From Lentinus brumalis (Eukaryota; Basidiomycota; Agaricomycetes; Polyporales; Polyporaceae): a DNA stretch of 64,000 nt. How positions within the stretch are numbered: position 1 is the stretch's first letter; every line of letters starts with the position of its first letter. The DNA lies in the NCBI GenBank assembly GCA_001792895.1, contig MARA01000024.1:310001-374000 (forward strand), given 5' to 3'. The position numbers and the translations under genes are program-made. Below are positions 1 through 64,000 of the stretch, in pieces. The notes beneath the pieces were generated by a model. That model was not told the DNA's origin and searched no databases. It was given only the letters and a program-made list of their open reading frames with translations.

Positions 1-230
1 CAGCCGGTGGCCAAACGAAGACTCATACTGCCTCGACATGAGACTCAGCGGTCGAATTTACGAGCGATTCCTCGCAGACAACTTGGTCACCACCCGGAAA
101 CCGGTATGTACATCATCAGAAACATGTGGCAGTGGTATCGTGCTTAGATATGCTACCGCTCGCTACACAGTGCATACTAGCACGGCGTCACTTCCCCGTC
201 TCTCCGTGCTCTAGAGTCTATATGGTCTGA
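1..230 (+). CDS. 3' end of an unidentified gene (partial)
   Basis: An open frame enters from the left edge and runs to position 103, where it meets a GTATGT donor. A matching CACAG acceptor ends at 170, and the same frame then continues to a TGA at 228-230. The visible peptide includes MRLSGRIYERFLADN and a short basic tail. The splice phases agree (phase 0 on both sides), which is the main support. I do not recognise a domain in so short a piece. It could be the last two exons of a gene lying outside the window. Confidence 0.35.
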
Positions 231-956
231 CTTCCTGGCCGATCGGCCCATAGGCTTCCCGAGGCGGTTCCTAGTTTTTTGGTCTTCACGCGTCGCATGC
301 TGGAAATCTGCAGAACGAATTATCGAGCCGTCTTGTCTTCATGCCTGACAACTTCGCCGTCTTCCCGGTCAATCACGTCTTGCCTATCTGCAACTTCGAG
401 CCCCAACTGCAGATTGGGACGTCTATGAACATATTGGGCACCCAGCGAGATATTCTGGTAGCAGTCGATGGCCCAGGCATCTCTATGGGGCTCGTGTCCG
501 CAACTCCGGGCGAGTTGTATATTGGCTTGGCACTGCGATATGGTTGAAATTTTGAAACCCAACCATGTGTCAGAATGTATGTTGCTAGCGATGCATTCAG
601 GATTGATGTATGTATGTTCCACTTTCCGAAGCGGTGACCGTATTGGACTCCGTCTCGGCCGGTTCACCGTTAGGTGGCCCAAAGCCTGTTAACGATTTTT
701 CCCGCCGACGGGGCGTTCGTCGGGATGCCTCGGTGGGATCCCATGTGTACAGGTGCGTACCACGCAAGGCGCAATGCCAAAGGACCATCTGTCATCCATC
801 CAAGCAGTTTGAAACCTCCCGTAAATTCACAGCGATCCAGGGTGAAGCGCAGGAGCATAAGAAACAACTGAAAGCACTGAATACAGGACAGCCCATATAG
901 TCTACACGGTAGCGCTACATACCGATACGCCGAAACACCGATACATGCATTTACGC
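231..956. other. Intergenic, no gene seen
   Basis: Short frames on both strands lack splice-consistent continuations or recognisable domains. This stretch lies between the 3' ends of the partial left-edge gene and NMD3, so it is probably a shared 3' region. Confidence 0.5.
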
Positions 957-2744
957 TCATGATTCCTCCAGAGTCATCTCGTCGAAATCCTCTAGTAGCT
1001 CGTCGAGCTTCACATCTGGGAAGTCGGGTTCCTCCTCTTCGTCGTCGGTGGCCTCCGTCGCCTCCGGTGCGGCAGCGGCAGCAGTAGCAGCAGCACCCGC
1101 CTCGTCCACGTCCATGTCGTACTGGCCCTTCCGTCTCGTCTTCCCGCCTGCCAGCCCCGAGCCCGCCTTGTGGTCCTGCGCCCGGTACATATTCACCGCC
1201 CCGCGCATCTCCTCGTCCTCCTCCAGCTCCCGCAAGAACAGCTCGTAATCCTCCTCCACCTTTTTCTGGTCGCGCCCACCCATCCGCCCGACAACCCCCG
1301 GCCCGCCCCCGTCTCGCCCTCCTCGCCCGCCTCCTTCGCGATACTCCGCAGCTTCCACGCGCGCGGCTTGTTCTTCTTGCGCCGGTTCGGGTACGCCTTC
1401 CTCACCAGGACGATATCCGGCACCCGATGCGACGGCAGGTTCGCAAAGTCGTCCGAGTTGAAGTTCGCATTCGTCAAAAAGTACCCCATCACCGCGTCTC
1501 CCGGCTGCAGGATCCCCCCGAGATGCGTCCGCGTGTGGAAAATCTGCGCCCCGCCCATCGACTCAAAGTCCATCTCGTCCTCGCCCCCGCCGCCTGCTCC
1601 GTGCGACCTGAACGCGCCCGAGAGCGCGACCTGTGCGTCCGCGAGCACCCACTTGCCGCGCGTCTGCCCTGACGGCTCGACGTCGAGCACCGTGAACTCC
1701 CTGAGGTCCGTAATGCTCGCGAGCGACTCGAACGGCGCGCGCCAGTACACCGGCGCTGTGATCTCGCACGACTGGAGCGTCGCGGGGTCGAGGAAGTGGA
1801 GGGAGTTGCCGACGCGGACGCAGATCGTAAGGGGCGAGATGCCACTCAGTTGTCGCGCGAGCTTCGGTGGGATGCAGACGAGGTCGTCTTTGCATATCGG
1901 TGTGATCTCGACCGAGTAGGTATACTTGAAGTTCGCGGTATTTGTATGTGTGTCGGAGGACAGAAGCTGCTCTGAAGCTTTTGATCTGTCGTTCATCCGT
2001 GTGAGAGGTGACGCCGCGCTCGACAGACTGGGAGAACTGAGAGACATACCGTACGGGGACAACACCTGCCAGAAATTCCACCATCTTTTGCGCATGGCTG
2101 CGCGAGCTGTAGAAGAAGTCAAGCCCATCCCGGACCTCCTTGACCGAGATGGTATCCTTTTGCGCGCCGTGCTTGAGGATGAGCTGCTCGAGGAAAAGGA
2201 ACGTCCGCTTATGGGGGACCTTCTGCCGGACCTGCACCAACGCTTTCCATGTATTCTTGGCGGCGAGCTTCGCGCAATCTGGGCACTGGCCGTGCTGGAC
2301 GAGGTACTCGATCTCGAAGACTTGCTCGAGGATGGTCGAGGTGAGAACCTCCTTCTGGATCGTGAGGGAGACTCGGAGGCGTTTTGAATGGGGCTCGGTC
2401 CAGATGAAGTGGGCCTCGGTGAGGCGGACCCTGTTGAGGCCCTTGAGCTTTTTGAGACACAGCGCAAGGAGTTCCTGAGACTCGGGCTGCGCGATCATCC
2501 AACTGCTGGGCGGGGACAGGAAGCGTTCACAGTTCCGGCAGAATGAGATGGAAGCTGCTGTATGTGAGCACCGTTCGACCGATCGCTCGTTGATTGCGTA
2601 CATACCTTGCTTGGGTATTCCTTCCGTGATATCGACCGTGTTCCGGAGGCATGCGACACAGAGGTTGGCCGAGTTCGGGACTATGGGCGTACCACAGTCT
2701 GCGCAGAGCACCCGATGCACCGCGGGCGCGGGTACGAATTCCAT
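957..2744 (-). CDS. NMD3: 60S ribosomal subunit export adaptor NMD3
   Basis: NMD3 bridges the pre-60S subunit to the Crm1 export receptor. The N-terminus has the paired CxxC zinc motifs of the family (LCADCGTPI, LCVACLRN, FCRNCERF, CPDCAKLA). The middle holds the SVEITPICKDDLVCIP block, and the C-terminus is acidic (EDYELFLRELEEDEEMRG). Exons: 2744-2606, 2554-2050 and 1985-957, with introns of 51 and 64 bp. One frame break lies at a run of five C on the plus strand (1295-1299). A sixth base would join the basic RNRRKKNKPRAWKLR region to the acidic tail in frame. NMD3 is essential in yeast, so a base-call error is likelier than a dead gene. The start is the first ATG, immediately before conserved sequence. 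Confidence 0.93.
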
Positions 2745-2911
2745 GTGAGCTGGCGGGTGTTGGACGGTGCTGGTGGTGGTCGTAACAAAAGAAAAGAGTA
2801 GTCAGACGTTAAACAGAGCTGAGACGAATGTCCGATGCTGACTGAAAATGCGAGATCTAATCTTATCTCTGTAGCCCCGAGTCCGAGACAGTCGGAAAGA
2901 CGCGAGTCCGA

Positions 2912-2962
2912 CCTCCTCCTCCTCCTCCTCCTCCTCCTCCTCCTCCTCCTCCTCCTCCTCCC
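2912..2962. repeat. (TCC)n microsatellite
   Basis: About 16 near-perfect TCC triplets lie in the 225-bp gap between the divergent NMD3 and CHY-zinc-finger start codons, just upstream of the latter's ATG. A polypyrimidine tract in a shared promoter may affect transcription start choice; that role is inference. Confidence 0.9.
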
Positions 2963-2968
2963 CCTCCC

Positions 2969-3509
2969 ATGTGGTGAGTCGGCAGAGAGTCCCTGGTTCG
3001 AACGCACTCAACGTCGTTTTCGCCAGCAAACACATCCTCAACGCCCAAGTCGCCATCCGCGCCCCGTGCTGCAAGCAATGGTATGACTGCGCCGAGTGCC
3101 ACGCCGAGTCGCAGTCCCATCCGCTCGCGAAGACGACCGAGATGGCCTTCCTCTGCAAGAAGTGCAAGAAGGCGTTCCGCAAGGACATGACCGAGTACGA
3201 CGAGAGCGACGAGTACTGCCCGCACTGCGACAACCACTACGTGAGTCCCATCTCTTCCCCTTCAACCTCTGCCCGCGCGAACGCGTCACCAGGTCATCGA
3301 GGCCAAGACACCTCAAGCAGTCCTCGCAGTGGAAGGAGAGGACGCTCGGGTAGATGCTCGGTGCGTAATGCCGCCGTACCATCTGTGCGCTGTACTCACG
3401 CTCAGCGTCACAATTCGTTCGTCATCGCAGCATGCTCAAGGACGAACGTACCAAGCAAAATCCTACACGATCTTTGTTCGCGATGGACTTTACAGACCGC
3501 ATAGGATGA
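2969..3509 (+). CDS. CHY-type zinc-finger protein (Hot13-like)
   Basis: Four exons (2969-2973, 3027-3240, 3293-3360, 3431-3509) give a 121-residue protein. The start is a mini-exon of five bases (ATG TG) that is easily missed; splicing then produces MCKHILNAQV. Zinc ligands are in CCKQWYDCAECH, CKKCKKAF and YCPHCDNH. The tail MLKDERTKQNP followed by the terminal DRIG is typical of the fungal family. Related yeast Hot13 acts in the mitochondrial intermembrane space, helping to keep small Tim proteins zinc-free. Introns are 53, 52 and 70 bp. The gene diverges from NMD3. Confidence 0.88.
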
Positions 3510-3952
3510 CTCTTCTTTTCCGTTACCCCTCCTATAGTCGGTGCGTCCGCGCCGATCAGGTTCTCACTCGATCACTCATACCCTTCGCCTCTGCTACATA
3601 GTTACTCTTCGACAATTATTCCGTCTCGCTAGAAGTTGTATCACCGACTTCTGCGTCCGTGAGTGTACAACACCTAATGCTATTGACCTTGCATTGTGCT
3701 CAGCGATCATCGAATGACCGCCGTCACTGCCCGTGCGCCGTCCCCACGGCTCAATCATAACTCTGCTGTGTCGTTCAGTTGAACAGGTGCATTGTATTCC
3801 GATGCGCTGTGCGATTGGAAATGGATTCAGTCGGTCTGCTGCAGTGAGTCTATTGTCTCCAGCCCCGTAGGTGTCCCAAGGATCAATACCTATTGAATAT
3901 CGTGGTCTTCGACATCTCCTGATTCTACAGCTTGTTGCTCCTGGCTCTTACC
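3510..3952. other. Convergent 3' intergenic region
   Basis: This lies between the stop of the CHY zinc-finger gene and the stop of the minus-strand NTPase gene. I see no coding signal. It should hold both 3' UTRs and polyadenylation sites. Confidence 0.5.
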
Positions 3953-6900
3953 CTATCTATCTTGCTCGTGCCCGTCCTCGCTGCCGCTGTCCTCCTCGCC
4001 CTCGTCCTCGTCCTCGTCCTCGCTGTCACTGCCCTCCTCGCCCTCACGATCCTTCGCACGCGCGCTTCCACCGTCATCCGGCCCGTAGTCCACCCAGTTC
4101 TCCATATAGTCCGCCTCAACCGAAGCCAGAGGCTGCATCTGCCTGATCGTCGCTCCCACCCACTGAGCGTCATAGTCTGGGCTGACCACGTCTCGCCCGC
4201 GCCGCATAACCGACAGGATCGTCTCAATACTCCTCTCCTCGTCCCCTCTCTGTATCACTCCAAAACTCTTCCTGCTCGCGCCAGAGAACCAGAGATCGTA
4301 CGCCGTGAAGCCGGGCTTCTTTGGAGGCCGCGACTCGGATCGTTTCGGTTGCTTCCGTACTGACACTGAGGACTGCTCCGATGGCGCCGCGAGCGCGAAG
4401 ACCATGCGTATGATCGGCATCGGCTTCTCCACGCCTTCGGGGAAGAAAGGACGTTCACCGCTGCGGGGATCTATGCAGGCAAAGAGGGGTGCGTGCAGCT
4501 TGCGCCCAAAGCGGCTACTATTGCTCACCCGGATGAAGATGGCCCTTCTCCAGCTTGTCGCCCATGAGCACAGGGATAACAAGACCAAAGTCGTCCTGGC
4601 CGTCGGCGCAAACGAAGGCGGCCCCACGCGTAAGGGCGAGCAACAGCATCTCTTGACTGACGGCCTCGAAGCTGACGACCTTGACGTAGTGGTTGAAGTA
4701 TGTCCAGCCCTCCGCGAACGCATCCCTCAACAGCGTGTTCTCCTCACCCTCGAGATGCGCCGCCGGGAGACCGTCCAAGCATCCCTCGTGGTACTCCTTG
4801 GGGATGAGCGCTCGCAAGAACTCCACCACGGCCGTGATGCGGCCAGCCCCATCCTCGCCCAAATCCATTGAGCGACCGGTACGCCCGGTATATAGCGACG
4901 CCGCACGGTCCCGCGCGTCCAGGGTGATCATCGCGCCGAGCATCTCCCCACGCATCCCGACGTCCACCTGCATCCTCCACACCTGTTCGGCGAGCACCCC
5001 GTAGACATCGAAGCGACCTCCGGGCCCAGCAGCGGCCGTGCCCCGACACCACCGATGTGAAATCGAGTACGAGCAGGAAGCCTCAGCGAGCAACGGCTCG
5101 GATGCGCTGGCAGTAACCGCCCCGCGAATCCTTCACCGGCGTGGAGCAGGAGTCGAAGGTGTGCGGAAACCAGCGTCCATTCGTCCTCCACAGGTGTGAG
5201 AGAGCACGCCCGGAAACCGAACGGGAGCCGTACGGCGATTAGAGCCAGCTTCTGGACATCCGACAGCACCTTGTTCCACGGCCCCTCTCCCTGATGCAGG
5301 CCTAGCAATCTGCGAAGGGCGTAGGCAACGACCTGCCGCTGGAACTCGAGAGACCCTCGGTTATACATGGCCGCAAAACTACGTCGACCACAATCAGCGA
5401 GGGCCGACATCGGTGGAGTGTAACTTACTCACAGCGGACGGCCCAGATGTGCCATGTGATGTGTCGATGCAGCCCGCCCCAGCGTCCACGGATCCTCCGA
5501 ACTGAGTGGAAAGCGCTCTGCCAGGACATCGAGCGGCATGGCGACAATCGGTGCATGCGTAGGATAAACCCATGGGGCGAGGCGGCTGGAGCTGCTTTGC
5601 CCAAGTAGCGGGGCGAATGGCTCAAGCTCAACCTTGCCCACCGTTGAGACGAACAGCGTGAAGATCGGCAGCCCGACAAAAATGCTACAAGCGCGTCGCA
5701 GCTCCTCAAATCGGGTCCATATGTAGATCCCCGGTCGGTTTCGGACGTCGTGAGCTCGTGGGCCTCGTCGAAGCACAAGATGACAAGGGGCTCCCGGAAG
5801 CCCTCCACGTCGTCAACGTGGGCATAGAGCAATTCAAGGAATGCCTTTGCGGCGTCGTAGACGGTCTCGATATGATCACTTGCGCCGTCCTCGGCTGGAA
5901 CCTATCAACATGGCAGAGCAGGGTCAGCGAAAAGGACCAACTCACCTTGCACCGCGACCTCGCGGGTTAAACGTCTGTTCCTGAGCGGAAGTACATTGCA
6001 TGTCTCGAAGATCTGGTCAATTGTCAAACAACCGCCGCGCGGACTTCACTGTGAACATCAGCTCACACATTTTGCCCTCTTCTGCACGTCGCCGTAGAAA
6101 CGCTTGCGGAATTCGCCATGTTGTCCATACTTCATGTCCTTGTTCATCTCGTCCCTGAACATCCTGGCTATCTCCTTGACTCGATCGGGACCTTGTACCC
6201 ATGCAGTCAGTCAGTAAAGGTCACGCAAGCAAAGTAACACGTAACACATACCACACGGGCTCCTAACCCGGGGCAAGATCGTGTCTTGCAGCACCGTGCG
6301 CGCCTCATGAAACGTCGCGTACAACCAAGCCTGGACTGCCTTCTGAAAGGAGTCCCGTGAGACGTGTACGTGTTGAAGCAGCCAGTTTGCACAATCCAAA
6401 TCCTGCGGGGGGTACGCTGATCGCGGTTATCAGCAGCAGTACACAAGCACGGTCCCAACGACCCGCCGTTGCAAAGGTGACGCACCATGTCCTGCCGTAA
6501 CACCAACGCGCACGGGGATGCAGAACACCTCCTTCGCGAGCTCGTCGACCGCACGCGACTTGCCCGTGCCCGAAGACTGAGTGAACGCCGCAAAGTGTGC
6601 ATACGGTTGTCCCCACGACCGCATCCTGCGTCCCATCGTCTCGAACAGCACTTTTGCTGCAGTTCCGACGTACTCGGCATTCCACGCCTTCTCGGCCGCT
6701 GGAGGGACACGACGGTGAGCGATGCAAAAGCGGTGCAAGGCAGTGACGGACCCCCAATGTCAGGAGGGACATACTGGGTCCCCGGGTTAGCCACTGGCTT
6801 CTTGTCAGCCCGGATAATGGCTGTGCACGTCCGCCACGTAAAAGTAAGTGAAACGAGTTGTACGACCACAAGTAACGAGACACCTGCGGTTATTCATGAT

Positions 6901-7284
6901 CTCCACCATCCTGCCCTCCTCCCGCCGCTTCGTCCAGCACTCCATGAACCGTTCGTCTCGGAGGATTGCGTCCAAGCGCTCCCCATTGACGTTATGCACA
7001 ATTGCTCCAGTGTGGTCGTGGAGGAAGTGTAACAAGGCTGGGACGGCGTATTCCGGCTGAATTGGCGTCTCCACGAGATGTCTGAGCATATCCTGCGGCA
7101 ACCGATCCACATCCGCTTGTGTATACTCAGGATACACAGTCCTCGCCTGGAACTCGGCGTCAGCGGGGCAAATGCTTGACGCTTGAAGGTAATCTCCTGA
7201 ACCGCGACGTGCCTTCTTGTTCTTCTGCGGTGTCTGCGGTGACTCGTCGCTCCCGTCTTCTGGCCTACTTGTCTTCGGAACCAT
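3953..7284 (-). CDS. P-loop NTPase, agaricomycete accessory family
   Basis: Multi-exon gene read from 7284 (MVPKTSRPEDG) down to a stop near 3953. Walker A is in TQSSGTGKSRAVDEL (about 6577-6533). A Walker B-like strand LVILCFDEAHEL lies near 5790. After it come IYIWTRFEELRRACSIFVGLP and a long C-terminal helical region ending in an acidic tail. The P-loop form SGTGKSR also occurs in NTPase modules of Crinkler-type proteins, as I recall, but no ubiquitin-like header is visible here. I could place several introns (about 6656-6604, 6498-6410 and 6250-6201) but not all. One junction near 4530 needs a base removed from a GGG run, and two others remain unresolved, so the gene may be decayed. The biological role is unknown. 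Confidence 0.6.
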
Positions 7285-7744
7285 AACAGCGGCCGTCGAC
7301 TGCGGAATTCGTGCACGCAAGGTGGATGGAGGAAGCGAGGAGCTCACAATTTCAGTGCTAGACGTCCGCTGCGGCGGTGGTGGCGTGAAAGAGAGCCAGT
7401 CCGACAGGAGGTGGCGGCCGCGGTGACACAACGCCAGCGGTATGGTTAACCGGTTAACCACACTGCCGGACCACTTCCGGTTCTCATGAAGACGATCGTC
7501 CTCTCGCGACACACCGACGCGGCCCAACAAAAGTACGCCTGACCACGCCTTGTGCCTTGTGCCTTGTGCTTTGTGCATACACAGCCGGGAAGAGGGCACA
7601 CACACAGCATGCATCGGTGCCCCCGCCCGAGAACACGAATCTCGATAGTAATACAGAATCACAACTCACCGTGCGGCTCTACAGCACCAACCGATCACCC
7701 AGTGTGAATTCCATCCCATCCGTACTAGCCCTCACGCGCACGTC

Positions 7745-7935
7745 CACCGCTCACCGTCCACATTCACCATCCACATTCACCGCTCACCTTCGCCGTCCAC
7801 CGTCCACCGTCCACGTCCCACCGTCCCACCGTCCCCATTCACCATCCACATTCACCGCTCACCTTCGCCGTCCACCGTCCACGTCCCACCGTCCCACCGT
7901 CCCACCGTCCCACCGTCCCCATCCACCGCTCACCA
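7745..7935. repeat. CACCGTCCAC-type tandem array
   Basis: Degenerate short units built from CACCGTCC and CATTCACC are repeated in direct orientation. A block of about 70-80 bp occurs twice with near identity. Confidence 0.75.
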
Positions 7936-8186
7936 CAATCACGACGCGACACATTCACCACAATCACGACACACGCAGCACGACACACGACGCACGCCCG
8001 CACGAACACCGCGATGTACACCAAAAACCCCACACACGATTTGCAAGTTTGCAAGGTTGCAACTGGATTCTGGAGTCTGGAGTCTGGAGTCTGGAGTCTG
8101 GAATACAATATCACAATATCTACATGTACAACCAACCCTCGAACCTCGAACCGGGGGACGGGAGCCACAGCCGCAGCCGAAGTCGG

Positions 8187-8250
8187 AGATGGGAACAGGA
8201 ACGGGAACGGGAATGGGAACGGGAACGGGAACGGGAACGGGAACGGGAGG
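8187..8250. repeat. GGGAAC hexamer array
   Basis: About ten GGGAAC/GGGAAT units in a row on the plus strand. The purine-rich strand bias is strong. Confidence 0.85.
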
Positions 8251-8559
8251 TGCAGGGGCAGAGGAGACAGAGGAGACGGAGGGGAGAGAAGAGAGAAGAC
8301 AATACCCAGCACGAACGGGCGAGCGAAAGCGTACTAGTACATCGCAGCAACAAACGGACCGAGCGCGTGAGTGGTGGGAGTGGTGAGAGTGGGAGCAACA
8401 CGAGCTCAAGGGCCAGAACAGTAAATGTAAATGTAAGCGTAAGCGTAGCGTAAGCGCAAAGTGCAAGTGCGAGCACAACTGTGTAAAGCCTCTGAGTGGT
8501 GGGTGGGGTGGAGACACGAGCAACACCAAAACGCAGGACGCACGCACGCACGCACGCGC

Positions 8560-10385
8560 TCACCGATCAACCTCCATCCTCGCACCCCCACCGCGCGCAC
8601 CCCGCGCCTCCTCCCCCTCCCGCGTCCCCTCCCCCTCCCGCCCCTCCCCTGCGCCGGCCCCTGCGCCGGCCCCTGCGTGTACTCCTTCGGGTCCGTCCCC
8701 GGCGGCGCAACCAGCACATGCGCCCGCGAATCCGTCGCCAGCAGCTCGTCCGAGCGCAATTTCCTGTCCAGTCCAGTGTCCATCAGCATCGCCCTCAATC
8801 CCCACCTCCCACCACAAAGAAAAAAAAACGCGACTCACGAGCCCCCCTCCCCCCCATCCCCCATCAAAACATCCACGCTCCCCTCCACCAGCGCCGCCCC
8901 AATCCTTCCCGACAGCGTCGCATTCACGCCCCCCACAATCCGCACCGCCAGCGTCCGCCCGTCCGCAGGCTGCCCGTCGAACTTCGCCACCGCCGCCTGC
9001 GCGTCCTTCTCGTGCTTGTACGTCAGCCGCACCACCGGCTCCGCGCCCGTGCTCTGCAGCACTGCGCTCGTGATCGCCCCGCACCGTTTGAAGATCGCCT
9101 GTGGGTGGGGGGGGTGTCAGTTGTGCGTCTCGAGTTACGAGTCACGGAGGAGGGTAGAAAGTGTGCAAGGTGTTAAGTACGACGGCCGAGCGCGCTGCGT
9201 CTCACAGTCGATCAGAGCTCTCTTGAGATGTCGGAGGACACCGCCATCACTGAACGTCGGCCGCCCGCGGCACGAAGCCCCGGGACGCGACACCACCGTG
9301 CGAGTAAGAAAGAACGCCGACGGTAAACGCAGCTCTACAAAGACACGCGCGACCAGCCAACCACCTCGTTGATCAGGGGCGGCCCAGGCGAGTACCGGGT
9401 GCCCACACGCCTCCACCCGCCCCCGCCCGCAAACGACTACAACCACAGCCAGGCAGGCGGGCGAGGTTGCGGACAGACAGACACACGCTCCTCCGCAGAA
9501 CCTGGGACGGCGACCCGCAGGTGGCAGACGCGCCCGGAGACCTGCCCGATGTTCTGCGTGGCAACGCCTGCTGTCACAGCTCCTCCCATGTGGACTCTGG
9601 ACGCGAGAGGCGGGCGGCGGACCCGAACTTGTGACTGTCGCATGAAAGCGGCGGGTGGAGGTGGCATAGACATAGACACGGAACCGGGAACGGCCACTGA
9701 GGAGAGACAAGGGGGTCGTACTCCACGAGCATCCCGCCACACGAAGCAAAGTAGAAAGGGAACATGCGACGAGGCGCGAAAGCCGAGGGCGAAATGGCGG
9801 TGGCTGTTGATACGCATCTTGACAGCCATCGCCACTGCGCCTGGGCAAGTTGAGTCGCATATAGCTGGTTGGCGTGCAGTACGTAGCCGCGTACACGTGC
9901 TGCAGGCAACGTCTTTTGGGTATAACCACCGCAGCAGCAGCGAGTGGCTGGGGGCGCACGTAGGCGACAAGGCAGGCGGCGGGATAGTTGCTTGGGGGAA
10001 GGGCGAGAGCAGAACGGAGGGAGCTCACCTCTACGTCGGCGGCGGTGGTGCCCTTTGCGAGGCCAGCGACCTGGACGACGTTGCCCCTGGAGCTGGCGCC
10101 CTTGATGGAGAGGCCCTTGTCGCCGAGGGCGTCGCGGAGGGCCCTGTCTGCGATGCCAAAGTTCATCTTGGGGACAGGCGGGGCGTTTGTGAGGCGAGCG
10201 GAGAGGGAGCGGTCCGAGATGAAGAGGTCGTGCTTCCATGTGCCCTCGACGTCGCCCTTTGGCGGGCGCGGGGCGGGGCGTGCATAGGGCTCCGACGTGT
10301 GCCCGCGCTTCGACTTGGACCGCACAGGGCCCACAGCGGGGGCAGCGCCGTTGGGCAGAGAGATCCGTTCGAGCAGAGACGCCAT
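8560..10385 (-). CDS. RRM protein, Aly/REF (Yra1)-like
   Basis: Exon 1 (10385-10029) encodes MASLLERISLPNG, a basic linker and RGNVVQVAGLAKGTTAADVE, the first strand and helix of an RRM. Exon 2 (9098 to about 8840) continues with AIFKRCGAITSAVL and ends the fold with GRTLAVRIVGG. A third exon starting near 8768 is rich in arginine and glycine. Aly/REF proteins load mRNA export factors onto transcripts and have this RRM-plus-RG layout. The first intron is 930 bp (10028-9099), far longer than others here. The C-terminus is uncertain: the GGGG-rich tail shifts frame, and a stop after RMEVDR at 8560 fits best if one G is missing. Confidence 0.7.
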
Positions 10386-10537
10386 CGCGAGCTGAGCAGA
10401 GACAGTCGCGGTCGCAGTGGTCGAGCAGGGCCCGTGTTTGGCCGTGTTTACGCGCACCTCGCTGTCCTCGGGCGCTCGCCTAGTTGGACGCTCACCGACG
10501 ACCGACACGACATCCACGACTCCGCACACGATTCACG

Positions 10538-11348
10538 ATGGGTGGCTCAGGTCCGTCCCTCGCTGTCCCCCGCATCGCTAGCTGACGTCGCCCAGGATGG
10601 CTCTTCCTCTTCTCCGTCCTCATGGCCGCCGGCCTGCTCTTCACCATGGTCTTCTTCGTACGTCCCCCCTCCCTCTTCCGCACTAGTCGCCAACGCCCGC
10701 ACAGATCATCATGTTCTCCGACCTCGAGTGCGACTACATCAACCCCATAGACCTCTGCAATAAGCTCAACCAGGTCCGTCCCTCCCCTCCCATCCTCGCA
10801 TCCCGCTCATGTCCCCGCAGTTCGTCCTCCCCGAAAACATCGCCCACGCCTTCCTCGCCCTCCTCTTCCTCCTCTCCGGTCAATGGATCGCCTTCCTCCT
10901 CAACGCCCCACTCCTCGTCTACAACGTAAACAAGTCCGTCTCCCGCCCGTCTCCCCTCCTCCACACACACCCGCTCATCCTCCCTCCCCCACAGAATCCG
11001 CAACAGCAACCACATGTACGACGCAACAGAGATCTTCCGCACCCTCCCAAACCACAAGAAAGAGTCCTTCATCAAGCTCGGCTTCTACCTCCTCAGCTTC
11101 TTCTACTACCTCTACAGGTTCGTCTCTTTCCCTCCCTCTCTTCCGTTCCTTCCATCCCGTGCTCTCCGTGCACCTGGCATCCGCGTCCGCTGGCACATCC
11201 CCCTCCTCCCCTCGTTCCTTACGTCACGCCTGCGCCCTCGCACGCGACGCGTGTCCTCCATTCTCTCTATCGCCCATCACATCACGCACACCCGCTGACA
11301 TTTCCCATTCCCAGGATGATCCTCGCCCTCATCCAAGAGAGCGAATGA
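10538..11348 (+). CDS. ERV14: ER cargo receptor ERV14 (cornichon family)
   Basis: Six exons (10538-10550, 10596-10657, 10705-10773, 10821-10933, 10995-11117, 11315-11348) sum to 414 bases, a 137-residue protein, which is the usual family length. The first hydrophobic segment is [20 protein letters not shown]. The lumenal block [17 protein letters not shown] is the cornichon signature, and it is followed by two more hydrophobic segments. The protein exports transmembrane cargo from the ER in COPII vesicles. All splice phases agree. Introns are 45-61 bp except the last (197 bp). Confidence 0.95.
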
Positions 11349-11574
11349 GCGCGTCCGCCGCCCCGCACGCGCCCGGTCTCGTCCCTCCTCTTGTCTACCT
11401 GTTTCCCGGTCTTCCTGTCTCTCTTCTCTGCCTCTGCCTCTGTCTCTCTGTCTCTCTCTCTCGCCCGTCCACCCTATCCACACTCGCCATCCCATCTCCC
11501 ATCTCCCACCAGCCGCAGTCCACGCCCCACCCTCGAACACTTCAGCGCACCTTTCGCTCAATCTCATCCCACCG

Positions 11575-11815
11575 CACCCCGTCCCATCTGCTCTTCCACC
11601 TCTCACCTCTCACATTCCGCCTCACATCCCACCTCCCACTCACCTCCCACCTCACCTGCCACCTCACCTCCCACCTCCCACCTTGCACCTCCCACTTGCT
11701 CACCTCTCACCTTCCACCTCACCTCCCAACCCACCTCCCACCTCTCACTCCACCTCCCACCTCCCAAACCCACCTCCCACCTCCCACCTCACCTCTCACT
11801 CCAACCCAACCCCAC
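11575..11815. repeat. CACCTCCCAC polypyrimidine array
   Basis: Degenerate tandem units of CACCTCCCAC / CACCTCTCAC on the plus strand, almost without G. Confidence 0.85.
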
Positions 11816-12229
11816 CCAAACCCCGCTCCACACACATCCGTCCGGCACAAAATCTACTCCAGTCACTGTCACTGTCACTTCCGCACCCTCGCCGTCCACA
11901 CAGAGTGGTGTCTGCAGACCGCGCACCCAAGACGACGGAGACGCGCATGGCGGGCGAGCGAGCGGACGGGCGGCGGGCGAGCGGACGGCGGGGCGGGCGA
12001 GCGGACGGCGGGGCGGGGCGGGGTGAAGAGGGCCGGTGGACTACGGGTTGGGCGGAGGGCAGAACGGGCGGGGCGGGGCAGGGCGGGGCGGGGCGGGGCG
12101 GGCAGAACGGGCGGGGCGGGCCACCGAACGGGGGCAGCAGTACCCCACCTCGGGGCGTACGGCGACTCGGACTTTGCGCTCGGGTTCAGTGCTCGGTGCT
12201 CGGGCGGAGCGGATGGAAACAGACGGACG

Positions 12230-12480
12230 GCGGGATGGGGATGGGGATGGGGATGGGGATGGGGATGGGGATGGGGATGGGGATGGGGACGGGGACGGGT
12301 ACGGGGACGGGGACGGGGACGGGGACGGGGACGGGGACGGGGATGGGGATGGGGACGGGGATGGGGATGGGGATGGGGATGGGGATGGGTACGAGAACGA
12401 GAACGAGACCGAGAACGGGGACGGGAACGGGAACGGGTACGAAGACGGGGGCGGGGACGGGGACGGGTACGGGGATGGGA
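12230..12480. repeat. GGGGAT/GGGGAC hexamer array
   Basis: About forty units of GGGGAT, GGGGAC, GGGAAC or GAGAAC in direct array on the plus strand. Regularly spaced G4 tracts make this strand a candidate for G-quadruplex formation. Confidence 0.9.
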
Positions 12481-12574
12481 ACGAGAACGGACAGGAGCGG
12501 ACAGGCGCGGACGGACGGTCGGACGGTCGGGTGTCGGGTGTCGAGTGTCGGGTCGTGATCTACTTCGTCGTGCG

Positions 12575-13214
12575 TGCGTGCGTGGACGTGCTCAGTGCTG
12601 TACCTAGTCCTAGCTACTACTAGCCGTCGACGGCGGGTATACCGTATCTCTTTGCTCTCTCTGCTTATTTGCTCTGTTTGCTCTTTGCTCTCTTTGCTTT
12701 TTGCTCTCTCTTTGCTCTCTCTCGCGCCGTCGCTGGCCTCGCTCTCTTTGCTCTCTTTGCTCTCTAGCTTCTTTGCTCTTCGCTTCCTTTGCTCTCTCGC
12801 CCTCCCGCTCTCTTTGCTCTCTTTGCTCTCTTTGCTCTCTCGCTCTCGCCCTCTTTTTGCTCTTTTTGCTCGCTCTCTCTCTCGCCGTCGCAGCCGCGTG
12901 CGTGGACGTGCTCAGTGCTGTACCTAGTCCTAGCTACTACTAGCCGTCGACGGCGGGTATACCGTATCTCTTTGCTCTCTCTGCTTATTTGCTCTGTTTG
13001 CTCTTTGCTCTCTTTGCTTTTTGCTCTCTCTTTGCTCTCTCTCGCGCCGTCGCTGGCCTCGCTCTCTTTGCTCTCTTTGCTCTCTAGCTTCTTTGCTCTT
13101 CGCTTCCTTTGCTCTCTCGCCCTCCCGCTCTCTTTGCTCTCTTTGCTCTCTTTGCTCTCTCGCTCTCGCCCTCTTTTTGCTCTTTTTGCTCGCTCTCTCT
13201 CTCGCCGTCGCAGC
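12575..13214. repeat. Perfect 320-bp tandem duplication
   Basis: The unit starting at GCGTGCGTGGACGTG occurs at about 12575 and again 320 bases on (GTGGACGTGC at 12583 and 12903). I saw no mismatch over the copy. Each copy holds a CTAGTCCTAGCTACTACTAG palindrome-like motif and a long CTCTTTG array. Confidence 0.9.
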
Positions 13215-13344
13215 CCTCGGGGATCGGGGTTCGGGGTTCGGTGCGTGCCGCGTGCCGTCCGGTGCTGCATACAGTATCCCCTGCGGCCTGCGGCGTCGAG
13301 TCCCGGGGCCGGGTCTGAGATCTGAGACTCATCTGCTCATCTGC

Positions 13345-13885
13345 TCAGCGGCGGAGGCGGAGGCGGAGGCGGTGACTGACCGACGTTCGTGAATCGTGAG
13401 TCGTGAATCGCGCAGCGTGAATCGTGAGTCGTGAATCGTGGATTTTGCCGCGTGCTCTGGTTCGATGGTCCGATGGTCCGATGGTCCCACCTCGGGTCCG
13501 GTCGAAAGGTCGTCGGTCGTTGGTCGATAGTCTGCCGCCCACGCCCAGGCTGCCATGTCCATGTCCACATCCAGGAGTCGGCCCCATGCCCGTCCGCTCG
13601 CCGCTCGCCAGTAGCAAGTCGCGGTAGTCGGCGGGGGCTCACGCACGTCGCACGTCGCACGTCGCATTCCATAAACCATACTCAGAGACCGCAGGGATCG
13701 CGTTCGTGACTCTGAACTCGCCGGTGCTCGCAGACGTCCGCGTCAGACTGAGACTCGGACTCCGAAAGGCGAGCCGGCGCCCCGACAGTACCGTCGACGA
13801 CGCACGCGTTATTCTCCTCGAGCTTGAGCTTGAGCTTCAACCGTGAGCTTCAACCGTGAGCTTCAACCGTGAGCTTGAATCGTGA
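13345..13885. repeat. Mixed short-unit tandem repeats
   Basis: Successive arrays of GGCGGA, GTGAATC/GTGAGTC, GATGGTCC, CACGTCG and GAGCTTCAACC units, each only a few copies long. Confidence 0.75.
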
Positions 13886-15695
13886 ACGCGTGAACGTTCG
13901 GATTCTTGGCCAGTGCCACGGGCATCGGTGGCGGTACATAAATCCTACAGTCTGCGCGCCTACGTACTTCCCACTCTCAAGCACTACTTAACCACCACCC
14001 GCCGGGCCCGCACCGGCACCGCTCACACTGTAGCAACTCTGGTACGCAAGACTGACCATACCCCCGATCGCGAAGACCCAGACGCAGACAGATATCGAGG
14101 GACGACGACCATGGAGTCCGCCATCTGTCTCCGTCTTCTCCGCACACTAACTGGTACTCATAAGTACTTGCATAGTACAGTACACCGGACGTTCCGCCCC
14201 CTGAAGCCTGGGCGCGCGACATATCAGGCGATGGCACCAGAAGGAGTCGACTCGTCGAGTCTCGGTTTCGAGTGGACCCCATTCGCATCACTCAGACTGG
14301 CCCCGCCAACTTCAAAATACGTACTGCACACTGCACGGCACGTGACACCTTCCCCTCCCCGCCTGAACCGGGACCGGTACCTCTCGTGATTCGTCGTCTC
14401 TCGACCCCCACCCTGAAGACGCGGAGACGGGGAGACAATCGAGACCGCCCCCGCGTGGCACCCTCGCAGAGAAGTAAGTACCCTCCCCGGCGCTCGAGGA
14501 TCCATCCCCACGTCGAGACTCGAGACTCCGAGCACAAACACTTGCTGACCATACACTCACCCACAGCTCGCCGACCCCGACCCCGACCCGCCCCTCGCCG
14601 CTGGCTGCCCAGTCTGGTCTTCGGTCTTCAGTCTCCGAGCCTGACTCCCACACGCGCCTCCCCTTCGATCTACACGATCCCGCCCACCACGCACCACGCA
14701 CCCTGCAGCCGCAGCCGCAGCCGTCCCCCGCTCACCCACTAGCCAGGGACTCGAACCTCAAACTCGAAACGCCTCAGAGACGTCCGACGCCCGAGGCCCT
14801 CGCAGCCGTACCCATCTTTAACTCGCTCCTTCCCTCCACTCCTTCGTGCTGGTTCCCCAATTCCCGGGATGGCATACGGACGAACGCCCCCGCTCCCACG
14901 CGCTCTAGACCTCTTCCTCCCACTCGTCGCCTCCACGCAGTGGTCGAGCCCGTCCCCGTCCCTGTCACCGTCCCAGCGGCCACCCGTCCTTTCCAGACTT
15001 CAATCTCTCTCGGGCCTGGAAAGACGACGATCAGGGGACGAGCGATTACGAGAGGAGCCTGAGGCCTGAGGCCTGAGGACCGAGCAACACACCGTGGCGG
15101 TCTAGATCTTCGCTTGCAGCCGGAGCAGAACGTCGAGCGTGACTTGTACTTATACTGTCTAATATCCAGATCACCATCCGGTCGTGAAGCGGGACCGGCC
15201 GGTATATGAGTACACGCTCTTCGTATTCATGTGCACACCGGGGCAACATGCGCGCCCTCTCGTGAGTCGTGAGTCGTCTTCATGCGCCGCCGGAGCCACG
15301 GTCGTCCGTGATGCGCGTATTAGCAGTCCCCCCCGCACCCAATGCTCTCCGACAGACCGACTCGCGAGTAGCCCACCTCGCATTCCAACCCACCCTGCCT
15401 TGCCGAAGCCCGCCATCTTCATCCCAGTCGTCGCATCCTTGTAGGAGACAAAGTTGGTTGCGAGATCTTGAGATTGATTGAATTCGAGTCCCTGTACATG
15501 TGTATCAGTACCAACTGACCCGATTGACAGTCCTGCAGTCAGTAAAATAGTCCAGCAAGCGGGATCGGCGTGTCACAAACATTCGTAGAAAAGTAAACAT
15601 ACATTCGCCGGCGTGCTCAGGCTTCCTGGGTATACTTATACTACAGTACAGGCGGAAAGGTCCAAGTCTTCCCTCACCACCGCGAAACTCGAGGT

Positions 15696-17716
15696 CTAGC
15701 TCAACCTGCTGACCATCTCGTCATCATGCTCAGCCCGAATGAGTGCATGATCGGCTACTCCCGCTGGCCAAGGAATGGCCTTCGACAGGTAGAGCGGGTA
15801 TCGCACTACGCCCTCTACCCCCGCCCAGTCGAAGTCCACGATCTTGACTCTCTTCTCCACGTCGTCGTCGTCTGCACCAGTCGGATCCGCGATGACGACG
15901 TTCCCTAGCCGAATGTCGCCATGCACCATATTGTTCTCATGCAACAGTTCCACTGCACGCTTGATAGCACCGCGCACGCCATCAGGAAGGACAGGTTCCT
16001 TGCTGGCGGAAAGCATCGCATGTGCCGTCACGCCCCGGATGTACTCCATCACGATCATCTGGCGGGAACCGCACCCGTTGGCCTCTGGGCCGTCAAGCCA
16101 TATGTTGCCGTGATACAGGAGCTTAGGGGCCAGGCCTTTCTCTGCGAGAAGCCGGTGGGCGGCGACTCCATAGTGCTCGACGAACTTGACGACGATCTCC
16201 CGCGGCTGGTCACCTTCGCATTCGACGGCTTTGTAGGTGACGCAGCCCTCAGCGACGTCCTTCAGGTAGTGGGCATACGTGAACTTGACGATCCGATCGC
16301 TGTCGCGGTAGGCGGTCGCCAGCGGAAAGTAACGCGCGACGTCGTCCCAGGGTTTCTCCAACTCGGCGTAATAGTTCCGCAGCCGATTGAGCGCGTTCCC
16401 GAGCGCGAAGAAGACGCGCGCGATCCGGTGCGCATTCGCGTCGTCGTTGAGCCGGCTGTTCGCAAGCCAGATGTAATCCGTGAGACGCTGCACGATAACA
16501 TGGCCCGTGAAAATCGCGCCGCAGATGACGATGTAGGCCCCCGCAACGGCGATGACGAAGGAAGGACAACAGCATGCATCAAGAAGGGCCTAGTGCTTCG
16601 TCAACCAAGATTCATGAGGTCAATGTTAGGGAAAGGTGCTCACCGCTTGGTCTCCATCCAACCAATGCTGACTGTAGGAGAAAGAGCCTTGCACTGAGCC
16701 ATCGCCACTGAAGCCAAGCTCGGCCTTCTCCTCCACTATGGCCACGCCTGCAAGGCCTAAAGGCGGACGCACACGGCTGTAGCTGTGGACGTGATCAGTC
16801 GACATCTTATTGCTATTGACGGCGTGCTGCCCAAAAGTAGCGGAGAGGAGGTTGCTTAGAAGAGAGCGTGTGGTCGCCCGACGAGGAACTTCGTCAGTCT
16901 CGATCTTGGACACAGCATCCATGAGTTCGCCAACTTGTCGAACGAACTCCTCGGGGGCTGTATTTGCTCATCGCGACAGTCGGCCTTGAATTGTGCAAAA
17001 GCGTAGTGGAAATCTTCGACGGGGGGAGCGATCGTGGTGGGTTTGCTGCCGTATCGTCCGTCGAGAATAGGAAAGTCACCACACTGATAATCGTAGTAAT
17101 GCTTCGGTTGACAATTTCGAGATGGCGTGCCACTGGGTCCCAACTGTCGTACTTTGCGAAAGCCTGCGATGTGAGATATCAGTTGAGTGTGCTACATAAA
17201 AGCCAAGCGCAAATGCAGTGTCTACGTACCGTCTCTAAGCTTGGTGAGAACATTATGCGCCTCGTCTGAATGCTCAGCAGCATCCATGGTCAACTCCTCG
17301 GTAGGTTGAGGTTTGGGAACCTCTGCCACGAGTGTCGTGAATTTGTCTGCTCGAACGCCACTGCCAAAAATGTCGGATACGAGAGCTTCCCTGTCTAGCT
17401 CGTCGCAAAATTTGCTGGGATCGTCACCGTGTTGTTTCAATAGGGACCGCAAGCGGTCGTGGCCATTCTTCGGCAAGAACTCGCGTGGCTAACAGCCGTG
17501 GTTGTCAGTCACTTCGCCATTCCATGGGCCACCACTTGCAACTAGGATCACCTTCCAGAGCACGACATAATGTGCCAACTGCTTCAGTCTCGGTGCAAGT
17601 GTCTTGATGACGTCCTGCACAGTAGAGCTTGAAGGTACTGTGAGATGCATGTAGCGCGTAGGGGCCCGACCATGCACGACCGAGAAGTAGCGAAGCAATG
17701 TCTGATCTTCGGCCAT
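15696..17716 (-). CDS. Crinkler-type header fused to kinase-like domain
   Basis: Exons 17716-17552, 17488-17230, 17163-16644 and 16589-15696 predict about 612 residues. The first 55 residues resemble the ubiquitin-like Crinkler (CRN) N-terminal domain, ending VVLWK. A central region follows, then CCCPSFVIAVAGAYIVICGAIFTG. The C-terminal protein-kinase-like domain has a nucleotide-site lysine in EIVVKFVEHYG, a catalytic loop MVHGDIRLGN (about 536-545) and a metal motif VDFDWAG in place of DFG. Introns are 63, 66 and 54 bp. One frame shift lies at five G on the plus strand (16953-16957); a sixth joins QPP to EEFVRQVGELMDA. In oomycetes some CRN effectors carry kinase C-termini; in fungi the role is open. 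An in-frame ATG exists upstream at 17845, but 17716 starts the header fold. Confidence 0.72.
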
Positions 17717-18290
17717 GTTGTAGTTTTGTGACTGGGTTACGTGAGGACAGAAGCAAGTCAAGGTGATCTGGAGCTCATCGACTGGTTGGTGGTCACTGGC
17801 GAACTTGAACTCGGCGACAGTGCATGCCACAGCGCTTATGCACATTGCTCTGCGGGCTGGCGGGCCGGCGCGGTGCCGCTCAGCCTCTTAAGTACCTCCT
17901 AGAGTCATCCAAGAGCCAACCAAGAGCCATGATCGTCTGCATAGCAGATCTGGAAAGGATGAGGCTGAGGGACGAGCAATCCGAAGAGGGACCGAACGAC
18001 ACATGCTGACAGACTCGTCTCCGCCGCGGCGCCCGGGCGAGTGGTCGTAACGGGGCCATGAAGAGCGCGCGTGAATCGCATATTCACGCATAGCATATAG
18101 ATGTATGGACGTAGCTCAACGTAGGACGCGAAGTAGCCCGGAGACACGGTGACGTCGGCAATCGTAGCGCCGAGCGCGTCCCAAAACGCGTCGAATCCGC
18201 GCGTGACCGCGTTTATACGATCCTGACCCGGAACCAACCACCACCTCCCACTTGCTCCTCCTCTGTCACCTTCCCGCTGCCCGCGCTGCG
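17717..18290. other. Divergent intergenic region
   Basis: This separates the start codons of the minus-strand CRN/kinase gene and the plus-strand gene at 18291, and so should contain two promoters. A 137-residue open frame on the minus strand (18318-17905) has no recognisable features and overlaps the first exon of the neighbour, so it is not called. Confidence 0.5.
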
Positions 18291-19197
18291 ATGAGTCATT
18301 ACTCTGTTGTAAGTTCACAGCTTCCGAAACGTGTATACATGTTCAATGGGCTTTCCATACAGCCGACTCCGACCTCTTCTCCTGCCCGCCCCATACGCCC
18401 GGTCCGTCAGTCTCAGGGATCGCAGGCGAACCCCAACGGTCCTGTGCCACTCTGCCTGGCAGACGAATACATGATGCGCATTGCGCCAGGGTGGAAGCCC
18501 GCGGACGAGACCCGTCTGAACAGATTGCTGGCGTTCATGGGCGCGGACACCCCAGACAAGCGGGAGACGGTCTTGAAGGGCTTCAACGCGTCGGCGGCAG
18601 AGGTCATCGAGAGGGGGGGTGTTCATGTCATCGGGGTGAGTAATACAGACGATATTCTCCAACTTCCCCAATAGATTCAATCTTGTCCTCTAGGTGAAAC
18701 CCAAGTCAGGCGACCAGAACGTCTACAACATCCGCATCCCCAACTCCGACCTCGCTATCCGTATGTGGGAAGGCGGGATGGCTCCGTACGGCCAGTTTTG
18801 CCTCGATTTCTACGACGTCGAACGCAAGGTTTCCGTCAACCTTCCCCAGGGCCACTCCTTGCATCCTGCGACCGTGCCCGTTCCCGGCGGCTTTGGGCAA
18901 GGCTTCGTCCCTCCCGTTCGTTACACTTCCATGAACGGTGGCCCCTAGGGCCCCGGCTATCCACCGCCCGGCTTTCCCATGGCGTTGAATGCGCCCAGCT
19001 TCCAGGTGGCTGCATCGCTTCGGTCGTGGGAGCGCAACATGGGGATGCGCGAGATCCCGCACGGCGAGGAGAAGTGGATGATCCCTCAGGGCGCGTATAT
19101 CATGCTGAAGCGTGTTGGACATCCGGACGTCGTGTTCCAGATTCCTACCCTACAGCCCGCGTTCGTTACCCTACAGCCTCAGATGGGAACTCTGTAG
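18291..19197 (+). CDS. Conserved-looking protein of unknown function, in-frame TAG
   Basis: Exon 1 is 18291-18308 (MSHYSV), exon 2 is 18363-18635 and exon 3 starts at 18694. The introns (54 and 58 bp) have GTAAGT and GTGAGT donors. The protein has a proline-rich start, a helical stretch (ADETRLNRLLAFMGADTPDKRE), then a beta-rich part (VYNIRIPNSDLAIRMWEGG). A TAG at 18946-18948 interrupts the frame, but coding continues in the same frame (GPGYPPPGFPMALNAP) to a stop at 19195-19197. Either this is a nonsense mutation, a 33-bp retained intron ending in that TAG, or the protein ends early. I do not recognise a family. Confidence 0.5.
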
Positions 19198-20621
19198 TTC
19201 TTCCCGCTGCTGTCGTGTCTGACTGCTCTCGCGTTGCTATCGTCTATGTACCACTACTTTAGCCATCTTTCATGTTCGTGTCTCGCGTCTCCGGAATATG
19301 TATATTATATGTCTCTCCTATCGTGAACGTACTTTACAGACGACATGTGTGGCGGCACCGCGACCCATGGCCAGGCCTCCTCCCGCCGCCGCCGCACGCA
19401 CGATCGTGCCGCCCAATAGTCGTGGTTGCGCAGGACGCCGTTCAATACTGCGAGGCCAAGAAATCGCACTCGTATTGGCTCCGAGGAAGATCCAGACCAC
19501 CCTGTGACACTGCACTGATCGTGTTTGACACTTGTTGCCTAGAGCGTGCGCGAAGGGCTTCAACTCGAGCATTCGGTCCCGCTGCAACGCGAGCGCGCCT
19601 CGTGCGTGCGAAGAGACGAAGCTGCGGGTGCCAGAAACTAGGGAAGTTGATGAGGCGCATCCTGTTGGTGAAGAGGGAGGGTCACAGCGTGCCAGGGTTT
19701 GAGCGAAGCTTGCACATACGAGGAGCTGTCCTCCCGAGGAAGTGCCTGCGTATTGGCAACGTGTTGACCGCCGCACATCCGCTGAGTGAGATGTGTCCAT
19801 GTGCGCGTAGTCACAGATACCGACAACCGGACAAGATTGTATTTTGCATTGGGAGGACACCCCTCTGCGGCATCCACGGAGGCCGGCTGGTCTCTTGCCA
19901 GTGCCAGACATCGGGCTGCCAGTTCGCCCTTGGGATATGTGCATCGTGCGTGCACGAGACATGCTCGTAGAATCGGTCGCCACTGATAGTCCTCGCCACA
20001 TTACCGGGAGTAATCCGCCTCGGCCTGGCAGCGCACCAGGAAGTGCAGGGTCGAGTCGGAAACAATCACTGGCAGGTCGCCACAAAAATCTTGCACTGGT
20101 TCGCCATGTAGTTTGCATAAGGTGAGAACGCTCAATTGCAAAGCAACTTCTCACTGACCTATCGTACATGGGGTTGTGCACAAGTTGACAACAATGTGGT
20201 CATCGGAGAGTTGGGGTCCAAGAGTCGGGAGGAGGCGCTCGTACTTCCTAGCGCTGTGTTGCTTAAAAACCACCACCATCTACCCAGATTCTCGACCGAT
20301 AGTTTTCAGAACTTCAAGACAATGCAGCTTCAAGGTCTCCCAATAATCACGCAGGAGTATGTACTGATCTTTGGTTGAAGAGCTCAATTATGGCGTTGTC
20401 GATCGTCCGCTGGGGCGGTGTTCAACGTTCAATTGCTGCCCCTTGCCCTGGAACGTGGTCGACTGCGCCTCTACACACAAATACCCAGACTGCGCGAATC
20501 AAGACGCTCACGGGCCTAAGGCACATCCCCCGCATCGTCGATGTACTTACTGGCTCATCCGCCCAGGGATCCAGCAGCTTACGCCCCCTACTAGCAAGCT
20601 CTCATCGCGACTGGTGCACAG
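19198..20621. other. Intergenic, no gene supported
   Basis: A 287-residue minus-strand open frame (20181-19318) competes with several plus-strand frames, and none has domains or splice support. It may contain decayed coding sequence. Confidence 0.4.
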
Positions 20622-23600
20622 ATGTCAAGTGATCGCCCATCAGCGCACTCCGAAGCTGTTGCCTCCGAGCTCCGAGATGTTGAGCAGCTGCTGAATACCA
20701 CAGCTCAGGAATCAGAGGCACAAAGGAATCGCCCGGACTCGGCGGTAGGAAGAGCCGCAGACACCCTCAACTCGGCCGGGAACTCTGCGTCGAACAGTTC
20801 CGGACTCGATTTGCTCTGGAGCAGCGTGAACTCGCTTGTGGACAGCCTGCCTGGCCTTGTGAAGGCCCTTGACGAGATCTCAAGGATTCATCCATACATC
20901 GCAGGTATGTCGTTGACATGATTTTTCCCTTCCGCGTTTGGTGAGCTGACTGCTTGGTATGTAGCTGCCGTGGGTGCCTTCAAGGTCGTGATTGAGCTCG
21001 AAGTCAAGCGGCGAGACAACGACAAAAAGGTAAACCTGCTCTTCCTTGAGATGAAGAACATGATGTCCGCGCTGCTGCAGTACGTGCCCTCAGTACTTCA
21101 CTCAAGTGTAGATCGTGACTGTTTTGTCGTCTAGACTGCAGAACGTGCGCCCCAATCATATCGGCAGGGACGGGCTCACGGTCGGAACGCGACTCGAGAG
21201 TATCGTGAAGCAGACGGCGGCCGATATCAAGGAGTGCGCCAACGCATGCGATACCTACATGAAGAAGCGGCTCCTCGTCAAGGTGCTGAAGAGCGGAGCA
21301 TGGGATGAGACACTCAAGGGATATGTGCAGATCTTCGCCGACCGGAAGACAGCCTTCGTCTTTGCCATGTCCATCCACACGGGTTTGGCGGTCGACAATG
21401 CGAACGACAAGCTCGACCAGCTCATGACCAGGTGAAGTCCCACCTTGGTCCGCTTAGCTGATCCATCGCTGACCATTTTGTCAGAATGGACGTTCTGCTC
21501 GAGTTCTTCGAGAAAGCCGCGCCGCAGAACCAGCGCATCCTGAAGATCATGGTCCAACGAGCTGGTGGTACTGAGCAGGCTCTTAAAGAGCAAGCCGTCG
21601 TCCAAGAGCTCCTCAAACGCGAGCAGTCTCTCGACTTCGCCATAACCGTCCCCGGTCCTGGTAATTCGGAAGTACCAGTGATACCCGGACCGCCTCTCGG
21701 GTATGCAAGCAGATCACGTCACAACGCACCCGGACAGGATCCCTACGGTGGCATCGATTATACTCGTGCCGCACAAAGTCAACGCGCCAGCAAGCGGGCT
21801 CAAACCAGGATGCAGGCCAATGCTCCGACGCGCATGGCTGCTCACGGCTATACCGACCGTGAGCACGATCGCAAACCAACATTCACTCCGTACGCGACAC
21901 CCTACACGACTGCCGATGGCTATCAAGACCCCGAGCACTATCCCGGACAAAGGTTCATTCCGTACACGACACCCTACTATCAAGGGGTACCTTACGGCTA
22001 TGCGGCGCCATACGAGCCCGCCCCCGGTGGCGACTGTCTCGGTATGCCCCCCGTCATCGTCACTGACCGTAGTCACTTACTACCTTTTGTGCTCTAGGCT
22101 CGACCCAGGAACTCGAATGTGCACAAGAGCTCCAGCTGCTCAAGACTGAGCTGGCCGAGGCGCCCGTTGCTGCCATCCGCAGCAACTTCGAGTCGTTCGA
22201 ACGCAAGTTCGAGATTCTCCAACAGGAGATGATTGACGAGATGCGCAAGATCGTCGTCCATGAGGGAGACCGAGTTATCAGCACGGTCCTCTCTGGCCCT
22301 CATGATCGAATCATCGACCCGGTATGTCTCAATATCCTTCCGTGTCCGATACTGGTCCTCATCTCCCATACAGGACATGTACGAATTATGGAAGGATATG
22401 GTACATTCGCCCTATCTTTCTGACGTAGACCGCGGAACTGATCCCCTACACAGCGCTGGCGCGGGATCGTCAAAGCTCGCCATCTTGTCCTCGCGATCCA
22501 CGATTACTACCTTCAGAAGCTTGACGACTTGCAGCACGGTATTCAGTCCCCGGGACATCACCTCAGCGAGTCCGACGTATGGGCGGTTGAACAACTGGAC
22601 CTGATGCACCTGCAGCCCGTCATAGAAGCCCTCGACGCGGACGCATCTGGGTTCGTAACGATTCAGGAACTCAACCAATTCACGAATACACGTCCACAGG
22701 GTTGGAGGTACGGACCGCTGGATTTCTGATTGCTCGTGCATGACTATTAACGAGAGGACAGCCTCCCGCATTGGCTTGCTTTCTGGGCTGTCGGCTGGCA
22801 GCTCGCGATGACCGACTATAGGAGGAAGATCATGATCACTCTGAAATCCATGTCTAATCTGGCCGAAGGCATCCGTCATGCAAACCGCTCGAAGGTTCGC
22901 TGGTACCTAGAGGCCGTCGAGCCGCTCGTCGATGAGATGACATCGTCGTTCCAAGGTAACGCGGAGCGCCTGTCACTTCTCCCTCGCTTTCAAGCGCACA
23001 TCCAACGAGAAGAAACTCGAGTGAGCAAGCATCTTGAGACTGCCAGATATGACCTCGACGCACCGGACACGCTGGCTTTCATCAACGGTCGCCGTGGGCT
23101 TGAACGGGTCAGTGCCCAGGACATATCTTCCGTGCGTCAACGTTAACACCTGGCTGGCGCGCTTCCAGAACATGTTTACTCTCCTCTATCTCCTGCTTGT
23201 CCGCCACTACAACATCATAACAATGGGACAGAAGTACATCATTCATCCCGACGAACTCCTGGATGCCGCGTCGTCTATCCAAATGGTTAAGGATGTCTAC
23301 GAACTCCGCCGTCAGTCTCTGTCCTGTAAGTGGCCCCTAGTATCGTAGTAGACCGCCTTGATCTGACCTCAAGTTGTGGACTAGCGCTCTTTTTGCAGAG
23401 ACGGCTTACGCTTTACCAGGAACTTGCAGACTTCGCCAACGGCATGGTACGTTCCACGGCTGCATCGCGCTATCCTACCACTACTAACCGGCCTGTGTTC
23501 CAGTTCGGCGGCGACGGTTTCCCCAATCCCTCATCAGATCTTGAAGACCCTGGTGGCCTCGCATTCTCAATTCCCGTCCAGCCGGAAGGACAACTTTTGA

Positions 23601-25636
23601 AGTACATGCCGCTGCTGGAAGACTTCTATCCCGAGAACGAGGATGGCTTGAAGGACTGCGCCGAATCGCAAGAAGTGGACGAGTCTATCAAGGACATGTA
23701 AGCTCGACACGTTTGCTCGTGATAAGGGAATGTAACTAACCACGCACAGTCTCGGCTCATGGACAGGTGTCTTTGTCCAAGATTGGTATCCGCTCATCAA
23801 TGTTCACTTCCATGCATCTCCAACCAATCCGAAGCGGTTCGTAGCTGTCCCGCTGCTATGGGACTCCTTCAGGTGCAACCGCACGACCCTCACCGGAGAA
23901 CGCATCTCCACCCCAGACAACGAGCTGATTTACGCAATCACGATGGAGGCGAACTGTAAACTCATTCCTCCGACATACTTTCGGCTCCGGCTCAGTGACG
24001 ATGGCCTGTCTCTACGAGGAGTATACGATAGATACGATCTATCGTCCCAAGACGGAAGCCTAGAGGCCCCGCCAGGTATTCAAGTGGTCATGAAACGCAC
24101 ATCGACGCAGGCCGCCCTCCAACACTACCCATCCCCAGACGAGTTCGCTCACGGCAGACCTCGTGCCCTCTGGAGGTTCGCCATATCTTCCGTCCTACAT
24201 ATAATACGCAGCCGCGGTACCGGCATCTCCTGGAAGCGCGTCGTAGCCCGCCATTCGGCCAGGCGCCGCCTAGCTTCTATACTCTACTTGCAAGTCACCG
24301 TGGGCCCGCTCCCACCAGCACTAGGCGACGAAGGATCGACGCTCACCAAGAGCATGCAGCCTGCAGACGTCCACTTCACCGTATACGCATCTATCGAGCC
24401 GTCGAAGTTCCCATGGCTCCTCCCGGCTTGCTCTGTTCAGGGACCGAACTGTCAGACCCTGCTCCCTACCACCACGCCCTGCCTACGGTGCTGCTCTCCG
24501 CACTGCATCCCACAATTCCAACAATACGCTTCTCACGGCTGCGTGATCTGCGAAAACCCGCAGTGTCTCGAGGCACACGACTCAACCGAGGGCACCCGCC
24601 ACTGTGTTGTCAGGACGCGCGTTCAGGGGTGGACGATCGACAAGTTCGAGCAGGCTACAGGAAAGGGCTACCGTCAACTGCGGGAACGTGCGCGGTATTT
24701 GCAGGACCTGCTTGCCACGGATCGGGACTACCACGTACTGTCCCGTCGAACACCTCGGGAGCCGTCCCAACTGACAACGATATCAGAATGGGATGAAGAC
24801 CCGGTCACCGTTGCCGATAGCGACCTCATGCGGAGGTCAAGCACAAGCTCCGTCACTCCGTCCCAATCAGGCGTCGGCAAACGCGTGAGGTTTCGTCAAG
24901 ACGACGATGACGACGACGTCGTAGTTTCAGAGCCCGAGGCAATGGATGACATGTCTTCTCCCGGTTCGTCCTCAGAAGGAACGGCCGTCAAGGTGCACGA
25001 TCCCAGTGTGTCTCAGGAGTTGGGTGCACTCGCCCTTCAGACTGCTACCTCGGCCGCGAACTCTACTCCTGGCGGTGACGCGCAGGAGTGTTTCAATTGC
25101 AAAGAGAGGATAACGCTGCCTTGTTGGACATGCGCTGAGTGTGCCGGTGAGTGAGCTGCCAGCACATCCACATCTCAATTCGAGTGTCTCTTACTGATGT
25201 ATCCGTCGGCGCAGGACTCACCTGCGTATGCTCGACCTGCGACGCTGCACTGCCATCCGGATTTGCATGGCCCGAGAGTACGCACGAGCTTAGCCACACG
25301 CTTCTCTATGTCCCAGCGCCCCACGCTCCCGACTCACTGCGCCTAATGCCAATGCCTCCGTCTCCGGAATCTATTCCGGGTTGGGTTCCGTATCCTTCCA
25401 ATGATGTCGATGAGTGGCGGCGTGGCGACGCGATAAACTACTTAAAGGAAGACAACGACAACAATCCTAGGATGTTGGCTCTGGAGGAGAGGATGGGACG
25501 CATGGAGGAGCGGTTCGGTGCCGTCGAGGAGGGGGTTGCGCGGATGGAACGCATGCTGCAGGCCGCGATGTCTCTCCTGCGTGCGGGGCAGACTCCAGAC
25601 TGTTGTGGCCCACAGACTACAGCGGAGTCTCGATGA
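20622..25636 (+). CDS. Large EF-hand and zinc-finger protein, 1,444 residues
   Basis: Thirteen exons: 20622-20904, 20965-21079, 21135-21431, 21485-22041, 22098-22321, 22374-22400, 22454-22707, 22762-23107, 23169-23325, 23385-23446, 23504-23697, 23750-25146 and 25215-25636. They sum to 4,335 bases with every phase agreeing. The N-terminus is a helical bundle (LVKALDEISRIHPYIAAAVG) like those before fungal signalling modules. A tyrosine/proline repeat region follows (about 290-420). One EF-hand loop, DADASGFVTIQE, has Asp, Asp, Ser and Glu ligands. Near the C-terminus CFNCKERITLPCWTCAEC and CVCSTCD form a ZZ-like zinc finger, followed by a coiled coil. The family is common in Agaricomycetes; a calcium-responsive scaffold role is inference. 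Confidence 0.85.
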
Positions 25637-25916
25637 TGGATTCTTTCCGCGCACAGTAGTAAGTACCTTGTAGAAAGAGAAGAGGAAGTAGTGTGGCTAG
25701 GTTGCAGTACCGCCCCTACGTGAGTATGTATGATACATAGTAGGATCTAAGAAGGAATGTCGCTTACACCTAACCACCCTGCCCCGCTGCTCAACGATGC
25801 CTGCCGAGCAAGACATAACTCGACCCGCTACTAGTAATTTGCGAACTGGAACGTGACAATACCGAGCAAGAGGTGTACTGGTACAAAGAAAATACTTTCA
25901 ACCGTGACATACAGAA
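25637..25916. other. 3' intergenic region
   Basis: Short gap between the EF-hand gene stop and the stop codon of the displaced FunK1 3' piece. No gene seen. Confidence 0.5.
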
Positions 25917-26271
25917 CTACAAATTGGGGCCCTTCCGACGCTTCGCGGCAGAGTCCTCGTTCTTTCCCTGCTTCCGCTTGGTAGACTCGTTCATCTGCGC
26001 TGAGCTCTTGGTGCCGGCCGCGACGGAGGCGTCAACTTCCTTCTTGGGGATGACGAAACTCTTCGGCCTCTTGTCAGCCCCCTTGTCCGACTGCGGCCAA
26101 TCAATTTGATGAGTGTGCTTCCAAAATTCCAGCTTGAAGGCGCGGTGAGTCATCTTCTCTCGGGCATCTTGGACTGCCTGGTCGACCTTCAATTCGCTGG
26201 GGCCAGCGACGTCGACGGCTACAATCGGTAACGTGGGTGCCTCCCCAGCGGCGGCATGGGTCATAATTTCG
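25917..26271 (-). pseudogene. 3' fragment of transposon-split FunK1 kinase gene
   Basis: The last 118 codons and stop of the kinase gene whose 5' part lies at 61414-59114. The frame starts mid-codon at 26271, directly next to the target-site duplication. It encodes EIMTHAAAGEAPTL, then FKLEFWKHTHQIDWPQSDKG, and ends in a lysine-rich tail. FunK1 proteins typically finish with such a tryptophan-bearing helix and basic tail. It has no promoter or start of its own. An internal ATG at 26264 could in principle be used, but nothing suggests it. The frame carries no other damage, so the split looks recent. Confidence 0.88.
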
Positions 26272-26279
26272 GCAGGAAC
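26272..26279. repeat. Target-site duplication, left copy
   Basis: GCAGGAAC, identical to 59114-59121. The bases on each side differ (G/C here, T/A there), so the duplication is exactly 8 bp. Confidence 0.93.
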
Positions 26280-26362
26280 CAGTGACTTCAGTTAGGCCGA
26301 ATTATTTGGCCCCGCTAGTTAAGGCGGCTCCTCGATCATTTGGCGCCTTAGTACAAGGGCCA
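26280..26362 (+). repeat. Left terminal inverted repeat
   Basis: Bases 26299-26362 match the reverse complement of the right end at about 51 of 64 positions, ungapped by eye. The outermost 20 bases are less similar. TTATTTGG-like motifs recur further inward to about 26500. Confidence 0.85.
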
Positions 26363-26520
26363 CTCGCAGATATTCGCGCGTATATACCGTCCAATTATTT
26401 GTGCACCGCCACCGTCTTGGTTCACTTGTACGATATTCAGTTCAACATTCGTATATTTGGTTCGAATATTCGGCGTTTATTTGGCCAATATTTGAGGCCA
26501 TTTGACCGGCGACCAAAAAA

Positions 26521-26591
26521 CAGGCCCAGGAATCGAACGGACGACCTCCGAGACAACAACATGGCGTGCAATCCAACTGAGCCACCGCTCC
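26521..26591 (-). ncRNA. tRNA-derived sequence (SINE-like or tRNA relic)
   Basis: On the minus strand the 5' end GGAGCGG is followed by an A box TGGCTCAGTTGG and a B box GTTCGATTCC, as in a type 2 Pol III promoter. A run of six T follows (26520-26515), a Pol III terminator. The acceptor and T stems do not pair properly, so it is not a functional tRNA gene. It lies about 160 bp inside the left repeat of the giant element. Confidence 0.5.
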
Positions 26592-26639
26592 TTGAGTATG
26601 TCCCTCAAACATAGCGTGGTGAACGTCTCCAAGGTGGCC

Positions 26640-28140
26640 CCCTCCTCCCCCCGCCGGTGGAGGATGAGGTGGTTAAATGGCTCCTACCGGCTACATGAAC
26701 CGCAGGCCGCTCACGCTAATGAGAACATGGCGGTCTACGTTCTCGCTCGCTCCGCACTGCACGCCCCGCTCTGTCCCACCGTTAGTGAGTTCTCCGTGAA
26801 CTCTGCATCTGCTCATACGTACACAGGTCCTCATTACTTACGTCCAGCAGACATCCCCAGTCGACGTCCCTACCTTCGTGCTGCCTTTGCGCGCACACCA
26901 CCATTGTCCCGCATATTGCGGCGCCCTGTGAGGCACGCAGCCGATCTCGGCGCTCACTTGTCTTCCCAGCCACGAACTCAACCTCACGGTCCTCCGCTCA
27001 CCACACCCCACATCCCGTCCACGCCCTTCACAGCGACAGCGACACGGGGTACGCCACGCACCCTCCAACTGCTGCTCTCCCGCAGTGCCCTCGCTCCGAG
27101 CTCGTTCTCGCGCCCGACACCGTGCTGTCAACACCGACCGTGCCACGCACCCACTCGAACCGCTGCTCGCCTCCGTCCTGCTCACACCGCAGCACCGCGC
27201 CCTTGACACCGACCCCCACGCGTCGTGCTCGCACTCGACCGCCACTCGCTCCCTTCGTCATCGTCATCGTGCACGACATCTCGCCGTTAATCATCGTGCA
27301 CGACACCTCGGCGTGAACACGAGCGGTCCCACTCAACCGCGGCTCAACTGCGTCCCCCTCACCCCACCATCGTTCTCTCTCTTCTCGCCCTCGCCTGCGA
27401 CTCGCCGCTTTCACTCGCGGCACACCGAGCCTCGTCACCGCCCTCCGTCTCCTCCCTCTTCTCCCCCTCGCCTGCGACTCGACACCGCGACTCGTCACCG
27501 CCCACCGCCCTCCGTCTCCCTCCTCTCGCCCTCGCCTGCGACTCGCCGCGGCACACCGCGACTCGCGACTCGTCACCGCCCTCCGCCCTCCGTCTCCCTC
27601 TTCTCGCCGTCGCGTGCAACTCCCCGCTTCGACTCGTCACCGCCCACCGCCCTCCGCCCTCCGTCTCCCTCTTCTCGCCGTCGCGTGCAACTCCCCGCTT
27701 CGACTCGTCACCGCCCACCGCCCTCCGTCTCCCTCCTCTCGCCCTCGCCTGCGACTCGCCGCGGCACACCGCGACTCGCGACTCGTCACCGCCCTCCGCC
27801 CTCCGTCTCCCTCTTCTCGCCGTCGCGTGCAACTCCCCGCTTCGACTCGTCACCGCCCACCGCCCTCCGTCTCCCTCCTCTCGCCCTCGCCTGCGACTCG
27901 CCGCGGCACACCGCGACTCGCGACTCGTCACCGCCCTCCGCCCTCCGTCTCCCTCTTCTCGCCGTCACCTGCAACTCCCCGCTTCGACCCGTGGCACACC
28001 GCGGCTCGTCACCGCCCTCTGTCTCCCTCCTCTCGCCCCCGGCGGCGACTTACCGCTTCAACTCGCAGCACACCGCGGCTCGTCACCCCCGACGTCTCTC
28101 TTCTCGCCCTCGCCTGCGACTCCTCGATTCCGCTCGTGGT
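26640..28140. repeat. Left subterminal tandem-repeat block
   Basis: From about 27360 to 28110 a composite unit of roughly 140 bp (with about 70-bp subunits) recurs several times. It carries CTCGCCCTCGCCTGCGACTC and GACTCGTCACCGCCC. The strand is C-rich and the long frames on both strands are artefacts of the repeat. No gene is called here. Confidence 0.7.
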
Positions 28141-28449
28141 CCTGCCAGGTGAGTATTCTCCTAACCTCGACGCCACGCACCTCCACTCCCCCTTCATCCC
28201 TCGTTTCCAGCTCTGGCCTTGGGCCGAGCTTTCCCCTTCCCTTGCCCTGCCGCAATCTTCTTTGGACTGACCAGTTTGCGCACCCAGTTGCTGTGCGATC
28301 GATCTCCCGCCCACCTGTCGCTTTGCCGTATCTGGGCCACCCTTGTTACCAGGTGAGTCGTCACGCACTCACTGGCATGTCTTCTCCCACTCATCTAGCC
28401 CGCACTCACCCTCTCCATATATCGTCCCGCCTGATCCCCAGACTTCATC

Positions 28450-28882
28450 ATGGCCGCTCGAGCACTCCAGGTGTGTTCTTTGATACGTCCTCGTCCACTG
28501 GTGTGCATACTGATGACGGGGTGCCTACAGATGTTCCGTTCGCTCTACGGCCATGGTGGTCAGTCCCCTGCCCAGCTTGCATGGACCGACTTGGTTCATG
28601 TGAGCACTCACACGTATTGCAGATATCTCTCGTCCTCACTCTGTTTTCCAGGGCATGCTGCGGGCTGGCTTCAGCATGCGCTCCTCCCGCGGCACTCGGC
28701 GTCGCTTCTCTCCACCTGAAGGCACTACCGGACGTGCTGTGACCGTCAAGCAGCCTCGCTCAGGATTTTTTGATCGTCGGGCCCAGGGCCAGTAAGCACC
28801 CCCTTTGCGATCTAACCTTGATTCAGCTCATTCTTTCAGTCTCAGGCGCAGGTTTGAACGCGTCAAAATCGACTACAAGTTT
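28450..28882 (+). CDS. Small basic cargo protein, 5' exons
   Basis: Exons 28450-28470, 28531-28599, 28652-28791 and 28840-28882 join in phase to give MAARALQMFRSLYGHG, LAWTDLVHGMLRAGF, an Arg-rich block and RRRFERVKIDYKF. Donors are GTGTGT, GTGAGC, GTAAGC and GTAAGT. At least one more exon should follow (candidates 29072-29140 and 29196-29310), but the end is unclear. The arrangement of a helix (WTDLVHGMLRAGF), basic strand and short second domain is reminiscent of small RNA-binding folds; I do not recognise a family. Confidence 0.5.
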
Positions 28883-31149
28883 GTAAGTGAACGCCTTTGA
28901 ATCTTGCCTCGTCTCATCTTGAGGTACTATCTTCATCTATCGCATAACGTACCTATGTCTGCACGGCATTATCTTGATACATTTGAATCGCATCTTCTCC
29001 CTGTGTGCACGCCCCACTCGCATGCTCTTGCGGCTCCCTCGGATGGACACGACGTTACATGCTCGCACTGATGGCAGATGGCCCCAGCACGAAGATCATC
29101 AGTCCTGCGCAGGAGAGCACCAGACGAGCGAGGGAACGCACCGCGGTAAGTTTGGGCGTGTTTCTTTCCTTCCTGTTCAGGGGTGGACACTCGCGCTGCA
29201 CACTGTCGCGGATGCGCCCTGTGAGCTCACTCCGAACATCCCTAGAGACACTTCTGGCCTCCCTGCCCTGGCTCGACTGGACACCCCACTCACCAGATCT
29301 GGCCATGAAGGTACGTCAGCATATGTTGCACTGTTCGCGTCTGTCGGACGCACCTACTTCCCCTGTGGTAGCCAACCCGTCGTCGAGCACCTGGACGGTG
29401 AACTTGCGTCACCGGTCTCGCGGCAGAGTGACCTCGTCGCCTCTGCGAATGAGAGCACGGCACGGTGAGTAAGTGCAGCAGCATTCGGCACGCAGCAGCC
29501 GCTCCTCATCAGATGTCGCCCGACGATGTCCTGTGAGCTCTGGCTCTTGTCCACACGCACGCGCACCACGCGTCCGCCCTCCTCCTCATGCCTCAGACAC
29601 TCGTGCTCCTGTGAGCAGCGCATGGCCGCCCGTGACGGCCGGGACGACTGGTGGGCAGGCCCGGGGCTCGAGTCGTCCAGGGGGTCATCGAAGTTGCACT
29701 GCATACGTGGGTCGACCCTTGGCTGCTTGTCGTTGCACACCACGCCTCGTCCGCAGGCCTGCTAGGGCGCGTCCTACGCCATCCGGGGCTGTTCCATGAA
29801 GACGTCCCTGTGTCACTGCCGTAGGGCACACTGCAACACTACCTGCGCTCTCACGACCCAGGGTCAGTCACGGCTCACACGGGGCACTCGTGCCGCTGCT
29901 TACCTTCGCCCACTCAGTCGACATTGCCATGCAAGCCGCGGAGTCTGCAACTTCGTCGTCAGCCAAGGTTCGTCAAGCTCAAGACCAAAGCTCCGTCACA
30001 CATCGTACTCACTGACCTGTACACAGCTGGAGGGGCCTCTTTCTGACAGCATTGTCCGATCTCGTCGCCCTGGTCGAAGGGTCCCACATCTGAGGCGGTG
30101 AGCCAATCCTTCCTGCGAGTCTCGCAGCCACGCACTTACAGGATTGTGCACTTCTCTGTTCGCGATCGCACACAGTCATCTACTCGAGCGTTCTCTTCTC
30201 GCATATCCCAGCACGTCCCATATCCCAGCACGTCGCCTCTCTCTTGTCTCTCGTCGCTCTCTCGTGTCGCCGTCTCTCGTCGCCGTCTCTCGTCCCTCTC
30301 TCTCTTGTCTCTCATCGCTCTCTCGCGTCGCCGTCTCGCGTCGCCGTCTCTCGTCGCCGTCTCTCTCTCTTGTCTCTCGTCGCTCTCTCGTGTCGCCGTC
30401 TCTCGTCGCCGTCTCTCGCTTGTCTCTCATCGCTCTCTGGCGGCGCTCTCTCTCGTCTCTCGTCTCTTGTCTCTTGTCTCTCGTCTCTCGCCGCCGTCTC
30501 TCGGCCGTCTCTCTCTCTTTTCTCTCGTCGCTCTCTCTTGTCTCTCGTCGCTCTCTCGTGTCGCCGTCTCTCGTCGCCGTCTCTCGTCGCCGTCTCTCGT
30601 CGCCGTCTCTCGTCCCTCTCTCTCTTGTCTCTCATCGCTCTCTCGTGTCGCCGTCTCTCGTCGCCGTCTCTCGCTGGTCTCTCATCGCTCTCTGGCGTCG
30701 CCGTCTCTCATCTCTTGTCTCTTGTCTCTTGTCTCTCGTCTCTCGCCGCCGTCTCTCGGCCGTCTCTCTCTCTTGTCTCTCGTCGCTCTCTCGTGTCGCC
30801 GTCTCTCGTCCCTCTCTCGTCTAATGGCTCGCATCTCGCCGTCTCGACCTTGCCCTCGTGTCCTCCCTCCGACGGCTTCGATACTGACCGCTCTGGTCCC
30901 CTGGGCACCTAAGTACATGTTTTGGTAGTATACTCATGTACGTCTATAACGCGCCACTCAACTCATCTGTTCCATCGGCGAAGGTTGCATGGCCAACCGG
31001 GCCGGCTCTTTAACCGTCTGAATCTGTCCGCGTGGTTTCTTGCGGAGGTGATGGTCCTCGCACCAGCGGCGTTTGGTGCCTTGCATTCTCAGCTCTCGAA
31101 CGCTGTGTGGAGTGGTTGAACATTGTGCAGGCAGATCAAACTGGACGAC
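28883..31149. other. Poorly resolved region within the element
   Basis: Possible later exons of the 28450 gene lie up to about 30090. From 30235 to 30830 the plus strand is a TCTCTCGTCGC polypyrimidine array. I see no complete gene. Confidence 0.4.
30235..30830. repeat. GTCTCTCGTCGC polypyrimidine tandem array
   Basis: Short units such as GTCTCTCGTCGCC and CTCTCGTGTCGCC repeat in direct orientation. A larger block of about 250 bp is present twice (around 30290-30510 and 30610-30790). The long frames on both strands are repeat artefacts. Confidence 0.85.
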
Positions 31150-33055
31150 TTACCGTTCGACCGTCTTCTGCATGCCGTCTTGGGTGTTCATGGCCATATG
31201 CGCCACATCCCCGTCGGTTCCCTGGGACCAGCTGATTGCATAGCATGCATGCGGCTCCTGCGGCATCGGTTGGCTTGGGAAACCTAACCAGCGTTCATCG
31301 TCACTCACCTCCTGCAAGCCGTCATCCCTCTGAAGTCGCATATTGTTATGCACACTCACCGGGGCAGCCTCAATCTCCTCGAGGTCAGGCATATCCATAT
31401 CGTCACCCTGCACACTGGTGAGTGAGGGACGATGACCGGTATGCGCCCCGACTCACCTCCAGCTCCATCACACCATTCTCCTCCACCTTGATGTTCACCA
31501 GCTGTGCGTCCATCCACAGAAATTGTTCTCCGCGGATGCGCGCGAAGTGTTCCCCCAACGCATCTGGGTCTGCCCCCTGTTCCACAGGACGCGACCGGAT
31601 ATTCGTCGGGAGCGACGCCCAGCAATTCTCTGGCCATTCTCCATACGTTTTCGCCCGCTCGGCTTCTTCTGGTATACGGGCGAGCTGGGGCGTCCAGTCA
31701 GTGGGTGTGGCCATGGGGCGTGCGCGGCGTGAGGGGAAGAGACAAAGGCCAATGTGCAGGCGCCGGTCTCTCTCAATTTTCTGCGGCGCTTCCTGGACAC
31801 CTAGCTCCGCCGGGTCATGTCATTGGGACGATACCATGTACATAAGCTACATTGGGGACCTCGCGAGCAGGTGCACGTCGGTGATGGCAAAGAACAGCAG
31901 TCCGACGTCGTCTAGGCGCACCCGGGTGTGCAGCAGCACCAGATCGCCTGGCTTCAACGAGCAAAAATTGGTGTTCTTGACGAGAGTGCCAGGCTTGATA
32001 CGTCGCTGAGAATCCTGCACTTGCAGCATCTGGTGGCTTGTCAGCCAACGGGTCGCTGCAGAGGTCGCCCGTACTCACCCGACCCCGGCGCGTCATCTTC
32101 GCGTACGCGGTAAGCACATTCGGGACGGTTTCTGAGAATACTTCAGTGGGTGTCCCCTCGCACACCGTATCACTCACGGCTCGGTTTGAACGTGTGAATG
32201 ATTTCCCCCAAGGCGTTTCTGTCCCCGCGGCGGATGAAGGCGACAGAGATGTCGTACTCTGCGGCTTTGCCTGCCTTCACGTGGAAATTGAGGTCCCAGA
32301 CCATGCCGGTGATCTGAACGTCGACAGGCTTGGCCTTGTAGCACATCGTGTCGTCGTTGGTCATTCCGCACGCTTGTACAGGTACCTTGCCGAGAGCGAA
32401 CGCAGGCATGCTTGCATCCGATCTGTGTGCGTACCGACGCAGTCGCCTGCCTTCGGTTAGCTGCGTGCAAATGTTAGCACTGCGTCCCACTCACTTTGTT
32501 AAGGCCTCGCTGATCCATGGCTCCAGCTCCAGCTCGTCCGGCTGGTCAATCTCCTCCGGTTCCCATAGTTGCGGCGCAGGCATATTGTCGGTTATGGATG
32601 GGTGTGCACTCGAGTATGGCCGAGCTGGGTGGACGCCCACTCACCGCGTGGCATTCACGCGCGAAGTCCAGGCCGTGCTGGTCACATGGGCGTGCCCCAG
32701 CGTCTGTGAAGCGCGTCCTCGGGGAGTTTCGGTCCGCTTCCGGCCTACAGGGCGCTGGACCTCGCGCCGGGACCTTGGTCCGTGCGCGAGGGCTTTCCCG
32801 GACCGCGTCTTGAATCTGTTGGTCGGCATCTTCGGCACGTCGGCGATCCCCGCGGCAAAGCCTCGACCCAGGTCCGTGCGTGGGGTACACCTTCCGCTTT
32901 CGACGAGATGCCGCCCTCACTGTATTGTCGAGCGCCTGCATGACAGAAGTCCCCGTTGATGCCCCCGTATATAGCAAGTCCGTGCGGGGTGCTTCCTTTT
33001 GCACTACAACGACATCAACGTCTTTGAGGACTTCTGAGGACGTGCGAGCTCTCAT
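31150..33055 (-). CDS. Multi-exon cargo protein of unknown function
   Basis: The start is MRARTSSEVLKDVDVVVV at 33055, only 102 bp from the divergent ATG at 33158. Recognisable exons: 33055 to about 32648 (basic, RRKRK), one ending WISEALTK near 32500, one containing FALGKVPVQACGM and MVWDLNFHVKAGKAAEYD (about 32460-32175), VPNVLTAYAKMTRRGR, and one with KPGDLVLLHTRVRLDDVG (about 32029-31862). Later exons near 31700 (PEEAERAKTYGEW) and 31410 are probable. The KPGDLVLLHTR strand suggests a small beta-barrel module. One junction near 32640 does not close. No family recognised. Confidence 0.55.
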
Positions 33056-33157
33056 ATCAACCCAGCCCGCTGGGCTTCCTCCTCGCCCTCTCTCTCTCTC
33101 CCCCCATCAACACCGCCGCCCACCGCCACATCCCCTACTCTGCCCCTCCCGTCTGTA

Positions 33158-35676
33158 ATGGTCAAGCGCAACAAGGCCCAGGCCCCCGACGACGACGACG
33201 ACGACGGTGAGGAGCCCCCGGCCAAAAAGCCCGCCAAGAAGGCGCCTCCCGCCTCCACAAAGAAGCCCCCCGCCACCACCCAGAAGCCCGCCACCACACC
33301 CTCCAAGGCTGCCCGGCCCGCCCGACGCCCCGGCCCGTCGTCCAGATCCCCCAGCGCGCCAAACCGCCCGGCCCGAAGAAGGTCGCCGCGTCCGGCCCCA
33401 GCGCGCCTAGCTCGGCTTCCAAGCAGGCCCGAGCAAAGGTGAGTACGTTCGGCGTTCCCCGAAAGTGCCTCAGTGTCGACGCGTCCTAGGTCACTCAAGA
33501 GGAGCCCCAGGAGGAGGAGGTTCGTGCCCGTCTTCTTTGTTCGTCCTCCCGCTGATCATCCCTCGGCAGCGGTCGCCTCCGCACTCACGCAAGGTCAGTC
33601 ATTGTAAACTCCAGTCCACTTCTGTTCGACGCTGACCCCTTCTGGCAGCGTGGACGGCGCATTGAAGTCCAGCAGGACGATGGTCAGGCGGAGGAGGATG
33701 AGCAGGTACGTCCATGCTCGCATTGCCCCCGTCATCCTGCTCAACATTACTAGGATACCCCCGTCCCTCCTTCCAAGAAAAAGAAAAAGAAGAAGTTTGT
33801 CATGGTCGACGATTCCGATGACTCGGTCGCAGAGGTAAGTCGCACAGACATCTCTGCTCGCTCCGTACTCAATGCGCCTCCGAGTGGTTAGACTCCAGCC
33901 AAGAAGTCTGCGGGGTCTCGCCCCACCGGCACGGCAGCCAAAGTCTCGCCGGCGAAGGTATGCCCCCTCCCCTTGTTCCACCGCCTGCTGACTCACGTTC
34001 CCCACCCACACGATCAGGCTGTCAAAGGCAAGCACCGCGCTCTCGAGCCCGCCTCTGAGGGCGACGAGGAGCCCCAGGAGTCAGGGGCAGAGAACGTCGA
34101 GGACGAGGCGGGCGTCGACGATGATGCCGGTGACGAGGACGATGTTGTCGTGCGGGGGATGATCGAGGACGACGGGGCGCAGGAGGAAGGTGTCGATGAC
34201 GACGGGCTTGCGGAGGGGTCGGTGGAGCAGGAGGACCCTGGTGACGAGGACTACGAGGAAGAGGGGGCGGTAGAGGACGACCACAGTACCGACGTAGAGA
34301 TCGTCTACGTGACTAAGAACAAGACTCACAACAAGGCCCAGCCTAGTGCCTCCGCGGCGCGCACCCGCTCCAAGAACGCTGGCAAGGGTTCAACGACGCC
34401 CTCTGCCGTCAAGGCAGATGTCAAGGGTAAAGGCGTCGCCAAAGCCCCCTCGACGCGCTCACGGCGCAAGGGAGTGCCGGCAGCAGCGGGGGAGTCTGGT
34501 GAGGTAGCGAAACCGACGTCGCAGCGTCGCCCCGCGAAGAAGTCCGACCCCGGCCCTTTGGAGTTCCCGTTCGCCAGGCCGCACACCGATGCCCAGACGC
34601 GCGCCCCGTACTTGTGGCTATTCAATCCCGCCTCCGACGGGGAGGACTTCGACGCCTTGCACCAAAGACTGCAGTCCCTGGCAGAAGCCCGGAAGTTCCG
34701 CGTGTTGAACTGCAAGGACCTTACCGGCTACGACTGTATCCAGTGCGCGCGCACGAAGACTGAGTGCACTCGCGAACATAACACGAAGTCCTGCCAACCC
34801 TGCACCGCTCGCGGCTGGAAGTGCTCTTTCGTCGTTGGTACGCCTCCCTTTCTGTCGCCCACATTGTACATACTGATCTAGTTTTCGACAGCGTTGGTTG
34901 CTCTCACCCCCGACTACGAATTCAGCGACATGGTGGACGCCCTCGACCTCAACATCCGCACCCTCGTCGCAACCTCGTTGGCCTCAGACTGGAGCCTGCA
35001 CGCTTGTGAGGAGCGTATGGAGGCCTTGGAGAGGCGTCTGGACGGTGTGGAGGGCGCTCTCACCCGCCTGGAGGGCGCGTTCAACAAGTACGACGACGTC
35101 TTGGGGATGCTGTCGCGCATGTGCCAGCCGTCGGTCCGTGCGGGCTCTCCCCCTCTTTCTATGTCTCTGTTCCCTGGTGCCCCGGCGGCCCCCGCGTCCC
35201 CGTTGTTCCAGCCCGCCCGCCCATCTGTCGCCTCGTCGTCGTCCTCGGCCCCCGTGCGGCAGCCCCCAGCTCAACCCTCCCCATCCTCCCGTCCCGGTTA
35301 CTACGAAGCCTGGAAGGTCCCTAGTTATGAGCCCGGTGGCGGCGCCTTGGCCGCCCACTTCTATGAACGTGCTGTGGGGGCGGACCCCCGCACTTCGGCA
35401 GCGGCGCTTCCAAGCCACGGTCACCCGTCGGAGCCTGGCCCTTCTCGTGCCGGGGCGTCCAGTGAGGCGGGACCTTCTCGGGCCCCCGCTGCGAGTGAGG
35501 CGGCTGGATCGATGGAGGCGGGCGCTTCCCGGCCTGGCGGTCGTCGCGTCGTAAGTTTGTCACATGAACTCTTCACCGTCTCTGACTGACTCACCCAGGT
35601 TGGTTAGTTGGTTGGCCCACCCGGCCGCGCCAGGTACATGCAGTTGCCGGACGAGGACATAGAGAACCCTGACTAG
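33158..35676 (+). CDS. Acidic/basic zinc-cluster cargo protein
   Basis: A ladder of short phase-0 exons encodes alternating Lys/Arg-rich and Asp/Glu-rich tracts (KKPAKKAPP, SKKKKKKKFVMVDDSDDS). A larger exon (34019-34838) follows, ending in the cysteine cluster CIQCARTKTEC then CQPCTARGWKC, a two-half CxxC zinc site. The next exon (from 34892) has a coiled coil (MEALERRLDGVEGALTRLEG) and a Ser/Pro-rich region. The last exon ends IENPD at 35676. It may bind DNA or RNA through basic tracts and zinc; that is inference. Exon 1 has a frame shift at CCCC (33328-33331) where one extra C restores RPVVQIPQRAKPPGPKK. Confidence 0.65.
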
Positions 35677-35995
35677 GAGGCAGAAGCAGCGCTCCCGGGT
35701 CCTCGCCCCGTCGTGCAGCCGTTCCGGTCGTAGCCAAGTGCCATCGTTGTGTCGTCGTCTGTTTGTCGTGTCATGTACTCGCGGGGGTGCTCCAGCATGT
35801 ATCACGCCTGTTCGTTGTCTCGTCTGTGTAAGCCCCGTTCATGTATCAGCGTTGAGGTAACCAGCATGTATCCTGAGTAGCACATCTTATACATCGTTGT
35901 GTTTGCGTCCTTTGTCTCGTGTGCGCGCTTCATGGCTGGGTGGTAGTCCCTTTCCCTTGGTCCCCCCTGGGCGCTCGACGCTCTGACTTGCCACC

Positions 35996-36783
35996 ATGCC
36001 CAACAAGCGTGCCGCCAGTCGCAGCCCGCCTCCCACCCGATCTCATCCCGCCAAAGTGCTTCGTCATGAGGAACTAGAGGCTGCTACTTTCTTCGTCGTT
36101 TCTGACTCAGAGGATGGACCAGGGGGGTCGCCCAAGTTCTCGCCGTAAGTTTTTTTGGGGCCCTTGTCACGCACACCCCTGCTTGTCGCGCAGACCCCTG
36201 CTCCCCATGTCTCAGTCCTCTCACATCCTCTTCATAGGATCACCATATACACGCGACGAACGACACAAGCACGGCGGCGATCGCGCAAGACGATGTTCCA
36301 CCCACTTTTCTGGGCGCAGACGCCGTCGATGGCGAACATGCGGCCCATCACACCGCTATGGTGAACTCGGGTCCCCACGATGTTGAACATGAGGTGCAGG
36401 TCGAACAGCTCATGGAAGGGCAAGACGAGTTGCATCATGACGTCGGGGCCGGCGATCTCGGGGCGGACGTACAAGAGGAGGCGGACGAGGAACAAGTAGG
36501 GGCCGGCGAACTCGGGGCGGACGAACAAGAGGAGGCCGACGAGGAACAAGTAGGGGCCGGCGAACTCGGGGCGGACGAACAAGAGGAGGCCGACGAGGAA
36601 CAAGTAGGGGCGGGCGAACTCGGGGCGGACGAACAAGAGGAGGCCGACTTCGACCTCGGTCTTTGGTGGCATATGGTGGAGGAGTGGGCCATGGTGGAGA
36701 TGGACGTTCAGGCTTTCAGTGCACATGTGGACGAGATAGAGGTGCGGGTCATGTCGCTCAGGGCCACTCTCCGCCAGATGTAG
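35996..36783 (+). CDS. Acidic tandem-repeat cargo protein
   Basis: Exon 1 (35996-36144) encodes MPNKRAASRSPPPTRSHP and an acidic segment. Exon 2 (36238-36783) holds almost four copies of VGAGELGADEQEEADEEQ, then FDLGLWWHMVEEWAMVEMD. The intron is 93 bp with a GTAAGT donor. The two exons join in frame only if the run of six G at 36122-36127 is read as seven. Function unknown; the very negative charge suggests a binding or chaperone-like role, which is a guess. Confidence 0.5.
36444..36650 (+). repeat. 54-bp coding minisatellite
   Basis: Nearly four copies of a 54-base unit (18 codons, VGAGELGADEQEEADEEQ) in direct array. The inner copies are almost identical in DNA, which suggests recent expansion. 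Confidence 0.9.
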
Positions 36784-37125
36784 ACGGCGCCGTAAGAGGC
36801 GGAATGGCAGGCTGCTTTGGAAGCAGTACAAGTACAAGAGACGGTGTTTTCTGGCTAGCGGACCAACGATCCGTGCTACTTCATGATGCGCCTCCTAGCC
36901 CGTAATGCGAAAATCGTTGCTCCCGCTGACATTGCGTGACCCGAGCGGACAGCAGTCCGCTGCGAGGGTACGTCCCTTGGATGATGCGCATTCATCCGCA
37001 GGTCGGTGGGTAAGCCCAGCCACGCTGTCGTGCACCTTCCGCTTGACACTGGAAAACAATGGGTGAGATGTGGTTCATACAAGGGCGAGTCCGCCAGCGC
37101 CCCCGTCCGGCACTGCCAGCCGCGC

Positions 37126-37450
37126 ATCCCAAAGACCGCGGTCCCGCTGGTGGTCGAACCGACCCTCCGTCGCGGCTCACATGAGTCACACTTCCACCAG
37201 GCGTCGGGACAACCCTCCCGGCTCCAGTATGGGGATGCGCAGCGGCCCGCTGTGGTGAGATCCCGCCCAACGGACCCCGGCCGCACTCGTCCCAAAGACC
37301 CCGGTACCGCTGGCAGTCGAAACGACCCTCCATCGCGGCTCACATGGGTCACACTTCCACCAGGCGGTCGAAACAACCCTCCCGGCTCCAGTATGGGGAC
37401 GCGCGGCGCGGTCGCGTTAGGAGACATGGCCACCCCAGCGCCGCGAGTGC
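37126..37450. repeat. 163-bp tandem duplication
   Basis: The segment starting CCCAAAGACC and running to CCGGCTCCAGTATGGGGA occurs twice, offset by 163 bases, with about 10% divergence. No gene in it; it lies upstream of the dioxygenase gene. Confidence 0.85.
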
Positions 37451-37709
37451 GTCGCGTTCTTTTCATCGCAGACCATGGATCAGATAACTACCACGAGGAT
37501 GGCTCACCTGCAATCATGCAATGCCAACATCGAGGGGCTATGCGTGGTGTTCATCGTCGGCAGGCTTGCGTATACTTGTATGTACGTGGCGGGGCAATCC
37601 AGGAGGGTTATTGGCGCTGAGCGCGAGAACGGCGCCCCGCCCCCGGCGGTCTGGCGCTCGCTATTAAGTACGGGTCACCCCGCACTGCTGGTCAACTTTG
37701 CGCCGCACT

Positions 37710-39361
37710 ATGTCGATCGGCCGCCCCACCCCCGCATCCACCCATGTTCGATCTGCCTCCGTCCCTGATGAAGGCTCGGACATGCCAGCACAGGGCTCGC
37801 GACGGCAGTGTCGGCGTGCAAGGAGTAAACTCCATGAGAAGGAGCGCAAGAAGAAGCAGAAGAAGAACAAGAAGGTTCGGGAGCGTGAGGAAGCGGCAAA
37901 GGCCGCCACAGATGTTGGTGAGTCTCGTGTCCGCGTAGCAGCACGTCGAAGTAGTTCAAATTAGGTGTAGCTCGCCTGGGTGACAAAAGACCCGCCAGCG
38001 ATTCTATATGCGCGCCCTCGAGGAAGAAAAAGCGTCGCTCTCAGGCCGCTGTGGCCCGGGCATTCCATGTCACACCGCATCTCGTGGACAAACTGGTCGC
38101 TAATCTCAACGTGGACGGCGCGATGCAGGAGGTCAGCGACCTCAGCGACGAAGAGTGAGTCTCTTCATGCTCCTGCCCGGCGGCCTGTGTCTGAGTGTTG
38201 GGACGTTCGGGCTAGCGGTCCCCCGAGCTGGTGGGACACCCGCACTCCTGAGCAGCGCAAGACAGAGTTGGAGGGGTGGGCCCACAGGCGCGCCAAGGCG
38301 CAGATTAGACAGGCACAGTGTCGTGCGAACACCAGTGAGTGCGCCCCCGAACTCGCGCGCACCCCCGCACTCATCTGCCAAAGTTTGGATGAGGACGTTC
38401 TCCATGAACTATGCCGTCGAGCATCCGAGGAGTTCGGATGAGGACGTCGAGGAGGTCGAGAGTCAGTGGACGTTTATAACCGGCCATGACCGTCAGGCGA
38501 AGCAGGTCCTGTCGGTCGACGGATATGTGCTCTTCAGCATTATACCAGGCGCTTTCCGGGGGAAGCACTATGTGAGTGCAATCACCAATCTGTCGCGGTT
38601 ACCTTCGCCGATCTGGTACAGGATCACCTAGTCACCACATGTACGAAGTGGGCCCACACGGGCGGCTTGAAGACCAATCTTGCCAACGACAAGAAGGGCG
38701 TATACAAGGATGTCGGCGAGTTGGTGGGGACCACCCGGCTTGTAACCTGCTGGCACGCCATCGGACACCCAGTGAGGAGGACTCTCATTCTTGGACAAGT
38801 CTTGTCTGATGCTAACCCGACGTTCAGCATGAGATGCCAGGGGTGGCCGCCGACTGCAGGGTAACCAACGTCAAGTTTAACGGCTCGTGCGAGACTTTCC
38901 GTGAGCTCTCCATCATAACGTCCTACGTCATGGGTGCCTTCGAGCAACTGGACCCGCTGCAGCATGAGAGGATGCGTGAACTGTACGAGTGGCGTCTCCG
39001 GGAAGTCGCGAGCTCCGTCGCAATGGCTGCGGTGGATCCCGGCATGTTCTTCGAGGGGCGCGAGATGCAGTTCAACAGGTACTCGTTACCGCACTTCGAC
39101 ACCAACGACCCCTCATGGGCTTGGGCCATCATCATTTACTTTGGCACGTTCCCAACCTGTACGCTCAAGTTCCGTCAGCTCATGTTGCAGGTCACCTTGC
39201 GCCCTGGGGACATGGTGATGATGCGCGGCCGCGACGTCCTCCACGAGGTCTGTGACTGGGACTTGGGAGAGCGCCATCTCCTCGTTCATTTCACACACCA
39301 GACTCTTTGGAAACAGGCGAACATCAAGTGCGAGTCGGGGCTTGCCGTCATACGTGATTAG
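37710..39361 (+). CDS. TET/JBP-type 2OG-Fe(II) dioxygenase
   Basis: Six exons (37710-37917, 37971-38154, 38216-38334, 38384-38571, 38622-38771, 38828-39361) give 460 residues with all phases agreeing and no frame damage. The N-terminus is highly basic (KERKKKQKKNKK), a probable nuclear or DNA-contact region. The catalytic double-stranded beta-helix shows PHFDTND (His372, Asp374), RPGDMVMMRGRDVLHE (His422) and GERHLLVHFTHQ (Arg432 for 2-oxoglutarate). This arrangement is that of the basidiomycete TET/JBP family, whose studied members oxidise 5-methylcytosine. It converges on the KDZ transposase gene 368 bp away, the neighbour pattern known for this family. Confidence 0.85.
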
Positions 39362-39728
39362 CTGTGCAGACATGTACTTGTGTTTTCCCAGCCTGTAACT
39401 ATTCAATGTTCTTGCAGCGAGATCCAGGCAGGGGGGCGCTCCCCACCTACAATAAATCATACACGTGCCTGCTGGTGGGGTGCGCCCCTCCTGCCCAGCT
39501 TGGCCAAAACATCGATACTACATTATACTCCAAGTACTGTTCCCGCCACTATGTCCATACATTACTGGCCCATCAACTGTAGGACCTCGTCCCAAGTTGG
39601 AATGGCGGTGTGTTTCTGCGCCTTGCTTGATCGAAGTTTGCGGGGTGCGCCCTCTGAGTCAGTGCTCAGCGCTTGCATGATTAATGGCCTGATCGACTGC
39701 GTGCTCGTCAGCTCCATGCCCAGCCAAG

Positions 39729-42700
39729 CTATAATACGATACTTACTACGCCATAGTCCAGGCGAGTCTCATCGGCGATGATCAGTTTCTGCGTTAGAGA
39801 ATACGCTACCCTCCTATCGTCATCCTTCTCCATCGCCGCTCGATGGGTAGCCGTCACCTTGGACATCCGCTGCAACACATCCCCCGCCATACTTGTGAAC
39901 ATCGCGCCCTTTTGCAGGGCGTATGCCGTCGCCCCTCTGGAGGCATACTCAGATTTAGCCTCGGCAGTTTCACGGCGTATTCGGGCGAAGGTCAGGAACC
40001 CCCTGTGCGCCGCTCTAGCCTCAGCGTATAGCAGGTTGACTTCCTCGTTAGTGCGGAGGAAGTTCGCCCAGGCTCTAACCCATCTGACGCGGGACACTGA
40101 GACGACCATGTCTTAGATTGATAGAGAGGTACGCGGCGAGGGCACTCACTTTCTTCCTCCCACTCCTCCTGACCCTGCCCCCGATCGGCCCCGGGGGGCG
40201 CCACCGAAAATATCCAAGAGTCCGTTTTCTTGCTGTCTCCCAGAGTGCGGGCGGTGTGCAGGTTGGCAGGTGCGAGGTCCTTGGCGAGATCGATGGTCTT
40301 CAGCGAGACCGGAATGCTGGTCTCGTACTGTGAACCTTTCAAGAGAGTCGCCAGGGCCTTCATGCGGCGATGGTTGTCGTTGTACTGCTTGGCCAGGTGG
40401 ACCACAGCCTGGTTCGCCTGACTGACCTCCTTTTGGGCGACGATATTGTTGCGCGTCCCGCGGGCGTTTCGGACCTTGGATTGAATGGTCGCCGCTTTGA
40501 GCGCGAGTGACATCTTCAGGGACGCGATAAAGTCGTATGCGTGGGCGATACGCAGCCTCAGCTCGAACGCGCCCAAGCTTGTGCACGCTGCGGCGTGGAA
40601 TGAGGAGCGATCAAGGTCCGACGGCAGGAAGAGCATCTGGTCTTCCGCCCCGTTGAAGGGGACACCCGCGGTGTCTGGATCGTCCTCGTCTTCCTCCTGC
40701 AACCCGGGCTCCTCGTCTGCGTCGTCAACCTCCTCCGTCTCCACTACCGCGTTTAACTCCGGCATTGCGTCCTCGTGAGTGACCTGCCACGCATCGATGC
40801 GTGACCTTAGAGTCCTTCTCGCAGAGAGCAACGCCTTGGCATTGTCAGGCGAAGTACCTTGGTTCTTGCGCGCACGACGGAACGACTCGACTCTGGCACG
40901 CAGAGCCACCCTGCGCCAGTGTTAGTCAGTGACCTCACCAAAGGCGTCGAGAAGTTGGACGTACTGTTGAAAGCTGATATCGATACCGGTTCTGACGAAC
41001 AGGGTTTGCTCTGCGCGCAAGCCCGCGGCCTTGCGGGAGGGTTGTGCCTTGCCCGTCGCACCTTCCTGAACGTCGGCCGCACTGGCCTGAAAATCCTGGA
41101 CCAGCTTGGTGTATGCCTTGCCTGCAGTAGGCACTGACGGGGGGTGAGCGACTTATCAGCCAGTGTGCGGGAAGACGCACCTTTGTCCGAGGCCAGGAGG
41201 AAGACGTCTCGTGGGCGGCTCTTTTCGCGCAGGCGCCAGTTGACCGGGGTGGGCGCCTCGGAGTCCATGCCGCGCTTAGCCCAAACGTAGACTCGCTCAG
41301 GTCCGGCGGAGAGCGTCAGCTCAGCGAAGTCGATCAGCTGGTCCAGCTGCAATCGCAACTTGTCCTGGAGTTTCCGCGCGAGATATTTACCTGGACGAGG
41401 TGAGATCATGACTGGTCAGGTTGAGGGTGGGAGCTCACCCATAGTCTCGTGTTTGACCCAATTCCAGAAAGAAAACATGTCGTTGAGCGCGTCATGCCGA
41501 GCGCCCCCGTTCATCTCGCGGGTGCTGGGACCCGCCTGATTGTGCGTAGCCCAAAGAGGCTCGACGGCCTCGCCGTTAGTGTGACCCGCCCCCGATGTGT
41601 AGCACACTGCGAACTCGGTTTGGCAGGAGTCTTTGTGAGCGAGCATGTGCAACTGCGGAAGCAACACGCGCAACCTCTTCACGATAGGTTCCAAGTGCTG
41701 GGGCAGCTTGCCCTCCTTCCAGCGATCAAGGATATTCTTCAGGTAGCTGCAGCCGACGTCATAGGTCATCAACCATTCCAGTAGAGACCTGAGACACTCG
41801 AGAGCCCCGCTCAGGGCGAGGTCTACGAGGAGGAATCTGCCCATACGTTAGCTGATGTGGCCGTCAATGCAGACAAGGGACATGCTCACTGTTCTCCTCC
41901 GGGAGGTCGACGACCGCTCTCGGCCAGAAGCAGCCGTGGCGGGTACAAGTTACCGCAACGACTCCGGTGATGTCCAAGAAGCGGAACTTGCCCACTTTCT
42001 GAGAACGTGTCACCTTGAAACCGCTACAAGTCTCCACCTAGTGGCAGTCATTGATACGTTCGTCGAGTCCATGGACGATGCAATAGAAATGGCACTCACG
42101 ATCTTCCCCTGCTCTTTCGACACGGTTTGCTTGTACTTGGGGAGCTCCCTGATGTCCCGAAGAAACCCCTCTTCCCTGCCAAACTGCGGTCGGTGGGATC
42201 GTCCTTCTTAGCTTTCTTCTGCAAGCTGTGGTTGCCGTCGGCCCCAGATACGCGGCGTACAGATAGCTGCTGAACCTCAGATGGATGCAGGACGAGGATG
42301 AGAATCGCCATCACCTTAATCTGGGGTCGGTGAGCTCCCAACCCTGCGGGAGATTGACCCCCGGCCAAGGACAGCAGAGACAGCGAAAGACGATGATGTC
42401 CTCGGGAGAGTTCGGATATCTCACACCGTGACACCAGCCTGATCGCTTCAACATCTGGAGGTGGCGCCATGCCCGCGACGCGATCATGAACTCCCTGTAC
42501 CGATCCTGCGGCATGGCTCAGCGTAATGTGAGGGGCGCAGGGAGTACCCACGGAACTGAACACACCCACCTTGACTCCATGCGGACACCAGTTGTGGGTT
42601 CTCCTGCGTAGCTTGCGAACGTAGTCGTAGGCAGACTTCTTGGAGGTGAGCGTGTCGAGATGCGCGTCGTTCATCACCTCGAACGTGAACGCGCTTTTCG

Positions 42701-43616
42701 TACTCTCCAAGGTGGCGGGAAAGAGCTGGGCGAGTAGGAGCTGGTCGAGCCAGGGGATATACGCAGGGCAGCGACACATAACGATGTTGCAGAGATGAAT
42801 GCCGTTGGTGTGGGTCACGGTAACGTGCTGCGGTGTGGGCTCCTCCCTTTGCGATAGACCGGGGCAGGGCTCACCGGAATGCCCCAGGTACCAGATATAA
42901 CCCAGGGCAGAGAGATCTTGCCGCTCGAAATAACCGCCCTCGGCGTGCCATTGGTCCACCCAATGCAAGGGTGCAGCGACGTGTTCCTTCAGAACGCAAC
43001 TGTGACAGAGAGCGCGAGCGTGGGCGCATTCGCGACAGCGAAAGAGAGCAGGTTGGTTGGCGCAGTGTTCGCAAGGACCAGGTATCTTGGCATGCGCCTC
43101 CAGCTCGAGCATGCGCTTGAGAAACACACCGAATGCACCCTCCCATTCTTTGAGGATTTCACCTAGGGGTTTCTGGGCGGGGTTAGCATGCAATAGACCG
43201 TGCGATTCCTGGGGACACACCTTGGCTTTCTTCGGTGGGGGCCTGGGATCCGTGCGAACTTCAGCCGCCGGGTCTGCGGGACTGCCAGATTCCACGCAAT
43301 GCGACTGCGAGTCGAGGTGTAGGGTGGCGTCAGAAGGTGCCGCAGGGGGGAGGACCCCCGCAATCTCAGGATCCTCACAGGGAGTCCCCGAGCTCTGCGC
43401 TTCTGCCGGGGGATCGCTCCAAGGGTTAGGCGCTCGGCTGGGTGGAGGGTCGTCCTTGCGACGCTTAGGAGGAGGTCCGAAATCGACGGTACGTTCGGTG
43501 AGTACAGCTGTTCCGCGTTTGCCGATGGCGTAGGTATCATGTGTGGTTTGAACCGGCTGATGGTGTATCGCCAACCCGCGCTGCAACAAACGGGTAGCAC
43601 CCTTCGCTCGCTTCAT
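39729..43616 (-). CDS. KDZ (Kyakuja-Dileera-Zisupton) transposase
   Basis: Exon 1 (43616-42570) starts MKRAKGATRLLQRG and has the cysteine cluster typical of these enzymes: CEHCANQPALFRCRECA and LCHSCVLKEH, then LGYIWYLGHSGEPCPG. Exon 2 (42505-42315) holds CCPWPGVNLPQGW. Next come YLYAAYLGADGNHSLQKK (candidate first catalytic Asp), TRHGCFWPRAVVDLPEEN, LMTYDVGCSYLKNI (Asp) and GHTNGEAVEPLWATHN (Glu), followed by STREMNGGARHDALNDMFSFWNW. The C-terminus (VRWVRAWANFLRTNEEV) is also family-like. The RNase H-like core should cut and rejoin the element ends. Frame shifts at CCCC 42242-42245 and 42166-42169 each vanish with one added base. Confidence 0.88.
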
Positions 43617-43729
43617 GGTGTCAACGCAGGGAGGACTGACGGCATGAGGGGAGAGCAGAGTAAAATGTGGGCGCCTCCTATTGCGAGTGGCCGCGAAGGC
43701 GTAAGCCGGACCGGCGCTTGGTTGACACA

Positions 43730-44615
43730 ATGTCGTCCTCCCCCACCACAGCAGAAACTCGGCCTGCAGTGTACACATTTGCGCGCTGGGATCGTCGAGA
43801 TGCTGCGCCATGGGGGCTGCCTGCGCGACCGCAAGACCTCAAGTACTATTTCCGGGTGGCACATCGGGGGAATGGACTCACAGTAAGGTCGGCGCAATCA
43901 TGCAGCCATCGCCATGCTTACTCGTGTAACCTCCGGGACAGATTCCTCTGCCGATGCAGGCTCCTGAGGGGCGTACCCTGGCGCACCTCCAGGCGATCAT
44001 CGCGTTCATGGACAGTCATGAATGTTCGCAGATGGAGTTACCGCTGAAAGTGTGGCGCCTTACCCGGGACTTCGCCATGACCTTCCATGCCTTCTGGAGT
44101 GACGGGCGCACAGAGGTCAGCGCGACTCGTCAAGAGATATGCGCCCTCCTCATGCACACCACACCGTACCTGAGGCTCCCCGTGATTCCGAATGCAACGG
44201 AGGAATTGACGGACGTGATGGCGTACGCGAAGACGTCCTTGCCGTGGGTGAGTGTTTTGAGGTCCTGTATCGCGGCACGCGTCCTGAGACATACCGACAG
44301 GATGTGTTTCGCGCTCCTTACGTCTCGCCGCGCGCGGCTTGGCTTGCTGCAGACACGATCACCGCTGACAGTACCTTCGCGACGCGGGGAGTATGCGTTC
44401 GTTTCACTCTCGACGGCGTCCTGGAGGAACAAGCAGGAGACGTGCCTGCTGCCGAGGGGAGTGTGCCCGTGGGAATAGATGATCGCCCGGGGTCCCCCCT
44501 GCACACGACGAGGGACGCGCGAGAGTGTTGCGACATTGCGATCGTCATTGGGTCCCTGCCCAAACTGCCGCCTGGCATCCTGGCTCATATATCACTGCCT
44601 AGCACTAGCTTGTAA
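43730..44615 (+). CDS. Cargo protein of unknown function, 257 residues
   Basis: Exons 43730-43882, 43942-44247 and 44301-44615, all phase 0, introns of 59 and 53 bp. The start MSSSPTTAETRPAVY lies 113 bp from the divergent KDZ transposase ATG, so the two genes probably share a promoter. The protein has helical parts (LAHLQAIIAFMDSHEC, RQEICALLMHTT) and a C-terminal beta-rich part (GVCVRFTLDGVLEEQ, CCDIAIVIGSLPKLP). No known domain recognised. Confidence 0.65.
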
Positions 44616-44675
44616 CCTGTGACCGCCTATGTTATTAGACATGTCGCCTGCACCACAGGAAGCACTTATGGACAC

Positions 44676-45608
44676 ATGTACAGAGCTTCAAGCGGGGGCG
44701 TGCGAACGCGGCACGAGCGTCTACATCCTTGTACTCGACTCTACAGATTCCAATGGACGGCACTGGCAACACGATCGCTCGCGCCTTGGGATACGGCAGG
44801 GCCGCCACAGGCCCTCTGTCGGTCTGGATGTACGCCCTCGTGAAACCCGAAGGCTATCGCGAGGGGTCCTCCCCCGCGACGGAAGACATGGTGTACTTTG
44901 TACGAATTAACAAGCTACCTAGGAGGATCAACGTGAGTAACGTACCAGACGTCGGTCGTTCCCCCTTAAAGCCTCGCGTTAGATACCGTTGTACGTGAAC
45001 GGCTTCGACACCCAGGCTGGACACACGTTACAGACACTCCACGCCCTACTGCATCACGACTACGTGCAGGGGATGAGGCTACCGCCGCGACTGAATCAAG
45101 CCCTGCACAAACTCATTCTGATGATGATTGCTGCATGGGCTGAGTATCCGGGGTTCCCCCGGGTGCGATACAAGGCGATGAACGACGAGATCATCGCTCG
45201 GGCGCAGTATCACAAAAACGCCGCGACGAAGGACGATCAAGACACACTGATCCACATCATCGACACCGCTGCACGAGGTTGGACGGGTGAACACAAGGTG
45301 AGCCTATGAGCTACCGAGCATTGTTCAGGTATTTCAACAGAGGACCACAGGGCCAGTTGGAGTGCCCGCACCCAACTGCCGGCCACATTGCGGAAGCGGT
45401 GAGGGAGTACATCTGTGGCCGTGTCATGATGAATCGGGGCACCCAAGTAGGAGACGACGGGGATGAACGCAGCGCCCCGTGGTGGGAGGTTCCCAATCCA
45501 GAACATCCCATGCCGCGCCCCTTGTATGGAGTGTTTGGGAGCCTGGTAGACACGCTGGACGATCCACGCCAGGATGCCGGGAATGTGACGCACGACAACC
45601 TGATGTAA
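44676..45608 (+). CDS. Cargo protein of unknown function, 260 residues
   Basis: Exons 44676-44699, 44747-44932, 44983-45297 and 45351-45608 join in phase 0 throughout, with introns of 47, 50 and 53 bp. The short first exon encodes MYRASSGG. The body has GYGRAATGPLSVWMYALV, then YVNGFDTQAGHTLQTLHALL and LPPRLNQALHKLILMMIAAW, and it ends DAGNVTHDNLM. It lies 60 bp after the 257-residue gene on the same strand. No family recognised. Confidence 0.62.
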
Positions 45609-45663
45609 TGAACACAGCTCTATGTACAATGATATTGAGTTGAGTATTCTACGGATACGCCTG

Positions 45664-47589
45664 TCAAAGAAGGGGTGGACACAGATGAGGCAGTATGGGA
45701 GGACGACGGGCTACATGATAGAATGAGTCCACGTAAAAGGAAGCAAGCATGCCCTCGAAGCGCTCGATCGTCGCGACAGACATCGTCCCACTGAGAGGCT
45801 GAGCATCCAGCATCGCCGGGGGACACCCCGGCCACAGGGCGAGGACATCTCGCAGCGCGTTGAGCGCGCTAACACGCCGGTGAGGCAGCCTCGCAAACAA
45901 ACCTGCCGTGTCTTTGGAGGGCAGCTCAGGGAGAGCTAGCAGGCAGGAATCTGGGAAGACTCTGGCCAGCAACTGCTCACGGCGGGCCTCCCCGTCTGGC
46001 GAGTTGGAGCGCCGCATGTACCGGTCGAGCGCCAGGAGCTCATAGCGAAACCCCAACTCGAACGCCTCCCAGACGACGATGGGTGCAAGTTCCTCCGGCA
46101 ACTCGCAGAAGACGTGGCGGTGCCAGCGAATTGGAGAGGTAGTGTCGTCGGTCAGGCGATCAGCAGAGAAGCACTGGCCAAAGATATGCTGGATCGCCAC
46201 ACGGCGGTGACCGACTCGGGTGTCCGGGCGGAAGTCATCGGGAACCCCGTACAGATAACTACGCCAGAACTGACTGGCCACCGCGGTTGCTCGGGACCCC
46301 GGGATCTGCAGCATGAAAAGCCACACGGGTCGCGCGCGCACCCAATTGGTGAGATAGCGAATCTGGCGTTCACGGGTATTCGGACTGATGAGCAGCGCCG
46401 GTTCCGGGACCCAGTACCCCCACGCGGGGCCTGCCCCAGTGCCCGCCGGCACGGGGGTGATCGCGTCCATCGCGGCGCGCCACGACGGGATAGCCGGCGG
46501 CATCCACGGATGATCGAACTCTTTGAATTTGTTCCGTCCGTGCGTCATCGGTGGCGGAGGGGTGCTTCCCGCTCGATCATCTGCACGGTCACCTCAGCGA
46601 CGGTACAACAGGATGACAAAGAGACTCGTACATGGCTTCCTGCCTCCACGCCCACGCTTCTTCTTCGGAGGAGCTCCGTAGTCCGTGTACTGTCCTGAGG
46701 ACGTTGTGAGGCGCGCTTTACTTGCCGCGGCCATCTTGTGCGCGATTGCCTGGGACACGGGTGGGGCTGGACAAATCGTCTCTTGGGAAGAAGCTGAGGG
46801 AACGCATGAGACGTCCAGATATTCTGGGCGCGCGTACAGGATCGTCGCGAGATGCTTCTCGCCAACCAGGCCAGTGTAGAGGGAGGGCCCGCCAGGACAG
46901 GGACAACGGGCCTCGTCCGGCAACGCAACGGACTGAACTAAGAGGCCGAGCTCGGAACGTACTGCAGGCACGACAGACTGTCTGACCAACCAAACCGGCA
47001 GGCCCAACGCACTCAATATATGCACATCCGCCGCGGAAGAAGACCACGCCCCCATAAATTGAGACGGTGGGGACGCATCCTTGGGGAGGCAGCCTAGGTG
47101 TCGCACACGCCAGAAGTACTCCAGATATGCGTTGGCGAAGAGGAAGTGGCGCTGCAATGTACGAAGTTGGAGGGTCTGATCTGCGAAGGAGGCGGGCATA
47201 AGGCGCAGGCGGGAGAGAGCCTGTGACACCAAAAGTTCATGCCATCGGAGCATGGGAAAGTCGTTCCCGCCTGTTTGTAATCCATGGGCGATGATGCGCT
47301 TGCTGAGGTCTATCGCGAGTGCCACGAATGGAGAGATAAAGTCGTCACGTAGGAAACCGAGACCGGTGACAGGCGTGCCAGTCAGAGCCTCGAAGTCGTC
47401 AGCGAAGGGTGTGCACCACATGACATGGTATGGATGGCCGGATGGGACCTGTTTGAGGACGGCGGCGACGTATGCGAAACAGGGCACATGAATCTGCGGG
47501 GACACCAAAGGATCCGCTGGGCCATACCGGCCATCCGCGCGACGCTGCACGTTGACGATGCCTTGGATGATCGTGGGCACATAAGCCAT
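45664..47589 (-). CDS. Cargo protein of an agaricomycete-specific family, 624 residues
   Basis: Two exons, 47589-46632 and 46580-45664, joined at phase 1 by a 51-bp intron (GTACGA donor), no frame damage. The N-terminal part contains GVVTGLGFLRDDFIS-like sequence and AWSSSAADVHILSALGLPVWLVR, a motif I associate with a large agaricomycete family of unknown function in which a 'MGAFT...AGIPVW' block is conserved. A basic KKKRGRGGRKP linker precedes the second half, which has FKEFDHPWMPPAIPSW and ends RPPILPHLCPPLL. The start is placed at MAYVPTII; the frame is open further upstream to 47940. Confidence 0.7.
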
Positions 47590-48691
47590 GTTCGGGGATG
47601 TCACGTAGTAGTCCCCCTCCGATGAGAAGGAGTGCACGTCAGAACTACCAACGCCACACTCGGGCGTCGCTGCACACCAGGGAAATTTAATGAGCTGGTT
47701 GGCAAACGACCTCGTACATGCGTGTGCACGCACCGGGAGCAGGGGGCGGGGATGAACTTCGGGACAATGTATCAGTGCAGTGGGAGGAGGGACATGATCG
47801 CGTGGGGGAGGTTCCGGGAGGGCCTGAGCTGTGCGACAGGGTAGACGTGCCAGACATATTGGAGAGGGAGCCGCACGCGAGCACCGTGTCACAGACGCGA
47901 AGTCTAGGTGGCAAAGTCGCTCGCGACCTAGTGGAAACAAGTAGTTTCGCTAGGAGAGGTAAGGGGCCGGTGCGTCGCGTTGTTTGCGAGTTAACCAAGT
48001 TGATATGCCGTCTCCACGGTAACGCTGGCAGAGAGCACCCACGATCAGCCGGCAATCAAGGCGCGCCGGCGTGGGTGCCCCCTCAGGAAGCGCCGGAGTG
48101 CTTCTGTTGTCTAACCATTACCACCTCAAATCAGTAGCGGGCCAAACATTCACTTGCGCCCGGCGCGCTGGAAGAATGGTGGGCGCGACCTCCGTTCCTC
48201 ATGCCGACAAGCAGACATGACCGAGTCGAAGGGAGCTGTGACACACACTGGCGGGGCCAACGCACGGGGCGGTGAGCAAGGGTGAGTGGCCCACTGGGAG
48301 ACAGGAAAGAAGACTGACGAAGGGGGCTCACAGGCCAAGTGGCTGGAGGCCAGGGAGACACAGGCCAGGGAGACAGCCACAGCGCGGCAGAGAATGTCAG
48401 GAGCGAACTTCTGTTCGCCGGGGTGTGTATCAGGGACGCGCAAGGACTACGTGTCGTGCGCGTCGAACCTGAACCCTGATCTGATTGTTCCCGCCTCGTA
48501 GCCTCGTGGATATGGCGGTTGAATACGATCTCGTGCTCGCAAATAGGGGGCGGGGGTCCCCCGCAGTCACGCCGATCGTCCGGCGGCTAGCCTGGGCGAA
48601 CCCTCCCATGCGGGAGATATCGGGACCAGATCGGGGGGCCAAATTTGCACGAACTCCATCTCCGAGTGTCCAGCTGAGAGCCCTCTCCGCC
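47590..48691. other. Divergent intergenic region in the element
   Basis: About 1.1 kb between the start codons of the 624-residue gene and the 324-residue gene. Short frames only; presumably two promoters. The frame leading into 48692 is open back to 48485, so a longer N-terminus for the 48692 gene is possible. Confidence 0.5.
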
Positions 48692-49767
48692 ATGTCACCG
48701 ACGACGAGGGACGCGCGAATTCCACCCCTGGTAGACGCTGTCTACAAGCCGCGACAAGCCAGGTTGCGCGCCTTGCTAGGACATTGTCCCAAGAGTGGCC
48801 ACCATTTTCCTCGCGTCAGCTATGGGTTCACCGTGCAGAAAAACATCGGCAAGATTTTCGAGATAGTGAGTGCGCTCGAATATTTGGAAGGCGCCGCGCT
48901 CACGGACACCGCTAGTGCCCTTCAGAACAGAAGTGCCCGACGAGGCTGCTGGAAGACGAGACGCTTCGAGAGGATCGAGTGCGATGTCTCGTAGTCGTCG
49001 CAGCGCTGGACCCACCCCCATTCAACGACCGCGAATTTGCTAGATGGTGCGCAGATGAAGCCAACCAGCTGCTGACCAGAGTGGAGGGCGGCCTTGCCCC
49101 ACCTCATGTGGCGGCGGGGCCGCAGCATGCCAGGACAGGGGCAGGGAGCTGGCTGCTGCAGGGGCTGAAGACGGTGAGGGGGGGGAGAAGTGGAGTGAGG
49201 AACGACGAGGGCAGGGACACCCCCAACGCCGCGGGCGGAAGAGCCATGGGGGCCGGAGGATGCAAGGTCGAGGTTCGGGTGTGCATATACCACACGGTGC
49301 GTACTCTGCCCGCTGGCGAACACGGCGTGTCGCTCAACGTAACACAGGATGGAGTGCGCCCGACTACAACGACCTTGCAAGGCCAACGTCACGCCCACCT
49401 CGTAACATTGTCTATCAAACAGGAAGCGTTGCTCCGACCGCTCGGGATGAACATGGGCTCGCGCAAGATTGCGGATCGCCTCGAAATGTGGGAGATCTTC
49501 GGCGAGAAGTGGATGCCTGCACTCCCTCAAAATCATCCCCTCATCCTTTTGGAGGGCCAGGGCGTCATCTTCCGCAAACAGGGCATCACGGCCGTGCCGG
49601 ACCTGGACCACTTCGTCCTCCTCACCCTGCCAGCCCTCGTCACGGACCAGCGCCCGCGGATCCCCACATGGCTGGCGTATGCAGCCTCCAAGTGTGCGCC
49701 CACATCGCCAGCAGCGGGGGCCCCATCGAAGCCCGCCCGGGGAGTTTGTCCTCAGGAACCACCATGA
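48692..49767 (+). CDS. Cargo protein, first of a paralogous pair (324 residues)
   Basis: Exons 48692-48865, 48916-49296 and 49348-49767. It starts MSPTTRDARIPPL and contains KVEVRVCIYHT at the second splice site, then LLRPLGMNMGSRKIADRLEM and PLILLEGQGVIFRKQGI. The 51-bp second intron is a multiple of three and open, so it would be read through by naive gene finders. Its place after YHT is the same as in the paralogue at 50621. The stop TGA (49765-49767) overlaps the ATG of the next frame. Function unknown. Confidence 0.62.
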
Positions 49768-50441
49768 CCGTGTGCAGACCCCCTCTCACTCCTTCGAAAA
49801 GGTCTCGACACCCGGGGGCCCAAGACGACGATGTCGCACGTGACAGCCTCCTCTTCAGCAGCGGCAGTGATAGGGACGAACCTCCCCGCCGACGCCCGCG
49901 TTTGCACAGAGCAGCGACAGCAAGCTCAGACGGCCATTCGGCGACGCGGATCGGCCCGCCCATTTCCAGCCGGCGTGCGTCAACAGCGTCGTTGGCCCGG
50001 TCGATGAGCCCTATTGAGCTGAGCGATGAGGAAGACCCCCTACCCTTCCCACCGTCTTCGCAGGCCTCCACGTCGGAGGCGTCAACATGCCACACGCCCA
50101 GCCGCTCTCGTATCGCCAGCAGGGCGCCATCGACAGCGTCGTCGGCCAAGTCGATGAGTCCTATCGAGCTGAGCGACGACGACGACGACGTGACGCCCTG
50201 GCCCTCGTGCTCGCAGCCGTCCACCTCCGAAGCGTCTACATCGCAGGTCGCAACGTCTCGATACGGCTTGGAACACGCTGCCGCCTCAAGTTCCTTCACG
50301 AAGATGGTGGAAGCAGGTCCGGGGGCATATTATGGTTGTCCTTGGGAGGCGTTTTCCCCTCTGAGTTCGCCATCCCGTTCTCGGGGTGCACCTCCCGAGG
50401 TGACGGTGGAGGGGAAGGGCAAGGGGAGGGAACAAGCGTGA
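49764..50441 (+). CDS. Ser-rich protein with repeated SIM-like motifs
   Basis: A 225-codon frame beginning MTVCRPPLTPSKRSRH. It holds two copies of a roughly 45-residue unit. Each has SMSPIELSDEED or SMSPIELSDDDD followed by a Ser/Thr-rich stretch with STSEAST. PIELSDEED fits the pattern of a SUMO-interacting motif (hydrophobic core next to acidic residues). Its ATG overlaps the stop of the 48692 gene as ATGA, which is unusual in a fungus. It may instead be a 3' exon of that gene reached by splicing. Confidence 0.45.
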   Translation: MTVCRPPLTPSKRSRHPGAQDDDVARDSLLFSSGSDRDEPPRRRPRLHRAATASSDGHSATRIGPPISSRRASTASLARSMSPIELSDEEDPLPFPPSSQASTSEASTCHTPSRSRIASRAPSTASSAKSMSPIELSDDDDDVTPWPSCSQPSTSEASTSQVATSRYGLEHAAASSSFTKMVEAGPGAYYGCPWEAFSPLSSPSRSRGAPPEVTVEGKGKGREQA

Positions 50442-50620
50442 TAGAGGGGTAGCCTAGTGAGGGACGTCGGCCTATATCATGTATATATGCACCATGCGAC
50501 CTCAACGCAATGTCTCGCTAACGCACTCCTCGCTCTGGATCAGGCGCTGGGACAACCTTGCGATTGTGTCAGCGCAGGCGCCGGGGCAGCCTGTCGTCTC
50601 TCCTTCATTCGCTCTTCGAC

Positions 50621-51611
50621 ATGAACGACGTCGCTCTGCCCCCAGACATCGAGTCGGATCCTCGAGTGAAAGCGCTGACATGGAAGTACATCCCCGATGT
50701 GAAGACCTGTCAGGAAATTTTGCACGCATGTCCCCTGGGCGCCGGACACACTGTCGCCTTGAATTTGGCCAGCAAGAACGGTGCGAACGTCATATTGGTG
50801 ATACAAAAGGTCTGTGGTTGTGAACTCTGTGCTCGAATAACCAGACATGAACCAACCTGCAGTGCAAAGGCCTTCCGGAGACAGGCGAGAAGTGTGCAGG
50901 CCATGGGCAACTGCTTTCGCTGCAACTGAGCGCACATGCGCAAGCGGCGTTTCTAACCGAGTTGGCCGTACAGACACCACCCGTACATCCGGAGCCTGGT
51001 TTCGCTGTATGGTGTCTCAAAAGGGCCATTGGCCTGAACGATGTAGTGCGGGCAGAGCAGCAAGGGGTGGCCCCGGACAAGGTGATAGTGGTTTACGTCT
51101 ATCACACGGTGAGTGCTTGGTAGCGTGAGGGATGACGAACAGAGGTTTTGATCATTGGCAGGCAGGAGCCGATCCAAGGCGGGTGGAGGTGAACGTCGTA
51201 GCCCTGGAGCATGGTGCATTATTCAACTCGAGGCACCCTTTGGTTCTGAAGGCACTGGGGCTGGAGATGCACCTGCAACCGCCGTCACTCGCGGTGGACA
51301 TGTATGATTTCTTGTTGGACGAGTGGATCCCGTTGCCGAGAGGGGACATGCGCCTGCGGCCAGGAGAAGGGCTGATCCTGAAGCGTCAGCACGTGGAAGT
51401 TGCTCGAAACCTGCACCAGTATGTCGAGGCGACGCTCCCGATATGCATGCGGGAAGGCAGCGGCAAATTACCCCGATTCTTTGCAAGGCGGGCGGAAGTC
51501 GGAAGACAGGGTTGGCCCCGGCGGAGCTCAGGATGGACAGCGGGGGTGGAATCACACATAGATGACGAGGTTGAGGAGCAGGAAGACTCGGACTGCGAAA
51601 TCGTGTCGTGA
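50621..51611 (+). CDS. Cargo protein, second of a paralogous pair (294 residues)
   Basis: Exons 50621-50809, 50863-51108 and 51162-51611, all phase 0 and undamaged. It starts MNDVALPPDIESDPRV. Shared features with the 48692 gene are KVIVVYVYHT at the second splice site, LVLKALGLEMHLQPPSLAVDM, and LRPGEGLILKRQHV matching LLEGQGVIFRKQGI. It ends with an acidic tail (EVEEQEDSDCEIVS). The shared intron position supports descent from a duplication within the element. Confidence 0.68.
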
Positions 51612-51677
51612 GATGTTGCAAAGTTGTATAGAATGTATGGAATCAGGGCCGCAAGTTCAACGTGACCACGGTGCCCG

Positions 51678-51692
51678 CCCCCCCCCCCCCCC
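51678..51692. repeat. Homopolymer of 15 C
   Basis: Uninterrupted C tract in the 3' region of the 50621 gene. Length is unreliable in most sequencing chemistries. Confidence 0.9.
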
Positions 51693-51844
51693 AGCATCGA
51701 AGTTACGGCGGTGAGGGCGCCCCCCGAGCATTCAAGTGAGGCGCCGTACATATTACAAGGGCGTCCCCTCTGTACCTCGACCACCCCACTGAACTCACGT
51801 GCCCGACTACCACTGGGCCATTGGATACAAACTAAGGTGTGGAC

Positions 51845-52285
51845 ATGAACCATATTGCGAACGCGGAGAATGAGAAGGACGGCGCAAACGAGATCGCGAA
51901 GAAGGGGAAGGTGGGTGCCTCAATCGGTGACATAGACTCCCCCGCTGGTGTTCACTGGAGAATGTAGACCCACAAACGCACCGATACAGCCCGGGCACGC
52001 CGGCCGCCTGTGCGGCTGTCCGAACACGAAAGGGTGAGGGCCTGCCTACTGGAACGACTTGCCACCTATCAGGCAGACGTGGCGGGCCGTGGCTACGACG
52101 TGCAGAAACAGTGGCTGCAGAGGGAAGCCCAGGAGACTTACCGGAAGTTCAAGCATGCTGAGTTGAGAGGTTACAATGCGGAGGAGATCTATACAGTAAG
52201 AGACGTAGGGCCGCTCTGAAATAAGGTTGAACTGACGACCACGCAGGCCATGAGGCATTGGTACAACAACCGGCGAGCGACATGA
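51845..52285 (+). CDS. Small homeodomain-like cargo protein (110 residues)
   Basis: Exons 51845-51910, 51968-52195 and 52247-52285. It begins MNHIANAENEKDG, has a basic linker (KRTDTARARRPPVRL) and two helical stretches (LLERLATYQADVAGRG, KQWLQREAQETYRKF). It ends GYNAEEIYTAMRHWYNNRRAT. The final helix resembles the DNA-reading helix of homeodomains (WFQNRR), with tyrosine and asparagine replacing Phe and Gln. It is paralogous in its last part to the larger protein at 54996 and is separated from it only by the nested foldback element. Confidence 0.6.
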
Positions 52286-52644
52286 AAGAAGAGGTCACAG
52301 GGTGGTTGATAGCATTCGAAGAGGTGCCGAACATGGACTTTCACATATAATGTCATGACGGTCGCGATCACGTTGAGGAAAATGAGTACAGTACACAGAG
52401 GGCCTTGTTACCGCTGCGGCGTGTTGAGCGCGTACAGTCCCCTCAGGCCGTCAAGTGTGGATGGGCCCACCCCACCTCAGCTCGGCAACCGGCGCCTAGT
52501 GTTTTTTCTCTGCCTCCGCCCCCGCCCCGCCGCCCGCTCACAACCCCCCGCCCCCTTGCTGCGGGCGTCCCTGCCTAATCTCGAGCTGAGGAAACCAGGA
52601 CCGTGGGGAGGTGAACTGTGCAGGTCGCACCATATGGTGTGCAC
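52286..52644. other. Intergenic, no gene seen
   Basis: GC-rich sequence between the small homeodomain-like gene and the nested element. Confidence 0.5.
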
Positions 52645-53005
52645 CTATTGCAATAGAGACCGGTAAATAGCCTGCGCGCTATTGCAACACGTACCGGCTC
52701 CTGTGTACAGCCACCCCGGAGGCTCCGGAAGCCACCATATTCTGCCTAATTAGGCAGCTGAGCTAATAGCCAGCCCGGAGGCCTCCTTCTTGGGCGCTTT
52801 TTTGGCTCTTTTTGGCCTCTACAGCCACAACAGCCCCGGAGCCCATAGTGGCTGTGCTATACCAACCTCCCGGCGCTTTTTTCATGTTTTCTGGCCCAAT
52901 ATGGCAACTTACTGATGATGGCTCTGCAGTGAATGTTCCTGCCACCTTAGTACCTTCAGTTCTTATCCGTTTTACATGAAAGTAGGTGCAATGGATTCGC
53001 ATTTT
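52645..53005 (+). repeat. Foldback element left arm
   Basis: Begins CTATTGCAATAGAGACCGG and ends GGATTCGCATTTT. It is the inverted copy of 54578-54938. Confidence 0.92.
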
Positions 53006-54577
53006 GATGCCCTATCCACTGGTGCTATGTAGAATAGGTGGCATGCCTTCCCAACTGCTGCATACTCACAATACTACTGAAATACAGTCACATACAGTAA
53101 ATAGTGCAAATTGCGGTCACCTTCTATTCAATCTTGACATGTCTAAAATGTCTGAGCAGGCAGAAAGTGTCTCCATTTGATGTCATCCGTTGTAGCACCA
53201 TATAATCCAGTAAAATGATGTACTTCTGCTAGATCAGCCTGCTGCTTTATAACCTCCACCATGTCCATAGTTGTTCCGTTTGCCCTGCAATCATCTACAT
53301 ACTAGCAGACAATATATTATAATCTTTATGTATAGTGGCCAACAGTATACCATTTACAATGGCTTCATAAATTTGGGGTTTATGTTGGTACCATGACTTG
53401 GGAGGAAACCAAGCCTAATGAATGAGCTCATAATGTACATAGAGATCATTGCATAATCTATAATACAGCAGACATACATGTACCCAGTCATAGCTTAATT
53501 TCTCTTATCGGGCTTGGATTGATTCACTGGTGTTCTTATCAATGACCAGCAATGGTTGGCAGATCACCACATGTTGCCTCCATGGATAATCATTGTGATG
53601 CCACCAATAGGTCCTACAAGCATGCAGCTTTTTGTCACAGTCTTTGCCATGCCAAATGGAGCACTCAACACTGAGATATAAGCCAGATTGTCCAAAAAGC
53701 GCCCAAATTAAGACCCATCTTAATGTTCTGCATCATTGTTGACACAGATCCAGCCATTGCCACAAGTGTATGGTGCCATAAATGGATGCACAGCATAGTA
53801 TACAATATATATCTTGACTTCTGAGATCATGTGGTATGTGGGCAGATGGGTAGAACTTGAATATCAGTTGCTGCAGTAGGCCATCTTCCTGGTCATTCTG
53901 TACCACTCATATCAACATCTTTCCACCTAAAAATCTCCAAACACATTTATTGTAGCACCATCCAATGTGACCATTTCTGTGGTACAGATCTGCTTATCAG
54001 GCCAAAACTAGTGGAGTTATAGGCCATTCTTTCTTAACACTGATAAGGCCCTATAGATCTTGTTTGTTGGCGGATAGGGCTGAAATTTGGTAGACATGTA
54101 GACCATACCAAGGCTATAATATGTAGCAATTTTCGTAAAGTTTGAACTCCAAGAAGGCAACATATTCAGTGCAAGAATGTGCAGGGTTGCAGCAATAAGG
54201 GTTTTGCTTAAGTGTGGCTACTGTATACCATCTATTGCATTGCAATTGAGTCCATATCATTGAAATGGTATTTATGTATGTTAGTACCAGTTGACAGAGC
54301 AGACAGTGAAGTACTGAAACCAATACAAGGCTGGTACTTAGAAATACATCTAGGGTGTAATTAGTACACTGATGTATCAAGTTAATATATATAGTGCCTC
54401 ATTAGAAAGCAGCATTTAATACCTCTTTGGTGGCACCCAAAGTGTAAAAATTGAACAAGATATGACCCCAGTGTATATGATGTTGTCTTTATATGCCCAT
54501 TTTATTGATCAAATCGACCATACAGCACCTGTATATCAGGTATTTGGGTATCTCATGCTCTAGGTAGATAGAGCATT

Positions 54578-54938
54578 AAAATGCGAATCCATTGCACTTA
54601 CTTTCATGTAAAACGGATAAGAACTGAAGGTACTAAGGTGGCAGGAACATTCACTGCAGAGCCATCATCAGTAAGTTGCCATATTGGGCCAGAAAACATG
54701 AAAAAAGCGCCGGGAGGTTGGTATAGCACAGCCACTATGGGCTCCGGGGCTGTTGTGGCTGTAGAGGCCAAAAAGAGCCAAAAAAGCGCCCAAGAAGGAG
54801 GCCTCCGGGCTGGCTATTAGCTCAGCTGCCTAATTAGGCAGAATATGGTGGCTCCCGGAGCCTCCGGGGTGGCTGTACACAGGAGCCGGTACGTGTTGCA
54901 ATAGCGCGCAGGCTATTTACCGGTCTCTATTGCAATAG
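54578..54938 (-). repeat. Foldback element right arm
   Basis: Inverted copy of the left arm. The two differences are in CTCCGG(A/G)AGCC and GTA(G/A)GTGCAATGG. Confidence 0.92.
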
Positions 54939-54995
54939 AACTACAACAGCAGCTGCAGGTCGCCAATCCTGACATCCACCGTACCGAACGGGACC

Positions 54996-57868
54996 ATGGC
55001 GGAGGTGACTGAGTCACATAATTCGGCGACCGACGCAACGACCGTGTCAGCGGGTGCAAGTGTACCCAATGTGAGTGCGCTGCTGGGTTGGTGGTGACAT
55101 ACATGGCTGATGTCGCGCACCACATGAAGGGCGACACACGCCCTTACAAGTCGGTACGGCTATCCGCTCACCCAGCGGTGATAGACTGCCTGCGACAAGG
55201 GTTGCCAACATACCAGGTATATCTGGCCCAGCGTAAGCAGAAGGAGAAGAGGGACTGGATCAAGAAGAAGCAGGAGGAAATCGTGACCACGTTCGGCCCA
55301 AGGCAGCTGAGCAAGTACTCTGCGGAGGACATTCGCAAGGTGACATTCGCGACGGGGCGCTCACGATGACGTCTACTCACGGTGACATATCAGGCGGTGA
55401 AGAACTGGTACAACAACGCACGTAACCGGACGTGTACCGACATTGTGCACACGGACGACGCAACCAAAAAAGATGACGATGATCACGAAGACGACGACGA
55501 CGCAGGGGAGGAGAAGGAAGAAGACGATGCGATTCCAGGGGCGGTGAGCAACAACCCGTTCATCAAGATGCTCAAAGGGAGGGCGAAGACGACGTGGAAG
55601 CACTGGTGGGAGATCAGCAAGGACCCAGACCTGCAGAAGGCTATGGCGGCGCTCCGGGGACACCGACGATCGGCCAGAAAGCCCAGGTGGCTAAAGCAGA
55701 GTTTGAGAAATTGTCGGAAGATGATCAGGCTGATTGGGCTAGAAGGGCGGCGGAGGCGAGCAAGCTGCCTGTGGACCAGTGTTTCATGTACGTGGCATGA
55801 GCGCATTCCTGTGACCTTGCATTGAAACTTCCACGGCAGCAACCAGGGCGGATTCACCGCGCTGCTGATGAGCATGTTAGCCGGTGTCGTCGGTCTAGGG
55901 CCACTCCAGATTGGCATGGGAGCGTTCCATGTTGCAATGGGTACGAAAGACAACGTCAACCATTTGGATATCAAAGAGTGCGGGAATGTTGTGCCTATGC
56001 TGATCTGCTCCAAGCTGACACGTATACAGATTCTCTATCACGAAAGATGGCAAGGGAATCTCGTACTGTCACTTCGAGGGGGGGCCCCCGCCGGGGGAAG
56101 GAGAGCGTTTGAAGCGCTGGTTTGAGTCCGTCATCCGTGAGTACCCCGATGCCGCACAGTCCACTGGGTATACTGACTGAAAGGTTATAGCTGACAATCC
56201 TATCCTGAGCCAGGGTGCGACCTGCGACAAACAGGGGCAGCCCGCGCTGCCTGAGTTCGACGGGAGCGCCAGCATAGACGAGTCAATCTCCCTTTGAAAG
56301 GATATTTGAAGGAGTCATGGCGTGAGTGATATCCCATGGGTTGGGGGCGCTCTCTGATGTGCTGAGTTGCAGGCTTCCAAATGCCGGAGGGGAAAGACCT
56401 CGATCTGGACGCGCTGGTCCGATCACCAGCACAGTACGTAGGAGCAGAGTGGGTTGATGCATTCGCTTTTGAGTGGGAGGCGAAAAGGGCATATGGCTCT
56501 ATCATCAACCTCTACACGAGGCTATGGGGCGCACAAGAGGAGGGTTGCCCCATGAAGTACCTGGGGGGTAGGGCGGCCATGCCGGGAGAACGACTCACTG
56601 TGCTAGCGACGCCCCGCAAAGAGAAACGGCAGTCGAACACGACCCCCGCCAGCACGCCCCTGCCGCTGAGGACGAGCGTCCCTGACATCCCATCCTCGCC
56701 ACCCCGAGGCACGTCGCCAATGGAGATGCCGTCGAGCACGCCCCTGCCGCTGAGGACGAGCGTCCCTCACATCCGATCCTCGCCATCCCGAGCCACGTCG
56801 CCCATCGAGATGCCGTCGCCGGTGACCGGTCATCTTCGCGAGATTGACGAGATCGAGGACAGCTCGATGCCGCCGAGCAGCCCGGACGCCGTCTTCACTG
56901 GCCTGCCTATCGAGGAAGTGACTCAGCTGCCTATTGAGGAGGCGCCGAGCGGCAGTGAGGTGACGAGCGGTAAGGACGTGCCCAGGTTCGAGCTTGCGAG
57001 AGGAGATATGGGCGAGGGTGCATTGACGACCTCCGATACCGCACGTGTTGTGTTGCCTCTCCCCGACGCCCCAGAAGAACAGTTGGCGGCTGCCCGAGAT
57101 TCGAGAGTAGATGGGGGGCAGAGGGTGGGGTGCCGGAGAAGGCAAACGGGAAGGCGAAGACGGCCGCTAGAGGACGGGGGAAAGGGCGCGGTCGAGGACG
57201 AGGACGGGGAGGGCGAGGAGGTGCAGGCGGGTCACGTGGCGGCGAGGGCGAAGCTGGAGAAAAGGGGAGCGACGAGCTGCCGAAGAAGGCGGGTGGAGGG
57301 CGGGGGAGAGGTCGCGGTCGAGGACGAGGGAGAGGAGCAGCAGCTGCTGGCCGTGGAGGCGAGGGCCGACTGGGGGAAAGGGGGGGGCCTCCATGGACGT
57401 CGACCAAGTGGCTCCTCCGGCAGGAGGGGAGGGGCTTATCTCAGGTGGGTCGGCGGCGGATGCGCCCCCCATTGACGGCAGCGTGCAAGAGGCGGCAGCG
57501 ATCATGCCCATGACGGATGTGACTGAGCGATCGCATGAAACCGCTTCCACGGGGGCAAGGAGAACGTTGCCCCTGCCGACGCACCGGTCATGGCGAAGGT
57601 CGGGGGTGGGCGAAGGAGCGGTCGTGTGGCGAGCATGGCGCTCAAGGCCTTGGCTCCAGAGTGCGCCGCCAATGTGCCATCGTCCGCATCGACTCAGCGC
57701 AAGCGCAAACAAGAAGTAGGAGGGCAGGCCGTGGAAGGCGAGAGCGTCAAGCGGGCGCGCACGGACGGCGACGGTGACGTGCCCACTGGGAACATCCAGG
57801 TAGTTGCTCCAAAGGCTAAGGGGCGCGGAAAGCAAATGAAGACTGCGGAGGTTGTAGAGCAGCCATAG
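54996..57868 (+). CDS. Large homeodomain-like / Arg-Gly-rich cargo protein
   Basis: Exon 1 (54996-55070) MAEVTESHNS, exon 2 (55130-55339) with RPYKSVRLSAHPAVIDCL and KYSAEDIRK, and exon 3 from 55394 with AVKNWYNNARNR then a long Asp/Glu tract. After a shift at GGGG 55656-55659 (one G short) the frame continues KAEFEKLSEDDQADWARRAAEA, a helical block like that in HMG-type regions. Further exons hold GLGPLQIGMGAFHVAMGTKD, FSITKDGKGISYCHFEGGPP and AFAFEWEAKRAYGSIINLY. The C-terminus is Pro/Ser-rich, then basic and Gly/Arg-rich, ending MKTAEVVEQP. Exon boundaries after 55800 are approximate and more G-run shifts are likely in the Gly/Arg region. Likely nucleic-acid binding. Confidence 0.55.
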
Positions 57869-58140
57869 TCAATAAAACATCGTGTGTCTGGGTGATTTGC
57901 ATTATCACGCGAATGAATGCAGCCAGGTAAATCCTGACGGGGACCGAGGAGGTTAACAATACATGATTGAGCGAGGGAGTGAGCAACGAATGTATGCGAC
58001 GGCGTAGCTTTGGCGAGAATATTTAGTCTGACGAAGGGCGATTGGAGCGCAGGGGAGAGACGGCGGGTATGGCAGTGGTCGAGGTAGACGGTGTCGGTGG
58101 CACAGGGTGGCATGGTAAAAAATACTGTCCCGAGGAGGTA
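57869..58140. other. Intergenic, no gene seen
   Basis: 3' region of the preceding gene. Confidence 0.5.
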
Positions 58141-58213
58141 ATGGCATGGGCAGGAATCGAACCTGCAGCCTTCAAATTGACAGAAGGCTGTACCAACTCA
58201 GCCAAAGAGCTTC
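58141..58213 (-). ncRNA. tRNA-like sequence near the right end
   Basis: On the minus strand an A box TGGCTGAGTTGG, a D stem GGCTG/CAGCC and a T arm GCAGG-TTCGATT-CCTGC are clear, followed by CCATGCC as a 3' acceptor strand. The 5' acceptor strand (AGCTCTT) does not pair with it and the anticodon arm does not close with a seven-base loop. It is therefore a tRNA relic or tRNA-derived repeat, not a sound tRNA gene. Like the left copy it lies in the subterminal part of the giant element. Confidence 0.45.
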
Positions 58214-58264
58214 ATGTCTCAATTTGGGCGGGTGCGATCATACTGAATCCGTGATGGTGACCTG

Positions 58265-58610
58265 GCGTGCCGACGAGATAGGCACCAGCGAGGGGAGTGC
58301 GTTGCAGAGTGCGACATGGGGGAACATGGGAGGGGCGGGAGCGTGGCGCGCGGCCATGACCTTCGACATCTCCTGGGGCGGAGGACAGGAGTGAGTACTG
58401 GGCGAGCGGGAAGGGCGTGCAGATGAGTTAGGCACCAGCGAGGGGGATGCGTTGCGGAGTGGATGTATGGAGGGTGCACTAGAGAGCCGCGGGGCGAGCC
58501 CAGGGGGGTGTGCGAGAATGAAGGGCGCGCACACAAGTTGATGGTGCGAGGAGAAAGGGCGGGCGAAGGTGTTAGGCGCCAGCGAGCGGGGTGTGCGGTG
58601 CGACGTCGGC
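58265..58610. repeat. Right subterminal tandem repeat (about 150 bp unit)
   Basis: AGGCACCAGCGAGGGG followed by TGCGTTGCAGAGTG or close variants occurs near 58278, 58430 and, more diverged, 58573. Confidence 0.7.
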
Positions 58611-59031
58611 GGGGTGGGCGCGGGGGTAGACGGGCGCCGGCGATCGCAGTGTGCGGTGCGACGCGCTGATGGGCGCTGGAGTATATAGACGCGGTGCGAC
58701 GCGACGCGGGCGGTGGAGACGCCGGCGAGCAGAGAGGGGAGGAGGGACTGCGCCTGCGAGTATTTGGGAGGGGGCGAAATATTTGGAGCGATGAGGACGG
58801 GCCTCGGGACAGTGGGCGGACCCCCGCTCTGGGTAGCGCCGGCAGCCGGCGGGAAGCGGCGAGGAGGGTATGTGGGGCGTGGGCGAGGCATAGGCGCGCG
58901 GCGCGGGGAGGGCTCGAGGCGCCAACGACGACGACCAGAGTGAATAATTCGACAGATAGTTGGGTGCGCCCCCGTCGACGGCGACGATGAGGAGGAGGCA
59001 CACGGATATTCGCCAGCCAAATATCGAAAAT

Positions 59032-59113
59032 GGGCCCGTGTACTAAGGGCCCAAATGATTGACTAACCGCCTTAACTAAGGGTTCCAAATAATTTGTAGT
59101 AGCTGATACTAAT
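59032..59113 (-). repeat. Right terminal inverted repeat
   Basis: Inverted partner of 26280-26362. In reverse complement it starts ATTAGTATCAGCTACTACAA and then AATTATTTGG. Similarity is about 80% over the inner 64 bases and weaker at the tip. Confidence 0.85.
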
Positions 59114-59121
59114 GCAGGAAC
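59114..59121. repeat. Target-site duplication, right copy
   Basis: GCAGGAAC, identical to 26272-26279. On the minus strand it is GTTCCTGC, inside the FunK1 codons Val-Pro-Ala. Confidence 0.93.
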
Positions 59122-61414
59122 AGTGGTCGACTGCGCGGAGGCTTGGATCGCGGCAAGCAGATCTTCATCCCCATCAGCCAACGCTGTGAGATCGAGACGG
59201 CCCGTGGCAGGAGCTGTCTTCGGTGACGTTTCGGGACGAGCCTTGGGCTTGCCCAGAGCGTAATAGCCCTTGAGCCACTCCAACACAGCAGAGAGAAGGC
59301 CGTTGATGGGGTGACTCGCAGGCTTTGCATTGTCAGAGCCGCTCTCCTTTGGTGTCAGAGCAGACACATAGAAGTGGAGGAGGTCTTGCGTGGTTACGCC
59401 CCCAATGACGCCTGCGCCATTAGTCAACAGCGTCAGATCGATCTCCCCCTGCTTCACGGCGGCGTATTTCTGCGGACCGCAGGTGGAGCCGTCGTAGCTC
59501 TCGGAGTAGTCATCGAAGTACCGGTAGAGGAACAACCCCACATGGTCATCCTTGATGTTGTGAGGGAGGAAGCGGACTGCGAAGTGTAATAGGACGTGGA
59601 AGATGGATTCGAGGTCGTCCGGAATGTCGACGGTCTTCTGCTTGTTAAGCAGGCAGTTGACGGAGAGGAATTGCCAAGTACCCTGCGTGGCATGTCAGCG
59701 CGATACTTCACATAGCAGTCAATTCTAGCACATACCGTCCTTTCCAGTATGAGACACTCTCCTAATGCGGCGTTGACCTCCGCAGGCTCACCCATCATGT
59801 ATTTCGCAGCCAGTTCCCAGTCATTCAACATGCCATACCACACGCCGTCCTTCGACCTGCAAAGGAGTATATTCCCTGCGCTGATGTCGCGATGGATGTA
59901 ACCAGCCTTGCACGCTTGTTCGTGCGCTGTGAGTACGCAACAGTCAACTGAAAGGTATCAGCGACAAAGAAGTGAGCGTACCTTGAATGCAATTGAGGAT
60001 GGCCATAACCAATTCGGCACCACGATCGAAGTCGCTGAGCGGCTTCCCGACTTCCTCAACAACCAAACGGTAGTGCTGGTGAGACTTCAACGTGCATTTC
60101 TCATCGCCGTGGACAGTAGGCCAGTTCTTGTAGGAGAGGGTGTCTTGTCCGGGCAGATCACCGTGATACAGAGCAGTGGGGACATACTTGACCTTCGCGC
60201 GATTGAGTGCTTTCAAAACAACACCCTCCTTCTGCAAGCTGGGGTGGTCGATGCGCCATGCATCCTTCAGGTACACGAACGACCCCGTAGGCTGGCCTTC
60301 GTCGTCCAACGGAGGCTTGCCAGTGTCGTTATCGAGAGGAAGAGCAACGTACCCGCGTGTGCCGCGGCCGGCGACACCGGGAGCCTGAAAGTGGGGCTTT
60401 CCAACGGCGAACCAGTGATCGGTCTCCGTCTCCTCATCGTAGACCTTGAGCTTCCAGAGAGGCCACGATTCGACAAGCGACGCCTGGAACAGTTTCGCCG
60501 CATAGTCATCGTCAGCCTTCGCGCTCTTTCCCGCGTAGTCGTGTACCAGAGAGTGAAGGGGATCGGTCTTCTCGATACGCACGGCAGTCGGATCGTGCCC
60601 CTTGAACTCGGCGCTCTTCAGCCGGCCATAGCGGACGAGGAACTCGGTGAGCCGTGCACCCTCGGTGGCGTACCGGACCTGTTTGGTGACGACGATGCCC
60701 GAGTGATCGAAGAGGATGATGCGAGCGGCCTCTCGAAAGAGTAAGAGCATGTAATGGAACCTGCGTTGCTGATGTTTGAAGACGAGCTCGGCGTAAGACA
60801 GAATCTGGCCAAGGACCGCTCGGCGTTCCTGGGCCTCGGGCTCGTTCTCTGGCTTCCGCTCATCGAATGGATCCTGGTTGGTGGAGTGCAGCTTGCACTC
60901 GATGCACAGGTCGATCCTAGACCAATCCGTGCGCCTTGACTCGTCTCCGGCGGCCGTCTGACTGGACATCGGTGCGAAGTTTGTGGGGTACATGCCGCAA
61001 TCAATAGCCTGCTTGGTGGAATCATTCGGATCGGGCTTCCAGGCGGTGGTTGCAAAGGTTTGCCCAGGGAAGATACGCGCTTGATTGAAGGCCGACGTCT
61101 GGCTTGACATCAGAAACACATGATGAGGTGGTTTGCCAGTACATCGTACTCACAAAGTGTTCGTACATATCTTTCTCTGTCTTGAACTTCGGAACATTGC
61201 TGAAGAGGTTCGGAATAGCCTTCTTCGATTGCGAAGGCGGTGCGAGGAAGTAGTGCTCCAAGAGCTCGTCGAGAGAGACAATGTAGTTCTTGCCGCGCAT
61301 GATGTCGAGCAACTCAAGGCGAATGTCCTGCAAAGAGGGTATAAACGCTGAGTCCTCTCCATGACGGACAGGCGTGATCGAGTCGCTGAAGATGCCGCTG
61401 CCAGTGCCAGACAT
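59114..61414 (-). pseudogene. FunK1 fungal-type protein kinase, 5' part, split by the giant transposon
   Basis: Exons 61414-61154, 61098-59982, 59926-59736 and 59682-59114, introns of 55, 55 and 53 bp, no frame damage. It starts MSGTGSGIFSDS. The kinase domain has a catalytic loop AGYIHRDISAGNILL (His471, Asp473) and the family's variant MLNDWELA in place of DFG. After residue 712 the gene meets the element. Its last 118 codons are found 32.8 kb away at 26271-25917, giving an original length of 830 residues. As it stands the frame reads on into the element to a stop at 58219, adding about 298 foreign residues, so a kinase-containing chimera could still be made. Confidence 0.9.
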
Positions 61415-63203
61415 GGCGAGCAAGATGGAGGTGGTGAGGGAAGAAGACAACCACTTACCCGAAACCCAACGCGCCTTTTGTGCTATCTGCAGAGCGCGTA
61501 ATCAAACAATGGGACGCGAGGTCGGTAATTGTAGCCCAGATAGAGCGTTATTCGACCGAAGTGACAATGCCTTGCTGGAGGTTCGAGTTCAACCTGTGTA
61601 GGCGCCCAATGCACTCGCGTCCTCGCCACGTGTATCCCATGTCTCGTAACCACCATCGCCCTCGTCAGCCTCCGGTCCCTTCAGCCTTGTTCTATACTAC
61701 AGCACATCTAATGTGTATTTTGGCCTGCAGTAGCCTGAACATCCTACCAATATTAATGTCGAACTCCCGTCCGTGTCAGTGGCAGTGCTGATGGTGGTTA
61801 GGGATGGTCGCTGGAAAAGCCGCCGTCTATACCAGAGTACAGATCAGCTACGGAGAAACTCTAAGCTTTGTGGCTCCAGGAAGGCTGTCATGTTACCGCC
61901 GCTATTCAGGGCACATGTTAGGGCACGCATCCTCACTCGTTGGCATCACCTACGACACGGTTGCATTGGAACATCGCATTGGCGAGAACTCTCTTTATAC
62001 GGCGACCTGGTGTAGCAAACCGCTTGGTAAGCTTTTACGTCCCAATATTCAACACCCCAGCTGACTTCGCTACGGCCGGAATCCTCTCCAGCTGACTGCC
62101 CCTACCTCAGTCACGCATGGGAGCCTTGCATCCCGGTCAGCTATTTCTTTCGTCGCCCGTTCTGCTTGTAGGAACGATGTGCACAGGCACATTTTGCTCG
62201 CCGGTAGGGCCGAGTACCTCTATACTCTGGGTCAGTGAGTCTGCTGTCCGGGGCCTGTCCCTCTTGTATAAGCGAAGAGATTCACCTCTCTGTGCATGAG
62301 TGCCTAAGGGGTCCTCGCAATGGCCAGGTCCCAGGACAGCGTTAGTATGCAATGTCCAAGACTGAGTTCTGATGGCACCGACAACTTACAAGACGTCCGG
62401 CACTGGATGGGGTATAGTATAGGCAACACGACGCTGCGCTTCCTGGAGATCTTGACCTTCAGCTCAGACCAGGTTGAGGGCTTGATGGTCGCTTATAAGC
62501 GCGGCCACGCTATCATAGTAGCGCACGCCGCAATGTTGCCAGAGTTTCAGTACACAGTACAGCTCCAACCAAGGCTGCGGGCGGCAGACGACGGCGGCGT
62601 CTTATGACCGTAGCCTACAAGCACAACTTACGGTTTTATCAAGTCGGAACGAACAGCTAGGTTGTGGCGGGACGCACACGCGACGCGACGCAACATGGTC
62701 CCGTGACCGTGATTGTCGGCATGGTTAGGGTTGGGGACATTTGTGGTCGCAGCTCGTCACGCGTCATGATTCATCGACCCTTGCCTCTGTTCTGCCATCG
62801 TACTCTTGTACTGCACGGCCATCGACAGCTCGCTGTCCTCCTCCTCCTCAGATTGTCGGGACGATCCATCACACGACAGGTCACCGAGCAACAGATGCTG
62901 CACATTTGGCGCCGTATTCTCGATAGGCGATCTCGTCGCAGGCATTCTGGGCCTGACTCCTGACTTGCTCGCCGCGCATTCGTCCTCACCTGCTCGCTGC
63001 ATCACTCTCACTCCAGTCTCGTCCATGCTGTCTCTCCTGCGATCCATGTGGGCTCTCTTCTCGTTCATGTGCCCTCCCAAGCTAGACTTATCTGATTGAC
63101 ACGACCAGATAAGTTATAACGTCCCTCTCACACGAACAGACGTGACCCGCCTCTGCACGATACCCCGTCCCTCCATACCCCTACTCCTGCACGTTTCCTG
63201 TGC
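61415..63203. other. Intergenic, no gene supported
   Basis: About 1.8 kb between the divergent start codons of FunK1 and the N-acetylglucosamine kinase gene. Short frames lack domains and splice support. It should contain both promoters. Confidence 0.5.
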
Positions 63204-64000
63204 ATGTCCTACTACCTCTGCGTGGATTGCGGTGGATCCAAGACCGCCGCCGCCATCGTCGACAAGGATGGCAATATCCTCGGGCGCGGCATCGGCGGTC
63301 CCTCCAACTTCGCCTATCTCGGCCTGCCCAACTTCCTCCAGGCACTCACCGCGACCGTCACCTCCGCACTTCAGTCCTTCCTCCCCGCACCTGAAGATGA
63401 CCAGTCCTTCCTTCCCCCTCCAGCCAACAAGCCCCTCTTCGCAGCCGCCTGGCTCGGCGTCTCCGGCGTCGACAGCGCCGCCGCGATAGCGCGTATCGTC
63501 CCTCCAGTCACCACCCTCCTCGGCGTCGAACCCGTAGTCGCGAATGACACTCACCTCCTTGCTGCACCGCTCGGCATGCACGACGACGTCTCGGCCGCCA
63601 TCGGCTGTGTTTCAGGCACAGGCGGAATCGTGGTGAGCTTCCGGCAGCAGGAGGGCGGCGGGCTGGAGGAGTTGGGGCGCGTCGGAGGGTGGGGCTGGAT
63701 CCTGGGCGATGAAGGCGGTGGGTTCCACGTCGGCCGCTCCGCGGTGCGGCACATACTCTGGGAGGCCGACTGCGCGTCCGTCATCGCGCCCGAGAAGCGC
63801 GACACCTCCAGCACGCTCAAGGACCGCGTGCTCCAGCACTTCGGCGTCGGCGACGTCTTCGAGCTCCTCACCGTCGTGCACTGGCCGGACCCGCTCCCGC
63901 TGACCGCCCCAGGTACGGAGCGCGACCCAACCGAGGAGAAGGAGGCGCCCGCGTACACGCAGATCGTGCGCGAGAAGCGGCTCTCGTCGCTCGCCCCGCT
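63204..64000 (+). CDS. N-acetyl-D-glucosamine kinase (partial, runs off right edge)
   Basis: A single open exon from ATG 63204 to the window edge, at least 265 codons without an intron. It belongs to the BadF/BadG ATPase and sugar-kinase fold: VDCGGSKTAAAIVD is the first phosphate-binding loop, NDTHLL follows with the catalytic Asp region, CVSGTGGIVVSF is the second phosphate loop, and GGWGWILGDEGGGFHVGR is the family's sugar-site block. The enzyme phosphorylates N-acetylglucosamine at O6, feeding chitin-derived amino sugar into metabolism, in the cytosol. A single frame this long suggests accurate sequence here. Confidence 0.88.
   Translation, partial: MSYYLCVDCGGSKTAAAIVDKDGNILGRGIGGPSNFAYLGLPNFLQALTATVTSALQSFLPAPEDDQSFLPPPANKPLFAAAWLGVSGVDSAAAIARIVPPVTTLLGVEPVVANDTHLLAAPLGMHDDVSAAIGCVSGTGGIVVSFRQQEGGGLEELGRVGGWGWILGDEGGGFHVGRSAVRHILWEADCASVIAPEKRDTSSTLKDRVLQHFGVGDVFELLTVVHWPDPLPLTAPGTERDPTEEKEAPAYTQIVREKRLSSLAP

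Follow-up and report, generated by a model that had tools for sequence, protein, structure and literature searches.

A probable 32,835-bp KDZ transposon with Kyakuja-kind ends within a FunK1 gene of Lentinus brumalis

Introduction

Kyakuja transposons make 7-bp target duplications and have CA..TG termini, and Zisupton and Dileera make 8-bp duplications (Kojima 2025, PMC12730594). The first Kyakuja families are stated in that report to have no terminal inverted repeats (TIRs). Two kinds of TET enzyme are also distinguished there. AG-type TETs have Gly or Ser at the place of CcTET residue 331 and Asp at the place of residue 337, and in PE-type TETs the HxD motif is replaced by HxE. In conventional TETs, the position equivalent to CcTET residue 331 is described as holding Asn or Asp (PMC11040006).

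DNA transposition is described as falling with cargo larger than about 6 kb, though larger natural and artificial cases are known (2019 review, PMC6431247). The largest library element in a mushroom study (PMC9674265) is approximately 42 kb, its group being unnamed in the available text, and for this reason no size record is claimed here.

This report concerns an element, labeled C54, in a 64,000-nucleotide stretch of L. brumalis DNA. The whole of this stretch is referred to as the window. The element is very probably a 32,835-bp KDZ transposon with ends of the Kyakuja kind that entered a FunK1 gene by way of 7-bp staggered cuts, and its core of approximately 30 kb is present at a second site.

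Results

Termini and target duplication

The element extends from 26280 to 59114, is 32,835 nucleotides in length, and has CA..TG termini. GCAGGAAC is present on either side of it. The 7-bp target duplication, CAGGAAC, is located at 26273..26279 (left copy) and 59115..59121 (right copy).

A genome search for further copies, suggested in an earlier note on this DNA, found other insertions with the same ends and with duplications. Twelve insertions from the one genome were compared: six are family copies in which the two ends are present, and the other six are nested insertions. CA..TG termini are common to all 12. The duplication is exact at 7 bp in 11 of the 12 and matches at six of seven positions in the other, whereas an 8-bp duplication is compatible with only four. 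All eight right ends found in the genome terminate in ACTAATG, while the base to the left of the 7-bp repeat varies (G, G, G, T, C, and T across the six copies having both ends), so the eighth base, a G, is the last base of the element itself. The exact 8-bp duplication described in the earlier note was dropped after this comparison and is replaced by the 7-bp CAGGAAC. The extent given there, 26280-59113, keeps its left end, and its right end moves to 59114, where the shared ACTAATG stops.

The earlier note had classed the element as a Zisupton-type KDZ transposon. A Zisupton-type element making 8-bp duplications would account for the match of all eight bases at the FunK1 site, and active Cryptococcus KDZ elements are reported to give 8-bp (or 4-8-bp) duplications (PMC12810828). 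Set against the counts from the 12 insertions and the extra G that terminates each right end, this classification has a small chance of being correct. The 7-bp duplication and CA..TG termini match the published Kyakuja rule. The element is therefore assigned to the Kyakuja type by these two sequence features, beside its KDZ domain match; the KDZ part of the earlier classification is retained and the Zisupton part is not.

Subterminal inverted repeats

The left inverted repeat is composed of bases 21-111 of the element (26300..26390, plus strand), and the right inverted repeat of bases 21-113 counted from the right end (59002..59094, minus strand). The best local score between them is 71, compared with a maximum of 28 when 150-bp pieces from inside the element were paired at random 300 times. 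Identity is 73 of 95 alignment columns in C54 and 51 of 62 in C35, a sister copy described below. The repeats start at base 21 of both ends, and the outer 20 bases match poorly. The earlier note had given both ends inverted repeats; their presence above chance holds, and their position is subterminal. Copies of 751-765 bp retain only such ends, CA..TG with the subterminal inverted repeats.

The split FunK1 gene

The element separates a FunK1 gene on the minus strand into two parts. The N-terminal part (59115..61414) has modelled exons 61414-61154, 61098-59982, 59926-59736, and 59682-59115, and the severed C-terminal part is at 25917..26272. Two of the exons match Pkinase_fungal (PF17667) with E values of 5.8e-17 and 1.9e-7. 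When the element and one 7-bp copy are removed, the two parts rejoin in phase, as the earlier note had proposed, and give 830 residues and a stop with no further stop or frame break. Joins offset by 1 or 2 bases reach a stop before the end. FunK1 orthologs in Cerioporus and Lentinus are not interrupted at the insertion point.

A search of the same assembly with both flanks for an empty FunK1 allele found no second allele. The left flank matched only itself, and the matches of the right flank beyond its own locus were 11 weaker stretches resembling FunK1.

Sister copies and nested inserts

The cores of C54 and C35 are collinear over roughly 30 kb, with 211 substitutions in 26,831 aligned bases (0.79%). 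The flanks of C35 and its exact 7-bp duplication differ from those of C54. Since a near-identical stretch lies elsewhere between a different 7-bp repeat, the whole of the approximately 30 kb likely moves as one piece, and the sister copy suggests that it behaves as a single mobile unit. The insertion into FunK1 appears to be recent, a reading based on the level of C54/C35 substitution and on a FunK1 reading that is free of other lesions.

Two further relatives were identified. C126 is an internally deleted copy with KDZ matches inside. C82 is a diverged copy that keeps the gene order, its matches being collinear across window positions 31842-55966; an exact motif search found no right end for it. 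Two tandem-repeat arrays, 27374-28138 and 30246-30821, lie in a region (27374..30821) that varies between copies.

A nested non-autonomous element of 2,328 bp is located at 52628..54955. It has CA..TG ends and the duplication CAGGTCG at 52621-52627 and 54956-54962. It is missing from C35 and C126, each of which has an exact empty site. The earlier reading of all 32.8 kb as one unit thus applies to the approximately 30-kb core found in C35, and 52628-54955 is a separate nested insert.

The mobile unit could instead be a shorter transposon of about 10 kb, carrying the transposase and TET genes, with the remainder a chance pile-up of later insertions and captured DNA. Nested inserts occur in all three long copies, and the KDZ elements sized in PMC12810828 measure 9.2-11 kb; later insertion is borne out for one part only, that of 2,328 bp. 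C54 and C35, however, have the entire core in common with the same ends at separate sites, the diverged C82 keeps block order with low dN/dS, and no other end pair encloses a smaller KDZ unit among the end matches found in the genome. A shorter unit is accordingly given a very slim probability.

The size and cargo would also suit a Starship-like giant whose movement depends on a tyrosine recombinase and in which the KDZ gene travels as cargo, and basidiomycete Starships were reported in 2026. The CA..TG and 7-bp signature is found on other inserts too, including C126 with its KDZ matches, which leaves this explanation with almost no probability. A search of the genome for the DUF3435 tyrosine recombinase gave zero matches, and likewise zero in its controls.

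KDZ transposase

Under the preferred reading, that of a KDZ transposon of the Kyakuja type, the transposase is encoded at 39738..43616 on the minus strand, together with a CxC2 cluster. The KDZ transposase domain (PF18758) matches one exon with an E value of 2.7e-28. On a composite reading, positions 1-217 of the 217-position domain match (E 1.4e-45), as does CxC2 (E 1.1e-25). In an alignment of 13 sequences, D423, E608, and E611 are invariant and D545 is nearly invariant. We take these four residues to be catalytic.

An undamaged transposase reading was found in neither long copy, C54 or C35, and this weighs against the preferred reading. The C54 exons contain single-base length differences relative to C35, which may be assembly errors, and exon 1 of C35 is broken by a 2,213-bp nested insert. 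The KDZ loci used for linkage counts number at least 92, collapsed by hand, among the matches listed. The other match sets for these counts are 19 of 29 matches, 19 loci from 40 matches, and 13 loci from 17 matches.

TET/JBP-like dioxygenase

A TET/JBP-like dioxygenase gene is located at 38386..39361 on the plus strand, with modelled exons 38386-38571, 38622-38771, and 38828-39361 and a dN/dS of 0.05 in the last exon. Its Tet_JBP (PF12851) score of 20.8-22.4 bits is under the Pfam cut-off of 34.9, which also weighs against the preferred reading. The best sequence match of the protein is CcTET (E 2.6e-7). Its predicted fold matches TETs best, CcTET foremost; the model is of modest quality (mean pLDDT 65.5) and was used for fold class alone.

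The protein has HFD as its HxD motif, which excludes a PE-type TET, and the distal His is retained. Asp and Ala at the CcTET 331 and 337 places exclude an AG-type TET. Three other TETs of the same genome have Gly and Asp at these two places.

Other coding blocks

Seven further conserved coding blocks were identified. G1 (31850..32625, minus strand) has a dN/dS of 0.06-0.19 against C82. G2 (34453..35088, plus) has a dN/dS of 0.24-0.51 and a weak Zn2Cys6-like match below cut-off. G5 (43706..45575, plus) is family-specific. G6 (45676..47643, minus) is composed of one or two genes and has homologs near KDZ matches. G7 (48710..50021, plus) and G8 (50588..51608, plus) have dN/dS values, where computable, of 0.18-0.36 and 0.13, respectively. 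G9 (55175..57025, plus) has a dN/dS of 0.17-0.24 in its main frames.

All nine blocks, the transposase and TET genes among them, look to be under purifying selection relative to C82, by Nei-Gojobori ratios in which dS is often above 1 and frames were picked by lowest ratio and known genes. Antisense and other-frame matches also arose, a few with low dN/dS, such as 0.11 opposite a TET exon. Ten cargo pieces searched against Pfam at E values up to 1 gave zero matches over cut-off, and further pieces of G6, G7, and G9 likewise gave none over it. An Rfam search across the window gave zero matches.

Discussion

In the proposed mechanism, the transposase would make 7-bp staggered cuts in FunK1, where the element would enter. 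The KDZ/CxC2 protein may recognise the CA..TG ends and subterminal inverted repeats, and it, or that of a relative, may also mobilise the 751-765-bp end-only copies. The predicted activity of the TET-like enzyme, oxidation of methylated bases, could shield the element from silencing, and the other seven blocks may provide accessory functions.

There is about an even chance that the element represents a giant Kyakuja lineage. Such a lineage would consist of a nine-block unit of approximately 30 kb with a gene set held by selection across diverged families, and would carry a further kind of transposon-borne TET, with a pocket like that of conventional 5mC enzymes, in a genome that also has ordinary Kyakuja with CcTET-type enzymes. 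For this unit of approximately 30 kb, which carries a DDE-type transposase gene, the sequence displays the ends and duplications as well as sister copies, nested inserts, and empty sites, and gene order is retained in the diverged relative C82. The family offers a route to asking how a KDZ transposase copes with large DNA, what roles the passenger genes have, and whether two TET kinds in one genome guard different transposons against silencing.

Comparison with known systems

Starships, Polintons, and other giants (PMC6431247), together with the 180-kb Teratorn, are large many-gene mobile units like this element. Starships, Polintons, and Teratorn are described with transposases or recombinases of other kinds, and a KDZ gene is not mentioned in the available text. 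KDZ1, KDZ2, and KDZ3 of Cryptococcus neoformans (PMC12810828) are likewise mobile, have inverted repeats, and insert into genes. They are approximately 11, 9.2, and 10 kb in length, with CxC1 rather than the CxC2 found here and with 8-bp or 4-8-bp duplications, and the available text does not mention a TET. Zisupton and Dileera (PMC12730594) share the KDZ transposase superfamily with this element and differ by a duplication of 8 bp rather than 7 bp.

CcTET of Coprinopsis cinerea (PDB 7vpn, 7w5p, and 8jkk; PMC11040006) has the HxD motif and distal His in common with the TET of the element, which has Asp and Ala in place of its Gly331 and Asp337. The first Kyakuja families are described without TIRs (PMC12730594), whereas the inverted repeats of the C54 element are clear, though subterminal, and this difference weighs against the preferred reading. 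The closest system is the TET-positive Kyakuja of Agaricomycetes in the same report, which shares the KDZ transposase, the adjoining TET/JBP gene, the 7-bp duplications, and the CA..TG termini. Compared with its published description, the present element has subterminal inverted repeats, a core of approximately 30 kb with nine blocks, and a TET without AG-type residues. It is thus of a known kind, the TET-bearing Kyakuja, with variant features that are new.

Interrupted Kinase Gene

The element on contig MARA01000024.1 (C54) occupies window positions 26280..59114, is 32,835 bp in length, and interrupts a FunK1 kinase gene. Removing the element and one copy of its 7-bp flanking repeat joins the gene in phase, as claimed previously, and yields 830 residues and a stop. 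Joins shifted by 1 or 2 bases reach a stop within 55 residues of the junction. Orthologs also span both parts and run on into the severed C-terminal part: those of Cerioporus squamosus match at 74 and 70%, those of Lentinus tigrinus at 65 and 63%. The junction stretch is weakly conserved among orthologs, and the alignment holds on either side. A kinase-like gene with weak Pkinase and fungal kinase matches is present at window positions 15696-16589 on the minus strand.

Copies of the Element

The 53.4-Mb assembly (136 contigs) was searched using 201 bp of each end, giving 8 and 12 matches. Of the 12 right-end matches, 8 are right ends, all terminating in ACTAATG, and 4 are left ends recovered through the inverted repeat.

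Both ends could be paired for six copies. Besides C54, two are long: the copy on contig C35 (766006-815993) is 49,988 bp, and the copy on contig C126 (1389043-1412313, reverse strand) is 23,271 bp and lacks the middle part holding the transposase and TET-like dioxygenase. The other three, C46:828956-829706 (751 bp), C110:12824-13588 (765 bp), and C47:801350-802111 (762 bp), contain only the family ends, have exact 7-bp duplications, and are 96% alike. These are short non-autonomous elements. A left-end piece of 217 bp stands alone on contig C59.

In the diverged family, a left end (C82:2485702) and two right ends (C117:59998 and C35:165) have the 7-bp flank CGACAGG in common. Given these flanks, a single insertion may have been split in the assembly, one side lying in C82 and the other at the start of C35; C117 would then be a duplicate.

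Target-Site Duplication

The earlier note described an 8-bp duplication. The sequence GCAGGAAC is confirmed on both flanks by reading the window; the eighth base, a G, is the last base of the element itself, because all 8 right ends finish in ACTAATG. The base left of the 7-bp repeat is G, G, G, T, C, and T across the six two-ended copies. Twelve insertions were compared, namely these six and six nested insertions found by aligning the three long copies. The 7-bp duplication is exact in 11 of the 12 (C126 has 6 of 7 bases), whereas the 8-bp reading is exact in only 4. All 12 insertions start with CA and end with TG.

Kyakuja elements have 7-bp duplications and CA..TG termini, while Zisupton and Dileera have 8 bp, according to Kojima 2025 (PMC12730594). 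The KDZ assignment stands, and the ends and duplication point to Kyakuja rather than to the Zisupton type.

Nested Insertions and Element Size

The C54 and C35 cores are collinear, with 33 small length differences and 211 substitutions in 26,831 aligned bases; one 1.1-kb alignment of nested inserts with each other is part of this count. Divergence is higher in the left 4.8 kb, which contains many tandem repeats.

For the single nested insert of C54 (52628-54955), both C35 and C126 have an exact empty site, and six more near-full-length copies (95-98%) exist elsewhere in the genome. Its arrival may predate or postdate the insertion into FunK1. Nested inserts number four in C35 (2,213, 2,268, 2,213, and 14,112 bp); the one in C126 is 13,307 bp long and contains KDZ matches. 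An exact empty site exists in a sister copy for five of the six. The sixth has 12 mismatches in 43 in this test, probably due to an adjacent 1-bp difference. The previously proposed 32.8-kb unit is therefore reduced to approximately 30.5 kb, collinear in its core with C35, plus a separate nested insert.

Copies of the first family have received insertions of a second one, marked by CACC..GCTG ends and likewise by 7-bp duplications (window 52628-54955 and C35 inserts). The 14,112-bp insert in C35 is a relative of this second family.

PMC12810828 gives KDZ element sizes of 9.2-11 kb, and the largest element in a mushroom TE library is approximately 42 kb (PMC9674265). Open-licence papers, searched apart from the published table of Kyakuja families, yielded no description of a Kyakuja unit about 30 kb long. 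Both KDZ and Plavaka are strongly expanded genome-wide, with 159 matches (counted by exon) and 97 matches.

Conserved Coding Blocks

The left end of the C82 copy is diverged, and its 14 DNA matches keep their order from window position 31842 to 55966. Longer matches are 64-74% identical to C54, and two short matches in repeats are 88 and 91%. Compared frame by frame, nine blocks, distributed over both strands, have low dN/dS; some pieces have no value because their dS is saturated. The ranges are 0.06-0.19 (G1), 0.24-0.51 (G2), 0.07-0.27 (transposase), 0.11-0.25 (G5), 0.10-0.20 (G6), 0.18-0.36 (G7), and 0.13 (G8). TET has 0.05 in its catalytic exon and 0.17-0.35 upstream, and G9 has 0.17-0.24 in its main frames, with other frames reaching 0.59.

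All 27 exon pieces compared, a set without the front transposase exons where reading breaks sit, match C35. Single stretches account for 25, and the two G9 pieces match in two stretches each. The G2 stretch covers 112 of 129 residues. Strong G5 matches occur in the genome only in C54, C35, and C82. The 17 G6 matches collapse to 13 loci, 11 of which, including the family's own three, have a KDZ match within 12 kb (KDZ loci collapsed by hand from the matches listed).

The transposase has clear KDZ and CxC2 domains. Among database proteins, one of Earliella scabrosa comes nearest, at 57% over 74% of the region searched. Between C54 and C35 the readings show single-base length differences inside exons, which may be assembly errors in C54, and exon 1 of C35 is broken by a 2,213-bp nested insert. 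No undamaged transposase reading was thus seen in either copy; an intact transposase from an unseen or earlier copy may have moved the element.

TET-like Dioxygenase

TET-bearing Kyakuja elements are already published (Kojima 2025, PMC12730594). C54 and C35 have the same modelled TET protein. It scores 20.8-22.4 bits in Pfam, under the cut-off of 34.9, which counts against a standard TET assignment. The sequence matches the solved structures of CcTET (from Coprinopsis cinerea) and NgTET, and CcTET is the best fold match (model mean pLDDT 65.5). A TET of Polyporus arcularius matches at 98% over 68%; taken with the FunK1 orthologs, this makes the host probably a polypore close to these species.

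Forty matches resembling this TET collapse to 19 loci. Only three (C54, C35, and C82) have a KDZ match within 6 kb among the matches listed, so this kind of TET appears to occur mostly away from KDZ genes in this genome.

In CcTET, Gly331 and Asp337 shape dual 5mC/6mA activity; in conventional TETs the 331 place is taken by Asn or Asp, which stabilises 5mC and blocks 6mA (PMC11040006). Three other TETs of the same genome have Gly and Asp at these places, and TETs of this kind have a KDZ match within 6 kb at 16 of 19 (19 of 29 matches used, KDZ among the matches listed). Unlike CcTET, the TET of the C54 element has Asp and Ala; the Asp at the 331 place, invariant in 15 of 15 rows of the family alignment, is shared with conventional TETs, and a preference for 5mC is predicted from these residues.
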